From a virus, in IMG/VR virus record IMGVR_UViG_3300023174_000067, positions 62,001 through 126,000 of that record: a stretch of DNA of 64,000 nucleotides. One strand, written 5' to 3'. Below, piece after piece: positions 1 to 64,000 of this stretch (positions are counted from its first letter, which is position 1; each line of letters opens with the position of its first letter). Below the pieces are notes generated by a model. That model did not search any database and was not told the DNA's origin. It was given only the letters and a program-made list of their open reading frames with translations. The translations under genes and the position numbers were made by a program.

Positions 1-9700: not shown

Positions 9701-10054
9701 GTCAACATTTGCGATTGTTTGAATAGACCATGATGGTCCCGCATCATACCCTGACAATCCAAGAACCCTTGTCATGAACATTTGGTTAGATTGTTGTAAA
9801 TATGCTTTAGCTATATATGCCGCTTCATATTTAGGTATTTGCGTGTTTATAAATTTTTCAGGAGTAGTTCCTCCAAAATAAGTTTGGAACTCATCATAAC
9901 TTGATATAAAAATAGGTTCGAATGCAGGTCCTCTTAATGCTTCACCTACAATACCTAAAGTTGTTACACCAACACTTTGAGTTACAAAGCTTAAATCTCT
10001 TTCTGACGTATACACCCCTGGGGATACGAAAACTTTACTGTTTGTTGCCATCAT
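6713..10054 (-). CDS. tail sheath protein, T4 gp18-like, with Thr-rich insert
   Basis: The N-terminus (KVFVSPGVYTSERDLSF, then GIVGEALRGPAFEP) and the C-terminus (QLVGKIYIKPTRALEFIDIE) match contractile sheath proteins, which shorten to drive the tube through the envelope. At 1113 residues it is far longer than T4 gp18 (659), because of a large insert after about residue 115. That insert includes a Cys-bearing region (residues 128-157) and a poly-Thr tract at 290-323. The conserved C-terminal sheath core lies in roughly residues 780-1113. The Thr-rich stretch resembles surface linkers in the fibre proteins and could carry O-glycans. Start: MM at 10054/10051, with a TATTTAT element 33 nt upstream. 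Confidence 0.88.
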   Translation of the reverse strand: MMATNSKVFVSPGVYTSERDLSFVTQSVGVTTLGIVGEALRGPAFEPIFISSYDEFQTYFGGTTPEKFINTQIPKYEAAYIAKAYLQQSNQMFMTRVLGLSGYDAGPSWSIQTIANVDPTTVGFNQVCTSTPNYETNTCDINCDIVELSFDVDFSGCSNQNGSISFLTNFPDDIQSLLDVAYTEFNGGSSTIRTEINNQLLGIFSNPTSQLTSISYFGTVSEEDYVLLSPIFTGETNVYNVSNVCYSLADFSAPQNDPWYYNQFSNCLVDAYSGFSFWTIVSNMTMLPKTTTTTTSTTTTTTQSNPCVTTSTTSPYTTTTTTQPDCFSGTVHGKIYYYTGTSYTNYNNMVIATLRSRGISTFNATHDGPKYEVSELSATTLDFSGTYSAVLKNPFSTFAVNVTNDDGKSFVFKTSFSISDSTYLPKVFGVDNFGKPRADVPLFVEERFDSLLQWAYNKGYIRGLRQDLVRLDSARSQQTDNIACYLEKYQSPETPWLVSELRGTKVYRLFKVISIADGNSANSQIKISMINMSFDNQTFDVIVRDFYDTDDAPVVLEKFTNCSMDLNQNNFVAKKIGSSDGEFALKSKFIMVEMNEDAPKDALPCGFEGYPFRKYDGVRSPFPVYKTRYNYPGEVVYNPPFGYSNGTDNPTTTSGDNVRRTYLGLSNSVDSEYDLDFFQYVGKQNVGTTLNPILQPWDFLTKGFHMDSGATIISISDNWSSSGRTAFAVGAANFSSEPDKQTNPYYRLYARKFTVFVAGGFDGWDIYREYRTNGDRFVLGQSGYLAGAAPDDRYPNATGSGLFRQIAIGDNNVDWANTDYYAYLLGQQTFSNPESVNINVFVTPGIDYVNNSNLAESAIEMIEYNRADSLYIVTTPDFNMFVPTTTSQFDLIYPTDAVNNLFETGIDSNYTATYYPWVLTRDTVNNTQIYIPATAEVTRNLALTDNIAFPWFASAGYTRGLVSAIKARKKLTQEDRDTLYVGRINPIATFSDVGTVIWGNKTLQIRESALDRINVRRLLLQARKLISAVSVRLLFEQNDEKVRQDFLNAVNPILDAIRRDRGLYDFRVTVSSSPEDLDRNQLVGKIYIKPTRALEFIDIEFLITPTGASFDNI

Positions 10055-10087
10055 TCTTATTTTTTCTTTGTATGATTTATTTTATCA

Positions 10088-10094
10088 ATAAATA
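10088..10094 (-). promoter_or_regulatory. TATTTAT element before sheath gene
   Basis: The minus strand reads AATATTTATTGATAA, 33 nt upstream of the sheath ATG. The spacing is close to that of the tube gene (35 nt). Confidence 0.42.
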
Positions 10095-10131
10095 TTTGTT
10101 TTTGTACGAAAAAACTTTACTTTTAAAAAGA

Positions 10132-10138
10132 TATTTAT
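10132..10138 (+). promoter_or_regulatory. TATTTAT element and leader hairpin before the RHH gene
   Basis: GATATTTATATTATG precedes the small ribbon-helix-helix gene by 44 nt. Between them, GGCAGA (10144-10149) and TCTGCC (10167-10172) form an inverted repeat with a 17-nt loop, a possible operator or RNA hairpin. A 20-codon leader frame (10142-10204) also lies here and overlaps the next gene's start; I do not count it as a gene. Confidence 0.3.
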
Positions 10139-10182
10139 ATTATGGCAGATTATTTTCTTCCTTTTTTCTGCCTATTTAAATT

Positions 10183-10344
10183 ATGGAAAACAAAAAGAAA
10201 ATAAAAAATCTTAAGATATCTGTAGAATCACATGAGGTATTAAAAAAATATTGTGATAAAAGAGGTATTAAAATTTATAAGTTTTTAGAAAATTTAATTT
10301 TAGAGAAATGTAAAGAAAAGAAAGATATCTATGGTGAAAATTAA
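10183..10344 (+). CDS. small ribbon-helix-helix-like DNA-binding protein
   Basis: This 53-residue protein was found by reading the intergenic space. After a lysine-rich start it reads KNLKISVESHEVLKKYCDKR, then GIKIYKFLENLILEKCKE. A short beta strand (LKISV), a helix, a turn at RGI and a second helix match the Arc/CopG ribbon-helix-helix layout, which binds DNA as a dimer and usually represses promoters. It stands alone on the plus strand inside the minus-strand tail operon, and its stop shares the TTAA at 10341-10344 with the converging neck gene. It might regulate the divergent sheath promoter or itself. Confidence 0.6.
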   Translation: MENKKKIKNLKISVESHEVLKKYCDKRGIKIYKFLENLILEKCKEKKDIYGEN

Positions 10345-11384
10345 ACTATATTAGCCACAAGTTCTATTGACGAATCTTGGTTACTATCTGTTTTACTTAT
10401 TTCAAATCTAATTTCATCTCCACTATTAATTAATATTTTAATCATATTAGAACCGAAAAATTGGTTATTAATAAAAATATCATAACTTGAAATATTTTGT
10501 GTATTTATTACTGACAAATCAACTCTATCGTAAAATGTTTTAGTGTAAGTTGTTGTGCCGCCAGTTAATGATATGTTAATTGGGTAACTTGACGGATTCT
10601 CTAATTTTTGTCTTTTTCCTTTTCCTCTTTTTTCACCAGTTACTTCATGTATCTGAAATAATCTTTCGACCGCAGGTTTAACTTCAAACTCATCTTCATC
10701 AATTAAAAATCCAAGAAGTATAAATTCATAACTTTGTATATAATATTTTCTTTTTTCAATCTCCATAACAGAAGCATCGTCACTAATGTTATTCCAAATA
10801 ATTGGAATATAATGACCTTTTATAACAGTATATGCTTGTCTTGATGAAAATTTTTGTAATATAATCTTATTAAGAGAATTTAACTCTCTCATTCTATTAC
10901 AAACAATTTTAACATTATATGTTATATCAACAGGAACAGGTTGAGGTATAGTATAAACATCTATATTCATTCTATTACCATCAAAACTTGGTACTGATGC
11001 ATAATAAAACTGTTTTCTATTTGGTATTGTATATAACAAAGCAGGATTTGAACCATACTTAATTTCAGGTTGTCTAACTACAGTTATAAATGGTGGTGAT
11101 GTATTTTTATCTAAGTCTTGGAAATTCCAAGTTTGAGTAAATTGAGTCCAATTTTGTGTTGTTACTAAAATATCCACTGTTGGTATTGTTTTTCCTTCAA
11201 CAACAACCTTAAGGTCATCTTTAACAAAATCTAAAAATCCTTTATCCAAATCGGCATGTAATATCGATTTAGGTAAAAAAGTACCGTGTTCATTTATTTT
11301 ATCTAATAATTCAAGTCTTCTTGGATAAAGAGTCCTATAATGTGTTAGATTAATATCTTTTTTTATTTTTTTAGGAAATGGCAT
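10341..11384 (-). CDS. tail completion/terminator protein, T4 gp15-like (tentative)
   Basis: The protein has 347 residues and starts MPFPKKIKKDINLTHYRTLYP. The central part (about residues 150-245) has the pattern seen in T4 gp15-type tail completion proteins: a strand (VDITYNVKIVCNRMRELN), a helix, then SYEFILLGFLIDEDEFEVKP. T4 gp15 caps the tail and stabilises the sheath end for head joining. The C-terminal 80 residues are a beta-rich add-on not expected in gp15. It lies between the gp14-like gene (2-nt gap) and the sheath gene, the right place for a terminator. The similarity is a remembered pattern, so the name is provisional. Confidence 0.5.
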   Translation of the reverse strand: MPFPKKIKKDINLTHYRTLYPRRLELLDKINEHGTFLPKSILHADLDKGFLDFVKDDLKVVVEGKTIPTVDILVTTQNWTQFTQTWNFQDLDKNTSPPFITVVRQPEIKYGSNPALLYTIPNRKQFYYASVPSFDGNRMNIDVYTIPQPVPVDITYNVKIVCNRMRELNSLNKIILQKFSSRQAYTVIKGHYIPIIWNNISDDASVMEIEKRKYYIQSYEFILLGFLIDEDEFEVKPAVERLFQIHEVTGEKRGKGKRQKLENPSSYPINISLTGGTTTYTKTFYDRVDLSVINTQNISSYDIFINNQFFGSNMIKILINSGDEIRFEISKTDSNQDSSIELVANIV

Positions 11385-11386
11385 AA

Positions 11387-11902
11387 TTATAATCCTCTAA
11401 ATTCATTTTGACTCACAGGAGAAGCCTTTATACTTCTATAAAATGGTTTATATCCTGCATAAGTATGTTTATTGTCTGAAACAACTCTACCATCATTATT
11501 AACCACATAATATCTAACTCTTGTTTCAGTTTCATAATACCCTAAGTAATCACCATAAGAAATATCGATATTTAATTCATCAAGATGTTTTTGATATACC
11601 CCTATCTCTATATTACCAGGTTCAAATTGTTCAATTTTTGAACTACCCATTAATTTATTTTCAGGTGCTAATATTTTAACATACGCTTTAAATTCTACAG
11701 GTGTTAAAAATTTAATACCGTCCGAAACTGTTTCGCCATAAACATCGTCTGTTTTGGTTTTATATCTATCTACACGATATAATACCAAAGTAAAATTCAT
11801 ATCACCATGTAACCACTCCTCACCCATATTTATATCTAAATCAAAGTCTTCGGCTCCAAAAAATTTACCTAACCTTGTAATTGGTACTTTATTATTTGAC
11901 AT
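11387..11902 (-). CDS. neck protein, T4 gp14-like (tentative)
   Basis: The protein has 171 residues. It contains LVLYRVDRYKTKTDDVYGE, a strand pair around FLTPVEFKAYVKI, and YGDYLGYYETETRVRYYVVN. The order (tyrosine/arginine strand, DxxYGE, beta sheet, GDYLxY) resembles the gp14 neck proteins of T4-like phages, shortened relative to T4 gp14. Neck proteins close the filled head and present the tail-joining surface. It is the first gene of the minus-strand tail operon. The start codon has a TATTTAT element only 4 nt upstream, so if that is a promoter the transcript would be leaderless or start further downstream. Confidence 0.5.
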   Translation of the reverse strand: MSNNKVPITRLGKFFGAEDFDLDINMGEEWLHGDMNFTLVLYRVDRYKTKTDDVYGETVSDGIKFLTPVEFKAYVKILAPENKLMGSSKIEQFEPGNIEIGVYQKHLDELNIDISYGDYLGYYETETRVRYYVVNNDGRVVSDNKHTYAGYKPFYRSIKASPVSQNEFRGL

Positions 11903-11906
11903 ATTG

Positions 11907-11918
11907 ATAAATATTTAT
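11907..11918. promoter_or_regulatory. palindromic ATAAATATTTAT, divergent element
   Basis: One 12-nt palindrome provides a TATTTAT on each strand: minus at 11913-11907 for the gp14-like gene, plus at 11912-11918 for the helicase gene. It is the only such element in the 48-nt divergent gap and could serve both genes. Confidence 0.45.
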
Positions 11919-11950
11919 AAAATTGTTATTATTAACTAAATAATGTTTTT

Positions 11951-13711
11951 TTGGAAAATAGCACACATTTAATAGAACGAACAGCATTAAATATTTTGGA
12001 TTCTTATGAGGGTGCAAATAATTATATACTTAAATTAAAACGACAAAAACAAGTTAATAATAAGTTTTACCCTACTCGTGCTCAATCAGACTATATTATT
12101 AATTTTCACAATGTTCAACCTAAAGTAGCTAAGAAATGGGTTGATTTAGACCCCTACTTCGCTCAAAAAATTGCAGATGAAAAATTGTACACTATAGTAC
12201 CTGAACAGATTTGGGTCGAGAAATTATTAGTTGAGAAAGATAAATCATATCATATTTGGGGTAAGGTTTTTAGTGGAGAGACCATACATGATTTTTGGTT
12301 ACCTAAAAACTCAATAATTAAAACACATAAGGTAGAACAAGTTCAAATTGATTATACCAAATATGACCATCGTCCCCCATTAGGTCATCAGAAAGAGGCC
12401 ATTGAAAAATTGGTTGGTAGTAAAAGATTTATATTAGCAGATGATATGGGATTGGGTAAAACTACATCAACCATTATCGCTGCATTAGAAACAGGAGCCA
12501 AAAAGATTTTAATTATTTGTCCCGCATCCCTTAAGATAAATTGGCAAAGAGAGATTGCGAATTATAGTGATAAAAGTGTTTTTATTTGTGAGGGTAAAAA
12601 TTTCTCAACCGAACACGATTTTGTTATTACCAATTACGATATTATTAAAAATTTTTATGATATAAAAGACAAAGAGAATAGTCCAATTTATCAATGTAAT
12701 TTTGATTTAATAATAATTGATGAGGCCCATTATCTTCAGAATGTTCAAGCTCAAAGAACTAAACTTATTAATAGTTTTGCTAAAAGAGCCGATAAGTTAT
12801 GGTTATTAACAGGAACTCCAATGACATCAAGGCCAATCAATTATTATAATTTATTAAGTTTAATTGAAAACCCTGTTGCTGGAAATTGGATGGCCTATGT
12901 TATTAGGTATTGTGAAGGATATCAATTTAGAGTCGGTGGAAATAGAAAAATATGGAATACAAATGGGGCTTCCAATCTTGAAGAACTTAGAGATAGAACA
13001 TCTAAACAAGTGTTGAGAAGATTAAAAGAAGATGTTTTAGATTTACCTGACAAGATTATCACACCAGTTTATTTGAGATTAAGGTCAAGATTATATGAGG
13101 AACTAATGGGTGAATATTATGATTGGTATAAAACCAAGGCCGAAGAATCATCATCTATGACATTACAATTTACCAAACTCACAAAAGTTAGACAGATAAT
13201 TGCGGATGAAAAAATAGAGTCGTCAATAGAACTTGCCGAAAATATTGTGGAACAAGGAAAGAAAGTTATTATATTTACAAACTTTACCGCATCTCTACAA
13301 AAATTGGTGGAACATTTTGGGAAAAAAGCGGTCTATGTTGATGGTAGTTGTTCTCCCGCTAAAAGACAAAATGCTGTGGATGAATTCCAAACGAATGATA
13401 AAATAAAAGTATTTGTTGGAAATCTTAAAGCTGCTGGTGTTGGTTTAACATTAACTGCGGGTGAAGCCGTAATTATGAATGACCTATCATTTGTCCCCTC
13501 TGACCATAGTCAAGGAGAAGACAGAGCGTATAGATATGGACAAAAATCAAACGTTTCAGTTTATTATCCAATATTTGAAAATACTATTGAAGGTGTTATA
13601 TATGATATTTTATCCAAAAAGAAAAATATTTTTGAAACTGTAATGGGTGATAATTTAGACAAAGCAGATGTTGTTGAGGAAATTATGAAACTAATAAACA
13701 ATAAATCTTAA
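11951..13711 (+). CDS. SNF2-family helicase/translocase
   Basis: This 586-residue protein carries SF2/SNF2 motifs in order: Walker A LADDMGLGKTTST (about 162-174), ICPASLKINWQ (motif Ia), DEAH (motif II, near 257), LLTGTP (motif III), and in the C-terminal lobe IIFTNFT, VGLTLTAGEAVI and GEDRAYRYGQ (motif VI). The layout is that of SMARCAL1-like ATPases that move on DNA and remodel forks; phages use such proteins in replication and recombination, as T4 does with UvsW. The longest open frame begins at TTG 11951. A better-placed ATG at 11943 is one base out of frame, so the start is uncertain. Confidence 0.85.
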   Translation: MENSTHLIERTALNILDSYEGANNYILKLKRQKQVNNKFYPTRAQSDYIINFHNVQPKVAKKWVDLDPYFAQKIADEKLYTIVPEQIWVEKLLVEKDKSYHIWGKVFSGETIHDFWLPKNSIIKTHKVEQVQIDYTKYDHRPPLGHQKEAIEKLVGSKRFILADDMGLGKTTSTIIAALETGAKKILIICPASLKINWQREIANYSDKSVFICEGKNFSTEHDFVITNYDIIKNFYDIKDKENSPIYQCNFDLIIIDEAHYLQNVQAQRTKLINSFAKRADKLWLLTGTPMTSRPINYYNLLSLIENPVAGNWMAYVIRYCEGYQFRVGGNRKIWNTNGASNLEELRDRTSKQVLRRLKEDVLDLPDKIITPVYLRLRSRLYEELMGEYYDWYKTKAEESSSMTLQFTKLTKVRQIIADEKIESSIELAENIVEQGKKVIIFTNFTASLQKLVEHFGKKAVYVDGSCSPAKRQNAVDEFQTNDKIKVFVGNLKAAGVGLTLTAGEAVIMNDLSFVPSDHSQGEDRAYRYGQKSNVSVYYPIFENTIEGVIYDILSKKKNIFETVMGDNLDKADVVEEIMKLINNKS

Positions 13712-13718
13712 TATTTAT
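13712..13718 (+). promoter_or_regulatory. TATTTAT element before superoxide dismutase gene
   Basis: AATATTTATTATTAA begins at the helicase stop and ends 18 nt before the dismutase ATG. It matches TATTTATnnnTAA. Confidence 0.4.
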
Positions 13719-13736
13719 TATTAAAACTTATTTTGT

Positions 13737-14489
13737 ATGAAAAATTTAGTTAATCAAATTGAAAAATTAGAAGAAGAAATTGTGAAGAAAGAAAATAAAA
13801 ATAATGAAAAATTTTTCATAAATGAAATGAGGAAAATTGGAATTGAAAGGTTACCATATTCTCAATCAGCTTTAAAAAGATTTATTGACCCCGAAACGAT
13901 GAGTGTTCATTATAATAAACATTATAAAGGATATGTTGAAAAATTAAATTTGGCGTTAGAAAAAGAAAAATTTGGGGATTTAGATTTAGAACATATTGTT
14001 AAAACTATCAGTAAATTTAATAAAACAATTAGAAATAATGCGGGAGGTGCTTACAACCACGCATTATTTTGGAAAATGTTATCACCAACAGTTCAAAAAC
14101 CAAAAGAGTTAGTATCCCAAAGAATTATAAAAGACTTTGGAAGTTTCCCTGAGTTTAAGAAAAAATTTAATGAGATTGCAAAAGAAAGATTTGGTTCGGG
14201 TTGGGTTTGGTTAGTTGTGACTAATAACAACACATTAAAAATTATGTCAACTCCTAATCAAGATAATCCACTAATGAATGACGTAGAAAATGGTGGATAC
14301 CCTATATTAGGTCTTGATTTATGGGAACACGCTTATTATTTAAAATACAGAAATAGAAGAGACGATTACATTAAAAAGTTTTGGGATGTTGTTAATTGGA
14401 CTTTTGTTGAAAAACTTTACAAGATGAAATTAGAAACTAAAATAAATGAAGGTACTGTTATGACAGAACTTAAACTAAACATAAAATAG
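13737..14489 (+). CDS. superoxide dismutase, Mn/cambialistic type
   Basis: The protein (250 residues) has both Fe/Mn-SOD domains. Predicted metal ligands are all present: His58 (SVHYNKHY), His108 (NNAGGAYNHALFW), Asp194 and His198 (LDLWEHAYYLKYRNRR). GG before the second ligand and Gln175 in STPNQDNPLM are signs of the Mn or cambialistic type rather than strict Fe-SOD. It should convert superoxide to peroxide and oxygen in the cytoplasm. Beyond the usual ~200 residues it has a charged N-terminal extension of ~37 residues and a C-terminal tail. It sits between the helicase and a neck gene, not near host-like genes. Phage dismutases are uncommon. Confidence 0.9.
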   Translation: MKNLVNQIEKLEEEIVKKENKNNEKFFINEMRKIGIERLPYSQSALKRFIDPETMSVHYNKHYKGYVEKLNLALEKEKFGDLDLEHIVKTISKFNKTIRNNAGGAYNHALFWKMLSPTVQKPKELVSQRIIKDFGSFPEFKKKFNEIAKERFGSGWVWLVVTNNNTLKIMSTPNQDNPLMNDVENGGYPILGLDLWEHAYYLKYRNRRDDYIKKFWDVVNWTFVEKLYKMKLETKINEGTVMTELKLNIK

Positions 14490-14509
14490 CATTTATTAGT
14501 TGTTTAGAA

Positions 14510-14516
14510 TATTTAT
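14510..14516 (+). promoter_or_regulatory. TATTTAT element before gp13-like gene
   Basis: AATATTTATCATAAA lies 14 nt before the ATG of the neck gene at 14531. Confidence 0.4.
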
Positions 14517-14530
14517 CATAAAAGAATATA

Positions 14531-15643
14531 ATGTCAATAATCTCAGAACCACAAAGAACAAAATTATATAATAGAGTTAAACACTTACTTGGGGCTCCAT
14601 TAAGAAGTGTTGAACTTGATGATGAAATGCTGGATTCTTTATTAGAATTAGCAATCGGTGACTACTCTCAATATATACAAGATTGGTTAATTGAGTCTCA
14701 ATGGTCCGCATTACAAAATTTAAATTTAGACGAACAATCATTAACAAGAGCATTTATAACTAGAAGTTTAGATTATGAAACAAGATATAGTTATGCTTAT
14801 TCAAAAATTGTGGGACTTCAAACAGGTGGTGATTGGGTATTAAAAAAAGATTACATTGTTTTACAACAAAAACAACAATTATACGAAATTCCTGCAGGAA
14901 GAGAAATTAATGAACTTTTATGGTACACCCCACCAACATTGAATAATGTGTTATTTGACCCGTGGGCTTTTGGAGCTATGGGTGGGCCAGGACTTGGAGG
15001 TACGGGTGGATTTGCTCAATTAGGTTATTCAGGTTCTTACACCATGATGCCAGCATTTGATATGTTATTGAGAATGCAAGAAACTAACATCCAAAGAAGA
15101 ATAATTGGTGGCGACTTAACTTATAGAATAACGGCTTTACCTGATGGTAAAAAAATGATTCATTTAATGAACACACCTGGTGGTAAATGGGATTTTGGAA
15201 ATGCATCATTTCATAACGGAAAAGTTTGGTATTGGTATTATGATGTTGACGGTGCAGATAGAGACGACTGTTTAAGAAAGAATCCAGATATAGTTAAATT
15301 ACCTTCTGATGTTCCAATTGATGAAATATCTTGGGATGAGTTAAATAATCCCGCACAACAATGGGTTAGAAGATGGTTTATCGGTCTTTGTAAAGAAACT
15401 TTAGGTAGGGTTAGAGGTAAATATAGTGGTAATCTTAAAACACCAGATAGTGAGTTAACTATGGATTATACAAGTTTATTAACTGAGGGTAAAGATGAAA
15501 GAGATAAACTTAAAGAAGAATTGATGGCAAGACTTGAAAGAATGAGACCTGAAAAAATGATGGAAAAAGAAGCTTTGACCGCCGAAAATTTAAACAAGGC
15601 AATGAAGTTTAGAGCATTCCCTCGTCAAATATATGTAATATAA
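14531..15643 (+). CDS. neck/head-completion protein, T4 gp13-like
   Basis: The protein has 370 residues (T4 gp13 has 309). The N-terminus has the hallmark helical region LYNRVKHLLGAPLRSVEL, followed by DEMLDSLLELAIGDYSQYIQ and DWLIESQW, as in T4-like neck proteins that sit on the portal. A Gly/Met-rich loop lies at about 155-180. The rest is beta-rich with several Trp-Tyr motifs (WYWYYDVDGAD). The C-terminal part (about 300-360) is a charged helix. It is the only clear head-tail joining gene on the plus strand here, while its partner neck genes are on the minus strand across the helicase and SOD genes. Confidence 0.7.
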   Translation: MSIISEPQRTKLYNRVKHLLGAPLRSVELDDEMLDSLLELAIGDYSQYIQDWLIESQWSALQNLNLDEQSLTRAFITRSLDYETRYSYAYSKIVGLQTGGDWVLKKDYIVLQQKQQLYEIPAGREINELLWYTPPTLNNVLFDPWAFGAMGGPGLGGTGGFAQLGYSGSYTMMPAFDMLLRMQETNIQRRIIGGDLTYRITALPDGKKMIHLMNTPGGKWDFGNASFHNGKVWYWYYDVDGADRDDCLRKNPDIVKLPSDVPIDEISWDELNNPAQQWVRRWFIGLCKETLGRVRGKYSGNLKTPDSELTMDYTSLLTEGKDERDKLKEELMARLERMRPEKMMEKEALTAENLNKAMKFRAFPRQIYVI

Positions 15644-15646
15644 TTT

Positions 15647-15982
15647 ATGGCTGTTGTTAGAAATGCCCCATACGAAAGATTAATAAACGGAAAATTGGTT
15701 TTTTTACCAGATTCTGCTATTGTTTCAGATAACAATTTTACCACAAAAGGTGAAAATATTGTTATTGTAAAAAATGTTGAAAGTTGTACCATAAGACTAG
15801 ACCACACAACAACTGAAAAAATTACAATTAAAGCGTTAACTAAAGTTTTAATTATCCCACTATTAGGTCAAATAGACGATGAATACGATGAAATATTCAT
15901 TGACAAAGGAGCTTGTGTTGAATTCGCCTATTGTGCTGGTGGTTGGTATATATTAAGTTCAGATGGATTAAAAATGTCTTAA
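15647..15982 (+). CDS. small beta-rich virion-type protein of unknown function
   Basis: This 111-residue protein starts 3 nt after the gp13-like gene and is surely co-expressed with it. It is made of alternating short strands and glycines (KGENIVIVKNVESCTIRL, TIKALTKVLIIPLLGQ) and ends GGWYILSSDGLKMS. The pattern recalls small beta-sandwich or beta-helix decoration proteins, but I recognise no family. No signal peptide or membrane segment. Its stop shares the TTAA at 15979-15982 with the converging polymerase gene. Confidence 0.6.
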   Translation: MAVVRNAPYERLINGKLVFLPDSAIVSDNNFTTKGENIVIVKNVESCTIRLDHTTTEKITIKALTKVLIIPLLGQIDDEYDEIFIDKGACVEFAYCAGGWYILSSDGLKMS

Positions 15983-18771
15983 ACATATTCTTCCCATCCA
16001 TCTGAAGCTAATTCATACATGTAATCAGGGTTTAAACCTCTTTTATCCCAATACTTTAATTCGTCTTCTGAGATATCTAAAACATCTTCTTGTAATCTAT
16101 CTTGGTCACCTTGTTCAAATGGTAATCCATTAATAAGTTCACATTGTTCTTTAGTATACAATCCTCTATTTTCAGGGTCTAAAACAATTAATGAATTTCT
16201 AACTTCTTCTTTAAAAACAACAAGTAATGGTTCAATACGTTTATTGAAAGTTGCAATTGCTCTAGACACATTATATTCTCCCGTCATATCAGGATTGTTT
16301 TCTAACTCACCAACATCTAACATGTAACAATTAATTTTAACTACAGAATCAATACCATCTTTAGGTAGTGGTTGATTATTTGCAGTGTAGTAATCCACTA
16401 TTTCTTTACTCCACCCACTCTTTAATTTACCGACTTTTTGAACATCACCGTGAGAGGCTTTTGTTCCATTATTAACATAAAAGATTACATCCCCAAGATT
16501 TACATTTAAGTTATGTTTAATTGCTAGTTCCATATGTGCCATCATAGACATTGCACCTCCAGCCTTTGTTTTCTGTGTCGACCTTTTTCTATAGTCTTCC
16601 ATAGAAAGTTTAACCTTAGCTCTTTGAGCAATCTTCTTTAATGGTATTTTTTTATCAAATATTCTTTGTAGGTATTCATAATACCACTCAACAAATCCAC
16701 TACCATTACCTTCTAATAATAATTTAACTCCCTTATCCAAGAACTCCTCTATATACAATGGTAGTTTTTTAGATTTAATAGTATTACCTGTTAGTTTAAC
16801 CTTACCCTTAGCATCCATAACCGCATAGTTCTTACGTGCAAGATTAATACAAGACGGCCAAGTACCATCGGTATCTAACGCCATCTCACCCCTCATAAAT
16901 AAATCATTAAACTCGGCAACGTCAGCATCATCACCCTTATACTCCTTACCCTCTTTAACCTTCCAATTTAGACCTTTACCGATATAACGTCTATTCTCCC
17001 AATCATCAGGTTTGGAGAAGTTTACGCCGTCCGTATCCATCACCAGAGGGGTATATCCACGTTTCATAAAGAACTTAATCATCATACGAAGATATTGTCT
17101 ACCCGTACAAGTAATCTGTTCTCCCATGTACATATCACCCCACGCAAATACCTGTGGTGCGGATAACGCACCGAACATACTGTTAATGAATATCTTAATT
17201 GGTAATTGTTTTCTATCATACGATAATGATTTCTTTGGGTCTTCCTTTTCAAATTGTCCTGCTAAGTTTTTATAAAGAATACGAGTATCACGGAAATACT
17301 TAAGCATTGCTTTCATACCACCCGTAACGTCACACTCTGGAAATACATCATGAACAAGTTGTATTGATGGATATAGTGAACTAAAATCAAGTTTAAGTAC
17401 GTTTCTTGAATACCCTACTCTTAATAGTCTTGATAACCCACCCACAAAATCAGTCTTACCTTGTTTTTCAGGAATAGCTAATTTAAATTTATAAGACCAT
17501 GCCAACATCAACATCTTCCATAGAGTTGCGGTACCCATAGTTGATACTCTTTCATACGTTGTTGGTATCATAGATGCAAGTAGGAAAGAACCTTGATTAA
17601 ACTCTTCATCAACCTTCAATGTTTCTTCCAAATCATCATCAAGATATCTCTCAACGATATTATCTCCCGTTGTTTTTAAATAGACATTTGGAAATTTAAT
17701 ATCTAGGTCATTAAACTCAGGTTTATCTGCTTTCTTATATTTACCATTCTGAATATTTAACCAATACTCCTCTTTCTTAGCATACATAGAACCAATATCT
17801 GTGTGGTCAATGTAAACACGGTCAGGTGCCTCAGCTTGAATATATTGGGTAATATATTTCAAACCCGCCGACTTTATACTTGAATTAATTGCTTGAGCTC
17901 TTCTTACCGCATGGATAATATCAATTGTATTATAACCCCATATTGATACTTGATTAAATTTCTCAACCTCATTAGCGAGTTTTAACATACTCTCTGATTG
18001 TGAGATAGTTTTAGTAGGATTTAACGACCTACAAATTTTCTTAATATCTAAATTCAAGGACTTACATCTTTCAAATATCCAATACCAATCGAAGTTTGCC
18101 GAATTATAACCACCAATAATTGTTGGTTTTATTTCATCAATAACATTGAAGAACTCTATTAAACCATTTCTTTCTTGTTCTTCGGTTGCACACTCAATCA
18201 CTCTCTGATAACCTTTATTGGTTTTCATACCTATCATGAATATACGACCATCCTTTGGTTCTAGTGCGGTTGTCTCCAAGTCAAATACGAAACGAGTAAT
18301 ATCGTTATATTCTTCGTAACCTTTAAATAATCTTTTTTCTTTTGAAATTAAATATTGTTCTACAGGAGGTAGAATAAGTATCTTGTCTTTAGCTCTATCG
18401 GACCATGGGTCTAATCCACCATCTCTGAAAAATTGTATTAGCGTACGATAACCTTTTAAAGACTTAACCATAAATTTAAGTCCTCTTTCTAATCTTTCGT
18501 TTCCTTTTGTTTCTAATTTTTCTATGACAATACTATACTTTGTCATAGCTTCCTTCTGTAATGCTTTAGAATCTTGGTAAAAGTTTAAATTACGTAAATC
18601 TCCTACCCATGCAAATGCAATAAATGTATCTCTTTGGATTACTTTACCTGTAGTTGGTATTTCTTTAATCTTGTAAATACAGTCTTTCATGTAATCAAAT
18701 TCTACACAGACTATATGTTCTTCGGGGTCATTCCCTTCTAAGAATGATTTAATTTCTTCTTGACTAATCAT
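15979..18771 (-). CDS. DNA polymerase, family B (T4 gp43-like)
   Basis: This 930-residue protein is close to T4 gp43 (898). The exonuclease domain shows FVFDLETTALEPKDGRIFMI (Exo I) and GGYNSANFDWYWIFERC (Exo II). The polymerase domain shows LDFSSLYPSIQ (motif A), KIFINSMFGALSA (motif B region) and PLVMDTDGVNF (motif C, with the DTD catalytic pair). All catalytic acids are present, so it should be an active replicative polymerase with proofreading. The gene stands alone on the minus strand between the gp13-like block and the fibre block. Its 5' leader holds a short hairpin that could be an autoregulatory site, as gp43 regulates its own mRNA in T4. Confidence 0.95.
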   Translation of the reverse strand: MISQEEIKSFLEGNDPEEHIVCVEFDYMKDCIYKIKEIPTTGKVIQRDTFIAFAWVGDLRNLNFYQDSKALQKEAMTKYSIVIEKLETKGNERLERGLKFMVKSLKGYRTLIQFFRDGGLDPWSDRAKDKILILPPVEQYLISKEKRLFKGYEEYNDITRFVFDLETTALEPKDGRIFMIGMKTNKGYQRVIECATEEQERNGLIEFFNVIDEIKPTIIGGYNSANFDWYWIFERCKSLNLDIKKICRSLNPTKTISQSESMLKLANEVEKFNQVSIWGYNTIDIIHAVRRAQAINSSIKSAGLKYITQYIQAEAPDRVYIDHTDIGSMYAKKEEYWLNIQNGKYKKADKPEFNDLDIKFPNVYLKTTGDNIVERYLDDDLEETLKVDEEFNQGSFLLASMIPTTYERVSTMGTATLWKMLMLAWSYKFKLAIPEKQGKTDFVGGLSRLLRVGYSRNVLKLDFSSLYPSIQLVHDVFPECDVTGGMKAMLKYFRDTRILYKNLAGQFEKEDPKKSLSYDRKQLPIKIFINSMFGALSAPQVFAWGDMYMGEQITCTGRQYLRMMIKFFMKRGYTPLVMDTDGVNFSKPDDWENRRYIGKGLNWKVKEGKEYKGDDADVAEFNDLFMRGEMALDTDGTWPSCINLARKNYAVMDAKGKVKLTGNTIKSKKLPLYIEEFLDKGVKLLLEGNGSGFVEWYYEYLQRIFDKKIPLKKIAQRAKVKLSMEDYRKRSTQKTKAGGAMSMMAHMELAIKHNLNVNLGDVIFYVNNGTKASHGDVQKVGKLKSGWSKEIVDYYTANNQPLPKDGIDSVVKINCYMLDVGELENNPDMTGEYNVSRAIATFNKRIEPLLVVFKEEVRNSLIVLDPENRGLYTKEQCELINGLPFEQGDQDRLQEDVLDISEDELKYWDKRGLNPDYMYELASDGWEEYV

Positions 18772-18801
18772 TATTAATATCTATTTAAGTGGTCTATTTG
18801 C

Positions 18802-18819
18802 TGTCGTACATTGACGACA
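18802..18819 (-). promoter_or_regulatory. hairpin in the DNA polymerase leader
   Basis: On the minus strand TGTCGT and ACGACA form a 6-bp stem with loop CAATGT, about 30-48 nt before the polymerase ATG. It is the one GC-containing stem in an otherwise AT-rich leader. In T4 the polymerase represses its own translation by binding a leader hairpin; that this one does the same is a guess. A TATTTAT (18840-18834) lies further upstream. Confidence 0.35.
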
Positions 18820-18879
18820 TTTACCTTACTTTAATAAATATAAAAACTTAGTATGAGGATGTCAATTTTGTTTTTTATA

Positions 18880-19698
18880 TTAGTTATATACTCTTATTTC
18901 TATTGGTGTGTTATTTAATATACCATCAGTAGTAATTTCGCTAACTGTTGTACATACTTCAATAAAGTCCACTTTTACTGTTGTTTTAATATTATTTGAT
19001 GGACCAAATTCAAAAGAAGTATTAGGTATTGAAACAAAAAGTTTTGATAAATCTAACTCCACATTAGTACCATTAACATTATAATTGGCATAATAAGTAC
19101 CTATACCATCATAATACCAATTTAAAACAAAATTTGTAGTATTTTCTAATACTGTTACTACTGGAGCTCCTGTGTTAAAATCTAAATCAGCATTATGACC
19201 AATACCATCACCCCAGCTATTAGGTGGTTCTGATTTTGTTGCAACAAATACAGTTCCATTATTGTTATTTGGAGCACCGATATTACTAAAATCACCTGTG
19301 TTACCACCATGAATGGTATAAGTAGTACCTTTTGTTACTTGAAGAAGTGTGCCTTCTCCTACATTCTGTGTATTACTTCCCCCACTTTGTGTTAATAAAG
19401 CAGTATACACCTTATATTTAGGTTCATATGCGGTTGTTTGTACCGTATCATCAGGGAATGTCATACCTGTTGGAGAAAAACTCCACGCAGTTCCAACTCC
19501 ATCAGAAAAGTTAATATTAACATCTGTTTCATTAGCCACTACAGCACTTCCTGGAGCAGTTGGCCCACTACTTATAGAAGTGGATATTGGTAAATTTGAA
19601 TACGTAGTTGCGGAAATCGTATCTGAAATAATTGTTGTTGAATTTATTTCAGATATTGTTTGTCCTGATACGTTATTTACAATGTATTTTGTTGCCAT
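18880..19698 (-). CDS. fibre-type virion protein
   Basis: The protein has 272 residues and is rich in Thr, Ser, Asn and Gly with no signal peptide. Near residue 80 it reads MTFPDDTVQTTAY, a segment common in phage tail-fibre and neck-fibre proteins just before the distal domain. The C-terminal half is beta-rich (FVLNWYYDGIGTYYANYNV) and ends TPIEIRVYN. It is the last gene of the minus-strand fibre/glycosylation block. A TATTTAT element lies 15 nt upstream. What it binds cannot be told. Confidence 0.6.
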   Translation of the reverse strand: MATKYIVNNVSGQTISEINSTTIISDTISATTYSNLPISTSISSGPTAPGSAVVANETDVNINFSDGVGTAWSFSPTGMTFPDDTVQTTAYEPKYKVYTALLTQSGGSNTQNVGEGTLLQVTKGTTYTIHGGNTGDFSNIGAPNNNNGTVFVATKSEPPNSWGDGIGHNADLDFNTGAPVVTVLENTTNFVLNWYYDGIGTYYANYNVNGTNVELDLSKLFVSIPNTSFEFGPSNNIKTTVKVDFIEVCTTVSEITTDGILNNTPIEIRVYN

Positions 19699-19713
19699 TT
19701 TTGTTTTTATTTA

Positions 19714-19720
19714 ATAAATA
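19714..19720 (-). promoter_or_regulatory. TATTTAT element before fibre gene
   Basis: AATATTTATTAAATAA on the minus strand, 15 nt before the ATG at 19698. It overlaps the space right before the oxygenase stop at 19723. Confidence 0.38.
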
Positions 19721-19722
19721 TT

Positions 19723-20358
19723 TTATTTTTGAAAGTATTTCTCAATTCTTTTACTTAATCTAACTCTTGGGTCATTTATTGTTCTACCAACATCTTCATA
19801 TTTTAACACAAACCCAAAACTTAAAAAAACTCTTCTTGAATTAAATTCATTTGTCCAATGTTTATATAGAGATGCTTCAAACCCATATAAATCGGATTCT
19901 TGTATTTTAACCGACTCTTTATCCACATAAAAATCATAATCTTCTGACAATACACTGATGTTACATTTATAATTAACATATCCATCTATTGATGCGTCAT
20001 AATGGGGATTTATTTTTCCTCCTTTATTCATATCAACAGCTTGAAGAAAAACATTATCTTTTGGAAAATTAAATTCTTCTGAGATTCTATCTATTATGTT
20101 AAAAATAAAAGAGGGCAAACCCTCTTTTGATACATCAGATATTGATTGGAATTTTGTAATATAATTTGTTAAAGGTGTATTTGAAATATCAAACATACAA
20201 GATTTACCCTTTAATACTTTGGATAATTCTGTGAGATGGTAATTACTATCATCACCCGTATGATTAACAGAATCTAACCAATTTATTATTTGGTTTGCCT
20301 CATCTTGTGTGATGAAATTTTTTTTTATCTTACAAGTTTCCAAATCCGTATTTACCAA
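19723..20358 (-). CDS. 2-oxoglutarate/Fe(II)-dependent oxygenase-like protein
   Basis: The protein has 211 residues. The double-stranded beta-helix signature is visible: INPHYDAS gives His119 and Asp121 (HxD iron ligands), YKHWTNEF gives His167 as the third ligand, and NSRRVFLSFGFV gives an Arg (175 or 176) to hold 2-oxoglutarate. Such enzymes hydroxylate protein or small-molecule substrates. The spacing H...N...RRVxLSF suggests a protein or peptide hydroxylase type, but the subfamily cannot be fixed by eye. It lies among fibre genes and in the same strand block as a GT60-type transferase, so hydroxylation of Pro-rich fibre proteins is an attractive but unproven role. A stable hairpin is embedded in its coding sequence (20107-20128). 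Confidence 0.7.
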   Translation of the reverse strand: MVNTDLETCKIKKNFITQDEANQIINWLDSVNHTGDDSNYHLTELSKVLKGKSCMFDISNTPLTNYITKFQSISDVSKEGLPSFIFNIIDRISEEFNFPKDNVFLQAVDMNKGGKINPHYDASIDGYVNYKCNISVLSEDYDFYVDKESVKIQESDLYGFEASLYKHWTNEFNSRRVFLSFGFVLKYEDVGRTINDPRVRLSKRIEKYFQK

Positions 20359-20596
20359 TTTTCTTTAGATTATGTTTTGTTAAAAATTCACTTGGGTTCA
20401 TAGCTTCAATTATTGTTAATTCGGCAGAATCCATAAGTTGTTTAGCCTTTTCTTCGGTTACTGCCATCACACATAATTTATGCGTCGCAGGTAATTCTCC
20501 AGTTGGTGATAAATCTATTTTTAATATATTATCATTTTTCATTTTTTCTCTTGCTCGAAGAACTTTAGATTCTTCACATAATATACAAATTCTCAT
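20330..20596 (-). CDS. small protein of unknown function upstream of the oxygenase
   Basis: This 88-residue protein overlaps the oxygenase gene by 29 nt in another frame, so the two are likely translationally coupled. It reads MRICILCEESKVLRAREKM, then a two-strand/helix pattern (KLCVMAVTEEKAKQLMDSA) and ends KIGKYGFGNL. The CxxC near the N-terminus (Cys4, Cys7) could bind metal but the pair is incomplete. It may be an accessory or partner of the oxygenase. I do not recognise a family. Confidence 0.6.
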   Translation of the reverse strand: MRICILCEESKVLRAREKMKNDNILKIDLSPTGELPATHKLCVMAVTEEKAKQLMDSAELTIIEAMNPSEFLTKHNLKKIGKYGFGNL

Positions 20597-20614
20597 AATT
20601 GTTATTTTTTAATT

Positions 20615-21691
20615 TTAATCGATTGGTAAACCCGATAAATAATCGCCAGTTATATCATACCATTGGTCATTCCATACATATTTCATAACTTTATCAACAA
20701 CAACATAAGACTCATATTGTGTTGTACCCGTACTAACATCGCTATTAATAAAAATACCACTTAAAAAATATACATCATTTTCTGTATTTGCGGTTGTTGC
20801 AGCTGGTAAATTTGCAATAATATAATCATACGCAGAATCCCTAATAGTTTCTGTGGCAAATATCATTTGTTTATTATAGATTTCTTCAGAAGTACCTGTA
20901 AAACCTGTTAAGGTTGATTTATACGGCCATAAAATATCAGTTAATTTCCAAAAAGAATAATTTTCATTATCAAATGGTGGATTACTTTGACTCGGCGCTT
21001 CAGTTAATACATTCGCAACTTGGTTAATCGCACCCCATACTGCACCACAAGTATTATCTGTTGTGCTATCAGATTTACCTCTTCTTAACATTCTACCTGA
21101 ACGACCATCTTCAGTAACACCAATGTGTGGCATACTTGTCACAAATAAAGTTCCACCAAGTGTTGTTGCTACGTGACTTGCAAAAGCTCCAAAACCAACA
21201 CTACCAACAAATGGATATCCTGCTAAACCACCCGATTGAAATGGTCCTAAAAATGAATTAATACTATTTGGCCAACCACCAATATTTGCTTGTACTTTTG
21301 GTGCATCAACATCATCAGAACAAATACCTTGAGCATAAACAATATCCGTTGATGGTATACCTTCATTTGTAATATACTCCGTTGTATATGTTCCCCACAC
21401 TTCAGATAATACCGCACCTGAGAATGGTTGAGCACCTCCGTCAACGGTAATATTTCTTACAGTTTCAGTATATGCAGTTTGTCCTGTTAATGGCGTTGGG
21501 ACGGTTATTTCATATGTTTTATCATATTCCACGACAGTTAATTCATAAGTACCGTATGGATAATCACTAATATTGTTAAATGGTATTGTTTGTACCCCTA
21601 AATCAATTGTACCTCCTGTTGAGGGTGAAAAAGTCACATCGGCAGTTTTACCCGATAAATTTGTGCTTGTTATTCTAATTCCTTGTATCAT
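20615..21691 (-). CDS. virion-type protein with LCIB-like beta-carbonic anhydrase domain
   Basis: Residues 1-85 form a small beta-rich domain as in neighbouring fibre proteins. Residues about 95-345 resemble the LCIB/C family (limiting-CO2-inducible beta-carbonic anhydrases). The visible matches are GICSDDVD (Cys124, Asp126), GPFQSGGLAGYPFVGSVGFG, AFASHV (His173), SMPHIGVTEDGRSGRMLRRG and NTCGAVWGAI (Cys215). Cys, His and Cys are the expected zinc ligands. The Arg that normally pairs with the Asp after the first Cys is not where I expect it (sequence DAPK), so activity is uncertain. LCIB proteins interconvert CO2 and bicarbonate. A copy in a fibre operon could be enzymatic, a binding fold, or a repurposed scaffold. 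Confidence 0.6.
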   Translation of the reverse strand: MIQGIRITSTNLSGKTADVTFSPSTGGTIDLGVQTIPFNNISDYPYGTYELTVVEYDKTYEITVPTPLTGQTAYTETVRNITVDGGAQPFSGAVLSEVWGTYTTEYITNEGIPSTDIVYAQGICSDDVDAPKVQANIGGWPNSINSFLGPFQSGGLAGYPFVGSVGFGAFASHVATTLGGTLFVTSMPHIGVTEDGRSGRMLRRGKSDSTTDNTCGAVWGAINQVANVLTEAPSQSNPPFDNENYSFWKLTDILWPYKSTLTGFTGTSEEIYNKQMIFATETIRDSAYDYIIANLPAATTANTENDVYFLSGIFINSDVSTGTTQYESYVVVDKVMKYVWNDQWYDITGDYLSGLPID

Positions 21692-21716
21692 TTTTTTTGT
21701 TTTTATTTTTTATTTA

Positions 21717-23864
21717 TTATAATACTAATCCAAAATTTAAATCATTTTCTGGTATCTCTAACGCATTTAAGAAAAAACAAGGTGATTCGGTTAATGTTTC
21801 TATTGTTAGAACATCAGATTCATCATAATATGATAATCTATTATCACCATTTTTATTTTTGAATACATTAACTGTTGTGATATCATATAACATGCCCGTA
21901 CTTAAACAAACACCACTAACCGCTGTATTAACAATGTTCCATTGAAAATAATTATCAATTGTGTTATCTATAAAATTATCAGGGATGGAGTTGTTATAGA
22001 AATATTCACCAATAGTATTGTTATAAAAATTATTACCTATGATATTACCTTGTGGTGATGAACCGCCGTAACCAAAATTTTCACCTATTATATTGTTACT
22101 AAAATTAAAACCGATATTGTTAGAGGAAAAATTTTCACCAATAGTATTGTTATTAAACCCTGCCGTACATAAGTTACTAAACACACCGCCCAAAAAGTCA
22201 TTATCAAAGGTATATGAACCAAATTTATTATTATATGTCCCTCCTGAAAATTGATTACCACCTATAAAAGAACCAATATCATTTAATTCAAATTCACCCA
22301 ACATTAAATTTCCTTTAAATTCATTACCGATTGTGTTATCACGAAAAGAATTTAAAATGGTGTTATTTTCAAAAATATTATTAATTATGTTTCCCCTAAA
22401 ATTATATGTCCCAATAGTTAAATTAGTTCCAATAGTATTATTATAAAAATTGAATCCAATATTATTTTCGTAGAAATATGAATATATTGTATTACCATTA
22501 TACCCATTCCCAATTAAATTACGATAAAATTCGGAATAACTTTCATTGTAATTATATCCATTACCAATATCATTATTATAGAAGTCATCATAAATTTTAT
22601 TGTTATTAAACTGATTTCCTATTTCATTATTTTGAAAATTACCAGAATTCCAAACATTATCCCTAAAGTCATTTCCAATATTGTTTCTGTAAAAAGACCC
22701 CCCAATTAAAATGTTATTGTAAAAATCACTACCAATTCTATTATTGTTGAAATTGGCCGTGATATAATTGTTATTAAAATAATCCCCAATTATATTCCCG
22801 TCAAAATCATCATTTGTTGAGTTGTTATAAAAACTATCACCTATTTGATTACTATCACAATCATCATTAAATGTATTATTATAAGAACCGTTACCGATGG
22901 TGTTATTTATATATTCGCCAGATATAAACACATTATTTGCCAATAAAAAATCACCAACACCCCAATTCAAATATAAATTGGCTTGGTTCCCAACATAGTT
23001 ATTTATTGCAGTTTCATTATCAATAGCATCACCAAATGTTGTGTATTCATAAACTTGGTTTCTTATGTTAGGTTGATAATAACTCATAATACCATCGTCA
23101 GATGCAGAATAATAAAGCGAATCAGTAGTTACACTTAATGTTTCACCTGATATAATCATTAAAGAATCACTCACAACAGATATCACATCAAAAAATGAAG
23201 GATTTGAATTTTGTACTGAAACAACTGACCCGATTGAAAAATCTGAGGTAAATGTTGTTCCTGTGTTACCGTATAATACTCCTGTACTACCTGTTAAACC
23301 ACTTATCCCAACAAGACCACTTAATGGGTTATTTTCGTAATATGAATAACCACGATATCTTTTAAATAAAATAGTTCTGTGGTCATAGTCCGTCCTGTTA
23401 TTTAAATTATCAATTCTTTCAGTAATTCTACCAAATGCAGGTCCTTGTGTTTTTTCAGTCGTACTAAATGTCCAATCATATTTTATTTTATCAAAAGGAA
23501 ATTCAGGTTGGAATGCATCTATAGATATTGTATTTGCAGATGTTGCAAAAACAACAATAGGAGATACAGTATCGGCACTTTTATATATTTCAATATTAAT
23601 TGAATTTTTTTGATTATCATAATCTGGTTGGTCATAACAAGTTCTAAAATCTGTTATGATATAATACGCACCTACATTTAATGTTTCGCCAGTTATATTG
23701 TCTACAAGTTCTGAATATGTTGTCTCTATAACTCCACCACCATTTCCTGTAATGGATGAAAAGTCAATATGATATGAAGCACCGTTTAATTCTACTGGTA
23801 TTAAAGTATCTGGTGTTGGTACTTCCAGATAAGTTAATTGTCCTATGGTTTTTCCTGTTAACAT
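21717..23864 (-). CDS. Asn-ladder beta-solenoid fibre/spike protein
   Basis: Of 715 residues, about 300-640 consist of some thirty imperfect repeats of roughly 10-12 residues with the core NxIGxxFxNN (for example NTIGNGSYNN, NNIGNDFRDN, NTIGEYFYNN). Regular Ile and Phe inside and Asn at fixed turns are typical of a beta-solenoid with Asn ladders. Residues 1-300 form the N-terminal part, beginning MLTGKTIGQLTYLEVPTPDT, with the TDFRTCYDQPDYDN strand near 70. The last ~60 residues may be a cap or trimerisation element. It should be a rod-like fibre or receptor-binding spike. A TATTTAT element is 18 nt upstream. No enzymatic motif was seen. Confidence 0.8.
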   Translation of the reverse strand: MLTGKTIGQLTYLEVPTPDTLIPVELNGASYHIDFSSITGNGGGVIETTYSELVDNITGETLNVGAYYIITDFRTCYDQPDYDNQKNSINIEIYKSADTVSPIVVFATSANTISIDAFQPEFPFDKIKYDWTFSTTEKTQGPAFGRITERIDNLNNRTDYDHRTILFKRYRGYSYYENNPLSGLVGISGLTGSTGVLYGNTGTTFTSDFSIGSVVSVQNSNPSFFDVISVVSDSLMIISGETLSVTTDSLYYSASDDGIMSYYQPNIRNQVYEYTTFGDAIDNETAINNYVGNQANLYLNWGVGDFLLANNVFISGEYINNTIGNGSYNNTFNDDCDSNQIGDSFYNNSTNDDFDGNIIGDYFNNNYITANFNNNRIGSDFYNNILIGGSFYRNNIGNDFRDNVWNSGNFQNNEIGNQFNNNKIYDDFYNNDIGNGYNYNESYSEFYRNLIGNGYNGNTIYSYFYENNIGFNFYNNTIGTNLTIGTYNFRGNIINNIFENNTILNSFRDNTIGNEFKGNLMLGEFELNDIGSFIGGNQFSGGTYNNKFGSYTFDNDFLGGVFSNLCTAGFNNNTIGENFSSNNIGFNFSNNIIGENFGYGGSSPQGNIIGNNFYNNTIGEYFYNNSIPDNFIDNTIDNYFQWNIVNTAVSGVCLSTGMLYDITTVNVFKNKNGDNRLSYYDESDVLTIETLTESPCFFLNALEIPENDLNFGLVL

Positions 23865-23882
23865 CGTTTTTCTATTTTATTT

Positions 23883-23889
23883 ATAAATA
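23883..23889 (-). promoter_or_regulatory. TATTTAT element before solenoid fibre gene
   Basis: GATATTTATAAATAA on the minus strand, 18 nt before the ATG at 23864. Confidence 0.42.
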
Positions 23890-23918
23890 TCTTTTATTGT
23901 TTTATTATTTACTTTTCT

Positions 23919-25514
23919 TTAACAAGTACCTGAAAATGTTAATGGGAATTGACAATCAAATGCAAACCCACCACCAGCTCCCGTAAATACGTAGGTATAC
24001 GTACCATCAGAGTTAACAACTCCTACAATACTTGTTCTACCAATATTATCAGTAATTACATCGTTTACTTGTATCTGTAAAGTTTCAGAAGTTTGAGTTA
24101 ATTTTAATGTATTACTATTAATTGATGTTGCACCATCCCATAATGTTGGTACAACAATTTGACGAACACAATTTGGAGTTAATGTTAGTGTTGGAGTTGG
24201 TGTAGGTGTAGGTGTTTGAGTTGGTGTAATAGTAGGTGTAGGTGTTGGTCCATAACAAGAGGTCACACAATCGGAATATCCTGGTTCTCCTGTTAAATCA
24301 TATGTTCCTGATGTTGCGAGTTCATCTAAAATTTCAAATGAGTATCCTCTATTTTCAGGATTGTTATAAAAATATCCAATAGTTAAAGGGGTGTTATATG
24401 GAACAAAAGCGGTAAATGTACCAGCAAAATTACAAGGATTTCCACAACTATAACCATTAACATTATAATAACGATAAGGTGGTAATGGAGATTCCGTTGG
24501 TGTTGTGGTTGGAGTTGAAGTTGGAGTTGAAGTTAAGGTTGGTGTCGGAGTTGAAGTTGGAGTTGAAGTTAAGGTTGGTGTTGGAGTTGAAGTTGATGTT
24601 AAAGTTGGTGTCGGAGTTGGTGTTGGGTCAACAAACGAAAGATAAAAATCATTATAAACATCGATATATTCATTAATATCTGTTTGTAATATTGCATCTA
24701 AAATAATTTGCTCTATTATTATATTGTCAGGATTAGTAATACTTGGAGTTAATGTTACACCTGAAAAATTTACATAACCATTTAATGTATTAAAATCAAC
24801 ATCAGGCAAATAAACATGTGTTGTTCCTGATGTATATCCACTATTAATTGTAACTCCTGTTGTTATAACAACGTCTCCATTCGATGTACCATATGTGTTT
24901 GTAAAACTTAAATTAACATCTTCGTTAACAACCCTATTACTATATAAATTATAGTCTATATTTAATGAACCTGGAGTTATTATTGTCTCTAAAGTTATTA
25001 TTATAGGTTCAGGGGTTGTTGTTGGAGTTGGAGTAGGGGTTGACGTTAATGTAGGGGTTGGAGTAGGGGTTGGTAATTGTGGACATTCAGGACACTGTGG
25101 ACAATCAGGACAAGGTGTTAAATAAGATTGGTCTGAACAACAATTTTCATCTGAGATTAAACTATCGTTAACATTAATATATAGTTTTTCTCTTATTGGG
25201 ATTATTAAATCACCCTCGTCATTTTTTAATAAAAATTGACCTTCATATCTGCCTGTTTTTTGTGTATCTTTTTTTGAAAATTTATAAAAAATATAATATT
25301 CTGTAGGAGTATTTGGGTCATCAAATACTTTAGAAACAAATCCTGCGGCTTTAGATGTTATTTTTGGAATTCCAGTTTCTACATTAACCATTGAAAAGAA
25401 GATTCCCGACTTTTCAATTAAATTCATAAAACTATGATAGTCACTCCTTCCGTCCTTAACAACTTGCATCTTAAGCACAGGTAAGGTTGCGTTTTTATTT
25501 ATAAAAAATTCCAT
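23919..25514 (-). CDS. Pro/Thr-repeat fibre protein, mucin-like
   Basis: The protein has 531 residues. Residues 1-125 are a folded N-terminal domain (MEFFINKNATLPVLKMQVV), probably for virion attachment. A Cys-rich hinge follows (CPDCPQCPECPQ), then repeated PT tracts (about 148-170, 298-345, 427-447) separating two beta-rich domains, and a C-terminal domain ending FPLTFSGTC. PT tracts form extended, rigid linkers and in other proteins are heavily O-glycosylated. It lies immediately downstream of the glycosyltransferase genes, so it is a candidate substrate. No signal peptide, as expected for a virion protein. Confidence 0.72.
   Translation of the reverse strand: MEFFINKNATLPVLKMQVVKDGRSDYHSFMNLIEKSGIFFSMVNVETGIPKITSKAAGFVSKVFDDPNTPTEYYIFYKFSKKDTQKTGRYEGQFLLKNDEGDLIIPIREKLYINVNDSLISDENCCSDQSYLTPCPDCPQCPECPQLPTPTPTPTLTSTPTPTPTTTPEPIIITLETIITPGSLNIDYNLYSNRVVNEDVNLSFTNTYGTSNGDVVITTGVTINSGYTSGTTHVYLPDVDFNTLNGYVNFSGVTLTPSITNPDNIIIEQIILDAILQTDINEYIDVYNDFYLSFVDPTPTPTPTLTSTSTPTPTLTSTPTSTPTPTLTSTPTSTPTTTPTESPLPPYRYYNVNGYSCGNPCNFAGTFTAFVPYNTPLTIGYFYNNPENRGYSFEILDELATSGTYDLTGEPGYSDCVTSCYGPTPTPTITPTQTPTPTPTPTLTLTPNCVRQIVVPTLWDGATSINSNTLKLTQTSETLQIQVNDVITDNIGRTSIVGVVNSDGTYTYVFTGAGGGFAFDCQFPLTFSGTC
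24485..24622. repeat. tandem DNA repeats encoding a PT linker
   Basis: Short units of the type GTTGGAGTTGAAGTT and GTTAAGGTTGGTGTYGGA recur in tandem. They encode TSTPTPTLTSTP-type linkers of the fibre protein. Slipped-strand changes in such units would alter linker length. Confidence 0.7.
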
Positions 25515-25527
25515 TTACTTTTTTATA

Positions 25528-25534
25528 ATAAATA
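25528..25534 (-). promoter_or_regulatory. TATTTAT element before PT-repeat fibre gene
   Basis: GGTATTTATTATAAA on the minus strand, 13 nt before the ATG at 25514. It separates the fibre gene from the transferase genes upstream. Confidence 0.42.
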
Positions 25535-25540
25535 CCACGA

Positions 25541-27223
25541 TTACGACTCTTTTCTTAAATTACCATCATAAAATTCAAAACGATTATGTTCTGTTGGGGT
25601 TAACAATAATAATCCAGGATTCAATTCTCCTTTTCGAGTGTTTTGGAACATATAAGACATCCAAGTTTGTTCAAACGGTTTATCCCATTTTTCCGTTAAA
25701 AACATTTTTTTGTTACCACTTTTACTAACTACCTGAGGCCAATTAGAATAATATACATCACCATCTATATAACCCAAACCATTATGTATTTTAATATTTT
25801 TAAAAATTGTTTTTGGAGAATCGGGGTCCGTTCCCTTTAAGGGTAAATTAGTTTTTTCAGGAAAATGAGAATTCCTAACATGTTGAGGGACGTTATACCA
25901 AGACCATTGAGTACTATTATCACCAAAAAATTCGGTAAAAGACAACTTTAAAAAATCAAATTTTTCTTTACCAATAATTGATAATGATTTTTGATATAAA
26001 TTAGAAACATATCTGTTAAATCCATTTTTACAAACCTCACCTTTTTTTGGATAAAAAAACATATCGTCCTCAAAAAAGAAATAAAAATCAAACTCATTTT
26101 CATTCGCATGTTCCGATATAAATTGTCTACCTCCACAAATACCAAGATTATCTTTTTTAATGTGAGTAAACCCATGTTTTTCACATAGTTCCAAATATTT
26201 TTCTGTTGTTGATAAATCAGAAGAATTATCTAACAAAAACTTTTTTGGTTTATTAATAAAGTCTGAATCATATTCTAACATTGATTTAATTAATGTTTCA
26301 AACTGATTTGGACTATTAAATGTTATAACATATAGTGCGGTATTTTCAGGATTTAAAAAAGAATCATCGTTTTTTATTTTTTCAGTTTCATAGTTCTTTA
26401 ATTCTTCAAAAAATGGCCAAACTAATCCATTACCACTAATATCAAACTTATGTATTAAATTAGGATGTCTGTGAGTTAATATAGTAAAAAGACATTCATC
26501 CGCACCCATATACCCATCCCTCAATGTTGTCTCCATTACTGAATAATATAAATTATTCAACTCATGTACTTTATTTTTTGAACCACCAAAAAATCCTCCT
26601 CTACAAACGTAATTGACAAAATCGGTATTACAATAACGAGACATTGCGGTTCTTTCAAACCCATGAATTTCATCATTTGCATCATATGGATATGCTAAAT
26701 GAATAAACTTACCTTCATTTTTAATTACAAAATTATTTAAATTATCTAAGACTAAATCTTTTTGAAAATATCCTTTATTTACAGTATTTGTTAACCCACC
26801 GTCAATCCAAAAGAAATATTCAGAATTAAATGGATTTACAATTGCAGAATCATTTAACATAAACATTTTGGTAAACATCATCGGATTATAATATTTTAGT
26901 GATGCTTGAGGGGATTCTTTTAACCAATCCGCAAATGAATACCATTTTTCATCAGTTCTGATTTCTTGAATTCTATCAAAAAAAGGATTCCATGTTTCAA
27001 AATCGGTAACTTCTTTTATAAAAATTTTTGTCGGTTTATTTTCTCTAATTCTTATAACATCTTCTTCCAATTCTTTTGGTATCCAAACACACATTTGAGC
27101 ATCGGTTTCTAACATTTCAAAAAACCGTTCTTTATAATAATTAAAGTCTCTTTTAGCCCACCCATTTAGGTATCCTCTTCCCATGTCCCAAAGACCAGTT
27201 ACGATTGTAATATTTTTATTCAT
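25541..27223 (-). CDS. two-domain glycosyltransferase (HtrL/YibB-like plus GT2-like)
   Basis: Residues 1-285 begin NITIVTGLWDMGRGYLNGW and include FFWIDGGLTN and VCRGGFFGGSKN. This is the pattern of HtrL/YibB-type putative glycosyltransferases. Residues about 300-560 form a second GT-A fold: ALYVITFNSPNQFETLIKSM, LDNSSD, then FFFEDDMFFYP with acidic residues where the DxD metal site is expected. Two catalytic domains in one chain suggest sequential sugar addition. It overlaps the next gene upstream (ATG of this gene at 27223, stop of that gene at 27216) by 8 nt, so they are coupled. Cytoplasmic, no membrane segment. Confidence 0.72.
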   Translation of the reverse strand: MNKNITIVTGLWDMGRGYLNGWAKRDFNYYKERFFEMLETDAQMCVWIPKELEEDVIRIRENKPTKIFIKEVTDFETWNPFFDRIQEIRTDEKWYSFADWLKESPQASLKYYNPMMFTKMFMLNDSAIVNPFNSEYFFWIDGGLTNTVNKGYFQKDLVLDNLNNFVIKNEGKFIHLAYPYDANDEIHGFERTAMSRYCNTDFVNYVCRGGFFGGSKNKVHELNNLYYSVMETTLRDGYMGADECLFTILTHRHPNLIHKFDISGNGLVWPFFEELKNYETEKIKNDDSFLNPENTALYVITFNSPNQFETLIKSMLEYDSDFINKPKKFLLDNSSDLSTTEKYLELCEKHGFTHIKKDNLGICGGRQFISEHANENEFDFYFFFEDDMFFYPKKGEVCKNGFNRYVSNLYQKSLSIIGKEKFDFLKLSFTEFFGDNSTQWSWYNVPQHVRNSHFPEKTNLPLKGTDPDSPKTIFKNIKIHNGLGYIDGDVYYSNWPQVVSKSGNKKMFLTEKWDKPFEQTWMSYMFQNTRKGELNPGLLLLTPTEHNRFEFYDGNLRKES

Positions 27224-28001
27224 ATTTTTTTACTAATTTCTTTAATAGATTAATATCTTTTTTTGTATTATGTAATATTTTTACATTATTTGTATTTAAA
27301 TAATCCTCTTCATTTTTTGAAAAATCACCTAAAAAAGATTCAACACCATTTGTAAATGTTTCATTACTTGATAAAATTTTGTAGTTAACATTATTCTCAT
27401 AAGCATATTTTGTAATAAACAACTCATCAGGAAATTTACAATAAAATCCAAATTCAGGCATTACTGTATGTGGATATAATTTATCGTGATATTCTTGTGA
27501 TAATTTATATAAATTCATAATATGATTATATCTACCCCCAAAAAAATTACCCATAGTCCAAATTGCGCCTTCAGGATAATTAACATCAATAAAGTTTGTC
27601 ATACTTGGGTATGTATCTTTAAATAATGCGTTATAAAAATGTCTCATAAACACATATTCTGAGTCTAAAATATCTTTGTCCGTTATTTCACTAACAATTA
27701 TTTGGTCAGCATCTGCAACAAATATATAATCATATTCTTCTACTAAATGTTTCAGACACAATACTTTCATAAAAAGTAAGTGTTGATACTCATTTGGATG
27801 GTGGTCCACAACAATATGTTTCACAAAATCTAAATCATGTTTACGTTCATTATTAGTTATTAAAACAAAATGAACGTCATGATTAGGTAAGAAATTTTTC
27901 TTAGCCGATTTAAAAAAAGCTTCTGATGTATCATAATAATCATTTATTAGTTGAAAATTTTTATCGGGAAAAAACAAAGAGTTAATTAATGCAATTTTCA
28001 T
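27216..28001 (-). CDS. glycosyltransferase, GT6-like
   Basis: The protein has 261 residues. KIALINSLFFP is followed by YIFVADADQIIV (DxD at about 96-98) and IWTMGNFFGGRYNHIM. KFPDELFITKYAY and YKILSSNETF complete a pattern that fits family GT6 (the ABO blood-group and alpha-galactosyltransferase family): DxD, then GxxFGG, then a DE-containing helix. GT6 enzymes transfer Gal or GalNAc to an existing galactoside with retention. Bacterial and a few phage members lack the N-terminal membrane anchor, as here. Probably extends a glycan begun by another enzyme of this block. Confidence 0.65.
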   Translation of the reverse strand: MKIALINSLFFPDKNFQLINDYYDTSEAFFKSAKKNFLPNHDVHFVLITNNERKHDLDFVKHIVVDHHPNEYQHLLFMKVLCLKHLVEEYDYIFVADADQIIVSEITDKDILDSEYVFMRHFYNALFKDTYPSMTNFIDVNYPEGAIWTMGNFFGGRYNHIMNLYKLSQEYHDKLYPHTVMPEFGFYCKFPDELFITKYAYENNVNYKILSSNETFTNGVESFLGDFSKNEEDYLNTNNVKILHNTKKDINLLKKLVKKYE

Positions 28002-28007
28002 TATATT

Positions 28008-28973
28008 TTAAAATTTAAAATTTATAGTATGTCCTTCGGTGATACCCAATTCAAGTGTTTTATTTTCATCATCAATAGGGTGAAGTGTAACAATTAAAGA
28101 TTTTTTTTGTCCGTATATTGGGTCACCACCCATGGTTTCATTATTAACATTAAATGATAAAGACAATCCATTTTTATCGTCTACTAACTTTCTTACAATA
28201 TCGGTAACATCTGAAACTACGTTTAGTGGGGTTGTACTGTAACCCTCATCAATTTCGAAAGGGGGAGTTCCATAAACAGCATTTTTTACTATTATTTTTT
28301 TTCCCTTGTATATATCAAATTTACCTTTATAAAAATCAGGATGAAGATTAGTTAGGAAAGGATTAAATTCCATATGATAAAATTCGTAGTTTGTAGATTG
28401 TGGATTATCTCTATTTAACCAAGCTTCATAATCCCATCTACCCCAAATTCCTACATCAGAACATTTTTTAATGTGTTTAGATTGAGACCACCAAAAATTA
28501 CCCCAATACCATCCACCATTACAACTAACACCAACATTGTCATATTCATTAAGTTTCTCAACACATTCTCTCCAATTATCAATTAAAAAATATTCCATAC
28601 ATTCTCTCCAAGATGTCACATTTTCTATTTTTTTATGAGAAGGTTCTTTTGAGTTAAATGTTGTCCAATTATTACTAACACCTTTTGTGTGAAAATAAAA
28701 TATCTTAGCATCATCATATTTTTCACCAATCTCTTTTACTTTTTTTATACCAGGATATTCCGCATGATTTTGTTCGTGAAATTCTAGTCTAATCTTAGAG
28801 TAATCATTTAAATAATTTTTAACCTCTTCTCTATCAACATTTGATAAATTAATTGTTAACCATATCTCATCTGAATTATCATATAACCCAGAATTAACCA
28901 TTCTATCTAACTGTTTTTTAATTAAGTCTTTCCATTGACCTACTAAATATGCGTGATACACTACTACTATCAT
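28008..28973 (-). CDS. putative glycosyltransferase with C-terminal beta domain
   Basis: The N-terminal ~215 residues (IVVVYHAYLVGQWKDLI, KIFYFHTKGVSNNW, SWRECMEYFLIDNW) have the look of a GT-A-like family in which FHTKG and the Trp-rich GVSCNGGWYWGNFWW are conserved. I could not find a clean DxD. From about residue 225 (KIIVKNAVYGTPPFEIDEG) a beta domain follows with DVTDIVRKLV, NNETMGGDPIYGQKKSL; this resembles the DUF3395 fold found at the C-terminus of some DnaJ-like proteins. Gaps to both neighbours are under 10 nt. Sugar specificity unknown. Confidence 0.55.
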   Translation of the reverse strand: MIVVVYHAYLVGQWKDLIKKQLDRMVNSGLYDNSDEIWLTINLSNVDREEVKNYLNDYSKIRLEFHEQNHAEYPGIKKVKEIGEKYDDAKIFYFHTKGVSNNWTTFNSKEPSHKKIENVTSWRECMEYFLIDNWRECVEKLNEYDNVGVSCNGGWYWGNFWWSQSKHIKKCSDVGIWGRWDYEAWLNRDNPQSTNYEFYHMEFNPFLTNLHPDFYKGKFDIYKGKKIIVKNAVYGTPPFEIDEGYSTTPLNVVSDVTDIVRKLVDDKNGLSLSFNVNNETMGGDPIYGQKKSLIVTLHPIDDENKTLELGITEGHTINFKF

Positions 28974-28977
28974 AATA

Positions 28978-31458
28978 TTAATTTTTTTTTCTTATAACAC
29001 TGGTTACACTCCAATCAGGACTACTTTGATATATTTGAATGCTTTCAATATTTTCATTTAAGTATTCCATCTCTTCTTGGGTCATGTAGTCCGAGTAAAT
29101 TTTACCTGTTTTAATAAAATCTTGTAACATTGTTAATGTTATTGTTTTTTCTCGGTCACCCCAATTAGTCCAATGGTTTGGTTTATTCATCAACTCTATT
29201 GAAGTATGAAGGTCTTCTAAAACGTATATACCTCCTGGTTTAACACTTTTAAATAATTTTGCTAAAGTAATTTGTTGGTCTCTCATTATATGAGAACCGT
29301 CATCCATAATGACATCAACAGATGGGTATTGATTACTTAATTTAATTAAATCCTCTTCTTTTGATTGGTCTCCGTCAATAAACGTCATTCGGTGTCTTGG
29401 GGTATCTCCTAATTTGTCTAAACTATAGGGTAGGTTATATTCAACACCAACAATTTCCGCATTTATAAAATAATCTCTCCATAGTTTTATTGATTCGCAA
29501 TCGTATATACCTATTTCCATGAAAATTTTACATTCTTCGCGAATTGGTTTAAAAAGGTCGTTATATATTAATTCAAAATATCTGTGACCATGGTGTTTAT
29601 CCGTTGCATAATATTGTACAATATCTAATAATTGTTCACCTTTAGGTATTGGAATATTAAATAAATTATAATATGCCATATCGATAGTTCTATTTAATAG
29701 ATTTCCATAAGAAAAGGCGTGAAAAATAAAATTTTTATTTACGGTATCTTTAAAATATCTACCGTTTAAAACTTTATTATCAATTACTTTTATTTTATCA
29801 CTAACACCAATTTCATTTTTTAATAAGTGAGAAAAACAAGTTTGGTCGTGCCATAAACCATTTTCATAAAATCCTTTTTGTAATGGACTACCTCCTTCTA
29901 ATTCATCACACACATCATACCATCTTTGTAAAAACCATCTAACCCATTCTGTGTTTTTTATTAGTATGACGCCAGCATTCATTGCACTTGGACCATAATC
30001 TTCAGTCACAACAATATCTTTTCCTTCAATAATAAAATCTTCAATATGATAAGAATTATCAACAACAATTGCATCGGCATCTAAGAATAATACATAATCA
30101 GGAGAATGGGTATTTAACACATCAAGAAGAAGATGTGGTTTATACCAAGTAAATGCCCTTCTACCTATTTTTTCTCTAATTTTATTACCATCGTTCTCAA
30201 CATGATAAATGTAGTTTTTTTCATTACAATATTTTTCATTTATTGATTTGGTATATTTTGAATATGAAACATTATCGGTCCAAAATTGTGATAACACTAT
30301 TTTTTTATTATCATTCATTTGTTTTTTTTCTATTTTAACTTCTTGATTATTTTTTTTTGTTGTTTTAATAAAAAACCCATTTTCAGTTTTAACATATTCA
30401 TTTTGTAAATCAAAATAATTTGTTTCATTGATTATTGTCAAATAATCAAAAATTTCTGATTGGAGTTCATTCTTATCTTTATAAAAAAAGTAAATAAACC
30501 CACCATCATTAACACTATCGATATATTTGATAAATGCATTTTTTTCATGTGTTTTATTGAAATCAAATTTTGTATTGTAAAAAACTAATTCGTTTATTGA
30601 ATTTTTGGCAAATGGACATTCAGCCGTAACAGCATAGTGATTTCTGGCAACAGTACCATAATGCTCCCAATTAAACATATCTTTATCCATAGAATAAAAA
30701 ATCGGGGTTCTCACAAAATCGCTATCCCAAGTATTAACTATTAATGGAGTTCCATAGTCTAATGGATAGTTTAATATCACCTTCCTTTTTATAGGATTAT
30801 TATCATAATAATAAGAGATAATATCATCAACAAAGTATTGTCTTTTACCGTTAGTATAGTGAATAGAAAAATAATCTTCACTAACTATATATTGATGACA
30901 TAATAAATTAGATGTTTTTCTTTTGTACGGATGTTTGTCAAAAAATTTCCAAAGAGTAACATCTTCAATAAAAATATTTTCGACATTAACATCGTTAATT
31001 AAATCTTCACAAACTTTTTTTGACATGAAGACACCAGCACCTCCTCCATGAGAATGTACGACATCATATCCATTTATTTCTTCTATCATTTTATCAAGAG
31101 CGAATGAGTTAATATAAGAACCATCATCAGTTCTAAAAATATAATCAAATTCTTTATTTTTTAGACACCAATCTACCGCCTCTTTTAATCTTTCATACAT
31201 TAATGAGCCAATACCTTCATCTTTTAATGAATGATAATCATAACTTTCATTAGATATTAAATGGAGTATTTTATTTTTTTCATCATAACTTTGAGTATCG
31301 TTATTACCGTCAAAAAATATAACTTCATGACCCATTTTTTCTATTCTTGGCACCCAAGTCTCCATACAAGACATTTTACGAGTTAAGTCAGCTCTATCAA
31401 TTCTTATTCCGTGCCCATCATATTTGTGTGAGGTAAACCCCAAAAAAAGTATTTTCAT
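28978..31458 (-). CDS. three-domain glycosyltransferase/methyltransferase
   Basis: An 826-residue multidomain enzyme. Residues 1-215 hold a GT31-like domain (YIFRTDDGSYINSFALDKM). Residues about 380-600 hold a second GT-A domain with VLFLDADAIVVD and NAGVILIKNTEWVRWFLQRW, as in GT34/GT8-type transferases, and a HDQTCFSHLL helix. From about 610 a class I SAM methyltransferase follows: IFMEIGIYDCES (motif I), IDGDQSKEEDL, VDVIMDDGSHIMRDQQ (motif II region) and GGIYVLEDLH, close to cephalosporin/macrocin-type O-methyltransferases. It could add two sugars and then cap one by O-methylation. It sits in the middle of the transferase run with 4-15 nt gaps. Confidence 0.72.
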   Translation of the reverse strand: MKILFLGFTSHKYDGHGIRIDRADLTRKMSCMETWVPRIEKMGHEVIFFDGNNDTQSYDEKNKILHLISNESYDYHSLKDEGIGSLMYERLKEAVDWCLKNKEFDYIFRTDDGSYINSFALDKMIEEINGYDVVHSHGGGAGVFMSKKVCEDLINDVNVENIFIEDVTLWKFFDKHPYKRKTSNLLCHQYIVSEDYFSIHYTNGKRQYFVDDIISYYYDNNPIKRKVILNYPLDYGTPLIVNTWDSDFVRTPIFYSMDKDMFNWEHYGTVARNHYAVTAECPFAKNSINELVFYNTKFDFNKTHEKNAFIKYIDSVNDGGFIYFFYKDKNELQSEIFDYLTIINETNYFDLQNEYVKTENGFFIKTTKKNNQEVKIEKKQMNDNKKIVLSQFWTDNVSYSKYTKSINEKYCNEKNYIYHVENDGNKIREKIGRRAFTWYKPHLLLDVLNTHSPDYVLFLDADAIVVDNSYHIEDFIIEGKDIVVTEDYGPSAMNAGVILIKNTEWVRWFLQRWYDVCDELEGGSPLQKGFYENGLWHDQTCFSHLLKNEIGVSDKIKVIDNKVLNGRYFKDTVNKNFIFHAFSYGNLLNRTIDMAYYNLFNIPIPKGEQLLDIVQYYATDKHHGHRYFELIYNDLFKPIREECKIFMEIGIYDCESIKLWRDYFINAEIVGVEYNLPYSLDKLGDTPRHRMTFIDGDQSKEEDLIKLSNQYPSVDVIMDDGSHIMRDQQITLAKLFKSVKPGGIYVLEDLHTSIELMNKPNHWTNWGDREKTITLTMLQDFIKTGKIYSDYMTQEEMEYLNENIESIQIYQSSPDWSVTSVIRKKN

Positions 31459-31473
31459 ATTTGTTGTGTTATT

Positions 31474-32727
31474 TTATAGATTACCTGTTATTCTTTCACA
31501 CCACCCTTTAGATTCAGAATGTGGCCATACCACCCAGTATGATGGTTTATGAGACGTTTGAAACTCTCTCCACACTTTACAATAACCATCAGGGTCTCTC
31601 ATCATCATTTCAATTTCATTTTTATCGGCATCTTTTCTGAATATTGTTTCATCATTACTGTCATGGAATGCAACTACCCAAAAATCATAATCTTTTTCAG
31701 GTACCTGAGTATATCCAATATCAATACAATGTTTGAAGATTTTTGCGAAACTTTTTCTCCATTCATCTTCATTTTCAAAATGATATGGATTTGGTGGATA
31801 TTGTTTATCTAATGTATATTGTTGTACTGACCTATCACTAAAAAGTAATCCACAATATTTTTCATAATCCATTAAAGTTCTTTCAGTACCAAACCCATAT
31901 ATTCCAAATTCTTTTGGGTCGTATGTTTCACCGTCCATACTAAATAATCTTCTATTTTTAGAATGTGCTCTTGAATTTTTTTCACCCCAAGTTTTATCAT
32001 CATCCCACTGCTTGGTTCTACCCTTACGAGTATATTCGTGCCAAATAACTGTTTTGTGAGGATGAAATAAATCATATCCATGTGTGTAGGCTCTTGCCGC
32101 AATTGATATTTCTTCCCCATGAAAATAAAATTCAGGGTCATGTTGAACTTCTTTAGAAAATTGACCAACAGTAAAACAAAAATGTGCGGAATAAAATCTT
32201 GATGGAATTGGTTCTTTTAAATCTTGCCAACCTGGTATAGTTTCAGGTAAAAAGAACACCGCTCCCTCGGGAATAAACCTATCAAACGACATTCTCCATG
32301 GGTCCCTAATTCTCATCATTGGGTCATTATCAGGGTCAAAAGAAGAAACATATCCAGTTAATAAAGGTTTTTTATATCCTTTCTTTTGTAGTTGTTTAAT
32401 CATATCGATTAAAGTCTTATCCCAATCTTTTTCAAATCTCATATGAGAATCAATTTGTAAGGTATATTCTTCTCCTTTATATAACTGTTGTGTTAAATTT
32501 CTAGCCCAACATACCCCGTTAGATTCGTTATATGGAATATTTAAAATACTAAATCTTTTATCTTTTTCATATTCAGATAAATTATCAAACCCATCCTCAG
32601 GATGGAATTGTCTTGCAATACCTAACCTTAAATTTTTTGGGTTTTTAGCATTTTCAATCATGCTTTGAATGGTGGGGATTAATTGTGGGTCACGATAGCT
32701 AGCAATTTGTACAAATATTCTATTCAT
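31474..32727 (-). CDS. GT60-type polypeptide N-acetylglucosaminyltransferase
   Basis: The protein has 417 residues, opening IFVQIASYRDPQLIPTIQSM. Then GVCWARNLTQQLYKGEEYTL is followed by QIDSHMRFEKDWD (DSH at 93-95 in place of DxD). Next come PEGAVFFLPETIPGW, HFCFTVGQFSKEV and GEEISIAARAYTHGYDLFHP, ending with an HEYTRKGR element. This order is that of the GlcNAc family (GT60), typified by the Dictyostelium Skp1 enzyme that puts alpha-GlcNAc on a hydroxyproline, with relatives acting on Thr/Ser mucin-like domains. It would therefore start an O-glycan on protein. It lies directly next to the first PT-repeat fibre gene (stop at 32794), a likely substrate. Confidence 0.78.
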   Translation of the reverse strand: MNRIFVQIASYRDPQLIPTIQSMIENAKNPKNLRLGIARQFHPEDGFDNLSEYEKDKRFSILNIPYNESNGVCWARNLTQQLYKGEEYTLQIDSHMRFEKDWDKTLIDMIKQLQKKGYKKPLLTGYVSSFDPDNDPMMRIRDPWRMSFDRFIPEGAVFFLPETIPGWQDLKEPIPSRFYSAHFCFTVGQFSKEVQHDPEFYFHGEEISIAARAYTHGYDLFHPHKTVIWHEYTRKGRTKQWDDDKTWGEKNSRAHSKNRRLFSMDGETYDPKEFGIYGFGTERTLMDYEKYCGLLFSDRSVQQYTLDKQYPPNPYHFENEDEWRKSFAKIFKHCIDIGYTQVPEKDYDFWVVAFHDSNDETIFRKDADKNEIEMMMRDPDGYCKVWREFQTSHKPSYWVVWPHSESKGWCERITGNL

Positions 32728-32793
32728 TATATTTTTTATTTAAACTAAAAATAAAAAATATGAAATAAAAGTAGAGACTTACTTAAAAAAAAA

Positions 32794-34494
32794 TTAACAA
32801 GGACCATTAGGTTCAATAGTTACATTACCTAAAGGTATAACTGTGTCATATAAAGCACAAACACTAACTAAACCATCAAAAGATGTTATTGAACTAGATT
32901 GAGTAACCCCATTACAATCAGTATATGAATATTCTTGAGCTAATTCTTCAGTCGTACTTAAAATATATTCAAAGCAAAACACGGTTAATGTTGGTGTCGG
33001 TGTTGGGAATGGGACACATGTTGAATCTGAACAGGTACCTATTAAACTAGTTATTCCACCTTCATCATCAAGTATACCTGAAGCACAGAACGTTGTTGAG
33101 CTTGATTCGGGTATTTCAATTGTAACAGATGAACCATCTGTACAATTTGCATATGTTACAAATGACGAATCAATATATATGTTTGTGGCGTTATAACAAT
33201 TACAAATAAGCGAATTTGTTGGTGTTACTGTTGGAGTTGGTGTGGGTGTCGGAGTTTCTGTTGATGTTGGTGTTGGGGTTTGACATGGAAATAAACCAAA
33301 ACAATCGGTACAGTCGTTAAATTTAACATTAATATTACCACGATAAGTAAGAGTGGTCGAAAGTGGTATAAGTGTATATCTAGCACATCCCTCAAAATTA
33401 CCAGGTGAAGAAACATAATAAGTTGCATCTTGTTCTGCACCTGATATTGGTGACCCACTTTCAATTTGAAAAATAAATTCAATCCCTGTACAACAGGAAC
33501 TAAACCCATAAGTACCGATAGTTGTTGTTGGTGTAGGTGTTTCAGTTGGGGTAGATGTTAATGTAGGTGTTGGTGTTAATGTTGGTGTTTCAGTTGGTGT
33601 AGGTGTTGGTGTTGGGGTTAAATCATAACAAGGTCCATCAACTGTAAAAGTAATTCCTGGGTCATAACTTTCAGAACCGATAAGTATACAAAGAGTTTTA
33701 GGGCCTGTTTCCTGACTAACTACATCATCACCTCCTGTTCCATCACAAAGAGTATAATCAAAAATTAAATCATTAACGTTTGTTGTCGAAAATGTACATT
33801 GTATACAACTTACTGTAGATGTCGGTGTAGGTGTTTCAGTTGGTATTAGTTCTACTGTCGGTGTAGGTGTTTCAGTTGGTATTAGTTCTACTGTTGGTGT
33901 AGGTGTTAATGTCGGTGTAGGTGTAGGTGTTTCAGTTGGTATTAGTTCTACTGTTGGTGTAGGTGTTAATGTCGGTGTAGGTGTAGGTGTTTCAGTTGGT
34001 ATTAGTTCTACTGTCGGTGTAGGTGTAGGTGTTAATGTTGGAGTTTTAGTTGTTGTTGGAGTTCCAAAATAACATTTAGTTGTTGTTGGAGTAAGTGTTG
34101 GTGTTGGAGTTAAAGTATTTGTTGATGTAACTGTTGGAGTTGGTGTTGGGAATGTACAAGGTCTTTGAGTTCTTGTTAATGTTGGTGTATTTGTCGGAGT
34201 TAACGTTGGAGTCTCAGTTGGGGTTAGTGTAGGTGTTGAAGTTAATGTTGGGGTTGGTGTTGGGGTTGCAGTTGGTCTAGGTACATAAACAATATATGGG
34301 CAATTATCATTTGCCGCTAGTATATCATATTGACCATATATTTCTAATTCAGGATTAATCGTGCTACTATCAAAGAAATAAGGAATTTCAACTTCACCTA
34401 ATTCATAAAATAAATCTGAAATATCGGGTTTAAATACGACATTTACGTATTGAAAAAGATAATTATAACTTGATATTACTATTTGTTGATTCAT
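32794..34494 (-). CDS. Pro/Thr-repeat fibre protein, mucin-like
   Basis: A 566-residue protein. The first ~70 residues are a folded N-terminal domain (MNQQIVISSYNYLFQYVNVV). From about 72 to 232 it is almost continuous PT repeat (units such as TPTPTLTPTPTVELIPTE), then three compact Cys-containing beta domains separated by shorter PT linkers. It ends with NVTIEPNGPC. Each domain carries paired Cys, unusual for a cytoplasmically made protein, so disulfides may form in the mature virion. Upstream, the large protease-tipped fibre gene ends 5 nt before its start, so the two are coupled. Candidate substrate of the GT60 enzyme next to it. Confidence 0.72.
   Translation of the reverse strand: MNQQIVISSYNYLFQYVNVVFKPDISDLFYELGEVEIPYFFDSSTINPELEIYGQYDILAANDNCPYIVYVPRPTATPTPTPTLTSTPTLTPTETPTLTPTNTPTLTRTQRPCTFPTPTPTVTSTNTLTPTPTLTPTTTKCYFGTPTTTKTPTLTPTPTPTVELIPTETPTPTPTLTPTPTVELIPTETPTPTPTLTPTPTVELIPTETPTPTVELIPTETPTPTSTVSCIQCTFSTTNVNDLIFDYTLCDGTGGDDVVSQETGPKTLCILIGSESYDPGITFTVDGPCYDLTPTPTPTPTETPTLTPTPTLTSTPTETPTPTTTIGTYGFSSCCTGIEFIFQIESGSPISGAEQDATYYVSSPGNFEGCARYTLIPLSTTLTYRGNINVKFNDCTDCFGLFPCQTPTPTSTETPTPTPTPTVTPTNSLICNCYNATNIYIDSSFVTYANCTDGSSVTIEIPESSSTTFCASGILDDEGGITSLIGTCSDSTCVPFPTPTPTLTVFCFEYILSTTEELAQEYSYTDCNGVTQSSSITSFDGLVSVCALYDTVIPLGNVTIEPNGPC
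33823..34030. repeat. 60-bp tandem repeat in fibre gene
   Basis: Bases 33901-33960 and 33961-34020 are the same 60-nt unit with one difference (T/C at unit position 54). A 36-nt partial unit precedes them from about 33840. The unit encodes one PT-linker repeat of ~20 residues. Near-identity suggests recent duplication and ongoing length change. Confidence 0.85.
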
Positions 34495-34499
34495 TTCTA

Positions 34500-37400
34500 T
34501 TAAAAATTATTTTCTATTGCTAAACAAATTTCACCGTTTTCAAATATTAATCTTGACATGTCATCAAATGATATAAATGCATGTCCTCCGACACCCCAAC
34601 TTTGTCCCCAACTATTTTTTATTCTGAAGAGTTTATTAACCGTATCAACACCATTTATTACATACGCATGACCTCCTGCTAAATATCCTGATATCTTTAT
34701 TAATCCGTTTATATTTGGATAAAACATACTATAATACCAATTGGTACCAACAACCACAGGTCCTAAAGTTAGTACGGTATTTATTAAAGTGTTTACATCA
34801 AACGCCCAATAATATGATGATATTTTAGATATATTTTGAAGATATCTAGCACCCGCTCTAACTGATGTACCATCATATGATTCTCCAGGCCAAGCATCTA
34901 TTTTTTGAGCCTCACTATATATTAAATCAGGAGAAACGACAGGATGAACCCCAGAATGAATAATCGGTCCGTCTTCAATCCAATGAGTCCAAGCGTACCC
35001 TACACATTTTGGACTATTACCTTGGTCTCCCCACCAAATATTATCTTGCCAATATTTTGATGTTGGTAGTTGTGGTTTTGTTAAAGTTGGTGTAGGAGTT
35101 GGAGTCTTAGTTGGAGTAGGCGTTGGTGTTGGTGTTTTAGTTTTTGTTGGGGTTGGTGTTGGTAATATTACTTTAGTTTTGGTTGGAGTTGGTGATAAAG
35201 AACTTTTAGTTAATGTTGGTGTTTTGGTTTTTGTTGGTGTAGGTGTTGGTGGTACTCTATTTATTTTTGATTTAATATGTTCGTAATGGTCGGAAATTAA
35301 ATAATTTTTATCTCTCTCATCTATAGATATTTTTCTACCTAATTTATTTTTAGTTTGACCAATATATATCGGGTCTATTATTTCGTAAGTGAAATCATCA
35401 GGTAAACAACAATTAGGACAGTCATAGCTGAATAAATTAAATTTATCTTTTAATAATAAAAAGTTATGTTTTATTTCATCCGCGCTAAGAGGTTCGGTGT
35501 ACATTCTAAATTGAGATATACCTCCGTCAAATGAACCGCCAAAATTTTGTTCAATAATTATATTTGTTTTTAATTCAGAATATGAACTACCACTTAAAAT
35601 ATTATTTGGTAAACATTCAGGGTCCTGTTGATAAGTTAAACCTGTTAATGATGTTGGACATCCAGTAAAAGTTAAGTTGTTATGTAATCCCTGCGTACCC
35701 CCACCCCAAGAGATATTAAACGGAACCCCGACTTGTTTTTCTTTATCCGTGTTTAAAGCTCTTGGTATTATTTCTTCAATATTTTCAAAAGTGTGAAATA
35801 TTCTACCATTAACATAAATTTTTAATTTACCACTTCTATAATTTTTTTCATCTAACCACTTTTGATTTAAATTAACTAATTCAATTTGACCAGGTACTTT
35901 ACATCCATTTGTTGTTGGGGGAATAACAAGGTTAACCGAATTTCCCGCTAAAGAATCTAAATATTCAAACTTTGTTATATCTCCTAAACCACCATTATAC
36001 CATAACTCACATTTGTCAAACCAAGTATATCGTTCCCAAACAAAGTCTAATTGAATCCAATGCTCTAAACTTAAAAATCCAGGACTTCCAATCTCAACAC
36101 AAAAGTCATATATACTATTTGGAGTACATAAATTATCAACAGTATATCCTGTTGTGTAGGTAATTCCTGTAGTTGGACAACTTCCAGTTGTTACGCAATC
36201 ACCTGTAAATCTTAATATTCTAACACCAATTTGTGGATTCGTTGGGTCACCACAAAGTTTAAATGCAATTACATTCGACATTGCGTCAAATAATGGGTCA
36301 GTTTCACATGTATTTTCAATAGAACCTGTTCCATCACCGCAACTATCACAAGTATTACATGTTGTAGTACAAGTATTACAATTACTAGTGCAATCACTAG
36401 TTGTTGTGGTTGTGGTCACATTAGATTCAAGACAAGAGTGTGGTTTACATTCCCATCCACATATTGGTATTGGTTCACAACCACATGAACAAGTGTCACC
36501 TGTTTTTCCAATATATCCACTATCATTACAAATTGTACAACCATAATTTAAATGTGGGTCATGTATACCACCTTCAGAATTTGGAGGATAAACATATATA
36601 CATCTTGAATTTGTAACTTCATAATTACAACAAGCACAAGTTTCTAAACAAGTTAAACCACTAGTTACTCTAGGTATTCCCCAATTAGGTGAAATACCCG
36701 ATAAATTATCAGTTGATTCTCCTTCATTATATTGATAAGGACATGGAGAGGAAAATAACATATCATTATAACAAACAGGGTCATTTATAAATGTACCACC
36801 ACTATATTCATTCCATAGTGTTGTTGCGGAACTATCTAAAGTCACCGTAATATCGTCAACTAACTCACCATCACCTTTAGTCCCAGCAATAATAGTTGGT
36901 TGTCCCTTAGGGCTTATTAATAACATTCCAACATCACCCGCATAAGTGTGATAATAATTACTTAAAGTTAAACCAACATTAGTTATTGTGCTAGTTAAAC
37001 CTGAAACCGTAAATGTTATTGGAAAAACGGATGCGGGACCATAACTTGGTATTGTTATATTATTTTGATTTGATGAAAAAATATGACAACCGTTTGAATC
37101 ACATATTGTTAAACTTAAAGAGTCTATTGACCCACTATCTCCACCATAAAAATCCTGAACATAAAATTCCCATGTACCATTTAATCCCAAATCCCCATTA
37201 ATCGGAAGTGTACCATCGGAATGATGGTAAAATTTATTTTCGGCTCTAGTACCAAAATAAAAGAAAATATCTTTATTATTAGGATAAAAATTATTTAATC
37301 GTGTTTCGCCAGGATTTAATGGAAATTCATCACTAAACCTTGGTTTTATTAACATCTCAACTGACCAACCTTTATTTACTCTATCAGGAAATAATTCATA

Positions 37401-38003
37401 GTCATATCCAAATAATTTATAAAATCCTTGATAAAATCCCCCATATAATTCATGATAATTTCCAACGTTACCATCTTGTTTAGATACAATATCAAATAAC
37501 ATTCTATCTGTTAATGTTTCAAATTGTTTGTTTGGGGTCCATGTATAACCTGTAATTTGGTGTAATTTTAATCTTCTATCAAAAAATAATCTTTCAAATT
37601 TAACTAAATCAGGTAACAACCCTTGTGTAAAAACTATTGTTTCTCCAGTCATTTGGTCGACAAGACCATTGTCAATACCTGTTAATCCAATATCACAAGA
37701 TGTCTGAGCACTATAACAATATAAATCATCGTTATTTGGGTTATATACATTTAATGATATAAGATTATTATCAGGATTATATTCTTCATATTCTAGTTTC
37801 CACATAGGATTACTATCAGGATTATTTAAATCAAAACTAAAAGGTAATTTATTACCATCTTCTTGACCTATTATTAATCTTGAAAAAATTACCTCATCTT
37901 TATAATCTCTTTCATCGGATGCCAATGAAAAATCCTGAATATCTGATTTATCAATTAGATACCATTTATTAAAATTGTATTGATTTATATTTTGATATGC
38001 CAT
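34500..38003 (-). CDS. large tail fibre with LamG-like, P-like and papain-like protease domains
   Basis: The protein has 1167 residues. A LamG-like region seems to start near 210 (KGWSVEMLIKPRF) and resume near 590-880 (HWIQLDFVWER, LKIYVNGRIFHTF), interrupted by a P-domain-like segment at 274-403 and a Cys-rich stretch to about 560. PT linkers fill about 920-985. The last ~180 residues form a C1A papain-like protease: Gln994 and Cys1000 (DQGNSPKCVGYAW, spacing 6 as in papain), His1112 (GGHAYVINGVD) and Asn1130 (IKNSWGQSWGVGGHAF). Papain-type enzymes cleave peptide bonds by thiol attack. On a fibre tip it might digest host surface proteins or mature the fibre. The catalytic triad is complete. 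Confidence 0.8.
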   Translation of the reverse strand: MAYQNINQYNFNKWYLIDKSDIQDFSLASDERDYKDEVIFSRLIIGQEDGNKLPFSFDLNNPDSNPMWKLEYEEYNPDNNLISLNVYNPNNDDLYCYSAQTSCDIGLTGIDNGLVDQMTGETIVFTQGLLPDLVKFERLFFDRRLKLHQITGYTWTPNKQFETLTDRMLFDIVSKQDGNVGNYHELYGGFYQGFYKLFGYDYELFPDRVNKGWSVEMLIKPRFSDEFPLNPGETRLNNFYPNNKDIFFYFGTRAENKFYHHSDGTLPINGDLGLNGTWEFYVQDFYGGDSGSIDSLSLTICDSNGCHIFSSNQNNITIPSYGPASVFPITFTVSGLTSTITNVGLTLSNYYHTYAGDVGMLLISPKGQPTIIAGTKGDGELVDDITVTLDSSATTLWNEYSGGTFINDPVCYNDMLFSSPCPYQYNEGESTDNLSGISPNWGIPRVTSGLTCLETCACCNYEVTNSRCIYVYPPNSEGGIHDPHLNYGCTICNDSGYIGKTGDTCSCGCEPIPICGWECKPHSCLESNVTTTTTTSDCTSNCNTCTTTCNTCDSCGDGTGSIENTCETDPLFDAMSNVIAFKLCGDPTNPQIGVRILRFTGDCVTTGSCPTTGITYTTGYTVDNLCTPNSIYDFCVEIGSPGFLSLEHWIQLDFVWERYTWFDKCELWYNGGLGDITKFEYLDSLAGNSVNLVIPPTTNGCKVPGQIELVNLNQKWLDEKNYRSGKLKIYVNGRIFHTFENIEEIIPRALNTDKEKQVGVPFNISWGGGTQGLHNNLTFTGCPTSLTGLTYQQDPECLPNNILSGSSYSELKTNIIIEQNFGGSFDGGISQFRMYTEPLSADEIKHNFLLLKDKFNLFSYDCPNCCLPDDFTYEIIDPIYIGQTKNKLGRKISIDERDKNYLISDHYEHIKSKINRVPPTPTPTKTKTPTLTKSSLSPTPTKTKVILPTPTPTKTKTPTPTPTPTKTPTPTPTLTKPQLPTSKYWQDNIWWGDQGNSPKCVGYAWTHWIEDGPIIHSGVHPVVSPDLIYSEAQKIDAWPGESYDGTSVRAGARYLQNISKISSYYWAFDVNTLINTVLTLGPVVVGTNWYYSMFYPNINGLIKISGYLAGGHAYVINGVDTVNKLFRIKNSWGQSWGVGGHAFISFDDMSRLIFENGEICLAIENNF

Positions 38004-38012
38004 ATTACAATG

Positions 38013-38019
38013 ATAAATA
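38013..38019 (-). promoter_or_regulatory. TATTTAT element before large fibre gene
   Basis: GGTATTTATCATTGT on the minus strand, 9 nt before the ATG at 38003. The close spacing implies a leaderless or very short leader if it is a promoter. It lacks the downstream TAA of the extended form. Confidence 0.4.
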
Positions 38020-38032
38020 CCTTGTATCGCAG

Positions 38033-38039
38033 TATTTAT
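38033..38039 (+). promoter_or_regulatory. TATTTAT element before plus-strand operon
   Basis: AGTATTTATATATAA on the plus strand, 15 nt before the ATG at 38055. It and the element at 38013 drive apart from a 51-nt gap. It could start the long plus-strand transcript. Confidence 0.45.
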
Positions 38040-38054
38040 ATATAAATAATCGAC

Positions 38055-38912
38055 ATGATTGAATTAAACAAAGAATATTTTTTAAAACCTTATTACTTTT
38101 TTTTAACAGAAAAAACTAATAAACTATCGTTATACTATTCTGTTGGTGAAACTTTAAATGAATCTAAAAAAAATGACGATAAAATAGATTTTGATAAAAA
38201 AAATATAAATAAAGTTAAAAGCGGAATTTCTAATATATTAAAATCAAAAAAGTTAAAAACAAAAGACCATATAAAAAAATATTTCGAACCAATTAATAAA
38301 GAAAAAGAAGAAATAGATGAGTTTATTGATGCTGACGGAACTTTAAAAAATTCAAGCACTCCTATTTTAGATATGGGTATGACACCACGTAAAACAACAG
38401 ACCAAACAGTTGTTATGTCAAGAATGCCAAACAATCCTGTTACTAGAGGTTATAGAAGATATTATGGTGAATCTACAGAAGGAGATGAGGAGGTGGTAAA
38501 TGAGGTTGACTATTCTGAAGCATTTGGATATGAAGAAACTAAAGATATGGATGGTAAAGAAACTTATCATTATTTAGTTAAGAATATGGGTATGACTCCA
38601 GATGAGGCTAAAGAAAGAACAGAACAGTTTGGAAAAGATTATACGGGAAAAAGAACTAAAAACGCACCAAAATCTATTAGACATAAAAAAGGATTTATAG
38701 ATAGAATGACTTTATCGGAAATAGAAAGACAAAAAATGATTAAAGTTGTTGAAGATATTTTAGTTAATAAGAATAAAAAAACTGGTGAAATTGATGAAAA
38801 AGAAGGTAAAGTTTCTAAAATAATTATGAAAAATGTTGAGTCACTAAAAAAGATGGCAGATAAAGAAGGAATCACAATAAATCAATTAGTTAAAATGTTA
38901 AAAAGTGAATAA
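38055..38912 (+). CDS. charged virion-type protein of unknown function
   Basis: A 285-residue, Lys/Glu-rich protein that opens MIELNKEYFLKPYYFFLTEK. The C-terminal third has a helical stretch with the module LSEIERQKMIKVVEDILVNK (about 222-241), which resembles a short motif in several other proteins of the window (see findings). Middle segments (GMTPRKTTDQTVV, GYRRYYGESTE) look flexible. First gene of the plus-strand run; the next gene overlaps it by 8 nt. No known family recognised; internal head protein or assembly factor is a guess. Confidence 0.6.
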   Translation: MIELNKEYFLKPYYFFLTEKTNKLSLYYSVGETLNESKKNDDKIDFDKKNINKVKSGISNILKSKKLKTKDHIKKYFEPINKEKEEIDEFIDADGTLKNSSTPILDMGMTPRKTTDQTVVMSRMPNNPVTRGYRRYYGESTEGDEEVVNEVDYSEAFGYEETKDMDGKETYHYLVKNMGMTPDEAKERTEQFGKDYTGKRTKNAPKSIRHKKGFIDRMTLSEIERQKMIKVVEDILVNKNKKTGEIDEKEGKVSKIIMKNVESLKKMADKEGITINQLVKMLKSE

Positions 38913-39327
38913 GGATTTATACGGTAAACAATATCAAATTCCTAATCATACTTTACAACATTTGAAAAAGTATGAAGCTAATGAAACTATTGGTAACTTA
39001 TTATCATCAGGTAATATTTCATATTCATTATTAAAAAAAATGAAACATAGAATGGAAAATGGGGAAAAAGATAGTTTGGGTGGTGACCATATGTTAGGTT
39101 GGATTAACCAATCATTAAATTCAGATAGAAGTAGTTTAGAAACATCTAAAGAAACAAAATCTGATACGGGGATTGCTAACGCATATAACAAACCACATAG
39201 TAAAAGTGACTCAAAAAATTTAAACGCTTTAAATAGACCGAGTAAAAATCATCATGATTTTAGTTCGGATATTAAAATAACTGAATCCTTAAAAAGAATA
39301 AACGAAATAATATCAAAAATTATTTAA
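38905..39327 (+). CDS. small unknown protein, GTG start
   Basis: 140 residues from a GTG start that overlaps the previous stop codon region (AAAAGTGAATAA) by 8 nt; no ATG fits as well, so coupled translation is likely. Begins NKDLYGKQYQIPNHTLQHL, with an SYSLLKKMKHRMENG helix, then a low-complexity polar tract and a C-terminal ITESLKRINEIISKII. Function unknown. Its composition (Lys, Ser, Asn) fits a scaffold or internal protein. Confidence 0.55.
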   Translation: MNKDLYGKQYQIPNHTLQHLKKYEANETIGNLLSSGNISYSLLKKMKHRMENGEKDSLGGDHMLGWINQSLNSDRSSLETSKETKSDTGIANAYNKPHSKSDSKNLNALNRPSKNHHDFSSDIKITESLKRINEIISKII

Positions 39328-39329
39328 TT

Positions 39330-39620
39330 ATGCCAGTATTAGAACCAGTAGACGCATCACAAAATGAAAAAAATTTATTAACACAATTTGCAGATGCTGA
39401 AAGAAAAAAATTAATAACTAAAAATGATTACACAGTATCAAATCAGTATTCATCTACAAACCCTGACGCAGTTGCTGATGGTGATGAAAAAGGAAGAGGA
39501 ACTGGTAACTTTTTAGATGTATACAATCAAGTTGCGGGAACTAAAACCGACACTGTTGAGAGAAAAAACGAAATTAAAATAAACAAGTATAACGCAAGTA
39601 AGACTTATCCTGATTTTTAA
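39330..39620 (+). CDS. small polar protein of unknown function
   Basis: 96 residues, starting MPVLEPVDASQNEKNLLTQ, 2 nt after the previous gene. Mostly polar and probably flexible (QYSSTNPDAVADGDEKGRG). The stop codon overlaps the next ATG by one base (TAATG). No family recognised. Likely part of the same virion or assembly set as its neighbours. Confidence 0.5.
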   Translation: MPVLEPVDASQNEKNLLTQFADAERKKLITKNDYTVSNQYSSTNPDAVADGDEKGRGTGNFLDVYNQVAGTKTDTVERKNEIKINKYNASKTYPDF

Positions 39621-40030
39621 TGAAACTTTTAGGAACCTTTAAAAAACTAATAGTAGAAGCTGCAACTCTTGAAGATTTAATTCGTGCAATTAAACAAAGA
39701 CAAAAACTAATCATCTATTACGATGGCGACGAGCCAGGTGGTAGAGGATTGCGTGAAATTGAACCTGTTTGTATTGGTGTTAGTAAAGCGAATAATAAAG
39801 TGTTAAGAGCTTGGGACAAAGAGGGGTCTTCTCACACCGCATACAAAGGAGAACAACCTTTACCTGGATGGAGATTGTTTAGAATTGATAAAATATTATC
39901 TTCTAAACCTACAGGTGAAGTTTACAATGAACCAAGACCTAATTATAATTCAAATGGAGATAGGAGTATGGTGAGCGTAATAATAAACGCAAAATTTGAT
40001 GAAAATCAACCAGAAGAAAATTTAGCATAA
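39620..40030 (+). CDS. WYL-like domain protein
   Basis: 136 residues. After MKLLGTFKKLIVEAATLEDL the core reads KQRQKLIIYYDGDE, REIEPVCIGVSKANN and KVLRAWDKEGSSHT, then AYKGEQPLPGWRLFRIDKI. The order (strand Y, IEPxxxG, RAW, WRLFRIDKI) is that of the WYL fold, an SH3-like ligand-sensing domain usually attached to a helix-turn-helix in bacterial regulators. No DNA-binding domain is present, so it is a stand-alone domain, perhaps binding a nucleic acid or nucleotide. The last 25 residues are acidic and flexible. Confidence 0.55.
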   Translation: MKLLGTFKKLIVEAATLEDLIRAIKQRQKLIIYYDGDEPGGRGLREIEPVCIGVSKANNKVLRAWDKEGSSHTAYKGEQPLPGWRLFRIDKILSSKPTGEVYNEPRPNYNSNGDRSMVSVIINAKFDENQPEENLA

Positions 40031-40031
40031 T

Positions 40032-40610
40032 ATGAGTACTAATTTAATGGAAAAATTGGCAATATCAAAAGCCATCATGGACAAACATAATAATATTAAC
40101 AGAGGACAAGTTCCTTCTCAAAGTTTTAATATACAACAACCTGAACTACAAGAGTTTCAAGCACCAACGGCTAATTATAATATTCCGCAAGAATTAATGA
40201 CAGAAACTAAATCAATACCATCAAATCCACAACCAGCATCAAAAGATAGAATTTTAAATTCAAGACTGCCTGATGAAATTAAAAAACTAATGATTGAAAA
40301 TCCAATCACCCAAGTGAATCCAATGTCACCATCTAATTCTGTTTTATCTGACGAATTAGTTGAAAAAGCATCAAAATTAATGGGAACTAAAAGACCTCAA
40401 CCACAACAACAATCACAAATACAACCGCAAAGACAAAATGTAAGAGACAATGATGATTTAAGACAAATGATGAAAGAAGTGGTTGAAGAGGTTTTAAGGG
40501 AAAATGGGTTATTAATGGAAAAATCTTCAAATACTAATGAATCTATAGCTATTAAAGTTGGTCAACACATATTTGAAGGTAAAATCTCAAAAATAAAAAA
40601 AACAAAGTAA
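40032..40610 (+). CDS. Gln/Pro-rich protein, possible scaffold or virion part
   Basis: 192 residues, mostly low complexity with many Gln, Pro, Ser and Asn (RPQPQQQSQIQPQ), an N-terminal helix (MEKLAISKAIMDKHNN) and a C-terminal helical module DDLRQMMKEVVEEVLRENG, then ESIAIKVGQHIFEGKISKI. The module resembles short helices in other genes here. No enzymatic motif. It ends the first mini-block of the plus operon; a 48-nt gap with an AT hairpin follows. Confidence 0.5.
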   Translation: MSTNLMEKLAISKAIMDKHNNINRGQVPSQSFNIQQPELQEFQAPTANYNIPQELMTETKSIPSNPQPASKDRILNSRLPDEIKKLMIENPITQVNPMSPSNSVLSDELVEKASKLMGTKRPQPQQQSQIQPQRQNVRDNDDLRQMMKEVVEEVLRENGLLMEKSSNTNESIAIKVGQHIFEGKISKIKKTK

Positions 40611-40620
40611 TTCTTTCTTT

Positions 40621-40657
40621 ATTTAGTTTTTTTACGTATTTTTTAAAAAAACTAAAT
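40621..40657 (+). promoter_or_regulatory. AT-only hairpin before a GT4 gene
   Basis: ATTTAGTTTTTTT and AAAAAAACTAAAT pair over 13 bp around an 11-nt loop, ending 1 nt before the ATG at 40659. It might fold over the translation start, or its T tracts might slow polymerase. ACTAAATAATG here equals the context around 11943. Confidence 0.45.
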
Positions 40658-40658
40658 A

Positions 40659-41873
40659 ATGTCAAAAATTAATGTATTAGTATTACCAAGTGATAAAACA
40701 GGTGTTGGTAAATTTCGCTCTGTTGACCCTCACATCTTTCTTCAAAACATGTATCCCGATGACTTTCATGTGGATATAGATTACTCTCCTAACATTCAGG
40801 ACCCAAATTATTGGAAAAAATATCAAATAGTTCATATTCATCGTAATATAGGACAAGATTATGATAACTGTCCAAAAATATTACAATGGTTAAAATCTAT
40901 GGGTATTATAACTGTTGTTGATATTGATGATTATTGGATGCCAACTAAAGAACATCCTATCTACGAAATCATTAGAACCGCTAAGTTAAATGAAAAAATA
41001 ACGGCAAATTTAAAAGCCGCGGAATATGTAACCACAACTACATCTATATTTGCGGATGAGATAAAAAATTTAAATAAGAATGTTGTTATCTTTCCAAACG
41101 CGATAAATCCAAATGAACCACAATTTAAAGAACCAACACTACCAAGTGATAAATTAAGAATTGGGTGGTTAGGAGGTTCTTCTCACTTACATGATTTGAT
41201 GTTGATGGAACAATCCATGTCAAAATTAAGTAATGAAAGAAATGATTTACAATTTGTATTATGTGGTTTTGATACTAGAGGTACAATTACTGAAATTAAT
41301 CAAGAAACAGGAGAACAAAAACAAAGAGCTATTAAACCCGAAGAAACTGTTTGGGTTAAATATGAACAAATTGTTACCGATGGTTATTATGGATTATCTG
41401 ATGATTATATAAAACATTTAAAAAAATATAAAGAAGAAGAATATAATAACGAAGAAAACGAATTATATCGTAGAGTTTGGACAAGACCTGTTACATCATA
41501 CGCTAAAAATTATTCAAAATTCGATGTATCTTTAGCCCCAATTAAAAATCATATCTTTAACAGAGTTAAATCTCAATTAAAAGTAATTGAGGCTGGTTTC
41601 TATAAGAAAGCAATAATTGCTTCAGATATTGGTCCATATACTATTGATTTAAATCATGCATTAAAAAATGGTAATTTTACTGATGGTAATGCATTATTGG
41701 TTGATGAAAATAGAAATCATAGTGATTGGTATAAATTTATAAAAAAATTAAACGATAATAGAAATTTTGCCGTAGATTTGGGTGAAAGATTATATGAAAC
41801 AGTTAAAGATAGATACGATTTAAATGTCGTTACTAAAGCTAGAGCAGAATGGTACAAATCACTTATAAAATAA
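40659..41873 (+). CDS. glycosyltransferase, GT-B fold (GT4-like)
   Basis: A 404-residue protein. The N-terminal lobe starts INVLVLPSDKTGVGKFRS and contains IVHIHRNIG and TVVDIDDYWMP. The C-terminal lobe has LRIGWLGGSSHLHDL, FDVSLAPIKNHIFNRVKSQLKVIEAG (the usual E-containing nucleotide-sugar loop), ASDIGPY and GNALLVDEN. This is the GT4 layout for retaining transferases using NDP-sugars. It opens the second sugar cluster of the plus strand. Acceptor unknown; may build virion glycans or a surface/nucleic-acid modification. Confidence 0.75.
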   Translation: MSKINVLVLPSDKTGVGKFRSVDPHIFLQNMYPDDFHVDIDYSPNIQDPNYWKKYQIVHIHRNIGQDYDNCPKILQWLKSMGIITVVDIDDYWMPTKEHPIYEIIRTAKLNEKITANLKAAEYVTTTTSIFADEIKNLNKNVVIFPNAINPNEPQFKEPTLPSDKLRIGWLGGSSHLHDLMLMEQSMSKLSNERNDLQFVLCGFDTRGTITEINQETGEQKQRAIKPEETVWVKYEQIVTDGYYGLSDDYIKHLKKYKEEEYNNEENELYRRVWTRPVTSYAKNYSKFDVSLAPIKNHIFNRVKSQLKVIEAGFYKKAIIASDIGPYTIDLNHALKNGNFTDGNALLVDENRNHSDWYKFIKKLNDNRNFAVDLGERLYETVKDRYDLNVVTKARAEWYKSLIK

Positions 41874-41877
41874 TTTT

Positions 41878-42582
41878 ATGATAAAAATACCCTTAACAAA
41901 AATTTTATTTTTGGATATTGAAACAGTTGGTGGTTGTAAAAACTACGAAGATTGTAAAAAAAACAATCCTAAAGTTGCTGACCAGTATATTAAATATATT
42001 GATTGGTTTCAGAAAAGATTTCCTGAAGACTCGGAATTATCTTTAGATGAGATTTTTGTTAGAAGGGCGGCACTAGTTCCTGAGTTTGCAAAAATAGTTT
42101 GTGTAAGCGTTGCATTTGTAACTGATAAAGAAGAAGTTAAAACACAAACATTCTCAGGTGACGATGAAAAACAATTACTTAAAGATTGTCAAAAATTATT
42201 AGATAGATGTGGAAAATTAGATTTCTTCTTATGTGGACATAATTTGAAAAATTTTGATATCCCAATGTTAGCAAAAAGAATGATTATCAATGGACTTATG
42301 CCACCGTCAATACTTCCAAGTTATGATACAAAGCCTTGGGAAATCAAAGCAATAGATACTAAAGAAATTTGGCAATACGGAGCATATACATCAATTGGTT
42401 CGTTAGATTTACTTTGTACTACAATGGATATTCCAACACCAAAAGACGGAGATGTAACTGGAGATAAGGTTCATCAAGCTTATTGGGAAGAAAATAAATT
42501 AAAAGAGATATCAGAATATTGTGAAAAAGATGTTCACGTACTAATTGATATTATTAAAAAATTAAAAAACTTAGAAATATGA
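41878..42582 (+). CDS. DEDD-family 3'-5' exonuclease
   Basis: 234 residues. KILFLDIETVGG (Asp13, Glu15) is Exo I. FFLCGHNLKNFDIPMLAKR supplies the second Asp, and SEYCEKDVHVLIDI gives the YxxxD form of Exo III. It matches the DnaQ/PolB-like exonuclease superfamily (DNA_pol_B_exo2 type) without a polymerase. It probably trims DNA or RNA ends in replication or repair. Its stop overlaps the dUTPase ATG by 4 nt (ATGA), so the two are coupled. Confidence 0.75.
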   Translation: MIKIPLTKILFLDIETVGGCKNYEDCKKNNPKVADQYIKYIDWFQKRFPEDSELSLDEIFVRRAALVPEFAKIVCVSVAFVTDKEEVKTQTFSGDDEKQLLKDCQKLLDRCGKLDFFLCGHNLKNFDIPMLAKRMIINGLMPPSILPSYDTKPWEIKAIDTKEIWQYGAYTSIGSLDLLCTTMDIPTPKDGDVTGDKVHQAYWEENKLKEISEYCEKDVHVLIDIIKKLKNLEI

Positions 42583-43172
42583 TGGATACAAATGACTTTG
42601 ACTATTTGTTAAATGATATGGAAGACGATATCAGTAACGAAAGATTAAAAGAGATGATGGAAAATTTAGGGGTTGATTTGGATGAAATGGAAAGAAAGTT
42701 CGCAGATTTTCACCCAAGAAGAGAATTAAGATATGAAAAAATATCTGAGGATGCTGTTGACCCTAAATACAATTATCCTTCAGATTCAGGGTTTGATTTA
42801 TACTCAACTCAAGATTTAGAAATAGGACCTTTTGGTAGAATTTTAGTCCCAACAGGATTAAAATTTGATATACCTGATGGTACTGAAATTCAAGTAAGAC
42901 CTAAAAGTGGTTTAGCAATTAAACAAGGATTAACCGTTTTAAATACACCTGGAACCGTAGATTCAGGATACAACGGAGAAGTACAGGTTATTGTTTTCAA
43001 TACTAATAATTATTCTGTAACAATACCAAAAGGTATGAAGGTAGCTCAGGCAGTTTTATGTCCCGTTGTTAACGGAGATTGGGTTGAACTAATAAACGTA
43101 AAATCTGTAGACGAAAAAGATAGAGGTGATAATGGATTTGGTTCTACAGGTATTTTTGATTTACTTAAATAA
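42579..43172 (+). CDS. dUTPase (dUTP diphosphatase)
   Basis: 197 residues. The five trimeric-dUTPase motifs are present: SGFDLYS (70-76), a PTGL strand, RPKSGLAIKQGLTV, GTVDSGYNGEVQV, and near the C-terminus DRGDNGFGSTG, the P-loop-like motif 5. The reaction is dUTP to dUMP plus pyrophosphate, which keeps uracil out of phage DNA and feeds thymidylate synthesis. The first ~60 residues are an extra acidic helical region not in standard dUTPases. ATG overlaps the exonuclease stop by 4 nt. Confidence 0.92.
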   Translation: MMDTNDFDYLLNDMEDDISNERLKEMMENLGVDLDEMERKFADFHPRRELRYEKISEDAVDPKYNYPSDSGFDLYSTQDLEIGPFGRILVPTGLKFDIPDGTEIQVRPKSGLAIKQGLTVLNTPGTVDSGYNGEVQVIVFNTNNYSVTIPKGMKVAQAVLCPVVNGDWVELINVKSVDEKDRGDNGFGSTGIFDLLK

Positions 43173-43175
43173 TTT

Positions 43176-43721
43176 ATGAAAAAAATTTTTATTGACGGTG
43201 GAGCCAGAGTTGGTGAAACTATCGAACTACTATTAAACCATAGAGAAGATTTAAAAGGTTGTGATGTTTATTTTTTCGAATGTAATGAGGCTCATCATGA
43301 AACATTATTAGATATAAAAGAAAATAATAAAGATTATAATTTTTTTGTTAGAACAGAAGCTCTGTGGGATAAAGAAGATATTATGGATTTTTATATCTCA
43401 GTTGACCAATGGGGGGACTTAGGATGTACTTTAGACCCAACAAAAAGAGAAAAATTAGATTTAGATAACCCTAAACAAGTAAAAACTATTAGATTTTCTG
43501 ATTTTTTAAATCAATTTTCAGATGATGACTATATTATAGTTAAATTAGACATTGAAGGTGCGGAATATAATGTTGTTAGTGATTTATTATCATCAGGTAC
43601 TATAAATAAAATAAATGAGATTTATATTGAATGGCACGATGGATTTTTTAATAAAAATTCAACTCAACTTAAACACGAATTATCTAAATTAGATATAATA
43701 GTTAATAATAATTGGATGTAA
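43176..43721 (+). CDS. FkbM-family methyltransferase
   Basis: 181 residues. KKIFIDGGARVGETIELLL is the SAM-binding motif I; YFFECNEAHHE is motif II; TIRFSDFLNQF and then YIIVKLDIEGAEYNVV are the FkbM hallmarks, with a C-terminal strand pair. FkbM enzymes O-methylate sugars and antibiotics. Between dUTPase and a run of transferases, it probably methylates a glycan unit. No N-terminal membrane anchor. Confidence 0.78.
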   Translation: MKKIFIDGGARVGETIELLLNHREDLKGCDVYFFECNEAHHETLLDIKENNKDYNFFVRTEALWDKEDIMDFYISVDQWGDLGCTLDPTKREKLDLDNPKQVKTIRFSDFLNQFSDDDYIIVKLDIEGAEYNVVSDLLSSGTINKINEIYIEWHDGFFNKNSTQLKHELSKLDIIVNNNWM

Positions 43722-43724
43722 CGT

Positions 43725-44558
43725 ATGGAAAAAATAGATGTTTGTATAAATGTTTTTGGTAAACCATGGCAAACCTTATGCACATTAAAAAGTTTAATGA
43801 AACATAGTGGTTATTTAATCGATAAAATTTTTCTTATTAAAGAAAAAGAACAACCTTATAATGAAAATATTGATTGGATTTTTGATTATTTTGATAATGT
43901 AATAATATACACACCAAACAATTATATATTCACTAAGTTTCACACAAATAATTTTGATGAATCTGATAGACATTCTGTTAGATATCAATATGGTATTGAA
44001 AAAAGTGATAAAAAATTCATATTCATCACACATAATGATGTGTTGTATACTGGAGATATTATTGGTAACATGTTACTGAATATTAAAGATTCCGCAGGAA
44101 TTGGAGAAATAGGACAATGTTGGAATTGCCCTGCTAAACAAGAAGGACTCTGTAGTGGTGAAAAATTTTATGATTGGAACCCAACAATTGACGAAGTATT
44201 AAATTTGAAACTTCCTCACATAAGAACAGGGTTACATAATATTGATAGAGAAAACCCAAAGCCAATGCCTGAATGTAGACTTAATGAATGGGCGTGTTTA
44301 ATTAACAGAGAAATAAATAATAAAGAAACATTCCCTAATAATAATACACCATTTTTTGGCGTTTATGGATTAGATTTAGGTGACCCTTGGTTTAAAAGTC
44401 TACACTTAAAAGGTTATAAGTTTACAGACTATCGAGAAAACTTCAAACACTCATATTGGTCCCCATTAGATGGGGGATATCCAACACAATTAAATCTGGA
44501 TATTTATAAAATTGCTGAAGAAAACGCTAAAAAATATTACGAAAATAATTTTAAATAA
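43725..44558 (+). CDS. putative GT-A glycosyltransferase
   Basis: 277 residues. The fold looks like GT2-type: VCINVFGKPWQTLCTLKSLM, a KIFLIKEKEQPYN strand, FIFITHNDVLYTGDI (HND in the place of DxD), and a Cys/Trp-rich central loop (IGQCWNCPAKQEGLC). The C-terminal half has FFGVYGLDLGDPWF, the acceptor side. Sits 3 nt after the FkbM gene and abuts the next transferase. Donor and acceptor unknown. Confidence 0.62.
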   Translation: MEKIDVCINVFGKPWQTLCTLKSLMKHSGYLIDKIFLIKEKEQPYNENIDWIFDYFDNVIIYTPNNYIFTKFHTNNFDESDRHSVRYQYGIEKSDKKFIFITHNDVLYTGDIIGNMLLNIKDSAGIGEIGQCWNCPAKQEGLCSGEKFYDWNPTIDEVLNLKLPHIRTGLHNIDRENPKPMPECRLNEWACLINREINNKETFPNNNTPFFGVYGLDLGDPWFKSLHLKGYKFTDYRENFKHSYWSPLDGGYPTQLNLDIYKIAEENAKKYYENNFK

Positions 44559-46094
44559 ATGATAACAGTTATATATTCAACTCATAAAGACCAAGAGTAC
44601 AATAAAAATTTTAAAGATAAAATATCTAAGACAATTGGTATAAAAGATTTCCAAATATTGGAGTATGTTAATATGAACCAATATAGTTTGGCTGAAGTTT
44701 ATAATAAAGGTATTAAAGAATCAATATTTGATGTTATTGTGTGTTGTCATAATGATATCAAATTAGAAAATGGTTGGGGTAAAAAATTACTACGTGATTT
44801 TGAAAATAACCCTGACTACGGAATAATTGGTAAAGCAGGGTCTTGTTATTTTCCAGAATCAGGGATTTATTGGGAAAGAATGAATTTAACAATGGTTGGT
44901 CAAGTTTATCATCATCCTATAGGTCAAAATAAGTGGTTAAACAAATATTCGGCCAAATTACCTTTTTTAATTCCTGTAGTAACAATAGATGGATTGTTTA
45001 TTTCATTTGATAAAACCAAAATAAAACACACATTTGACGAAACAATTGGTAGATTTCATTTTTATGACCATCTATTTTGTTTACCGAATTATTTGGATGG
45101 AGTTAAGATTGGTGTTACCAGTTCTTTTGATATTACCCACGAATCAGTAGGACAACCCAATCAAGAATTTTGGGAGAGTAAAGATAAATTTATTGAAAAA
45201 TGGGGAAGTCATTTACCATTAGATTTAAAACCAAAAGAGATATTTGTTGAACAGATAAAGGAAATTAAATTAAAAAACATAAAAAAGGTTGCGGTTATAA
45301 TACCAACAAAAGGAAAAACAAATATCTTATTCAACTGTTTAAATTCTTTTATTGATAATTGTAACTTCAACACTTATGAGATATTTGTTGCGGATACAGG
45401 CTCATCTGACGATGAAAAAACACAAATAAAAGAATTCATTTCCTCAAATACAGATAAAGTTAAAATAAATTTAATTGAATATGATTACTATAATTTTGCA
45501 AAAATCAATAATGATGTTGTAAAAAATTATATAAAGGATGATTTTGAATTTTTATTATTTTGTAATAATGATGTTAAATTATTAAATAACGTTATTTACG
45601 AAATGACAAACATCTTCAAAGAAAATAAAAATACAGGTACCGTAGGGGCTAGATTGTTTTTTGAAAATAATACAGTGCAACATGATAGTATCATTATGAT
45701 TTTAGAAAAAACTAAAGACCGTGGTAATACTTTACACGTTACCCATGATAATTTACAATCATATTACAAATACACAACAAACACTAAAGAAGTTCTTGGT
45801 AGTACGGGTGCTTTACTTATGATACGTAAAAATTTATTCATTAAATGTGATATGTTTAATGAAAATTATACTAATTGTTTTGAAGATGTTGAATTAAATT
45901 TAAAATGTCTTATATTAGGATATAAGAATTACCTTTCGGGTAAATCGGTGGCATATCACTATGAATCATTAACGAGGAAGGAAGACCCCGATAATATAAA
46001 AAAATTAAATGAAGATTATAGTAATAATTTACTTCCATTTATTAATATGAATTTTGATAAATTAAAAGATAAAATGTTATATAATATAAAATAA
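44559..46094 (+). CDS. two-domain GT2-type glycosyltransferase
   Basis: 511 residues. N-terminal half (1-225): VIYSTHKDQEYNKNF, IVCCHNDIKLENGWGKKL, then TIDGLFISFDKTKI and FHFYDHLFCL, a Glyco_tranf_2_5-type pattern. C-terminal half (245-511): KVAVIIPTKGKTNILFNCL, EIFVADTGSSDDEKTQIK, FLLFCNNDVKLLNNV, STGALLMIRKNLF and CFEDVELNLK, a standard GT2 with DxD-like NND and ED base. Two active sites in one chain point to a repeated disaccharide or two successive transfers. Confidence 0.78.
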   Translation: MITVIYSTHKDQEYNKNFKDKISKTIGIKDFQILEYVNMNQYSLAEVYNKGIKESIFDVIVCCHNDIKLENGWGKKLLRDFENNPDYGIIGKAGSCYFPESGIYWERMNLTMVGQVYHHPIGQNKWLNKYSAKLPFLIPVVTIDGLFISFDKTKIKHTFDETIGRFHFYDHLFCLPNYLDGVKIGVTSSFDITHESVGQPNQEFWESKDKFIEKWGSHLPLDLKPKEIFVEQIKEIKLKNIKKVAVIIPTKGKTNILFNCLNSFIDNCNFNTYEIFVADTGSSDDEKTQIKEFISSNTDKVKINLIEYDYYNFAKINNDVVKNYIKDDFEFLLFCNNDVKLLNNVIYEMTNIFKENKNTGTVGARLFFENNTVQHDSIIMILEKTKDRGNTLHVTHDNLQSYYKYTTNTKEVLGSTGALLMIRKNLFIKCDMFNENYTNCFEDVELNLKCLILGYKNYLSGKSVAYHYESLTRKEDPDNIKKLNEDYSNNLLPFINMNFDKLKDKMLYNIK

Positions 46095-46097
46095 ATT

Positions 46098-46763
46098 ATG
46101 ATTATAATAGCTACAAATAACGGTCATTTGTACCTTGAAAAACTTTTATTTGACTTTGAAAATTTCTTTATTAATAAAGAAATTTGTTTAATTGATACTG
46201 GTAGCACTGACGAAGAAAGTTTAAAATTTTTAGATAAAATTAAAAATAAAAAAATTTTTTCTAAATTATCTATACAAACTTTAGAAACACCATATAAAGG
46301 ATATGATAGCGGAGCCTATATTTACGCAATGAAAAATATAAATTCTGATAAATATTATTTTATACAAGACTCAATTTCTATAAAAAACAAAGATTTTTTC
46401 GATGATATTGATAAAAAATTGAAGGATAACACAGTTGTTGGTATTATTTATTTTGATTCTAACTTTTATGATAATGAAGAACAAGTTAATTTTTGTAGTA
46501 ATAAATTTGGAGTCAAAGATTTTGATTTAGGTATTTTTGGACCAATGTTTGCAATAACTAAAAATGATGTAAATAAAATAATTCAAGATTTGAATTATTT
46601 CCCATCAAATAAAAATGAACAATGTGCAATGGAAAGATGTTGGCCAGCACTTTTTAAAAGTAAAGATATTCAAGTTGAATTTTTAGACGGGAATCATAAT
46701 AATAGAATATTTGAAACAAACGGATATAAATACCTCAATAAACAATTCGCAAACAGAATTTAA
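46098..46763 (+). CDS. small GT-A-type glycosyltransferase
   Basis: 221 residues, starts IIIATNNGHLYLEKLLFDF. EICLIDTGSTDEESLKFLD and YYFIQDSISIKNKDF (QDS at the DxD position) fit a short GT2-like fold. GYDSGAYIYAMKNI and FGPMFAITKNDVNKI follow. The usual C-terminal base region is reduced. It could be a transferase with shortened acceptor domain. Gaps of 3 nt on both sides. Confidence 0.55.
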   Translation: MIIIATNNGHLYLEKLLFDFENFFINKEICLIDTGSTDEESLKFLDKIKNKKIFSKLSIQTLETPYKGYDSGAYIYAMKNINSDKYYFIQDSISIKNKDFFDDIDKKLKDNTVVGIIYFDSNFYDNEEQVNFCSNKFGVKDFDLGIFGPMFAITKNDVNKIIQDLNYFPSNKNEQCAMERCWPALFKSKDIQVEFLDGNHNNRIFETNGYKYLNKQFANRI

Positions 46764-46766
46764 AAA

Positions 46767-48140
46767 ATGATAAAATTAATAATCTTTGACCTTGATGGCG
46801 TTTTAGTTGATGCTAAGAATATTCACTACGAGGCGTTAAACGAGTCTCTTCCAGAAAAATACAGAATAACTTGGGATGAACATATTAGTAAGTATGATGG
46901 GTTGAAAACAAATCAGAAACTCGATATGTTAACTAAATACAAGGGTTTGGAAAAAGAAAAACATAGAGATATTTGGGAAAAAAAACAAATAATAACTTTA
47001 AATAAATTACAAAATTTAAACCAATCAGATGAACTTATAGAATGTATCAGTCAATTATCAAAAGACGGATTTAAAATTGCCTGTTGTTCAAATAGTGTAC
47101 GTAAAACTATAAATACGGTTCTATCTAAGTTAGGAATTATTGAATTTTTTGATTTAATATTATCCAATGAAGACGTAACTAATTCTAAACCTCACCCTGA
47201 AATTTATTGGAAATCAATATCAAATATGAAGGTTTTACCTGAAGAAACTCTAATTATTGAAGATTCTCCTACTGGATTATTATCCGCATTTAGAAGTAAT
47301 TCTTTAGTTATGAGAGTTACTTCACCTTCTGATATTACATATATTAAAATAAAAAATAGAATAAATAAAATAAATGAAGTCAAATATAATATGAAAAAAC
47401 CAAAATGGACTGACGAGTCTTTAAATGTATTAATACCTATGGCGGGTGCTGGTTCACGATTTGAAAAGGCGGGGTATTCGTTTCCTAAACCATTGATTGA
47501 TATTAATGGAGAACCAATGATTAAATTAGTAACTGAAAATTTAAATATGAATGCAAATTTTATTTATATTGTTCAAAAAAAACACAGGGAAATGTATAAT
47601 TTAGATACGTTATTAAATTTAATATCTAATAGATGTTATATTATTGAGGTCGATGGGATTACTGAAGGTGCTGCGTGTACCACTTTACTTGCCAAAACTT
47701 TAATAGATAATGATAGTCCATTAATTATGGCAAATTCCGACCAATTTGTTGAGTGGGATTCAAATGAGTTTATGTATAAAATGAATGAAAATAATTGTGA
47801 TGGAGGAATCGTTACTTTTAATTCAACTCATCCAAAATGGTCTTTTGTGAAATTAGATGACAATGGATTTGTTACAGAAGTTGCAGAAAAAAACCCAATA
47901 TCAGATATTGCAACTGTTGGAATTTATTTTTGGAAAAAAGGGTCAGATTACGTAAAATACGCTGAAAAAATGATTGAAAAAAATATAAGAATTAATAATG
48001 AATTTTATGTTTGCCCAGTTTTTAATCAAGCTATTGAAGATGGTAAAAAAATAATAACACACCAAATAGATAAAATGCTTGGATTGGGTACTCCCGAAGA
48101 TTTAAATAATTTTTTAAAAAACTATAACCATGGATATTAA
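46767..48140 (+). CDS. HAD phosphatase fused to sugar nucleotidyltransferase
   Basis: 457 residues. Residues 1-205 are a HAD domain of the beta-phosphoglucomutase type (IIFDLDGVLVDAKNIHYEAL, CCSNSVRKTINTV, SKPHPEIYW, IIEDSPTGLLSA). Residues about 213-457 are a nucleotidyltransferase: VLIPMAGAGSRFEKAGYSF, PKPLIDINGEPMI, IMANSDQFVEW, TVGIYFWKKGSD. The pair could isomerise or dephosphorylate a sugar phosphate and then activate a sugar-1-phosphate to an NDP-sugar, giving the cluster its own donor. It overlaps the next gene by 11 nt. Confidence 0.82.
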   Translation: MIKLIIFDLDGVLVDAKNIHYEALNESLPEKYRITWDEHISKYDGLKTNQKLDMLTKYKGLEKEKHRDIWEKKQIITLNKLQNLNQSDELIECISQLSKDGFKIACCSNSVRKTINTVLSKLGIIEFFDLILSNEDVTNSKPHPEIYWKSISNMKVLPEETLIIEDSPTGLLSAFRSNSLVMRVTSPSDITYIKIKNRINKINEVKYNMKKPKWTDESLNVLIPMAGAGSRFEKAGYSFPKPLIDINGEPMIKLVTENLNMNANFIYIVQKKHREMYNLDTLLNLISNRCYIIEVDGITEGAACTTLLAKTLIDNDSPLIMANSDQFVEWDSNEFMYKMNENNCDGGIVTFNSTHPKWSFVKLDDNGFVTEVAEKNPISDIATVGIYFWKKGSDYVKYAEKMIEKNIRINNEFYVCPVFNQAIEDGKKIITHQIDKMLGLGTPEDLNNFLKNYNHGY

Positions 48141-48825
48141 AAATTTAGAAATTACAGAAATTAAACAAAGTTTATTTGATAATTTTAATGAATTTATAAT
48201 GAGTTCGGATAAAAGAGTGTTTAATAAACTTATTGCAAGAACTTTATTATATAATGAAATAAAAGATATACCTGGAGACATTGTTGAATGTGGGGTATTT
48301 AAAGGGTCAGGTATGTTTACTTTTTTAAAACTAAAAAACATATTCAATCCTAATAGCTCAAAGAAAGTAATTGGATTTGATTTTTTTGATACTTCAGAAT
48401 TGTTACAAACACTAGAATTAAATAATGACAAAGAATCAATGTCGGCATTATTTAACGGCAGAAATTTTGAACATGACGAATCATATAAACTTTTTTTAGA
48501 AGATAAAATACTATCTTGCGGGTTTTCAAAGGATGATTTTTTATTAGTTCAAGGTGATATTACTAAAACAAGTAAAAATTTTTCAGACGAAAATCCAGGT
48601 TTAAAAATTTCATTATTATATATGGATTTAGATTTAGAAAAACCAACATATGACACATTAAATAATTTATGGGGTAATATGAGTAAAGGAGGTATTGTGG
48701 TGTTTGATGAATATGGTTACCATAAATGGAGTGAATCCAAAGGAGTTGATAAATTCATTGAGGAAAATAATTTAAAAATTATGGGTTTAAATTATTTTTG
48801 TCCGACAGCATATATTAAAAAATAA
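48130..48825 (+). CDS. TylF/macrocin-type O-methyltransferase
   Basis: 231 residues. DIPGDIVECGVFKGSGMFTF is the SAM motif of the TylF/MycF family. KKVIGFDFFDTSE, LVQGDITKT and LLYMDLDLEKPTYDTL give the acidic metal site, and GGIVVFDEYGYHKW follows. This family O-methylates a sugar hydroxyl. Overlap with the NTase gene suggests coupled translation and a shared product, a methylated sugar. Cytoplasmic. Confidence 0.8.
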   Translation: MDIKNLEITEIKQSLFDNFNEFIMSSDKRVFNKLIARTLLYNEIKDIPGDIVECGVFKGSGMFTFLKLKNIFNPNSSKKVIGFDFFDTSELLQTLELNNDKESMSALFNGRNFEHDESYKLFLEDKILSCGFSKDDFLLVQGDITKTSKNFSDENPGLKISLLYMDLDLEKPTYDTLNNLWGNMSKGGIVVFDEYGYHKWSESKGVDKFIEENNLKIMGLNYFCPTAYIKK

Positions 48826-48829
48826 TAGT

Positions 48830-49567
48830 ATGAAAAGAGTGGCAATATGTCTCAAAGGAGCGGTAAGTAAAATAGGTGGTACTCATGATAGATTTTATAA
48901 TAAAAATGATTTATATAGAATCGGAGAATATATTGATTATCTTGCAGTTGCGAAATCAATATATAAACATATTGTAGAACCGAATAAAGATTATACCTTT
49001 GATTTTTTCCTACATTCTTGGAATCTTGATTTGAAAGATAATTTAATAGAATTATATAATCCAAAAAAATTTTTGTTTGAGGATAATTCATTATATAATG
49101 AGGTTATTAGTTCAATAATCAGTAATCCAAACGATTTTGGGGGTGTTAGCGGCGGACTATCGACAAAAAAATCCATAGAATTAAAACATATTTACGAGAT
49201 AGAATCTAAAATAGAATACGATTTAGTAATAATTTACCGATATGATGTTTTACTATGGGTTGATATGTTATTAGATAACTATAATACCGACAAATACATT
49301 TATGTAAATGGGTGGGATGGGAGTAGAAACGCAGACTTTCATTTTGTCATGTCAAATGAAAATTCAAATAAATTTAAATATTTGTATGATTCTGTTAAAA
49401 TATACGATAATAAACATTTGTTTCATAATTGGATAAAAAATTATGTTTTAAATATAATAAAATGTGATTTATCTGAAGATGGAATTATTGCAGGTAAAGA
49501 CCAAGAACATATGCGAGTCATTGGTAATGATGCCAAATTAAATAATATACCACATAATTATAGATAA
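48830..49567 (+). CDS. putative glycosyltransferase-type protein, unassigned
   Basis: 245 residues, starting KRVAICLKGAVSKIGG, a GT-like Rossmann opening seen in several sugar-cluster proteins. DFFLHSWNLDLKDNLIELYN and YDLVIIYRYDVLLWVDML follow, with RYD where a metal site might lie, then INGWDGSR-type loop (YVNGWDGSRNADFHFVMS). I am not sure of the family. Position between the TylF-like and GDPD-like genes supports a role in the same glycan pathway. Confidence 0.5.
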   Translation: MKRVAICLKGAVSKIGGTHDRFYNKNDLYRIGEYIDYLAVAKSIYKHIVEPNKDYTFDFFLHSWNLDLKDNLIELYNPKKFLFEDNSLYNEVISSIISNPNDFGGVSGGLSTKKSIELKHIYEIESKIEYDLVIIYRYDVLLWVDMLLDNYNTDKYIYVNGWDGSRNADFHFVMSNENSNKFKYLYDSVKIYDNKHLFHNWIKNYVLNIIKCDLSEDGIIAGKDQEHMRVIGNDAKLNNIPHNYR

Positions 49568-49573
49568 ATTTAA

Positions 49574-50014
49574 ATGATTTTAATATCTCACAGAGGAAAT
49601 ACACAGGGTCGTTTGGAATTATATGAAAATCAACCTATCTACATTGATAAAGCAATATCCGAAGGGTTTGATGTTGAAATTGATGTTTGGTACATGAACG
49701 ATACGTTATGGTTAGGTCACGATAAGGCAGACTATGATGTTGATTTTAGATGGTTTAGGGACAGGATAACCAAACTTTGGATTCACTGTAAAAATATTGA
49801 GTCTGTCGAATTCTTTTCAACAGACTCGTATAACTACAATTACTTCTGGCATCAGGAAGATACGTTAACATTAACATCACATAAATACATTTGGGTATTT
49901 CCTGGTAAACAACCAGTCAAAAATAGTATTGCCGTGATGCCAGAATTATTTAATGATAATGTCGATAATTGTATAGGTATATGTTCAGATTTTATTAAAA
50001 ATTATAAATCTTAA
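49574..50014 (+). CDS. GDPD-like (glycerophosphodiesterase family) protein
   Basis: 146 residues. LISHRGNTQGRLELYENQP, AISEGFDVEIDVWYMNDTLW and LGHDKADYDVDF match the N-terminal half of GDPD-type TIM barrels, including the HRGN, ENQP, ExDVW and GHD motifs that bind metal and substrate. The family is normally 230-300 residues, so this copy is short and may lack part of the barrel. It could cleave a glycerophosphate-linked glycan or be a remnant. Confidence 0.68.
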   Translation: MILISHRGNTQGRLELYENQPIYIDKAISEGFDVEIDVWYMNDTLWLGHDKADYDVDFRWFRDRITKLWIHCKNIESVEFFSTDSYNYNYFWHQEDTLTLTSHKYIWVFPGKQPVKNSIAVMPELFNDNVDNCIGICSDFIKNYKS

Positions 50015-50025
50015 AAAATAAAAAT

Positions 50026-50784
50026 ATGACAGAAAGAAAAAAAAGAGGTAGTTCTCAACCACAAAAAGAAAAAGAGAGCGAATATAAACCAACCTTAACT
50101 AAAAAAGAACAAATACTTCAAATAATAAAGAAAAAACCAAAAGAAAAATTTTTATCTGAAAGTCAAAAAATATATTATGAAACTTTAACAAATAACCAAA
50201 TTACAATTGGTGTAGGTCCTGCAGGGGTTGGTAAAAGTTATATCGCAATGAAAGCTGCATTAGATTTATTAGCCGACTCAAGTAATACCTATGAAAAAAT
50301 TATTATTGTGAGACCCGCTGTTGAGGCCGAAGAAAAGTTAGGTTCTTTACCAGGAAATGTTGAAGAAAAGTTAGACCCTTATATTTTTCCATCTTATTAT
50401 TTAATGAATAAAATAATAGGAAAAGAAGCTAGAGAAAAACTTAAAGATATTGATGTAATTGAAGTTTTTGCGTTGGCTTATATGAGAGGTATGAATATTG
50501 ATAACTCAATATTATTATTTGAGGAGGCTCAAAACTCAACACCAAATCAAATGAAATTATTGTTAACTAGAATTGGTTTTAATAGTAAGTTTTTTATTTC
50601 TGGTGACTTAGAACAATTTGACAGACATAAAGATAAAACTCAAACAGGTCTTTGGGACGCCATGAAAAAACATGGTAAAACAGAAGATGTTGGGATTTTT
50701 CAATTTAAAGATGAGGATATTGTTAGGAATCCACTAATTACTAAACTTTTAAAAAATTACGAAAATAATGAGAATAGGGATTGA
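50026..50784 (+). CDS. PhoH-like ATPase
   Basis: 252 residues. Walker A is GVGPAGVGKSYIA (63-75). IIIVRPAVEAEEKLGSLPG is the PhoH signature, followed by ALAYMRGMNIDNSILLFEEAQN (Walker B with sensor), TRIGFNSKFFISGDLEQFD and a VRNPLITKLLK tail. PhoH proteins are RNA-linked ATPases found in many phages; the biological job is unclear. The first ~40 residues are basic and flexible. The next gene overlaps by 17 nt. Confidence 0.9.
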   Translation: MTERKKRGSSQPQKEKESEYKPTLTKKEQILQIIKKKPKEKFLSESQKIYYETLTNNQITIGVGPAGVGKSYIAMKAALDLLADSSNTYEKIIIVRPAVEAEEKLGSLPGNVEEKLDPYIFPSYYLMNKIIGKEAREKLKDIDVIEVFALAYMRGMNIDNSILLFEEAQNSTPNQMKLLLTRIGFNSKFFISGDLEQFDRHKDKTQTGLWDAMKKHGKTEDVGIFQFKDEDIVRNPLITKLLKNYENNENRD

Positions 50785-51364
50785 AATTAATGGAGTATTA
50801 AGAAATACTATAGATAAGGTTGAAAAAACATATCAAAAATTTATGATAGATATGACGGATGGTATTGAGGATGATAATTCTTTTAAATATGAAATAAAAA
50901 AACCTATAGATAGTTTAAATCTAAAAGAACATTTTACATTTCCTGAAGAAAGAGATTTTTTTTCTTTTCTATATGAAGAATTTCCTATGGAGATTTTTGG
51001 TCATGCTCAATCATTAGAATATGCAACATTTAATGACTTAAATGATTTTTATTTAGAGTATAGAGATAATTTAGATATCTTGATAGTATCCGATGAAATT
51101 GGAAAATCAAAACCCGCATCATTATTTTTTCTATCAAAATTCGGTTGTTTAATTGAAAAAATAAAATTTTATAATAATTTGACAATAAAATCAATGTGGA
51201 ATGAAATAGACATTTTACTTACGTCCAATCCTGACTTATTATTAGATTATCCAACTAATAAAATTATTATAAAATATAATACAGATTATAATAAAGATAT
51301 TAAGTCAGAACATGAAATAAGCTCAATTAAAGAACTTAAAGATAAAATAAAACAAATATTGTAA
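50768..51364 (+). CDS. HAD-like 5'-nucleotidase-type protein, degenerate
   Basis: 198 residues, opening MRIGIEINGVLRNTIDKVEK, which resembles the DxDGVL start of HAD phosphatases but with Glu6 in the place of the nucleophile Asp. LDILIVSDEIGKSKPASLFF fits the lysine region, and MWNEIDILLTSNPDLLLD the motif IV region. Loss of the nucleophile suggests it is not a phosphatase. It may be a binding protein or regulator. Overlaps the PhoH gene by 17 nt. Confidence 0.5.
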   Translation: MRIGIEINGVLRNTIDKVEKTYQKFMIDMTDGIEDDNSFKYEIKKPIDSLNLKEHFTFPEERDFFSFLYEEFPMEIFGHAQSLEYATFNDLNDFYLEYRDNLDILIVSDEIGKSKPASLFFLSKFGCLIEKIKFYNNLTIKSMWNEIDILLTSNPDLLLDYPTNKIIIKYNTDYNKDIKSEHEISSIKELKDKIKQIL

Positions 51365-51366
51365 TA

Positions 51367-51645
51367 ATGATGTTAAAAATTATGGGAGAACACTATTTTC
51401 TCGATTTAGACAAAATAGACGACTATATACAAATTAAATCTGATATTCCTCCTACAGGGTCAACAATGGAATACAGTATAAGTGTTGTAAAATATGAAAC
51501 AATAAAATTAATGTTAGAAGTTTTAATGGGTGAAAATGAGGAAATTGATGATGCGTTGGGTTCCAAAGGAACAAATCAATTATCAATACCATTTAAACTA
51601 GCTTTTAACACATTAGTAAGCAAAAATTTAATAAAATCATACTAA
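51367..51645 (+). CDS. small unknown protein
   Basis: 92 residues with two ATGs in tandem at 51367 and 51370. Begins MMLKIMGEHYFLDLDKIDDY, with a TMEYSISVVKYETIKLMLEV core and an acidic loop (GENEEIDDALG). The strand-helix mix looks like a compact single domain. Sits between the HAD-like and GT4 genes with 2-4 nt gaps; likely co-translated. No family recognised. Confidence 0.55.
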   Translation: MMLKIMGEHYFLDLDKIDDYIQIKSDIPPTGSTMEYSISVVKYETIKLMLEVLMGENEEIDDALGSKGTNQLSIPFKLAFNTLVSKNLIKSY

Positions 51646-51649
51646 AATT

Positions 51650-52705
51650 ATGGAACAAGAAAACGTATTAAAATTAGAGAAATCTATTGAGAATTTAAAA
51701 TCCAAAAATGTAAGGATTTATTTATTCGCACAAGACACTAAAGGAAATCCTAAAGCAGGTATTAGGTACATTTATCAATTAGCAATGTCTTTAAAGAAAA
51801 GTGGTTATAATCCTATCATATTACATGAAAAACCAGATTATACTGGAGTTTCAGAGTGGTTAGGTGGTGACTACATGAAGGAATTACCTCACAAATCAAT
51901 TGAAGGTCAAAATTTAGAAGTATCTCCTGAAGATATTATTATTATACCTGAAATTTTTGCCTTCGTTATGGACCAAATTAAAGATTTACCATGTGCAAAA
52001 ATTGTATTGTGTCAGGCTTATGACCACATGATGGAAACATTACAACCTGGATTTGGTTGGGCTAATTATGGATTTTTTAAATGTATTACAACTTCAGATT
52101 TTCAAAAAGATTATATCTCAACAGTTATGAGAAATACATCTATTGATGTTCTAAAACCATTTATTCCTGAAGTTTTTAGTAAGTCAAAATATCCTGCAAA
52201 ACCAATTGTTGCGGTTCACACTAGAGACCAAAGAAAGGCTCTTAATTTCATAAAAACATTTTATTTAAAATTTCCACAATATAGATGGATTACTTTTAGA
52301 GATATGAGAGGATTATCACAAGATGATTTTGCAACATATTTAAAAGATTGTTTTTTAAGTATTTGGATTGACGAAACAAGTGGATTTGGAACATATCCTT
52401 TAGAATCAATGAAGTCAGGAGTTCCTGTTATTGGTAGAGTACCTTTGTTATTCCCACATTGGATTAATCAAGAAAATGGTATTTGGATTAACGAAGAAAA
52501 TAAAATGACGGATTTTACGGCAGATTTTATACAAAATTGGTTAGAAGATAATATTAAACCAGATTTATATGAAACTATGGATAAAACAGTTTCTGAACTA
52601 TCTTCAGAAGAAGATTTTGATAAAACTGTTAATGAATTATTTTCAGATTATTTATCAACAAGAGAAATTTCATTTACAGAACAACTAAACAAATTAAAAA
52701 ATTAA
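51650..52705 (+). CDS. GT4-like glycosyltransferase
   Basis: 351 residues. After a short charged N-terminus, VRIYLFAQDTKGNPKAGIRY and YQLAMSLKKSGYNPIILHE form the donor-lobe opening. CAKIVLCQAYDHMME, AVHTRDQRKALNFIKT and LSIWIDETSGFGTYPLESMKS follow; the last is the E-containing nucleotide-sugar site of GT4. GVPVIGRVPLLFPHW closes the fold. Retaining GT-B transferase; substrate unknown. It continues the second sugar cluster after the PhoH interruption. Confidence 0.72.
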   Translation: MEQENVLKLEKSIENLKSKNVRIYLFAQDTKGNPKAGIRYIYQLAMSLKKSGYNPIILHEKPDYTGVSEWLGGDYMKELPHKSIEGQNLEVSPEDIIIIPEIFAFVMDQIKDLPCAKIVLCQAYDHMMETLQPGFGWANYGFFKCITTSDFQKDYISTVMRNTSIDVLKPFIPEVFSKSKYPAKPIVAVHTRDQRKALNFIKTFYLKFPQYRWITFRDMRGLSQDDFATYLKDCFLSIWIDETSGFGTYPLESMKSGVPVIGRVPLLFPHWINQENGIWINEENKMTDFTADFIQNWLEDNIKPDLYETMDKTVSELSSEEDFDKTVNELFSDYLSTREISFTEQLNKLKN

Positions 52706-52712
52706 TATTAAT

Positions 52713-53516
52713 ATGGAAAATAAATTTGATGTATCGGTAATATTACCAATTAAAACCGCAACCGCTAAAGATTTTAGCGATTTATTTATGAAAGCAATCG
52801 AGTCTTTAAAAACTCAAAAAACAGAAATCAATGAATTAGTCATTGTCCATACTGATGAAGAAATTTTAGTGAACTTTTTAAACGAATTTGATTTTGGTCA
52901 GTTAAATGTTGTCAAATTAATTTGGAAAGAAGAACCTAATTTTTGTACTCAGATTAATTTTGGAATTAGTAACGCAAAATCTAAATGGGTTTCTATTTTT
53001 GAATTTGATGACGAATATTCAAGCATTTGGTTTAATAACGCTAAAAAATATTCTGAGATTTATAAAGACGTTCAAGCCTTTTTACCTATAGTGATTGATG
53101 TTGATAATAAAGGAGCGTTTGCAGGATTTACTAATGAAGCTACCTTCGCCGCTAATTTTAGTCAAGAAATGGGATTTTTAACTAACGAAACTTTACATGA
53201 TTTTCAAAATTTTCAAACTTCAGGTATGGTAGTTAAAAAAGAAACTATAGAAGAATTTGGCGGATTTAAACCAGGATTTAAACTGACATTTGTATATGAA
53301 TTATTATTAAGACTAACATTTAACTCTGTAAAAATTATGACAATTCCTAGAATAGGATATAAACACATTAACCTCAGAGAGGGGTCTATCTTTTGGAATT
53401 ATAAAAATGGTTCTGAAATTTTAACAGAAGGAGAAGTTAGATTTTGGATTGAATCAGCCAAAAAAGAATATTTCTTCAAAGAAGAAAGACCAATAAAATA
53501 TGAATCATCAATTTAA
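52713..53516 (+). CDS. GT2-like glycosyltransferase
   Basis: 267 residues. SVILPIKTATAKDFSDLFM, ELVIVHTDEEILVNFL and KWVSIFEFDDEYSSIWF (FDDE as the metal site) define a family 2-type GT-A fold. FQNFQTSGMVVKKETIEEFG and a C-terminal helical tail follow. Inverting chemistry is usual for GT2. Its last base overlaps the start of the sigma-factor gene (TAATGG), so sugar and transcription genes share one mRNA. Confidence 0.7.
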   Translation: MENKFDVSVILPIKTATAKDFSDLFMKAIESLKTQKTEINELVIVHTDEEILVNFLNEFDFGQLNVVKLIWKEEPNFCTQINFGISNAKSKWVSIFEFDDEYSSIWFNNAKKYSEIYKDVQAFLPIVIDVDNKGAFAGFTNEATFAANFSQEMGFLTNETLHDFQNFQTSGMVVKKETIEEFGGFKPGFKLTFVYELLLRLTFNSVKIMTIPRIGYKHINLREGSIFWNYKNGSEILTEGEVRFWIESAKKEYFFKEERPIKYESSI

Positions 53517-54274
53517 TGGAATTATTATCTTCAAACTCAGGTGTTTCTGAAAATAATGTTATTGATTTAAAAAAAAGAGGTCGAAAAGCAAAACAAGAAA
53601 ATTATTTTGATGTTCGAGAAGAAAATGCAGTCAGACTTTTTTTAGTTGAAACTTCTTTAGATGTAAGAAATAAAATTTATAACGAATTTTTACGAGACCC
53701 ACTAGATAAAATGATATCGTCTATTATTAGGCGGTATAAACTATACCGAAAAGATATGGATTTTGGAGAAATTCATGTCGATACTCATTCATTTTTAATG
53801 ACAAAAATTGATAAGTTTAAACCTTCTAAAGAAAAGAAGGCTTATTCTTATTTTGGTACCATATGTAAAAATTATTTGATGGGTCAAATAATTAAAGACC
53901 AAAAAGAATTAAATCGAAAAGTTTCATATGAGGATATATCAAGTTCATTAGAAGAGAATATAAAATTCTCGTATTCGATGGAAACAGATGTTGTTGATTC
54001 TGAATATATTATAAATAAATTCAAGAAAGAATTAAAAGAATTTATTTCTGAACAACAATTAAATGATAATGAAAAAAAATTAGGTATTGCACTATTAGAG
54101 TTATTTGATAATTATGAAACCATATTCATGGGTGCCGACAATAATAAATTCAATAAAAATGTTATACTACTTTCATTAAGAGAAATGACTAATTTAAGTA
54201 CCAAAGAAATTAGAAATTCTATGAAAAAATATAAAAAGTTATATTCTTTCATATTAGGTAATACCTTAAAATAA
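53516..54274 (+). CDS. late-transcription sigma factor, T4 gp55-like
   Basis: 252 residues. REENAVRLFLVETSLDVRN, the IIRRYKLYRKDMDFGEIHV helix, then KFKPSKEKKAYSYFGTICKN and YLMGQIIKDQKEL resemble the region 2 part of gp55-type sigma factors of T4-like phages (DNA binding and core binding). A C-terminal part (LSLREMTNLSTKEIRNSMKK) may act as the -35-free recognition end. It should direct host RNA polymerase to late promoters; the TATTTAT elements in front of structural genes are a candidate target. Short relatives in T4 are 185 residues. Confidence 0.72.
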   Translation: MELLSSNSGVSENNVIDLKKRGRKAKQENYFDVREENAVRLFLVETSLDVRNKIYNEFLRDPLDKMISSIIRRYKLYRKDMDFGEIHVDTHSFLMTKIDKFKPSKEKKAYSYFGTICKNYLMGQIIKDQKELNRKVSYEDISSSLEENIKFSYSMETDVVDSEYIINKFKKELKEFISEQQLNDNEKKLGIALLELFDNYETIFMGADNNKFNKNVILLSLREMTNLSTKEIRNSMKKYKKLYSFILGNTLK

Positions 54275-54286
54275 TTAGAGAACCAA

Positions 54287-54293
54287 TATTTAT
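54287..54293 (+). promoter_or_regulatory. TATTTAT element after sigma-factor gene
   Basis: AATATTTATACTATT in the 25-nt gap following the sigma gene, 6 nt before the ATG at 54300. It may restart transcription of the baseplate block. Confidence 0.38.
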
Positions 54294-54299
54294 ACTATT

Positions 54300-54662
54300 A
54301 TGAGTAGACCTAAGAAAAAAGAAATAAAATTTACAAAAGATTCAATACTTTCATTATTACAAGAAGTGTATAATGAAATTGTTGAGCAAAGAAATACTGC
54401 AATTAGAATTCAAAATAAAATGTTGTCAATGATGAAGGACCCTGAAGACATGCAAACAATAGGTCCTGTTATTAAAGAACAACAAAAAATAATTAACGAT
54501 TGTGTTGAAAAAAAATTAAGTCTCTCTAAATTACAATCCTCAATTTGGGAAAAAACTTCAAACGAAAAAGAAGATTTTACTTTGGGTGATTTAGACGATG
54601 ATTTAGTTCAATCAATAATCAATAGGGATGTTGAAAAAACAGACCAAACTTACAAAATGTAA
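54300..54662 (+). CDS. small helical protein of unknown function
   Basis: 120 residues: a basic start (SRPKKKEIKFTKDSILSLL), a long helix (EVYNEIVEQRNTAIRIQNKM), a second helix around KEQQKIINDCVEKKLSL and an acidic tail (FTLGDLDDDLVQSIINRDV). The pattern suggests a coiled-coil assembly or transcription-partner protein. Position right after the sigma factor recalls the T4 gp33/gp55 pairing, but sequence gives no proof. No family recognised. Confidence 0.5.
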   Translation: MSRPKKKEIKFTKDSILSLLQEVYNEIVEQRNTAIRIQNKMLSMMKDPEDMQTIGPVIKEQQKIINDCVEKKLSLSKLQSSIWEKTSNEKEDFTLGDLDDDLVQSIINRDVEKTDQTYKM

Positions 54663-54667
54663 TTTAA

Positions 54668-56578
54668 ATGGCTGAAGGTGCTTTAGACTTATCGAATGCT
54701 CTCAATTCTATAGATGATAAAATAAAATCATCTAGAACTTTTGTTCAAGTAAAACAAGACTCTAAGAAATTACAACAAGATATAAAAAATAATTTAGAAC
54801 AGGCAAAAGATAAAACAACTACCTCTGTTAATAAATTAAAAGACCAAAAAAAAAGATATCAAAGGCAAGTTAAAAGTCAAATAGATAATTTATTATCTAT
54901 CATTCAATTTAATATGGGTAGTGGCCCATCTACAATGAATTATATAAAATCTAAATTCATTGAAATAGGTATTAGAATAGGTCCAAAAATTTCGCCAATT
55001 TTATTAGAAGAAAGTATTAAAGCTTTAGGTTGTTCTCAACAACAAGCATACGATACTTCTCAAGCAATTTATATTAAGGTAAAAAGTACTGATTTACAAA
55101 ACTTACTAAAAAGAAATCCGAGTGAACCTGTTGCGGCTGTGGCATATGAAAAAACCCCTCCCGCACCTGGAGCATTACCTTATAGTATGAATAGAGAAAT
55201 GTGGGATAGATTACAACAAGTAAACACTCCTGTTGATTTTTATGGTGCATCTGCACAAAAATTATTTGAAATTTCTTATGTACAACAAGATGGGAACGGG
55301 GTTTCTGGCGACTTTTACAAAATAGTATTGGCAAATAAAATTACAGGAATTAACACAGTTTTTGATTTTTTAGTTGATTATTATTCAGCAATTAAAATTG
55401 TTGATATTAGTAATTTATTTCAACAACTAATGGATTTAATTTGTGGAGCAATGTCAATTGAGGCTAACATTGGTACTGGAGAAATTGATATTAAAAATAA
55501 ATTTGCATTATTAATTCAAAGAATTCTTGGCTTATGTTTTGATAGTAAAAAAGAAATTGACGTAACGGGTAATTCTAAAGTTGCGGAATTAGATGGTATT
55601 GATGAATCTTTTTTTGATTTTACAGATATTGATTTAAGATATATTGACCAAATTACATCAGACATTAAATTAGGTGTTGTAGAATTTGAAGAATGTCAAA
55701 CAGTAAAACTACCTGTTGATAGTACTGCAATTCTTAATGGTTTATTGAAATTTAATGATGCTAAAGATATTGACGCAGAAAAGAAAATTGCAAACAGTTT
55801 AATAGATTTATTAACTGATAATCCTACGTGGAAATTAAAAATCCCTAATTCTGTTGATATTAAATTGGCAGGAGATTTGAGTTTTTTAACAAACTTACCA
55901 AAGGCTATTATGTTGGCATTATTATCACCTAAAGTGGTTTTACCGTTATTAATAATGGCGAAAGCTATTGGTCAATTAGTTGGTGATACCATTAATTCAT
56001 TATTAGATTTTATTAAGGTTTTTAAAACTTATGTTATCGCATTAATGTCTAAAATTGGTGGAATCTTTGTTAAAGAATTGTTTGAAATAATTAAAAAAGA
56101 TATTAAACAATTGATGTCAGATATTATTGCTGATATAATGAAAGAGAAGGCTGCAAAAAGAATATATATGATTTTAAGATTAATTGAATTAATCTTATTG
56201 ATTGCGAGATTTATTGATGACTGGCGAAAATGTAAAAGCGTTCTTGATGAGATATTAGCTATTTTAAAATCAATTAGTGGTATGATTGGGATGTCTTTAC
56301 CTCCTTTTTTAGTTGCCGCATCTGAAGCATTACCTGGTGCGTCAGCATCTAGAGGTTTTATGAATGCTATTGAGGAGTTTCAAAAATTAGGGTTACCAAC
56401 AGGTCAAATGCCTGATGGAAGTCCAAATTTAATGTTACAATCTGTTTTTTCAGGAATGAAGGGGGCTCAAAAAGAAGAAGATGAAAATGGTAAAGTACAA
56501 GTATTTATTAAACCATTAACAATAACGCCAGCGGGAATTACAATTCCATCAGGAGACATGTACGGTAAAAAAATGTAA
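54668..56578 (+). CDS. large helical virion protein, probable baseplate or hub part
   Basis: 636 residues. A charged helical N-terminus (about 20-70) looks coiled-coil. Two hydrophobic stretches near 405-440 (KAIMLALLSPKVVLPLLIMA) and 495-530 (RIYMILRLIELILLIARFI) could insert into membranes. A C-terminal low-complexity and Met/Gly-rich part ends TIPSGDMYGKKM. Gene order (before the gp5-like hub gene) suggests a baseplate or tail-tip function, and the hydrophobic helices could help cross the envelope. No named family recognised. Confidence 0.55.
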   Translation: MAEGALDLSNALNSIDDKIKSSRTFVQVKQDSKKLQQDIKNNLEQAKDKTTTSVNKLKDQKKRYQRQVKSQIDNLLSIIQFNMGSGPSTMNYIKSKFIEIGIRIGPKISPILLEESIKALGCSQQQAYDTSQAIYIKVKSTDLQNLLKRNPSEPVAAVAYEKTPPAPGALPYSMNREMWDRLQQVNTPVDFYGASAQKLFEISYVQQDGNGVSGDFYKIVLANKITGINTVFDFLVDYYSAIKIVDISNLFQQLMDLICGAMSIEANIGTGEIDIKNKFALLIQRILGLCFDSKKEIDVTGNSKVAELDGIDESFFDFTDIDLRYIDQITSDIKLGVVEFEECQTVKLPVDSTAILNGLLKFNDAKDIDAEKKIANSLIDLLTDNPTWKLKIPNSVDIKLAGDLSFLTNLPKAIMLALLSPKVVLPLLIMAKAIGQLVGDTINSLLDFIKVFKTYVIALMSKIGGIFVKELFEIIKKDIKQLMSDIIADIMKEKAAKRIYMILRLIELILLIARFIDDWRKCKSVLDEILAILKSISGMIGMSLPPFLVAASEALPGASASRGFMNAIEEFQKLGLPTGQMPDGSPNLMLQSVFSGMKGAQKEEDENGKVQVFIKPLTITPAGITIPSGDMYGKKM

Positions 56579-56579
56579 T

Positions 56580-56783
56580 ATGGAACCAATTGAAGTAGTG
56601 CGTAACACAATAAAAAGTTTAAATGAAAGTACAAATAAAGAATTACTAATTTCTTTAGAATACTTAAATAATGATTTTGAACAAACAAAATCGTCAATAA
56701 TAAATCTCACAAAACATTTAGATAATACTGAGATTGTTTATAATAAAATTTTAGAAGAGTATAAAAAAAGAACTAATGGCTGA
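56580..56783 (+). CDS. small coiled-coil protein
   Basis: 67 residues, one long amphipathic helix with Leu/Ile spacing (VVRNTIKSLNESTNKELLI, LNNDFEQTKSSIINLTKHL). Starts 1 nt after the previous stop and overlaps the next gene by 8 nt, so it is translationally coupled to both. Likely a baseplate assembly helper or linker. No family. Confidence 0.55.
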   Translation: MEPIEVVRNTIKSLNESTNKELLISLEYLNNDFEQTKSSIINLTKHLDNTEIVYNKILEEYKKRTNG

Positions 56784-58380
56784 TAATATGATGAAACCTA
56801 CAATTCCTATCACAACCAATAATTTAGACAATAAATATATTTGGTCGGCCAGAGTTTTAGATAATCAAGACCCATTAATGTTAAATAGAATTAGGGTTTA
56901 TTTTGATACTCAAATAGATGGAAGAAATAATCAATCTATATTAGATTCTGTACCTGATAGAATTAATAATAAAAATACTAAAACTGACGATAAAACAGAT
57001 TTAATACCTGAATTTAAGTGGTCTAAATTTGACCCATTTTGTTTTTTACCGTTATTACCAATTTTTTTAAAGGTAACACCAAAAAAAGGAGAATACGTAA
57101 ATATACTTTGGCCAAATCCAAATAATAAATTTTCAGAACAATATTACATACAAGGAACTTTCTCATCACCTTTAACTGTTTTTAATGAGGACTCTCAATC
57201 ATCTAGAATGTTTGCAACTAGAGATAGAATAACAAATTCAAAACTATTAAGAAATCCTGACAATTATGATTATTACTACAAACCAACAAAAGGTGTTTTT
57301 GCAGAACCTGACGATATTTCAATCATTGGTAGAGGAACTTGTGATATAATTATTAAAAATAATGATTTATTATTAAGAGCAGGAAGAAGTACTAAAAATC
57401 CTAATAATAGAAATGTTAATATATCCGCCAAAAAAAATAGAAGTTTTATTCAGTTATCTGATTTTAATAATAGAGTTATTGACTTAGGAACAAGAGATGT
57501 AAATAGGGTTGAACAAAATGTTCAATATGTTAAAACTTTAATTGAATGGAACATAATTAATCCTGAAAATCAATTTGATAAATTTTGGTTAGAAATATTT
57601 TTATATAGATTACCACAAAAAAAAGAATATACAACAACTAATTTACAAAAAGACACTGTTGTTGATAATTCGGATAAAACATTAGTTACTTACGTTTCTT
57701 TTTCTGCATCATCCTCTAATGACGTAGTTAATTATGTTAATACATTTATTAGACAAGTTAATGATGGTGAAATTAATATGTCTCCATTCCCAATAACTCC
57801 AATTAGTAATCAATTTCCTTGTGTATTTAAACCATCTTCTTTAACTTACAGATGGATTAAAGATTCGAGCGGAGGAACATCCTCACAACAATATCTTAAT
57901 GTTTCAAATATTGCAAATCAGATATTTTTTAAAGGAGAAAAACATGGATTTGGTTTAATTTTTTCTAGAAATATTGTGGGACAACAATTGGCAGTTAAAA
58001 AAGAAATATTAAAAGAATACGACTACCAATCAACACCAACAACTTATAATATATTAGGTGGTGATAAATTATTGTTATTATCTCACGAATCTAAAATACC
58101 AAGTAAAGGTCAGATAGTTTTAAATACTGATACCATATCAGGTATTGGACAAGATTATTTAGTTCAAAATGTTTTATCTAATACAGACCCAATGGTTAGA
58201 GGAGATGAATTAATGAAATTTTTAAATTTAGTTGTTAGATTTTTAACCACTCACGTACATGCTTTTCCAGGTTTACCACCAGTTCCTGTTTCAAGTGATG
58301 GTACATCTGCGGCACAAATATTAGTCGATTTACAAAACGCCTCAAACACAATTCTTAATCAAAATCTTAGAATTAACTAA
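56776..58380 (+). CDS. baseplate hub protein with gp5-like OB fold
   Basis: 534 residues. IWSARVLDNQDPLMLNRIRV followed by KGEYVNILWPNPNNKFSEQY and YIQGTFSSP is the gp5/VgrG-type OB-fold opening of baseplate spike proteins. ISIIGRGTCDIIIKNNDLL and RAGRSTKNPNNRNVNIS are beta-rich repeats as in hub proteins. The C-terminal part has a HVHAFPGLPPVPV motif, a His pair that in spike tips can bind metal. No lysozyme domain. It should sit at the tail tip with the tube above it. Confidence 0.65.
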   Translation: MADNMMKPTIPITTNNLDNKYIWSARVLDNQDPLMLNRIRVYFDTQIDGRNNQSILDSVPDRINNKNTKTDDKTDLIPEFKWSKFDPFCFLPLLPIFLKVTPKKGEYVNILWPNPNNKFSEQYYIQGTFSSPLTVFNEDSQSSRMFATRDRITNSKLLRNPDNYDYYYKPTKGVFAEPDDISIIGRGTCDIIIKNNDLLLRAGRSTKNPNNRNVNISAKKNRSFIQLSDFNNRVIDLGTRDVNRVEQNVQYVKTLIEWNIINPENQFDKFWLEIFLYRLPQKKEYTTTNLQKDTVVDNSDKTLVTYVSFSASSSNDVVNYVNTFIRQVNDGEINMSPFPITPISNQFPCVFKPSSLTYRWIKDSSGGTSSQQYLNVSNIANQIFFKGEKHGFGLIFSRNIVGQQLAVKKEILKEYDYQSTPTTYNILGGDKLLLLSHESKIPSKGQIVLNTDTISGIGQDYLVQNVLSNTDPMVRGDELMKFLNLVVRFLTTHVHAFPGLPPVPVSSDGTSAAQILVDLQNASNTILNQNLRIN

Positions 58381-58388
58381 AATATAGA

Positions 58389-58395
58389 TATTTAT
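58389..58395 (+). promoter_or_regulatory. TATTTAT element before DNRLRE-like gene
   Basis: GATATTTATTGTTAA, 15 nt before the ATG at 58411; matches the extended TATTTATnnnTAA. Confidence 0.45.
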
Positions 58396-58410
58396 TGTTA
58401 AACACAATTA

Positions 58411-64000: not shown

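What the first reader, a model, noticed from the sequence alone, without database searches (positions are those of the whole stretch)
19723..38003. Candidate phage system for O-glycosylating its own mucin-like fibres
On one strand lie three fibre genes with long Pro/Thr repeats (23919, 32794, 34500), a GT60-type transferase (31474), four more transferase genes directly after it and a 2OG-Fe(II) oxygenase (19723). GT60 enzymes are known to put GlcNAc on hydroxyproline or Thr of proteins; in Dictyostelium Skp1 a prolyl hydroxylase acts first, then GT60, then chain-extending transferases. The same logical order is present here next to repeat-rich substrates. The sugar genes sit directly between the PT-repeat genes. 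I infer that the phage decorates its fibres with a made-to-order glycan, perhaps to resist proteases, tune binding or hide from defence. I do not know of this full set being described in a phage.
Basis: partly seen in the sequence, partly recalled or inferred. Interest (0 to 1): 0.88.

Follow-up and report, generated by a model that had tools for sequence, protein, structure and literature searches.

The report
Phage module for mucin-like O-glycosylation
A large phage carries a conserved block of sugar-transferring genes whose first enzyme resembles those that start mucin glycosylation, and this block consistently sits beside genes for proteins with long proline-threonine repeats, so the phage probably coats those proteins with its own custom sugars.

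Summary
On the minus strand are three proteins with Pro/Thr tracts, a true GT60-family enzyme (PF11397, E 8e-72) and four sugar genes after it. The 19723 protein folds as a 2OG-Fe(II) oxygenase, although no family library recognises it.

Comparison with relatives supports half of the interpretation strongly. GT60 relatives are common in IMG/VR (371 found). In 36 non-redundant loci the layout repeats: PT-repeat gene(s), GT60, 1-8 variable genes, an HtrL/GT gene, often another PT gene. PT genes occur at 10 per 100 kb there versus 0.1-0.4 in control contigs. Oxygenase-anchored records with GT60 have PT tracts in 16 of 16 cases, those without in 7 of 23. The predicted GT60 fold is closest in the PDB to polypeptide GalNAc-transferases, the mucin-initiating enzymes. 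Some bacterial relatives also sit beside P/T/S-repeat proteins. The cultured jumbo phage XacN1, whose ORF334 is this GT60, was reported to have at least two glycoproteins.

The Skp1-like hydroxylase step is not supported: only 2 of 28 large GT60 records carry the oxygenase, and many oxygenase phages have neither GT60 nor PT tracts.

Best reading: mucin-type O-glycosylation of Thr in PT tracts, with a swappable glycan cassette. The chemistry is untested.

The parts
31474..32727 (-). GT60-family glycosyltransferase (PF11397), proposed initiating polypeptide O-GlcNAc/HexNAc transferase; no membrane segment; DxH motif (D93-S94-H95) at 32443-32451
   Evidence: Pfam E 8e-72; PHROG 24687; D93/H95 invariant in 35 relatives; AF2 pLDDT 92, nearest PDB folds polypeptide GalNAc-transferases; max KD19 0.62
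28978..31458 (-). variable-cassette gene: N-terminal region without family, GT34/DUF273 domain, C-terminal methyltransferase
   Evidence: PF05637 E 9e-13, PF03314; phrog_21658 methyltransferase E 6e-24
28008..28973 (-). variable-cassette gene of no known family; transferase role inferred from position only
   Evidence: no significant Pfam/PHROG/NCBIfam match
27216..28001 (-). variable-cassette gene, weak GT6-like glycosyltransferase
   Evidence: PF03414 E 5e-4, below cut-off; phrog_3317 glycosyltransferase E 1e-6
25541..27223 (-). constant last gene of the cassette: HtrL_YibB domain (res 4-259) plus conserved C-terminal GT-like domain (res 288-560)
   Evidence: PF09612 E 3e-17; relative downstream of GT60 in 32 of 36 non-redundant loci; C-terminal half 64% identical to a Neisseriaceae gene next to GT60
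34500..38003 (-). PT-repeat protein; PT tract res 917-985 (35049-35255), then papain-like C1 peptidase domain
   Evidence: PF00112 E 3e-4 and PF01483 weak, phrog_16701 peptidase E 1e-51
32794..34494 (-). PT-repeat protein directly upstream of GT60; tracts at 34192-34299, 33850-34050, 33526-33642, 33205-33303
23919..25514 (-). PT-repeat protein directly after the HtrL gene; tracts at 24990-25097, 24471-24629, 24165-24269
19723..20358 (-). 2OG-Fe(II) oxygenase family protein; probably NOT an obligatory part of the module, substrate unknown
   Evidence: H119xD121...H167...R175/176 invariant; AF2 pLDDT 88; PDB nearest AlkB/ABH2, then PHD2/P4H; present in 2 of 28 large GT60 records

Best explanation
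The stretch 23919-38003 is a phage-encoded, cytoplasmic, mucin-type O-glycosylation module. GT60 puts the first sugar (by family, probably alpha-GlcNAc; another HexNAc is possible) directly on threonines of the Pro/Thr tracts of neighbouring, probably virion-associated, proteins. The variable genes behind it (here a GT34-methyltransferase, an unassigned gene and a GT6-like gene) lengthen and decorate the chain, and the constant HtrL/GT gene adds a shared step. Because GT60 and HtrL are constant while 1-8 genes between them change from phage to phage, each phage makes its own glycan on a common type of acceptor. Shown: the genes, the conserved layout, the co-occurrence of GT60 with PT tracts and with HtrL, the predicted fold, absence of membrane segments. 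Inferred: sugar identity, Thr as acceptor, PT proteins as the substrate, their place in the virion, and the benefit (protease resistance, stiff extended stalks, altered adsorption, or shielding). The oxygenase is left out of the core.
For: Layout: PT gene directly upstream of GT60 in 20 of 33 non-redundant loci versus 32 of 262 other genes in the same loci (Fisher 3e-9), directly after HtrL in 11 of 27 (5e-4), 0 of 145 genes inside the cassette; all 63 PT ORFs on GT60's strand. Whole records: oxygenase-anchored 16/16 PT+ with GT60 versus 7/23 without (7e-6; still p 0.003 after collapsing to 16 lineages), PT-anchored 14/30 with GT60 versus 0/32 arbitrary records. HtrL: 21/25 GT60+ records versus 0/22 GT60-. 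Cassette genes match GT2, GT34, GT10, GT7, GT11, sugar-type methyltransferases, carbamoyltransferase. Fold nearest polypeptide GalNAc-transferases, which have a DxH motif. Outside phages: Jiulongibacter PT-repeat protein between two GT60 genes, Saprospiraceae P/T/S-repeat T9SS protein next to GT60-HtrL, Burkholderiales GT60 directly after a fimbrial adhesin. Cultured phage XacN1 has GT60 (ORF334), carbamoyltransferase, HtrL and PT-repeat proteins, and at least two glycoproteins were reported for it (PMC5852040). A GT60 enzyme is known to modify Thr of mucins (PMC3769586; PMC6939170).
Against: No glycan has been measured on any PT-repeat protein here; which XacN1 proteins were glycosylated could not be read. 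GT60 loci are largely one phage lineage (polB beside the module), so the co-occurrences are not fully independent. 16 of 30 PT-anchored records lack GT60, so PT tracts exist without it. TM-scores to GalNAc-transferases are modest (about 0.45-0.5) and there is no sequence match in the PDB. One cassette gene (28008) has no family. HtrL's C-terminal domain is faintly similar to DNA-sugar transferases.
Confidence: 0.64

Rival explanations
1. PT tracts are only flexible linkers common in this phage lineage, and GT60 modifies some other virion protein.
For: PT tracts occur in 16 of 30 PT-anchored records without GT60; GT60 phages are largely one lineage; 47 of 58 PT proteins share modular domains.
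Against: Association survives collapsing to lineages, reappears in distant jumbo phages and in bacteria; PT genes flank the cassette but never lie inside it.
Confidence: 0.17
2. Skp1-like pathway: the oxygenase hydroxylates prolines of the PT tracts, GT60 glycosylates hydroxyproline, the other enzymes extend the chain.
For: GT60 includes the hydroxyproline-specific Gnt1 (PMC6939170); the 19723 protein is a 2OG-Fe(II) fold with prolyl hydroxylases among its PDB matches; in L077 a relative lies directly upstream of GT60.
Against: Oxygenase in only 2 of 28 large GT60 records and in 4 of 80 GT60 flanks; 16 oxygenase records have neither GT60 nor PT; top PDB matches are AlkB enzymes.
Confidence: 0.07
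3. The sugar genes modify the phage DNA: a TET/AlkB-like oxygenase plus DNA glycosyltransferases, as in T4-like and TET-carrying phages.
For: HtrL C-terminal domain weakly similar to TET-associated glycosyltransferase (E 0.028) and to beta-glucosyl-HMC-alpha-glucosyltransferase (E 0.0014); oxygenase nearest AlkB.
Against: Oxygenase does not track with GT60; GT60 fold is that of polypeptide glycosyltransferases; bacterial relatives sit beside secreted adhesins and repeat proteins; link to PT genes unexplained.
Confidence: 0.06
4. The cluster alters host surface polysaccharide (receptor masking or superinfection exclusion) and the PT genes are merely neighbours.
For: Variable sugar cassettes with fucosyl-, methyl- and carbamoyltransferases also occur in O-antigen and capsule loci; other phages convert serotype (own knowledge).
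Against: No membrane segments in any cassette protein of the window; GT60 belongs to a protein-glycosylating family; PT association in phages and in Bacteroidota.
Confidence: 0.06

Closest known systems
Trypanosoma cruzi mucin initiation by GT60 pp-alpha-GlcNAcT (TcOGNT-2; PMC3769586)
   Same: GT60 family; Thr-dominated repeat acceptors; first sugar extended by further transferases into strain-specific glycans
   Different: the T. cruzi step takes place in the Golgi; here the enzyme is soluble, phage-encoded and clustered with its presumed acceptors; sugar unproven
Dictyostelium/Toxoplasma Skp1 pathway (PhyA, Gnt1 and chain-extending transferases; PMC6939170)
   Same: cytoplasmic GT60 plus chain-extending transferases; an oxygenase in the window
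   Different: oxygenase not linked to GT60 across relatives; acceptor is a long repeat tract, not one site
Animal and apicomplexan polypeptide GalNAc-transferases (GT27)
   Same: nearest solved folds; DxH motif; mucin-like acceptors
   Different: no sequence-level match, no ricin lectin domain found
Glycoproteins of jumbo phage XacN1 (PMC5852040)
   Same: ORF334 is a 47% identical GT60 relative in a GT60-carbamoyltransferase-HtrL cluster; at least two glycoproteins reported
   Different: the main text does not link it to PT repeats or describe the module; no tail fibres were seen in that phage
O-glycosylated capsids and tails of mycobacteriophages (own knowledge; phage-encoded transferases)
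   Same: phage enzymes put O-glycans on the phage's own structural proteins
   Different: different hosts and enzymes as far as recalled; not compared here

Membership tests
GT60 / PF11397 | profile match over curated cut-off | tested here: met
   243 bits versus cut-off 21
GT60 / PF11397 | metal-binding DxH-type motif in a GT-A fold | tested here: met
   D93-S94-H95: D93 and H95 invariant, S94 at 90% or more in 35 relatives; GT-A-like model
GT60 / PF11397 | UDP-GlcNAc:polypeptide transferase activity | not testable with these tools
   no assay
Polypeptide GalNAc-transferase (GT27) | sequence homology to GT27 | tested here: not met
   hmmsearch of A3 against PDB chains gave none; only PF11397 matched
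Polypeptide GalNAc-transferase (GT27) | overall catalytic fold | tested here: met
   the 40 best Foldseek matches are all polypeptide GalNAc-transferases, E 5e-11 to 1.4e-8, TM about 0.41-0.51; works like, not member of
Skp1-type hydroxyproline pathway | 2OG-Fe(II) oxygenase fold and catalytic triad | tested here: met
Skp1-type hydroxyproline pathway | hydroxylase accompanies GT60 | tested here: not met
   2 of 28 large GT60 records
Skp1-type hydroxyproline pathway | prolyl 4-hydroxylase family membership | tested here: not met
   no Pfam, PHROG or NCBIfam match; nearest fold AlkB
Mucin-type O-glycosylation system | initiator, extension enzymes and Pro/Thr-rich repeat acceptor encoded together | tested here: met
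Mucin-type O-glycosylation system | O-glycan present on the repeats | not testable with these tools
   XacN1 glycoproteins reported but not mapped in the text held
TET/AlkB-type phage DNA glycosylation | Tet_JBP or AlkB family oxygenase coupled to DNA glycosyltransferase | tested here: not met
   no family match for 19723; only a weak TAGT hint in the HtrL C-terminus

The most novel reading that the evidence does not exclude
A widespread phage mucin system: a constant soluble GT60 initiator and a constant HtrL/GT enzyme bracket an exchangeable cassette, so related phages display different O-glycans on Pro/Thr stalks of virion proteins, a phage counterpart of serotypes. Cellular bacteria have borrowed or donated the same GT60-HtrL pair for exported repeat proteins, fimbrial adhesins and type VI secretion loci.
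Probability: 0.45. Interest if true: 0.85.

Novelty: new variant of a known kind. Interest (0 to 1): 0.74.

Why it matters
Glycosylated phage virion proteins are known in few cases and their enzymes and acceptors are mostly undefined. This module names an initiator, an acceptor type and a swappable extension cassette in hundreds of environmental phages, and it has cultured relatives (XacN1, RAS14, CM1) in which it can be tested at once. If true, it offers a prokaryotic mucin-type O-glycosylation system that works in the cytoplasm, useful for making defined mucin-like glycoproteins in bacteria, and a new layer of phage surface diversity.

Tried and rejected
Apparent PT ORFs next to GT60 in Bacteroidia L603 and Gemmatimonadota L615 were set aside because longer opposite-strand ORFs overlap them. 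The idea that PT proteins are unrelated outside their tracts failed: 47 of 58 fall in one linked cluster of modular proteins. The polB-anchored contrast (35/40 versus 3/10) is weak because the negatives are mostly fragments. NCBIfam gave only YibB, far below its cut-off. PDB sequence search with GT60 gave only chance matches to T7-type RNA polymerases or none. Searching papers for HtrL/YibB with phage, and for proline-threonine repeats of phages, gave nothing relevant. A Bacteroidia survey showed GT60 is rare in cellular genomes (one strong match in 395, and that was the genome it was centred on), so a larger bacterial replicate was not possible.

Full report
What is there. The window is part (62001-126000) of a 134.6-kb virus record. 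Around the finding the genes run on the minus strand: two PT-repeat proteins (34500-38003, 32794-34494), GT60 (31474-32727), four genes (28978, 28008, 27216, 25541), a third PT-repeat protein (23919-25514), and further down the oxygenase (19723-20358). GT60 is a strong PF11397 member and belongs to a phage family in PHROGs. The four following genes are a GT34-methyltransferase fusion, an unassigned protein, a weak GT6-like protein and an HtrL_YibB protein with a second GT-like domain. PT tracts are dominated by Thr and Pro with few Ser (48 T/8 S, 68 T/4 S, 25 T/4 S). In the related loci they are written with mixed synonymous codons, much as outside the tracts, which argues for upkeep of the amino-acid sequence rather than DNA slippage alone, though some 60-base copies in the window are 98% alike.

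Relatives. 371 close GT60 relatives were found in IMG/VR and 80 were kept. In 52 of 77 the gene directly upstream is a PT-repeat gene, in 69 of 77 one lies in the upstream flank. After reduction to 36 loci below 95% identity the order is PT gene(s), GT60, 1-8 other genes, HtrL/GT, often another PT gene, then polB. The edges are enriched in PT genes compared with other genes of the same loci (20 of 33 and 11 of 27 versus 32 of 262), none of 145 genes within the cassette has a PT tract, and all 63 PT ORFs share GT60's strand. The 113 cassette genes match GT2, GT34, GT10, GT7, GT11, methyltransferases of rhamnosyl-O-, FkbM and other types, carbamoyltransferase and nucleotidyltransferase families, as expected of glycan extension and decoration.

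Controls. PT ORFs occur at 9.95 per 100 kb in GT60 loci and at 0.09, 0.12 and 0.37 per 100 kb in arbitrary loci. Records chosen by the oxygenase, an independent anchor: 16 with GT60, all with PT tracts; 23 without, 7 with PT tracts (Fisher 7e-6; 7/0 versus 2/7 lineages at 85% identity, p 0.003). Records chosen by PT tracts and at least 40 kb long: 14 of 30 have GT60; arbitrary records of that size: 0 of 32. HtrL is in 21 of 25 GT60 records and 0 of 22 without GT60. Limits: many records are fragments, the DNA pattern for PT misses some tracts, controls are not fully matched for G+C, and GT60 phages are mostly one lineage with polB beside the module.

Beyond this lineage. Only three isolated phages in INPHARED have GT60: XacN1, CM1 and RAS14. 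XacN1 has GT60 (ORF334), carbamoyltransferase, two further genes, HtrL, and PT-repeat proteins; RAS14 likewise has GT60, HtrL and a PT-repeat protein close by. [quoted passage not shown] Among cellular genomes GT60 is rare, but in Jiulongibacter sediminis a PT-repeat protein lies between two GT60 genes, followed by carbamoyltransferase and an FkbM-HtrL fusion. In a Saprospiraceae contig a P/T/S-repeat protein with a T9SS sorting domain lies beside GT60-HtrL. In Burkholderiales and Neisseriaceae GT60 follows a fimbrial adhesin in or beside type VI secretion genes, and a Neisseriaceae gene next to GT60 is 64% identical to the phage HtrL C-terminal domain. Relatives thus sit beside exported or surface proteins in unrelated organisms.

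Mechanism. The GT60 model (pLDDT 92) is nearest to polypeptide GalNAc-transferases (the 40 best PDB matches) although sequence search finds none. Its D93-S-H95 corresponds in kind to the DxH motif described for that family (PMC6939170). GT60 members are known to act on hydroxyproline (Gnt1; PMC6939170) or directly on Thr of mucins (TcOGNT-2; PMC3769586). None of the window's cassette proteins has a membrane segment, which suits modification of virion proteins in the cytoplasm before assembly. I therefore propose direct O-glycosylation of Thr in the PT tracts. This step is inference.

The oxygenase. It is a genuine 2OG-Fe(II) enzyme by conserved residues and fold, of a family not in the libraries. 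Nearest folds are AlkB-type, then prolyl hydroxylases, so the substrate is open. It is in 2 of 28 large GT60 records, and 16 oxygenase records, some of 180-430 kb, have neither GT60 nor PT tracts. It is most often beside other structural-type genes. It should not be counted as part of the module, though it could act in the few phages that have both.

Verdict. Confirmed observation; interpretation supported for the glycosylation of PT-repeat proteins, not for the hydroxylase-first order. New variant of a known kind (phage protein glycosylation), with a mucin-like acceptor and an exchangeable cassette that I did not find described in the papers that could be searched. The chemistry needs one virion glycoproteomics experiment.

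Noticed in passing
window 20615-21691 (-): Protein with an LCIB-type beta-carbonic-anhydrase domain (PF18599, E 3e-31) behind a ~100-aa N-terminal extension, in the structural-gene region; relatives in the flanks of 21 of 80 GT60 loci.
   Followed up: no
window 40659-54000 (+): A second block rich in glycosyltransferase, methyltransferase and nucleotide-sugar genes on the opposite strand, e.g. a double GT2 protein at 44559-46094; not tied to PT genes here.
   Followed up: no
window 34500-38003 (-): The PT tract precedes a papain-like C1 peptidase domain at the C-terminus, an unusual pairing for a presumed virion protein.
   Followed up: no
window 21717-23864 (-): 715-aa protein made largely of imperfect NNF/NNxIG repeats; relatives lie directly upstream of the oxygenase in many records.
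   Followed up: partly
L610 7530-14623, L611-L613: GT60 in Burkholderiales/Neisseriaceae follows an MrkD-like/fimbrial adhesin, with T6SS-type genes (ImpA_N, DotU, VgrG-type, RHS) around it.
   Followed up: partly
L135, L148, L149 (records G076, G078, G079): Phages with 35-41 PT pattern hits but no GT60 and, where tested, no HtrL; they may use another initiator or leave the tracts bare.
   Followed up: partly

What the first reader, a model, noticed from the sequence alone, without database searches (positions are those of the whole stretch)
20615..21691. LCIB-like beta-carbonic anhydrase domain in a fibre-block protein
Residues 95-345 carry the ICSDD, GGLAGYPF, SHV, PHIG and CGA boxes of the LCIB/C family behind a fibre-like N-terminal domain. 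I know the family from algae and bacteria as cytoplasmic or plastid enzymes, not from phage tails. The Arg that normally pairs with the Asp is not obvious, so it may be a non-catalytic sugar- or surface-binding use of the fold, or a bicarbonate-linked function at the cell surface.
Basis: partly seen in the sequence, partly recalled or inferred. Interest (0 to 1): 0.75.

Follow-up and report, generated by a model that had tools for sequence, protein, structure and literature searches.

The report
Carbonic-anhydrase domain on phage fibre proteins
Several lineages of large uncultured phages carry an algal/bacterial-type carbonic-anhydrase domain, with its predicted catalytic residues intact, built into proteins that look like parts of the virus particle; no such use of the enzyme turned up in the papers searched.

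Summary
ORF 20615-21691 (minus strand, 358 aa) matches Pfam PF18599 LCIB_C_CA at E=3.3e-31. Its AlphaFold2 model matches PtLCIB4 at Z 22. Of 84 distinct phage relatives, all 78 that are complete at the six sites keep C124, D126, H173, H189, R203 and C215, down to 33% pairwise identity. These phage proteins form one clade separate from the bacterial ones.

The domain is a movable module. In this window it follows an Ig-like N-terminal domain that in 59 of 80 fetched proteins heads something else, often on P/T-rich stalks. In three other contigs it is inserted in frame into a conserved protein whose uninterrupted form is seen in 76 loci and in this window at 58411-59916. Elsewhere it lies between capsid, neck and sheath genes.

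Best reading: an intact LCIB/theta-type carbonic anhydrase displayed on the virion. Virion location is inferred, catalysis rests on conservation only. The benefit to the phage is unproven; nothing was assayed.

The parts
20615..21691 (-). gene of the 358-aa LCIB-domain protein
   Evidence: ORF; PF18599 E=3.3e-31
21485..21691 (-). N-terminal Ig-like module, residues 1-69
   Evidence: AF2 model and VIA Z about 6 to Ig-like domains; shared with non-LCIB proteins
20627..21403 (-). LCIB/C carbonic-anhydrase domain, about residues 97-355
   Evidence: Pfam residues 103-332; VIA Z 22 to PtLCIB4 over model residues 72-352
21320..21322 (-). Cys124, predicted zinc ligand
   Evidence: 78 of 78 complete sequences
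21314..21316 (-). Asp126, predicted catalytic Asp of the Asp-Arg dyad
   Evidence: 78 of 78
21173..21175 (-). His173, predicted zinc ligand; aligned with PtLCIB4 H88
   Evidence: 78 of 78; H88A mutant alignment
21125..21127 (-). His189 of the PHIG box, conserved, role unknown
   Evidence: 84 of 84
21083..21085 (-). Arg203 of the RRG box, candidate dyad arginine
   Evidence: 84 of 84 phage sequences, all 54 bacterial sequences with a residue; role inferred
21047..21049 (-). Cys215, predicted zinc ligand
   Evidence: 84 of 84
21717..23864 (-). 715-aa Asn-rich repeat protein directly upstream (25-nt gap), probably co-transcribed
   Evidence: no Pfam match
23878..23889 (-). TATTTATAAATA, late-promoter-like motif upstream of the 715-aa/LCIB pair
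   Evidence: TATTTAT upstream of 18 of 55 genes versus 2.3% of random 60-nt windows
58411..59916 (+). 501-aa protein: the window's own uninterrupted homologue of the protein that carries an inserted LCIB domain in L092/L093
   Evidence: 57% identity to both flanks; site comparison
58747..58776 (+). site (about residues 113-122) where L092/L093 hold the LCIB insert
6713..10054 (-). tail sheath (context)
   Evidence: phrog_23 E=2.3e-55
5243..5731 (-). tail tube (context)
   Evidence: phrog_4542 E=1.1e-25
14531..15643 (+). head-tail adaptor (context)
   Evidence: phrog_211 E=1.2e-10

Best explanation
The gene encodes a virion-attached, catalytically intact LCIB/theta-type beta-carbonic anhydrase. 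The Ig-like N-domain docks the protein to the particle; the C-terminal domain dimerises, binds zinc through Cys124, His173 and Cys215, and uses the Asp126-Arg203 pair to run CO2 + H2O = HCO3- + H+. Across phages the domain is carried on different docking parts like other exchangeable fibre modules, so it most likely acts outside the cell at the host surface, changing or reading the local CO2/HCO3-/pH state during attachment. Shown here: family, fold, residue conservation, module shuffling, gene neighbourhoods. Inferred: zinc binding, catalysis, virion location. Guessed: the benefit to the phage.
For: Family and fold. Six active-site residues in 78 of 78 complete sequences down to 33% identity and purifying selection: expected of an enzyme rather than of a decayed site reused as an adhesin. 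Virion link: (1) N-domain shared with P/T-stalk and LamG proteins; 59 of 80 fetched proteins with it lack LCIB; (2) in-frame insertion into a conserved protein in 3 of 80 loci, uninterrupted site in 76; (3) in L100 and L102 the gene lies between head-tail adaptor and sheath/tube/hub genes, and in L102/L103 it is fused to an N-terminal 59-aa stretch of a neighbouring protein family; (4) in L371 and L378 it lies between major capsid and head-tail adaptor genes; (5) in the crAss-like group it is beside capsid and other virion genes. Late-promoter-like motif upstream.
Against: No proteomics, no assay. The 501-aa carrier protein has no annotated relative, so its virion status rests on neighbourhood. 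Tandem-pair loci (L105, L107, L348, L355) lie among replication-type and unannotated genes, with a virion protein nearby only in L355, so some members may act inside the cell. Algal LCIB and LCIC are reported inactive in vitro although related. The model is weak exactly at residues 127-134 and 150-158 near the site.
Confidence: 0.55

Rival explanations
1. Virion adhesin: the LCIB fold with zinc is used as a ligand-binding (receptor or glycan) domain and hydrates no CO2, as in the vaccinia D8 protein whose carbonic-anhydrase fold binds chondroitin sulfate.
For: It occupies the place of adhesive modules on the same N-domain, such as a Laminin_G_3 domain in L309; D8 precedent (PMC4256255 passages).
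Against: All six catalytic-site residues are invariant in 78 of 78 complete sequences and dN/dS is low; a binding surface under host pressure should vary, a dead site should decay.
Confidence: 0.2
2. Intracellular auxiliary enzyme: made late in infection to supply bicarbonate or CO2 for biosynthesis, or to hold pH; the N-domains are incidental.
For: Tandem pairs sit among non-structural genes; bacterial relatives are stand-alone proteins, mostly of about 231 aa.
Against: Fusion or insertion into at least four unlike carrier parts and neighbourhoods with head, neck and tail genes; no psbA or NblA in 22 of 22 LCIB records.
Confidence: 0.2
3. Virion enzyme of the LCIB fold with another substrate (for example COS or CS2, as in some beta-CA relatives; recalled) rather than CO2.
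For: Long stem separating the phage clade from bacterial sequences; no phage member has been assayed.
Against: Residue set identical to that of PtLCIB4, which a review calls active.
Confidence: 0.05

Closest known systems
LCIB/LCIC and PtLCIB4 (PF18599; called theta-CA by some authors)
   Same: sequence family, fold (Z 22 to PtLCIB4, about 17 to LCIB and LCIC), Cys-His-Cys set, conserved Asp and Arg
   Different: plastid or cytosolic proteins of algae and bacteria; here phage-encoded, behind or inside virion-type modules, a separate clade
canonical beta-carbonic anhydrases (PF00484)
   Same: core fold at Z 8-10
   Different: no PF00484 match; Val128 where the CxDxR arginine would be
Vaccinia virus D8 (virion protein with a carbonic-anhydrase fold)
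   Same: works-like comparison: a CA fold on a virus particle
   Different: D8 is an adhesin binding chondroitin sulfate and belongs to another CA fold class (recalled); here the active site is kept and the viruses are phages
modular phage fibre/adhesin proteins with P/T-rich stalks and LamG domains
   Same: same N-terminal module
   Different: C-terminal module is an enzyme fold and there is no stalk

Membership tests
LCIB/C carbonic anhydrases (PF18599) | profile match above curated cut-off | tested here: met
   108.8 bits versus 25
LCIB/C carbonic anhydrases (PF18599) | LCIB fold | tested here: met
   Z 22.0, 233 residues, rmsd 2.8 to 5b5y_B
LCIB/C carbonic anhydrases (PF18599) | zinc ligands Cys-His-Cys and catalytic Asp | tested here: met
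   C124, D126, H173, C215 in 78 of 78 complete phage sequences
LCIB/C carbonic anhydrases (PF18599) | dyad arginine (Arg194/193 of LCIB/LCIC) | tested here: inconclusive
   R203 invariant but its equivalence to Arg194 is inferred, no coordinates were compared
LCIB/C carbonic anhydrases (PF18599) | dimer and bound zinc | not testable with these tools
   monomer model only
LCIB/C carbonic anhydrases (PF18599) | CO2 hydration activity | not testable with these tools
   needs an assay; LCIB and LCIC themselves are reported to lack it in vitro
canonical beta-carbonic anhydrase (PF00484) | CxDxR motif | tested here: not met
   C124-S-D126-D-V128
phage virion fibre/adhesin | N-terminal module shared with fibre-type proteins | tested here: met
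   59 of 80 fetched proteins with the N-domain are not LCIB; several carry P/T-rich stalks
phage virion fibre/adhesin | presence in the particle | not testable with these tools
   needs virion proteomics
phage virion fibre/adhesin | receptor binding | not testable with these tools
   needs binding assays

The most novel reading that the evidence does not exclude
Tailed phages of at least three lineages have domesticated a working carbonic anhydrase as an exchangeable virion module, which reads or reshapes the CO2/bicarbonate/pH microlayer around a host cell during attachment: a carbon-concentrating-mechanism enzyme family put to use on a virus particle.
Probability: 0.4. Interest if true: 0.88.

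Novelty: new variant of a known kind. Interest (0 to 1): 0.75.

Why it matters
Known virion enzymes mostly cut polymers (lysozymes, depolymerases, neuraminidases; recalled). An intact small-molecule hydratase on a fibre would be a different kind of virion chemistry and would make inorganic carbon or pH at the cell surface part of phage adsorption. It also gives a large new set of LCIB-family sequences (84 distinct here) with a fully conserved active site, useful for the open question of why algal LCIB and LCIC look inactive in vitro.

Tried and rejected
Canonical beta-CA: rejected, no CxDxR and no PF00484 match. Degenerate active site: rejected. Chance motif match: rejected. Photosynthesis-linked cyanophage gene set: psbA and NblA absent in 22 of 22 records; no record is known to be complete, so this is weak. 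Host assignment: undecided. Capsid and sheath are nearest to an uncultured 484-kb phage, a Microcystis phage and, for the capsid, Flavobacterium phages, all at 47% identity or less; polymerase nearest to Salinibacter phages at about 24%. The crAss-like LCIB group has a Leptolyngbya phage as nearest capsid (28%). Shine-Dalgarno-like words were not enriched (1 of 55 genes versus about 6% of random positions), which would fit a Bacteroidota host but is weak at 29% GC.

The structure prediction of the 776-aa carrier failed (two sequences only, pLDDT 28) and was not used. PDB and PHROG searches with the 501-aa carrier gave nothing convincing; neighbours of the carrier have no phage match. Resemblance of 56776-58380 to a gp5-type hub protein was by eye only and is not claimed. 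The four LCIB proteins tried found no isolate phage. Annotated genes around the Leptolyngbya phage capsid gave no LCIB clue. Papers: searches listed no report of LCIB in a phage; only listings and a few passages were read, and the library lacks most subscription papers. Jin et al. 2016 and Kikutani et al. 2016 are not held and were not read; statements about them come from review passages. The two reviews differ: says none of three homologues was active, calls PtLCIB3 and PtLCIB4 constitutively active.

Full report
What is there. ORF 20615-21691 on the minus strand encodes 358 aa. Residues 103-332 match PF18599 (LCIB_C_CA) with E=3.3e-31, 108.8 bits against a cut-off of 25; no other carbonic-anhydrase model is listed at E up to 10. 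The PDB sequences found are 6kfs, PtLCIB4 and its mutants, and 9vzj/9w05, with LCIB weakly; a profile that includes two of these sequences also finds LCIB (5e-11) and LCIC (9e-10). The AlphaFold2 model (31 phage sequences, mean pLDDT 77.8, weak at 127-134 and 150-158) has PtLCIB4 and 6kfs as its only Foldseek matches below E 0.001. In the second look by VIA-align Z is 22.0 to both, 17.4 to LCIB, 16.8 to LCIC and 8-10 to canonical beta-CAs; residues 1-69 separately align to Ig-like domains at Z about 6, a middling value.

Active site. In the PDB alignments the S47R mutant of PtLCIB4 differs at the Ser of its CSDE box and the H88A mutant at the His of its GHIP box, which align with S125 and H173 here. 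A review states that PtLCIB3 and PtLCIB4 appear constitutively active (PMC9614477, passages). Another states that LCIB/LCIC lack activity, possibly because His162/161 and Arg194/193 are disordered (PMC5876011, passages). R203 of the RRG box is my candidate for that arginine; this is inference from invariance and spacing.

Relatives. Viral-contig scans gave 35 loci, 67 and 80 of 104; these overlap. From the loci analysed I collected 89 proteins, 84 of them distinct. Seventy-eight have residues at all six sites, and 78 of 78 read C, D, H, H, R, C; lowest pairwise identity 33%. Position 125 is Ser in 72 and Ala in 6. One scan of bacterial and archaeal genomes returned 56 loci, mostly Bacteroidota; all of them that have a residue at the six positions (54 of 54; 55 of 55 at position 173) keep it. 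In a FastTree tree of 139 sequences the 84 phage sequences form one clade (support 0.968, stem 1.46). The tree used one scan's bacterial sequences and two PDB fragments, so the nearest cellular source is not resolved. dN/dS of the domain was 0.13-0.24 in 8 of 9 close pairs. LCIB was more conserved than the polymerase in 20 of 36 loci and than the head-tail adaptor in 21 of 33, so it evolves about as fast as core genes, not like a fast-changing receptor-binding tip.

Module shuffling. (1) The N-domain: a scan with eight N-domains gave 89 relatives, 80 fetched; 21 of the 80 proteins carry LCIB and 59 do not (several are the same protein from several contigs). The others include P/T-rich stalk proteins and, in L309, a Laminin_G_3 domain (E=6e-10). 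The window's own phage has the N-domain once, on the LCIB protein. (2) Insertion: relatives of the C-terminal part of the 776-aa L092 protein number 202, of which 80 were fetched. Three carry LCIB (274-residue insert in L108 and L154, which are the contigs of L092 and L093; a 5'-cut copy in L109, the contig of L104); 76 have both flanks with 4-9 residues between them; one (L130) is cut. The window's own 501-aa protein at 58411-59916 is the uninterrupted form, 57% identical on both sides. (3) In L102 and L103 the LCIB protein begins with about 59 aa that are 83-85% identical to the start of a different protein in L100; the remainder of that protein shows no significant similarity. (4) L371, L378, L379 and L387 have yet other N-termini, and LCIB lies before head-tail adaptor-related genes (family c2). 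(5) In the crAss-like group the domain follows an N-terminus of about 65 aa. (6) Seven contigs (L105, L106, L107, L333, L348, L349, L355) have two LCIB genes in tandem.

Neighbourhood. The window belongs to a 134,633-base virus record with one LCIB copy. It has a tail sheath, tube, baseplate hub and head-tail adaptor, and a T4-type major head protein in the flank, so this is a contractile-tailed, T4-type phage. In L100 and L102 the LCIB gene stands between adaptor and sheath. In L371 and L378 it follows a major head protein (phrog_138 for L371; same family, c39, for L378) and precedes the adaptor family. In L368 it is flanked by a major head protein and further virion genes; the closest capsids are a Leptolyngbya phage (28%), crAss phages and Cellulophaga phages. 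The gene upstream of LCIB here, 21717-23864, is 25 nt away and has TATTTATAAATA before it; TATTTAT precedes 18 of 55 genes but only 2.3% of random 60-nt stretches. It resembles the T4 late promoter TATAAATA (recalled). Among 27 records searched, the 22 chosen for LCIB have one copy or a tandem pair and the five chosen for other reasons have none.

Reading. An enzyme-like pattern of conservation together with a fibre-like pattern of module exchange is best explained by a working enzyme on the virion. The weak points: no direct evidence of virion presence or activity; the carrier of the insert is unannotated; the tandem pairs have less structural surroundings. The vaccinia D8 protein shows that a carbonic-anhydrase fold can serve as an adhesin on a virion (PMC4256255, passages), but D8 is not a relative and the strict conservation here speaks for chemistry. 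What the phage gains is open: local acid or bicarbonate at the cell surface, sensing of a respiring or photosynthesising cell, or stabilising the particle.

Known or not. Searches listed no paper on LCIB in a phage. Carbonic anhydrase has been reported in viral metagenomes and in a giant virus as an auxiliary gene (PMC3474794 and PMC13037468, passages); the passages seen do not describe it as a virion part. No match was found in 50,697 phage records for four LCIB proteins.

Noticed in passing
window 21717-23864 (-): 715-aa Asn-rich protein made of short repeats with NNxIG/NxF-like units; looks like a solenoid fibre; no Pfam or PHROG match.
   Followed up: partly
window, upstream of 18 of 55 genes: TATTTAT motif strongly enriched upstream of genes including tail genes; a likely late promoter element.
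   Followed up: partly
window 25541-32727 (-) and 40659-53516 (+): Many glycosyltransferase-like genes (HtrL_YibB, GT6-like, GT34-like, GlcNAc transferase).
   Followed up: no
L105 7668-9734, L107 7698-9753, also L333, L348, L349, L355: Two LCIB genes in tandem; by analogy with the LCIB/LCIC complex a hetero-oligomer is possible.
   Followed up: partly
L095 2963-9125: LCIB gene directly after two proteins that by eye resemble carbamoyltransferases of the NodU type, enzymes that depend on a bicarbonate-derived substrate; one contig only.
   Followed up: no
window 19723-20358 (-): 211-aa protein next to LCIB, by eye like a 2-oxoglutarate/iron oxygenase; no Pfam match; its family occurs in 20 of the 68 sources clustered.
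   Followed up: no
window 58411-59916 (+): Conserved 501-aa protein with about 200 relatives in viral contigs and no annotated family; it tolerates a 274-residue insertion.
   Followed up: partly
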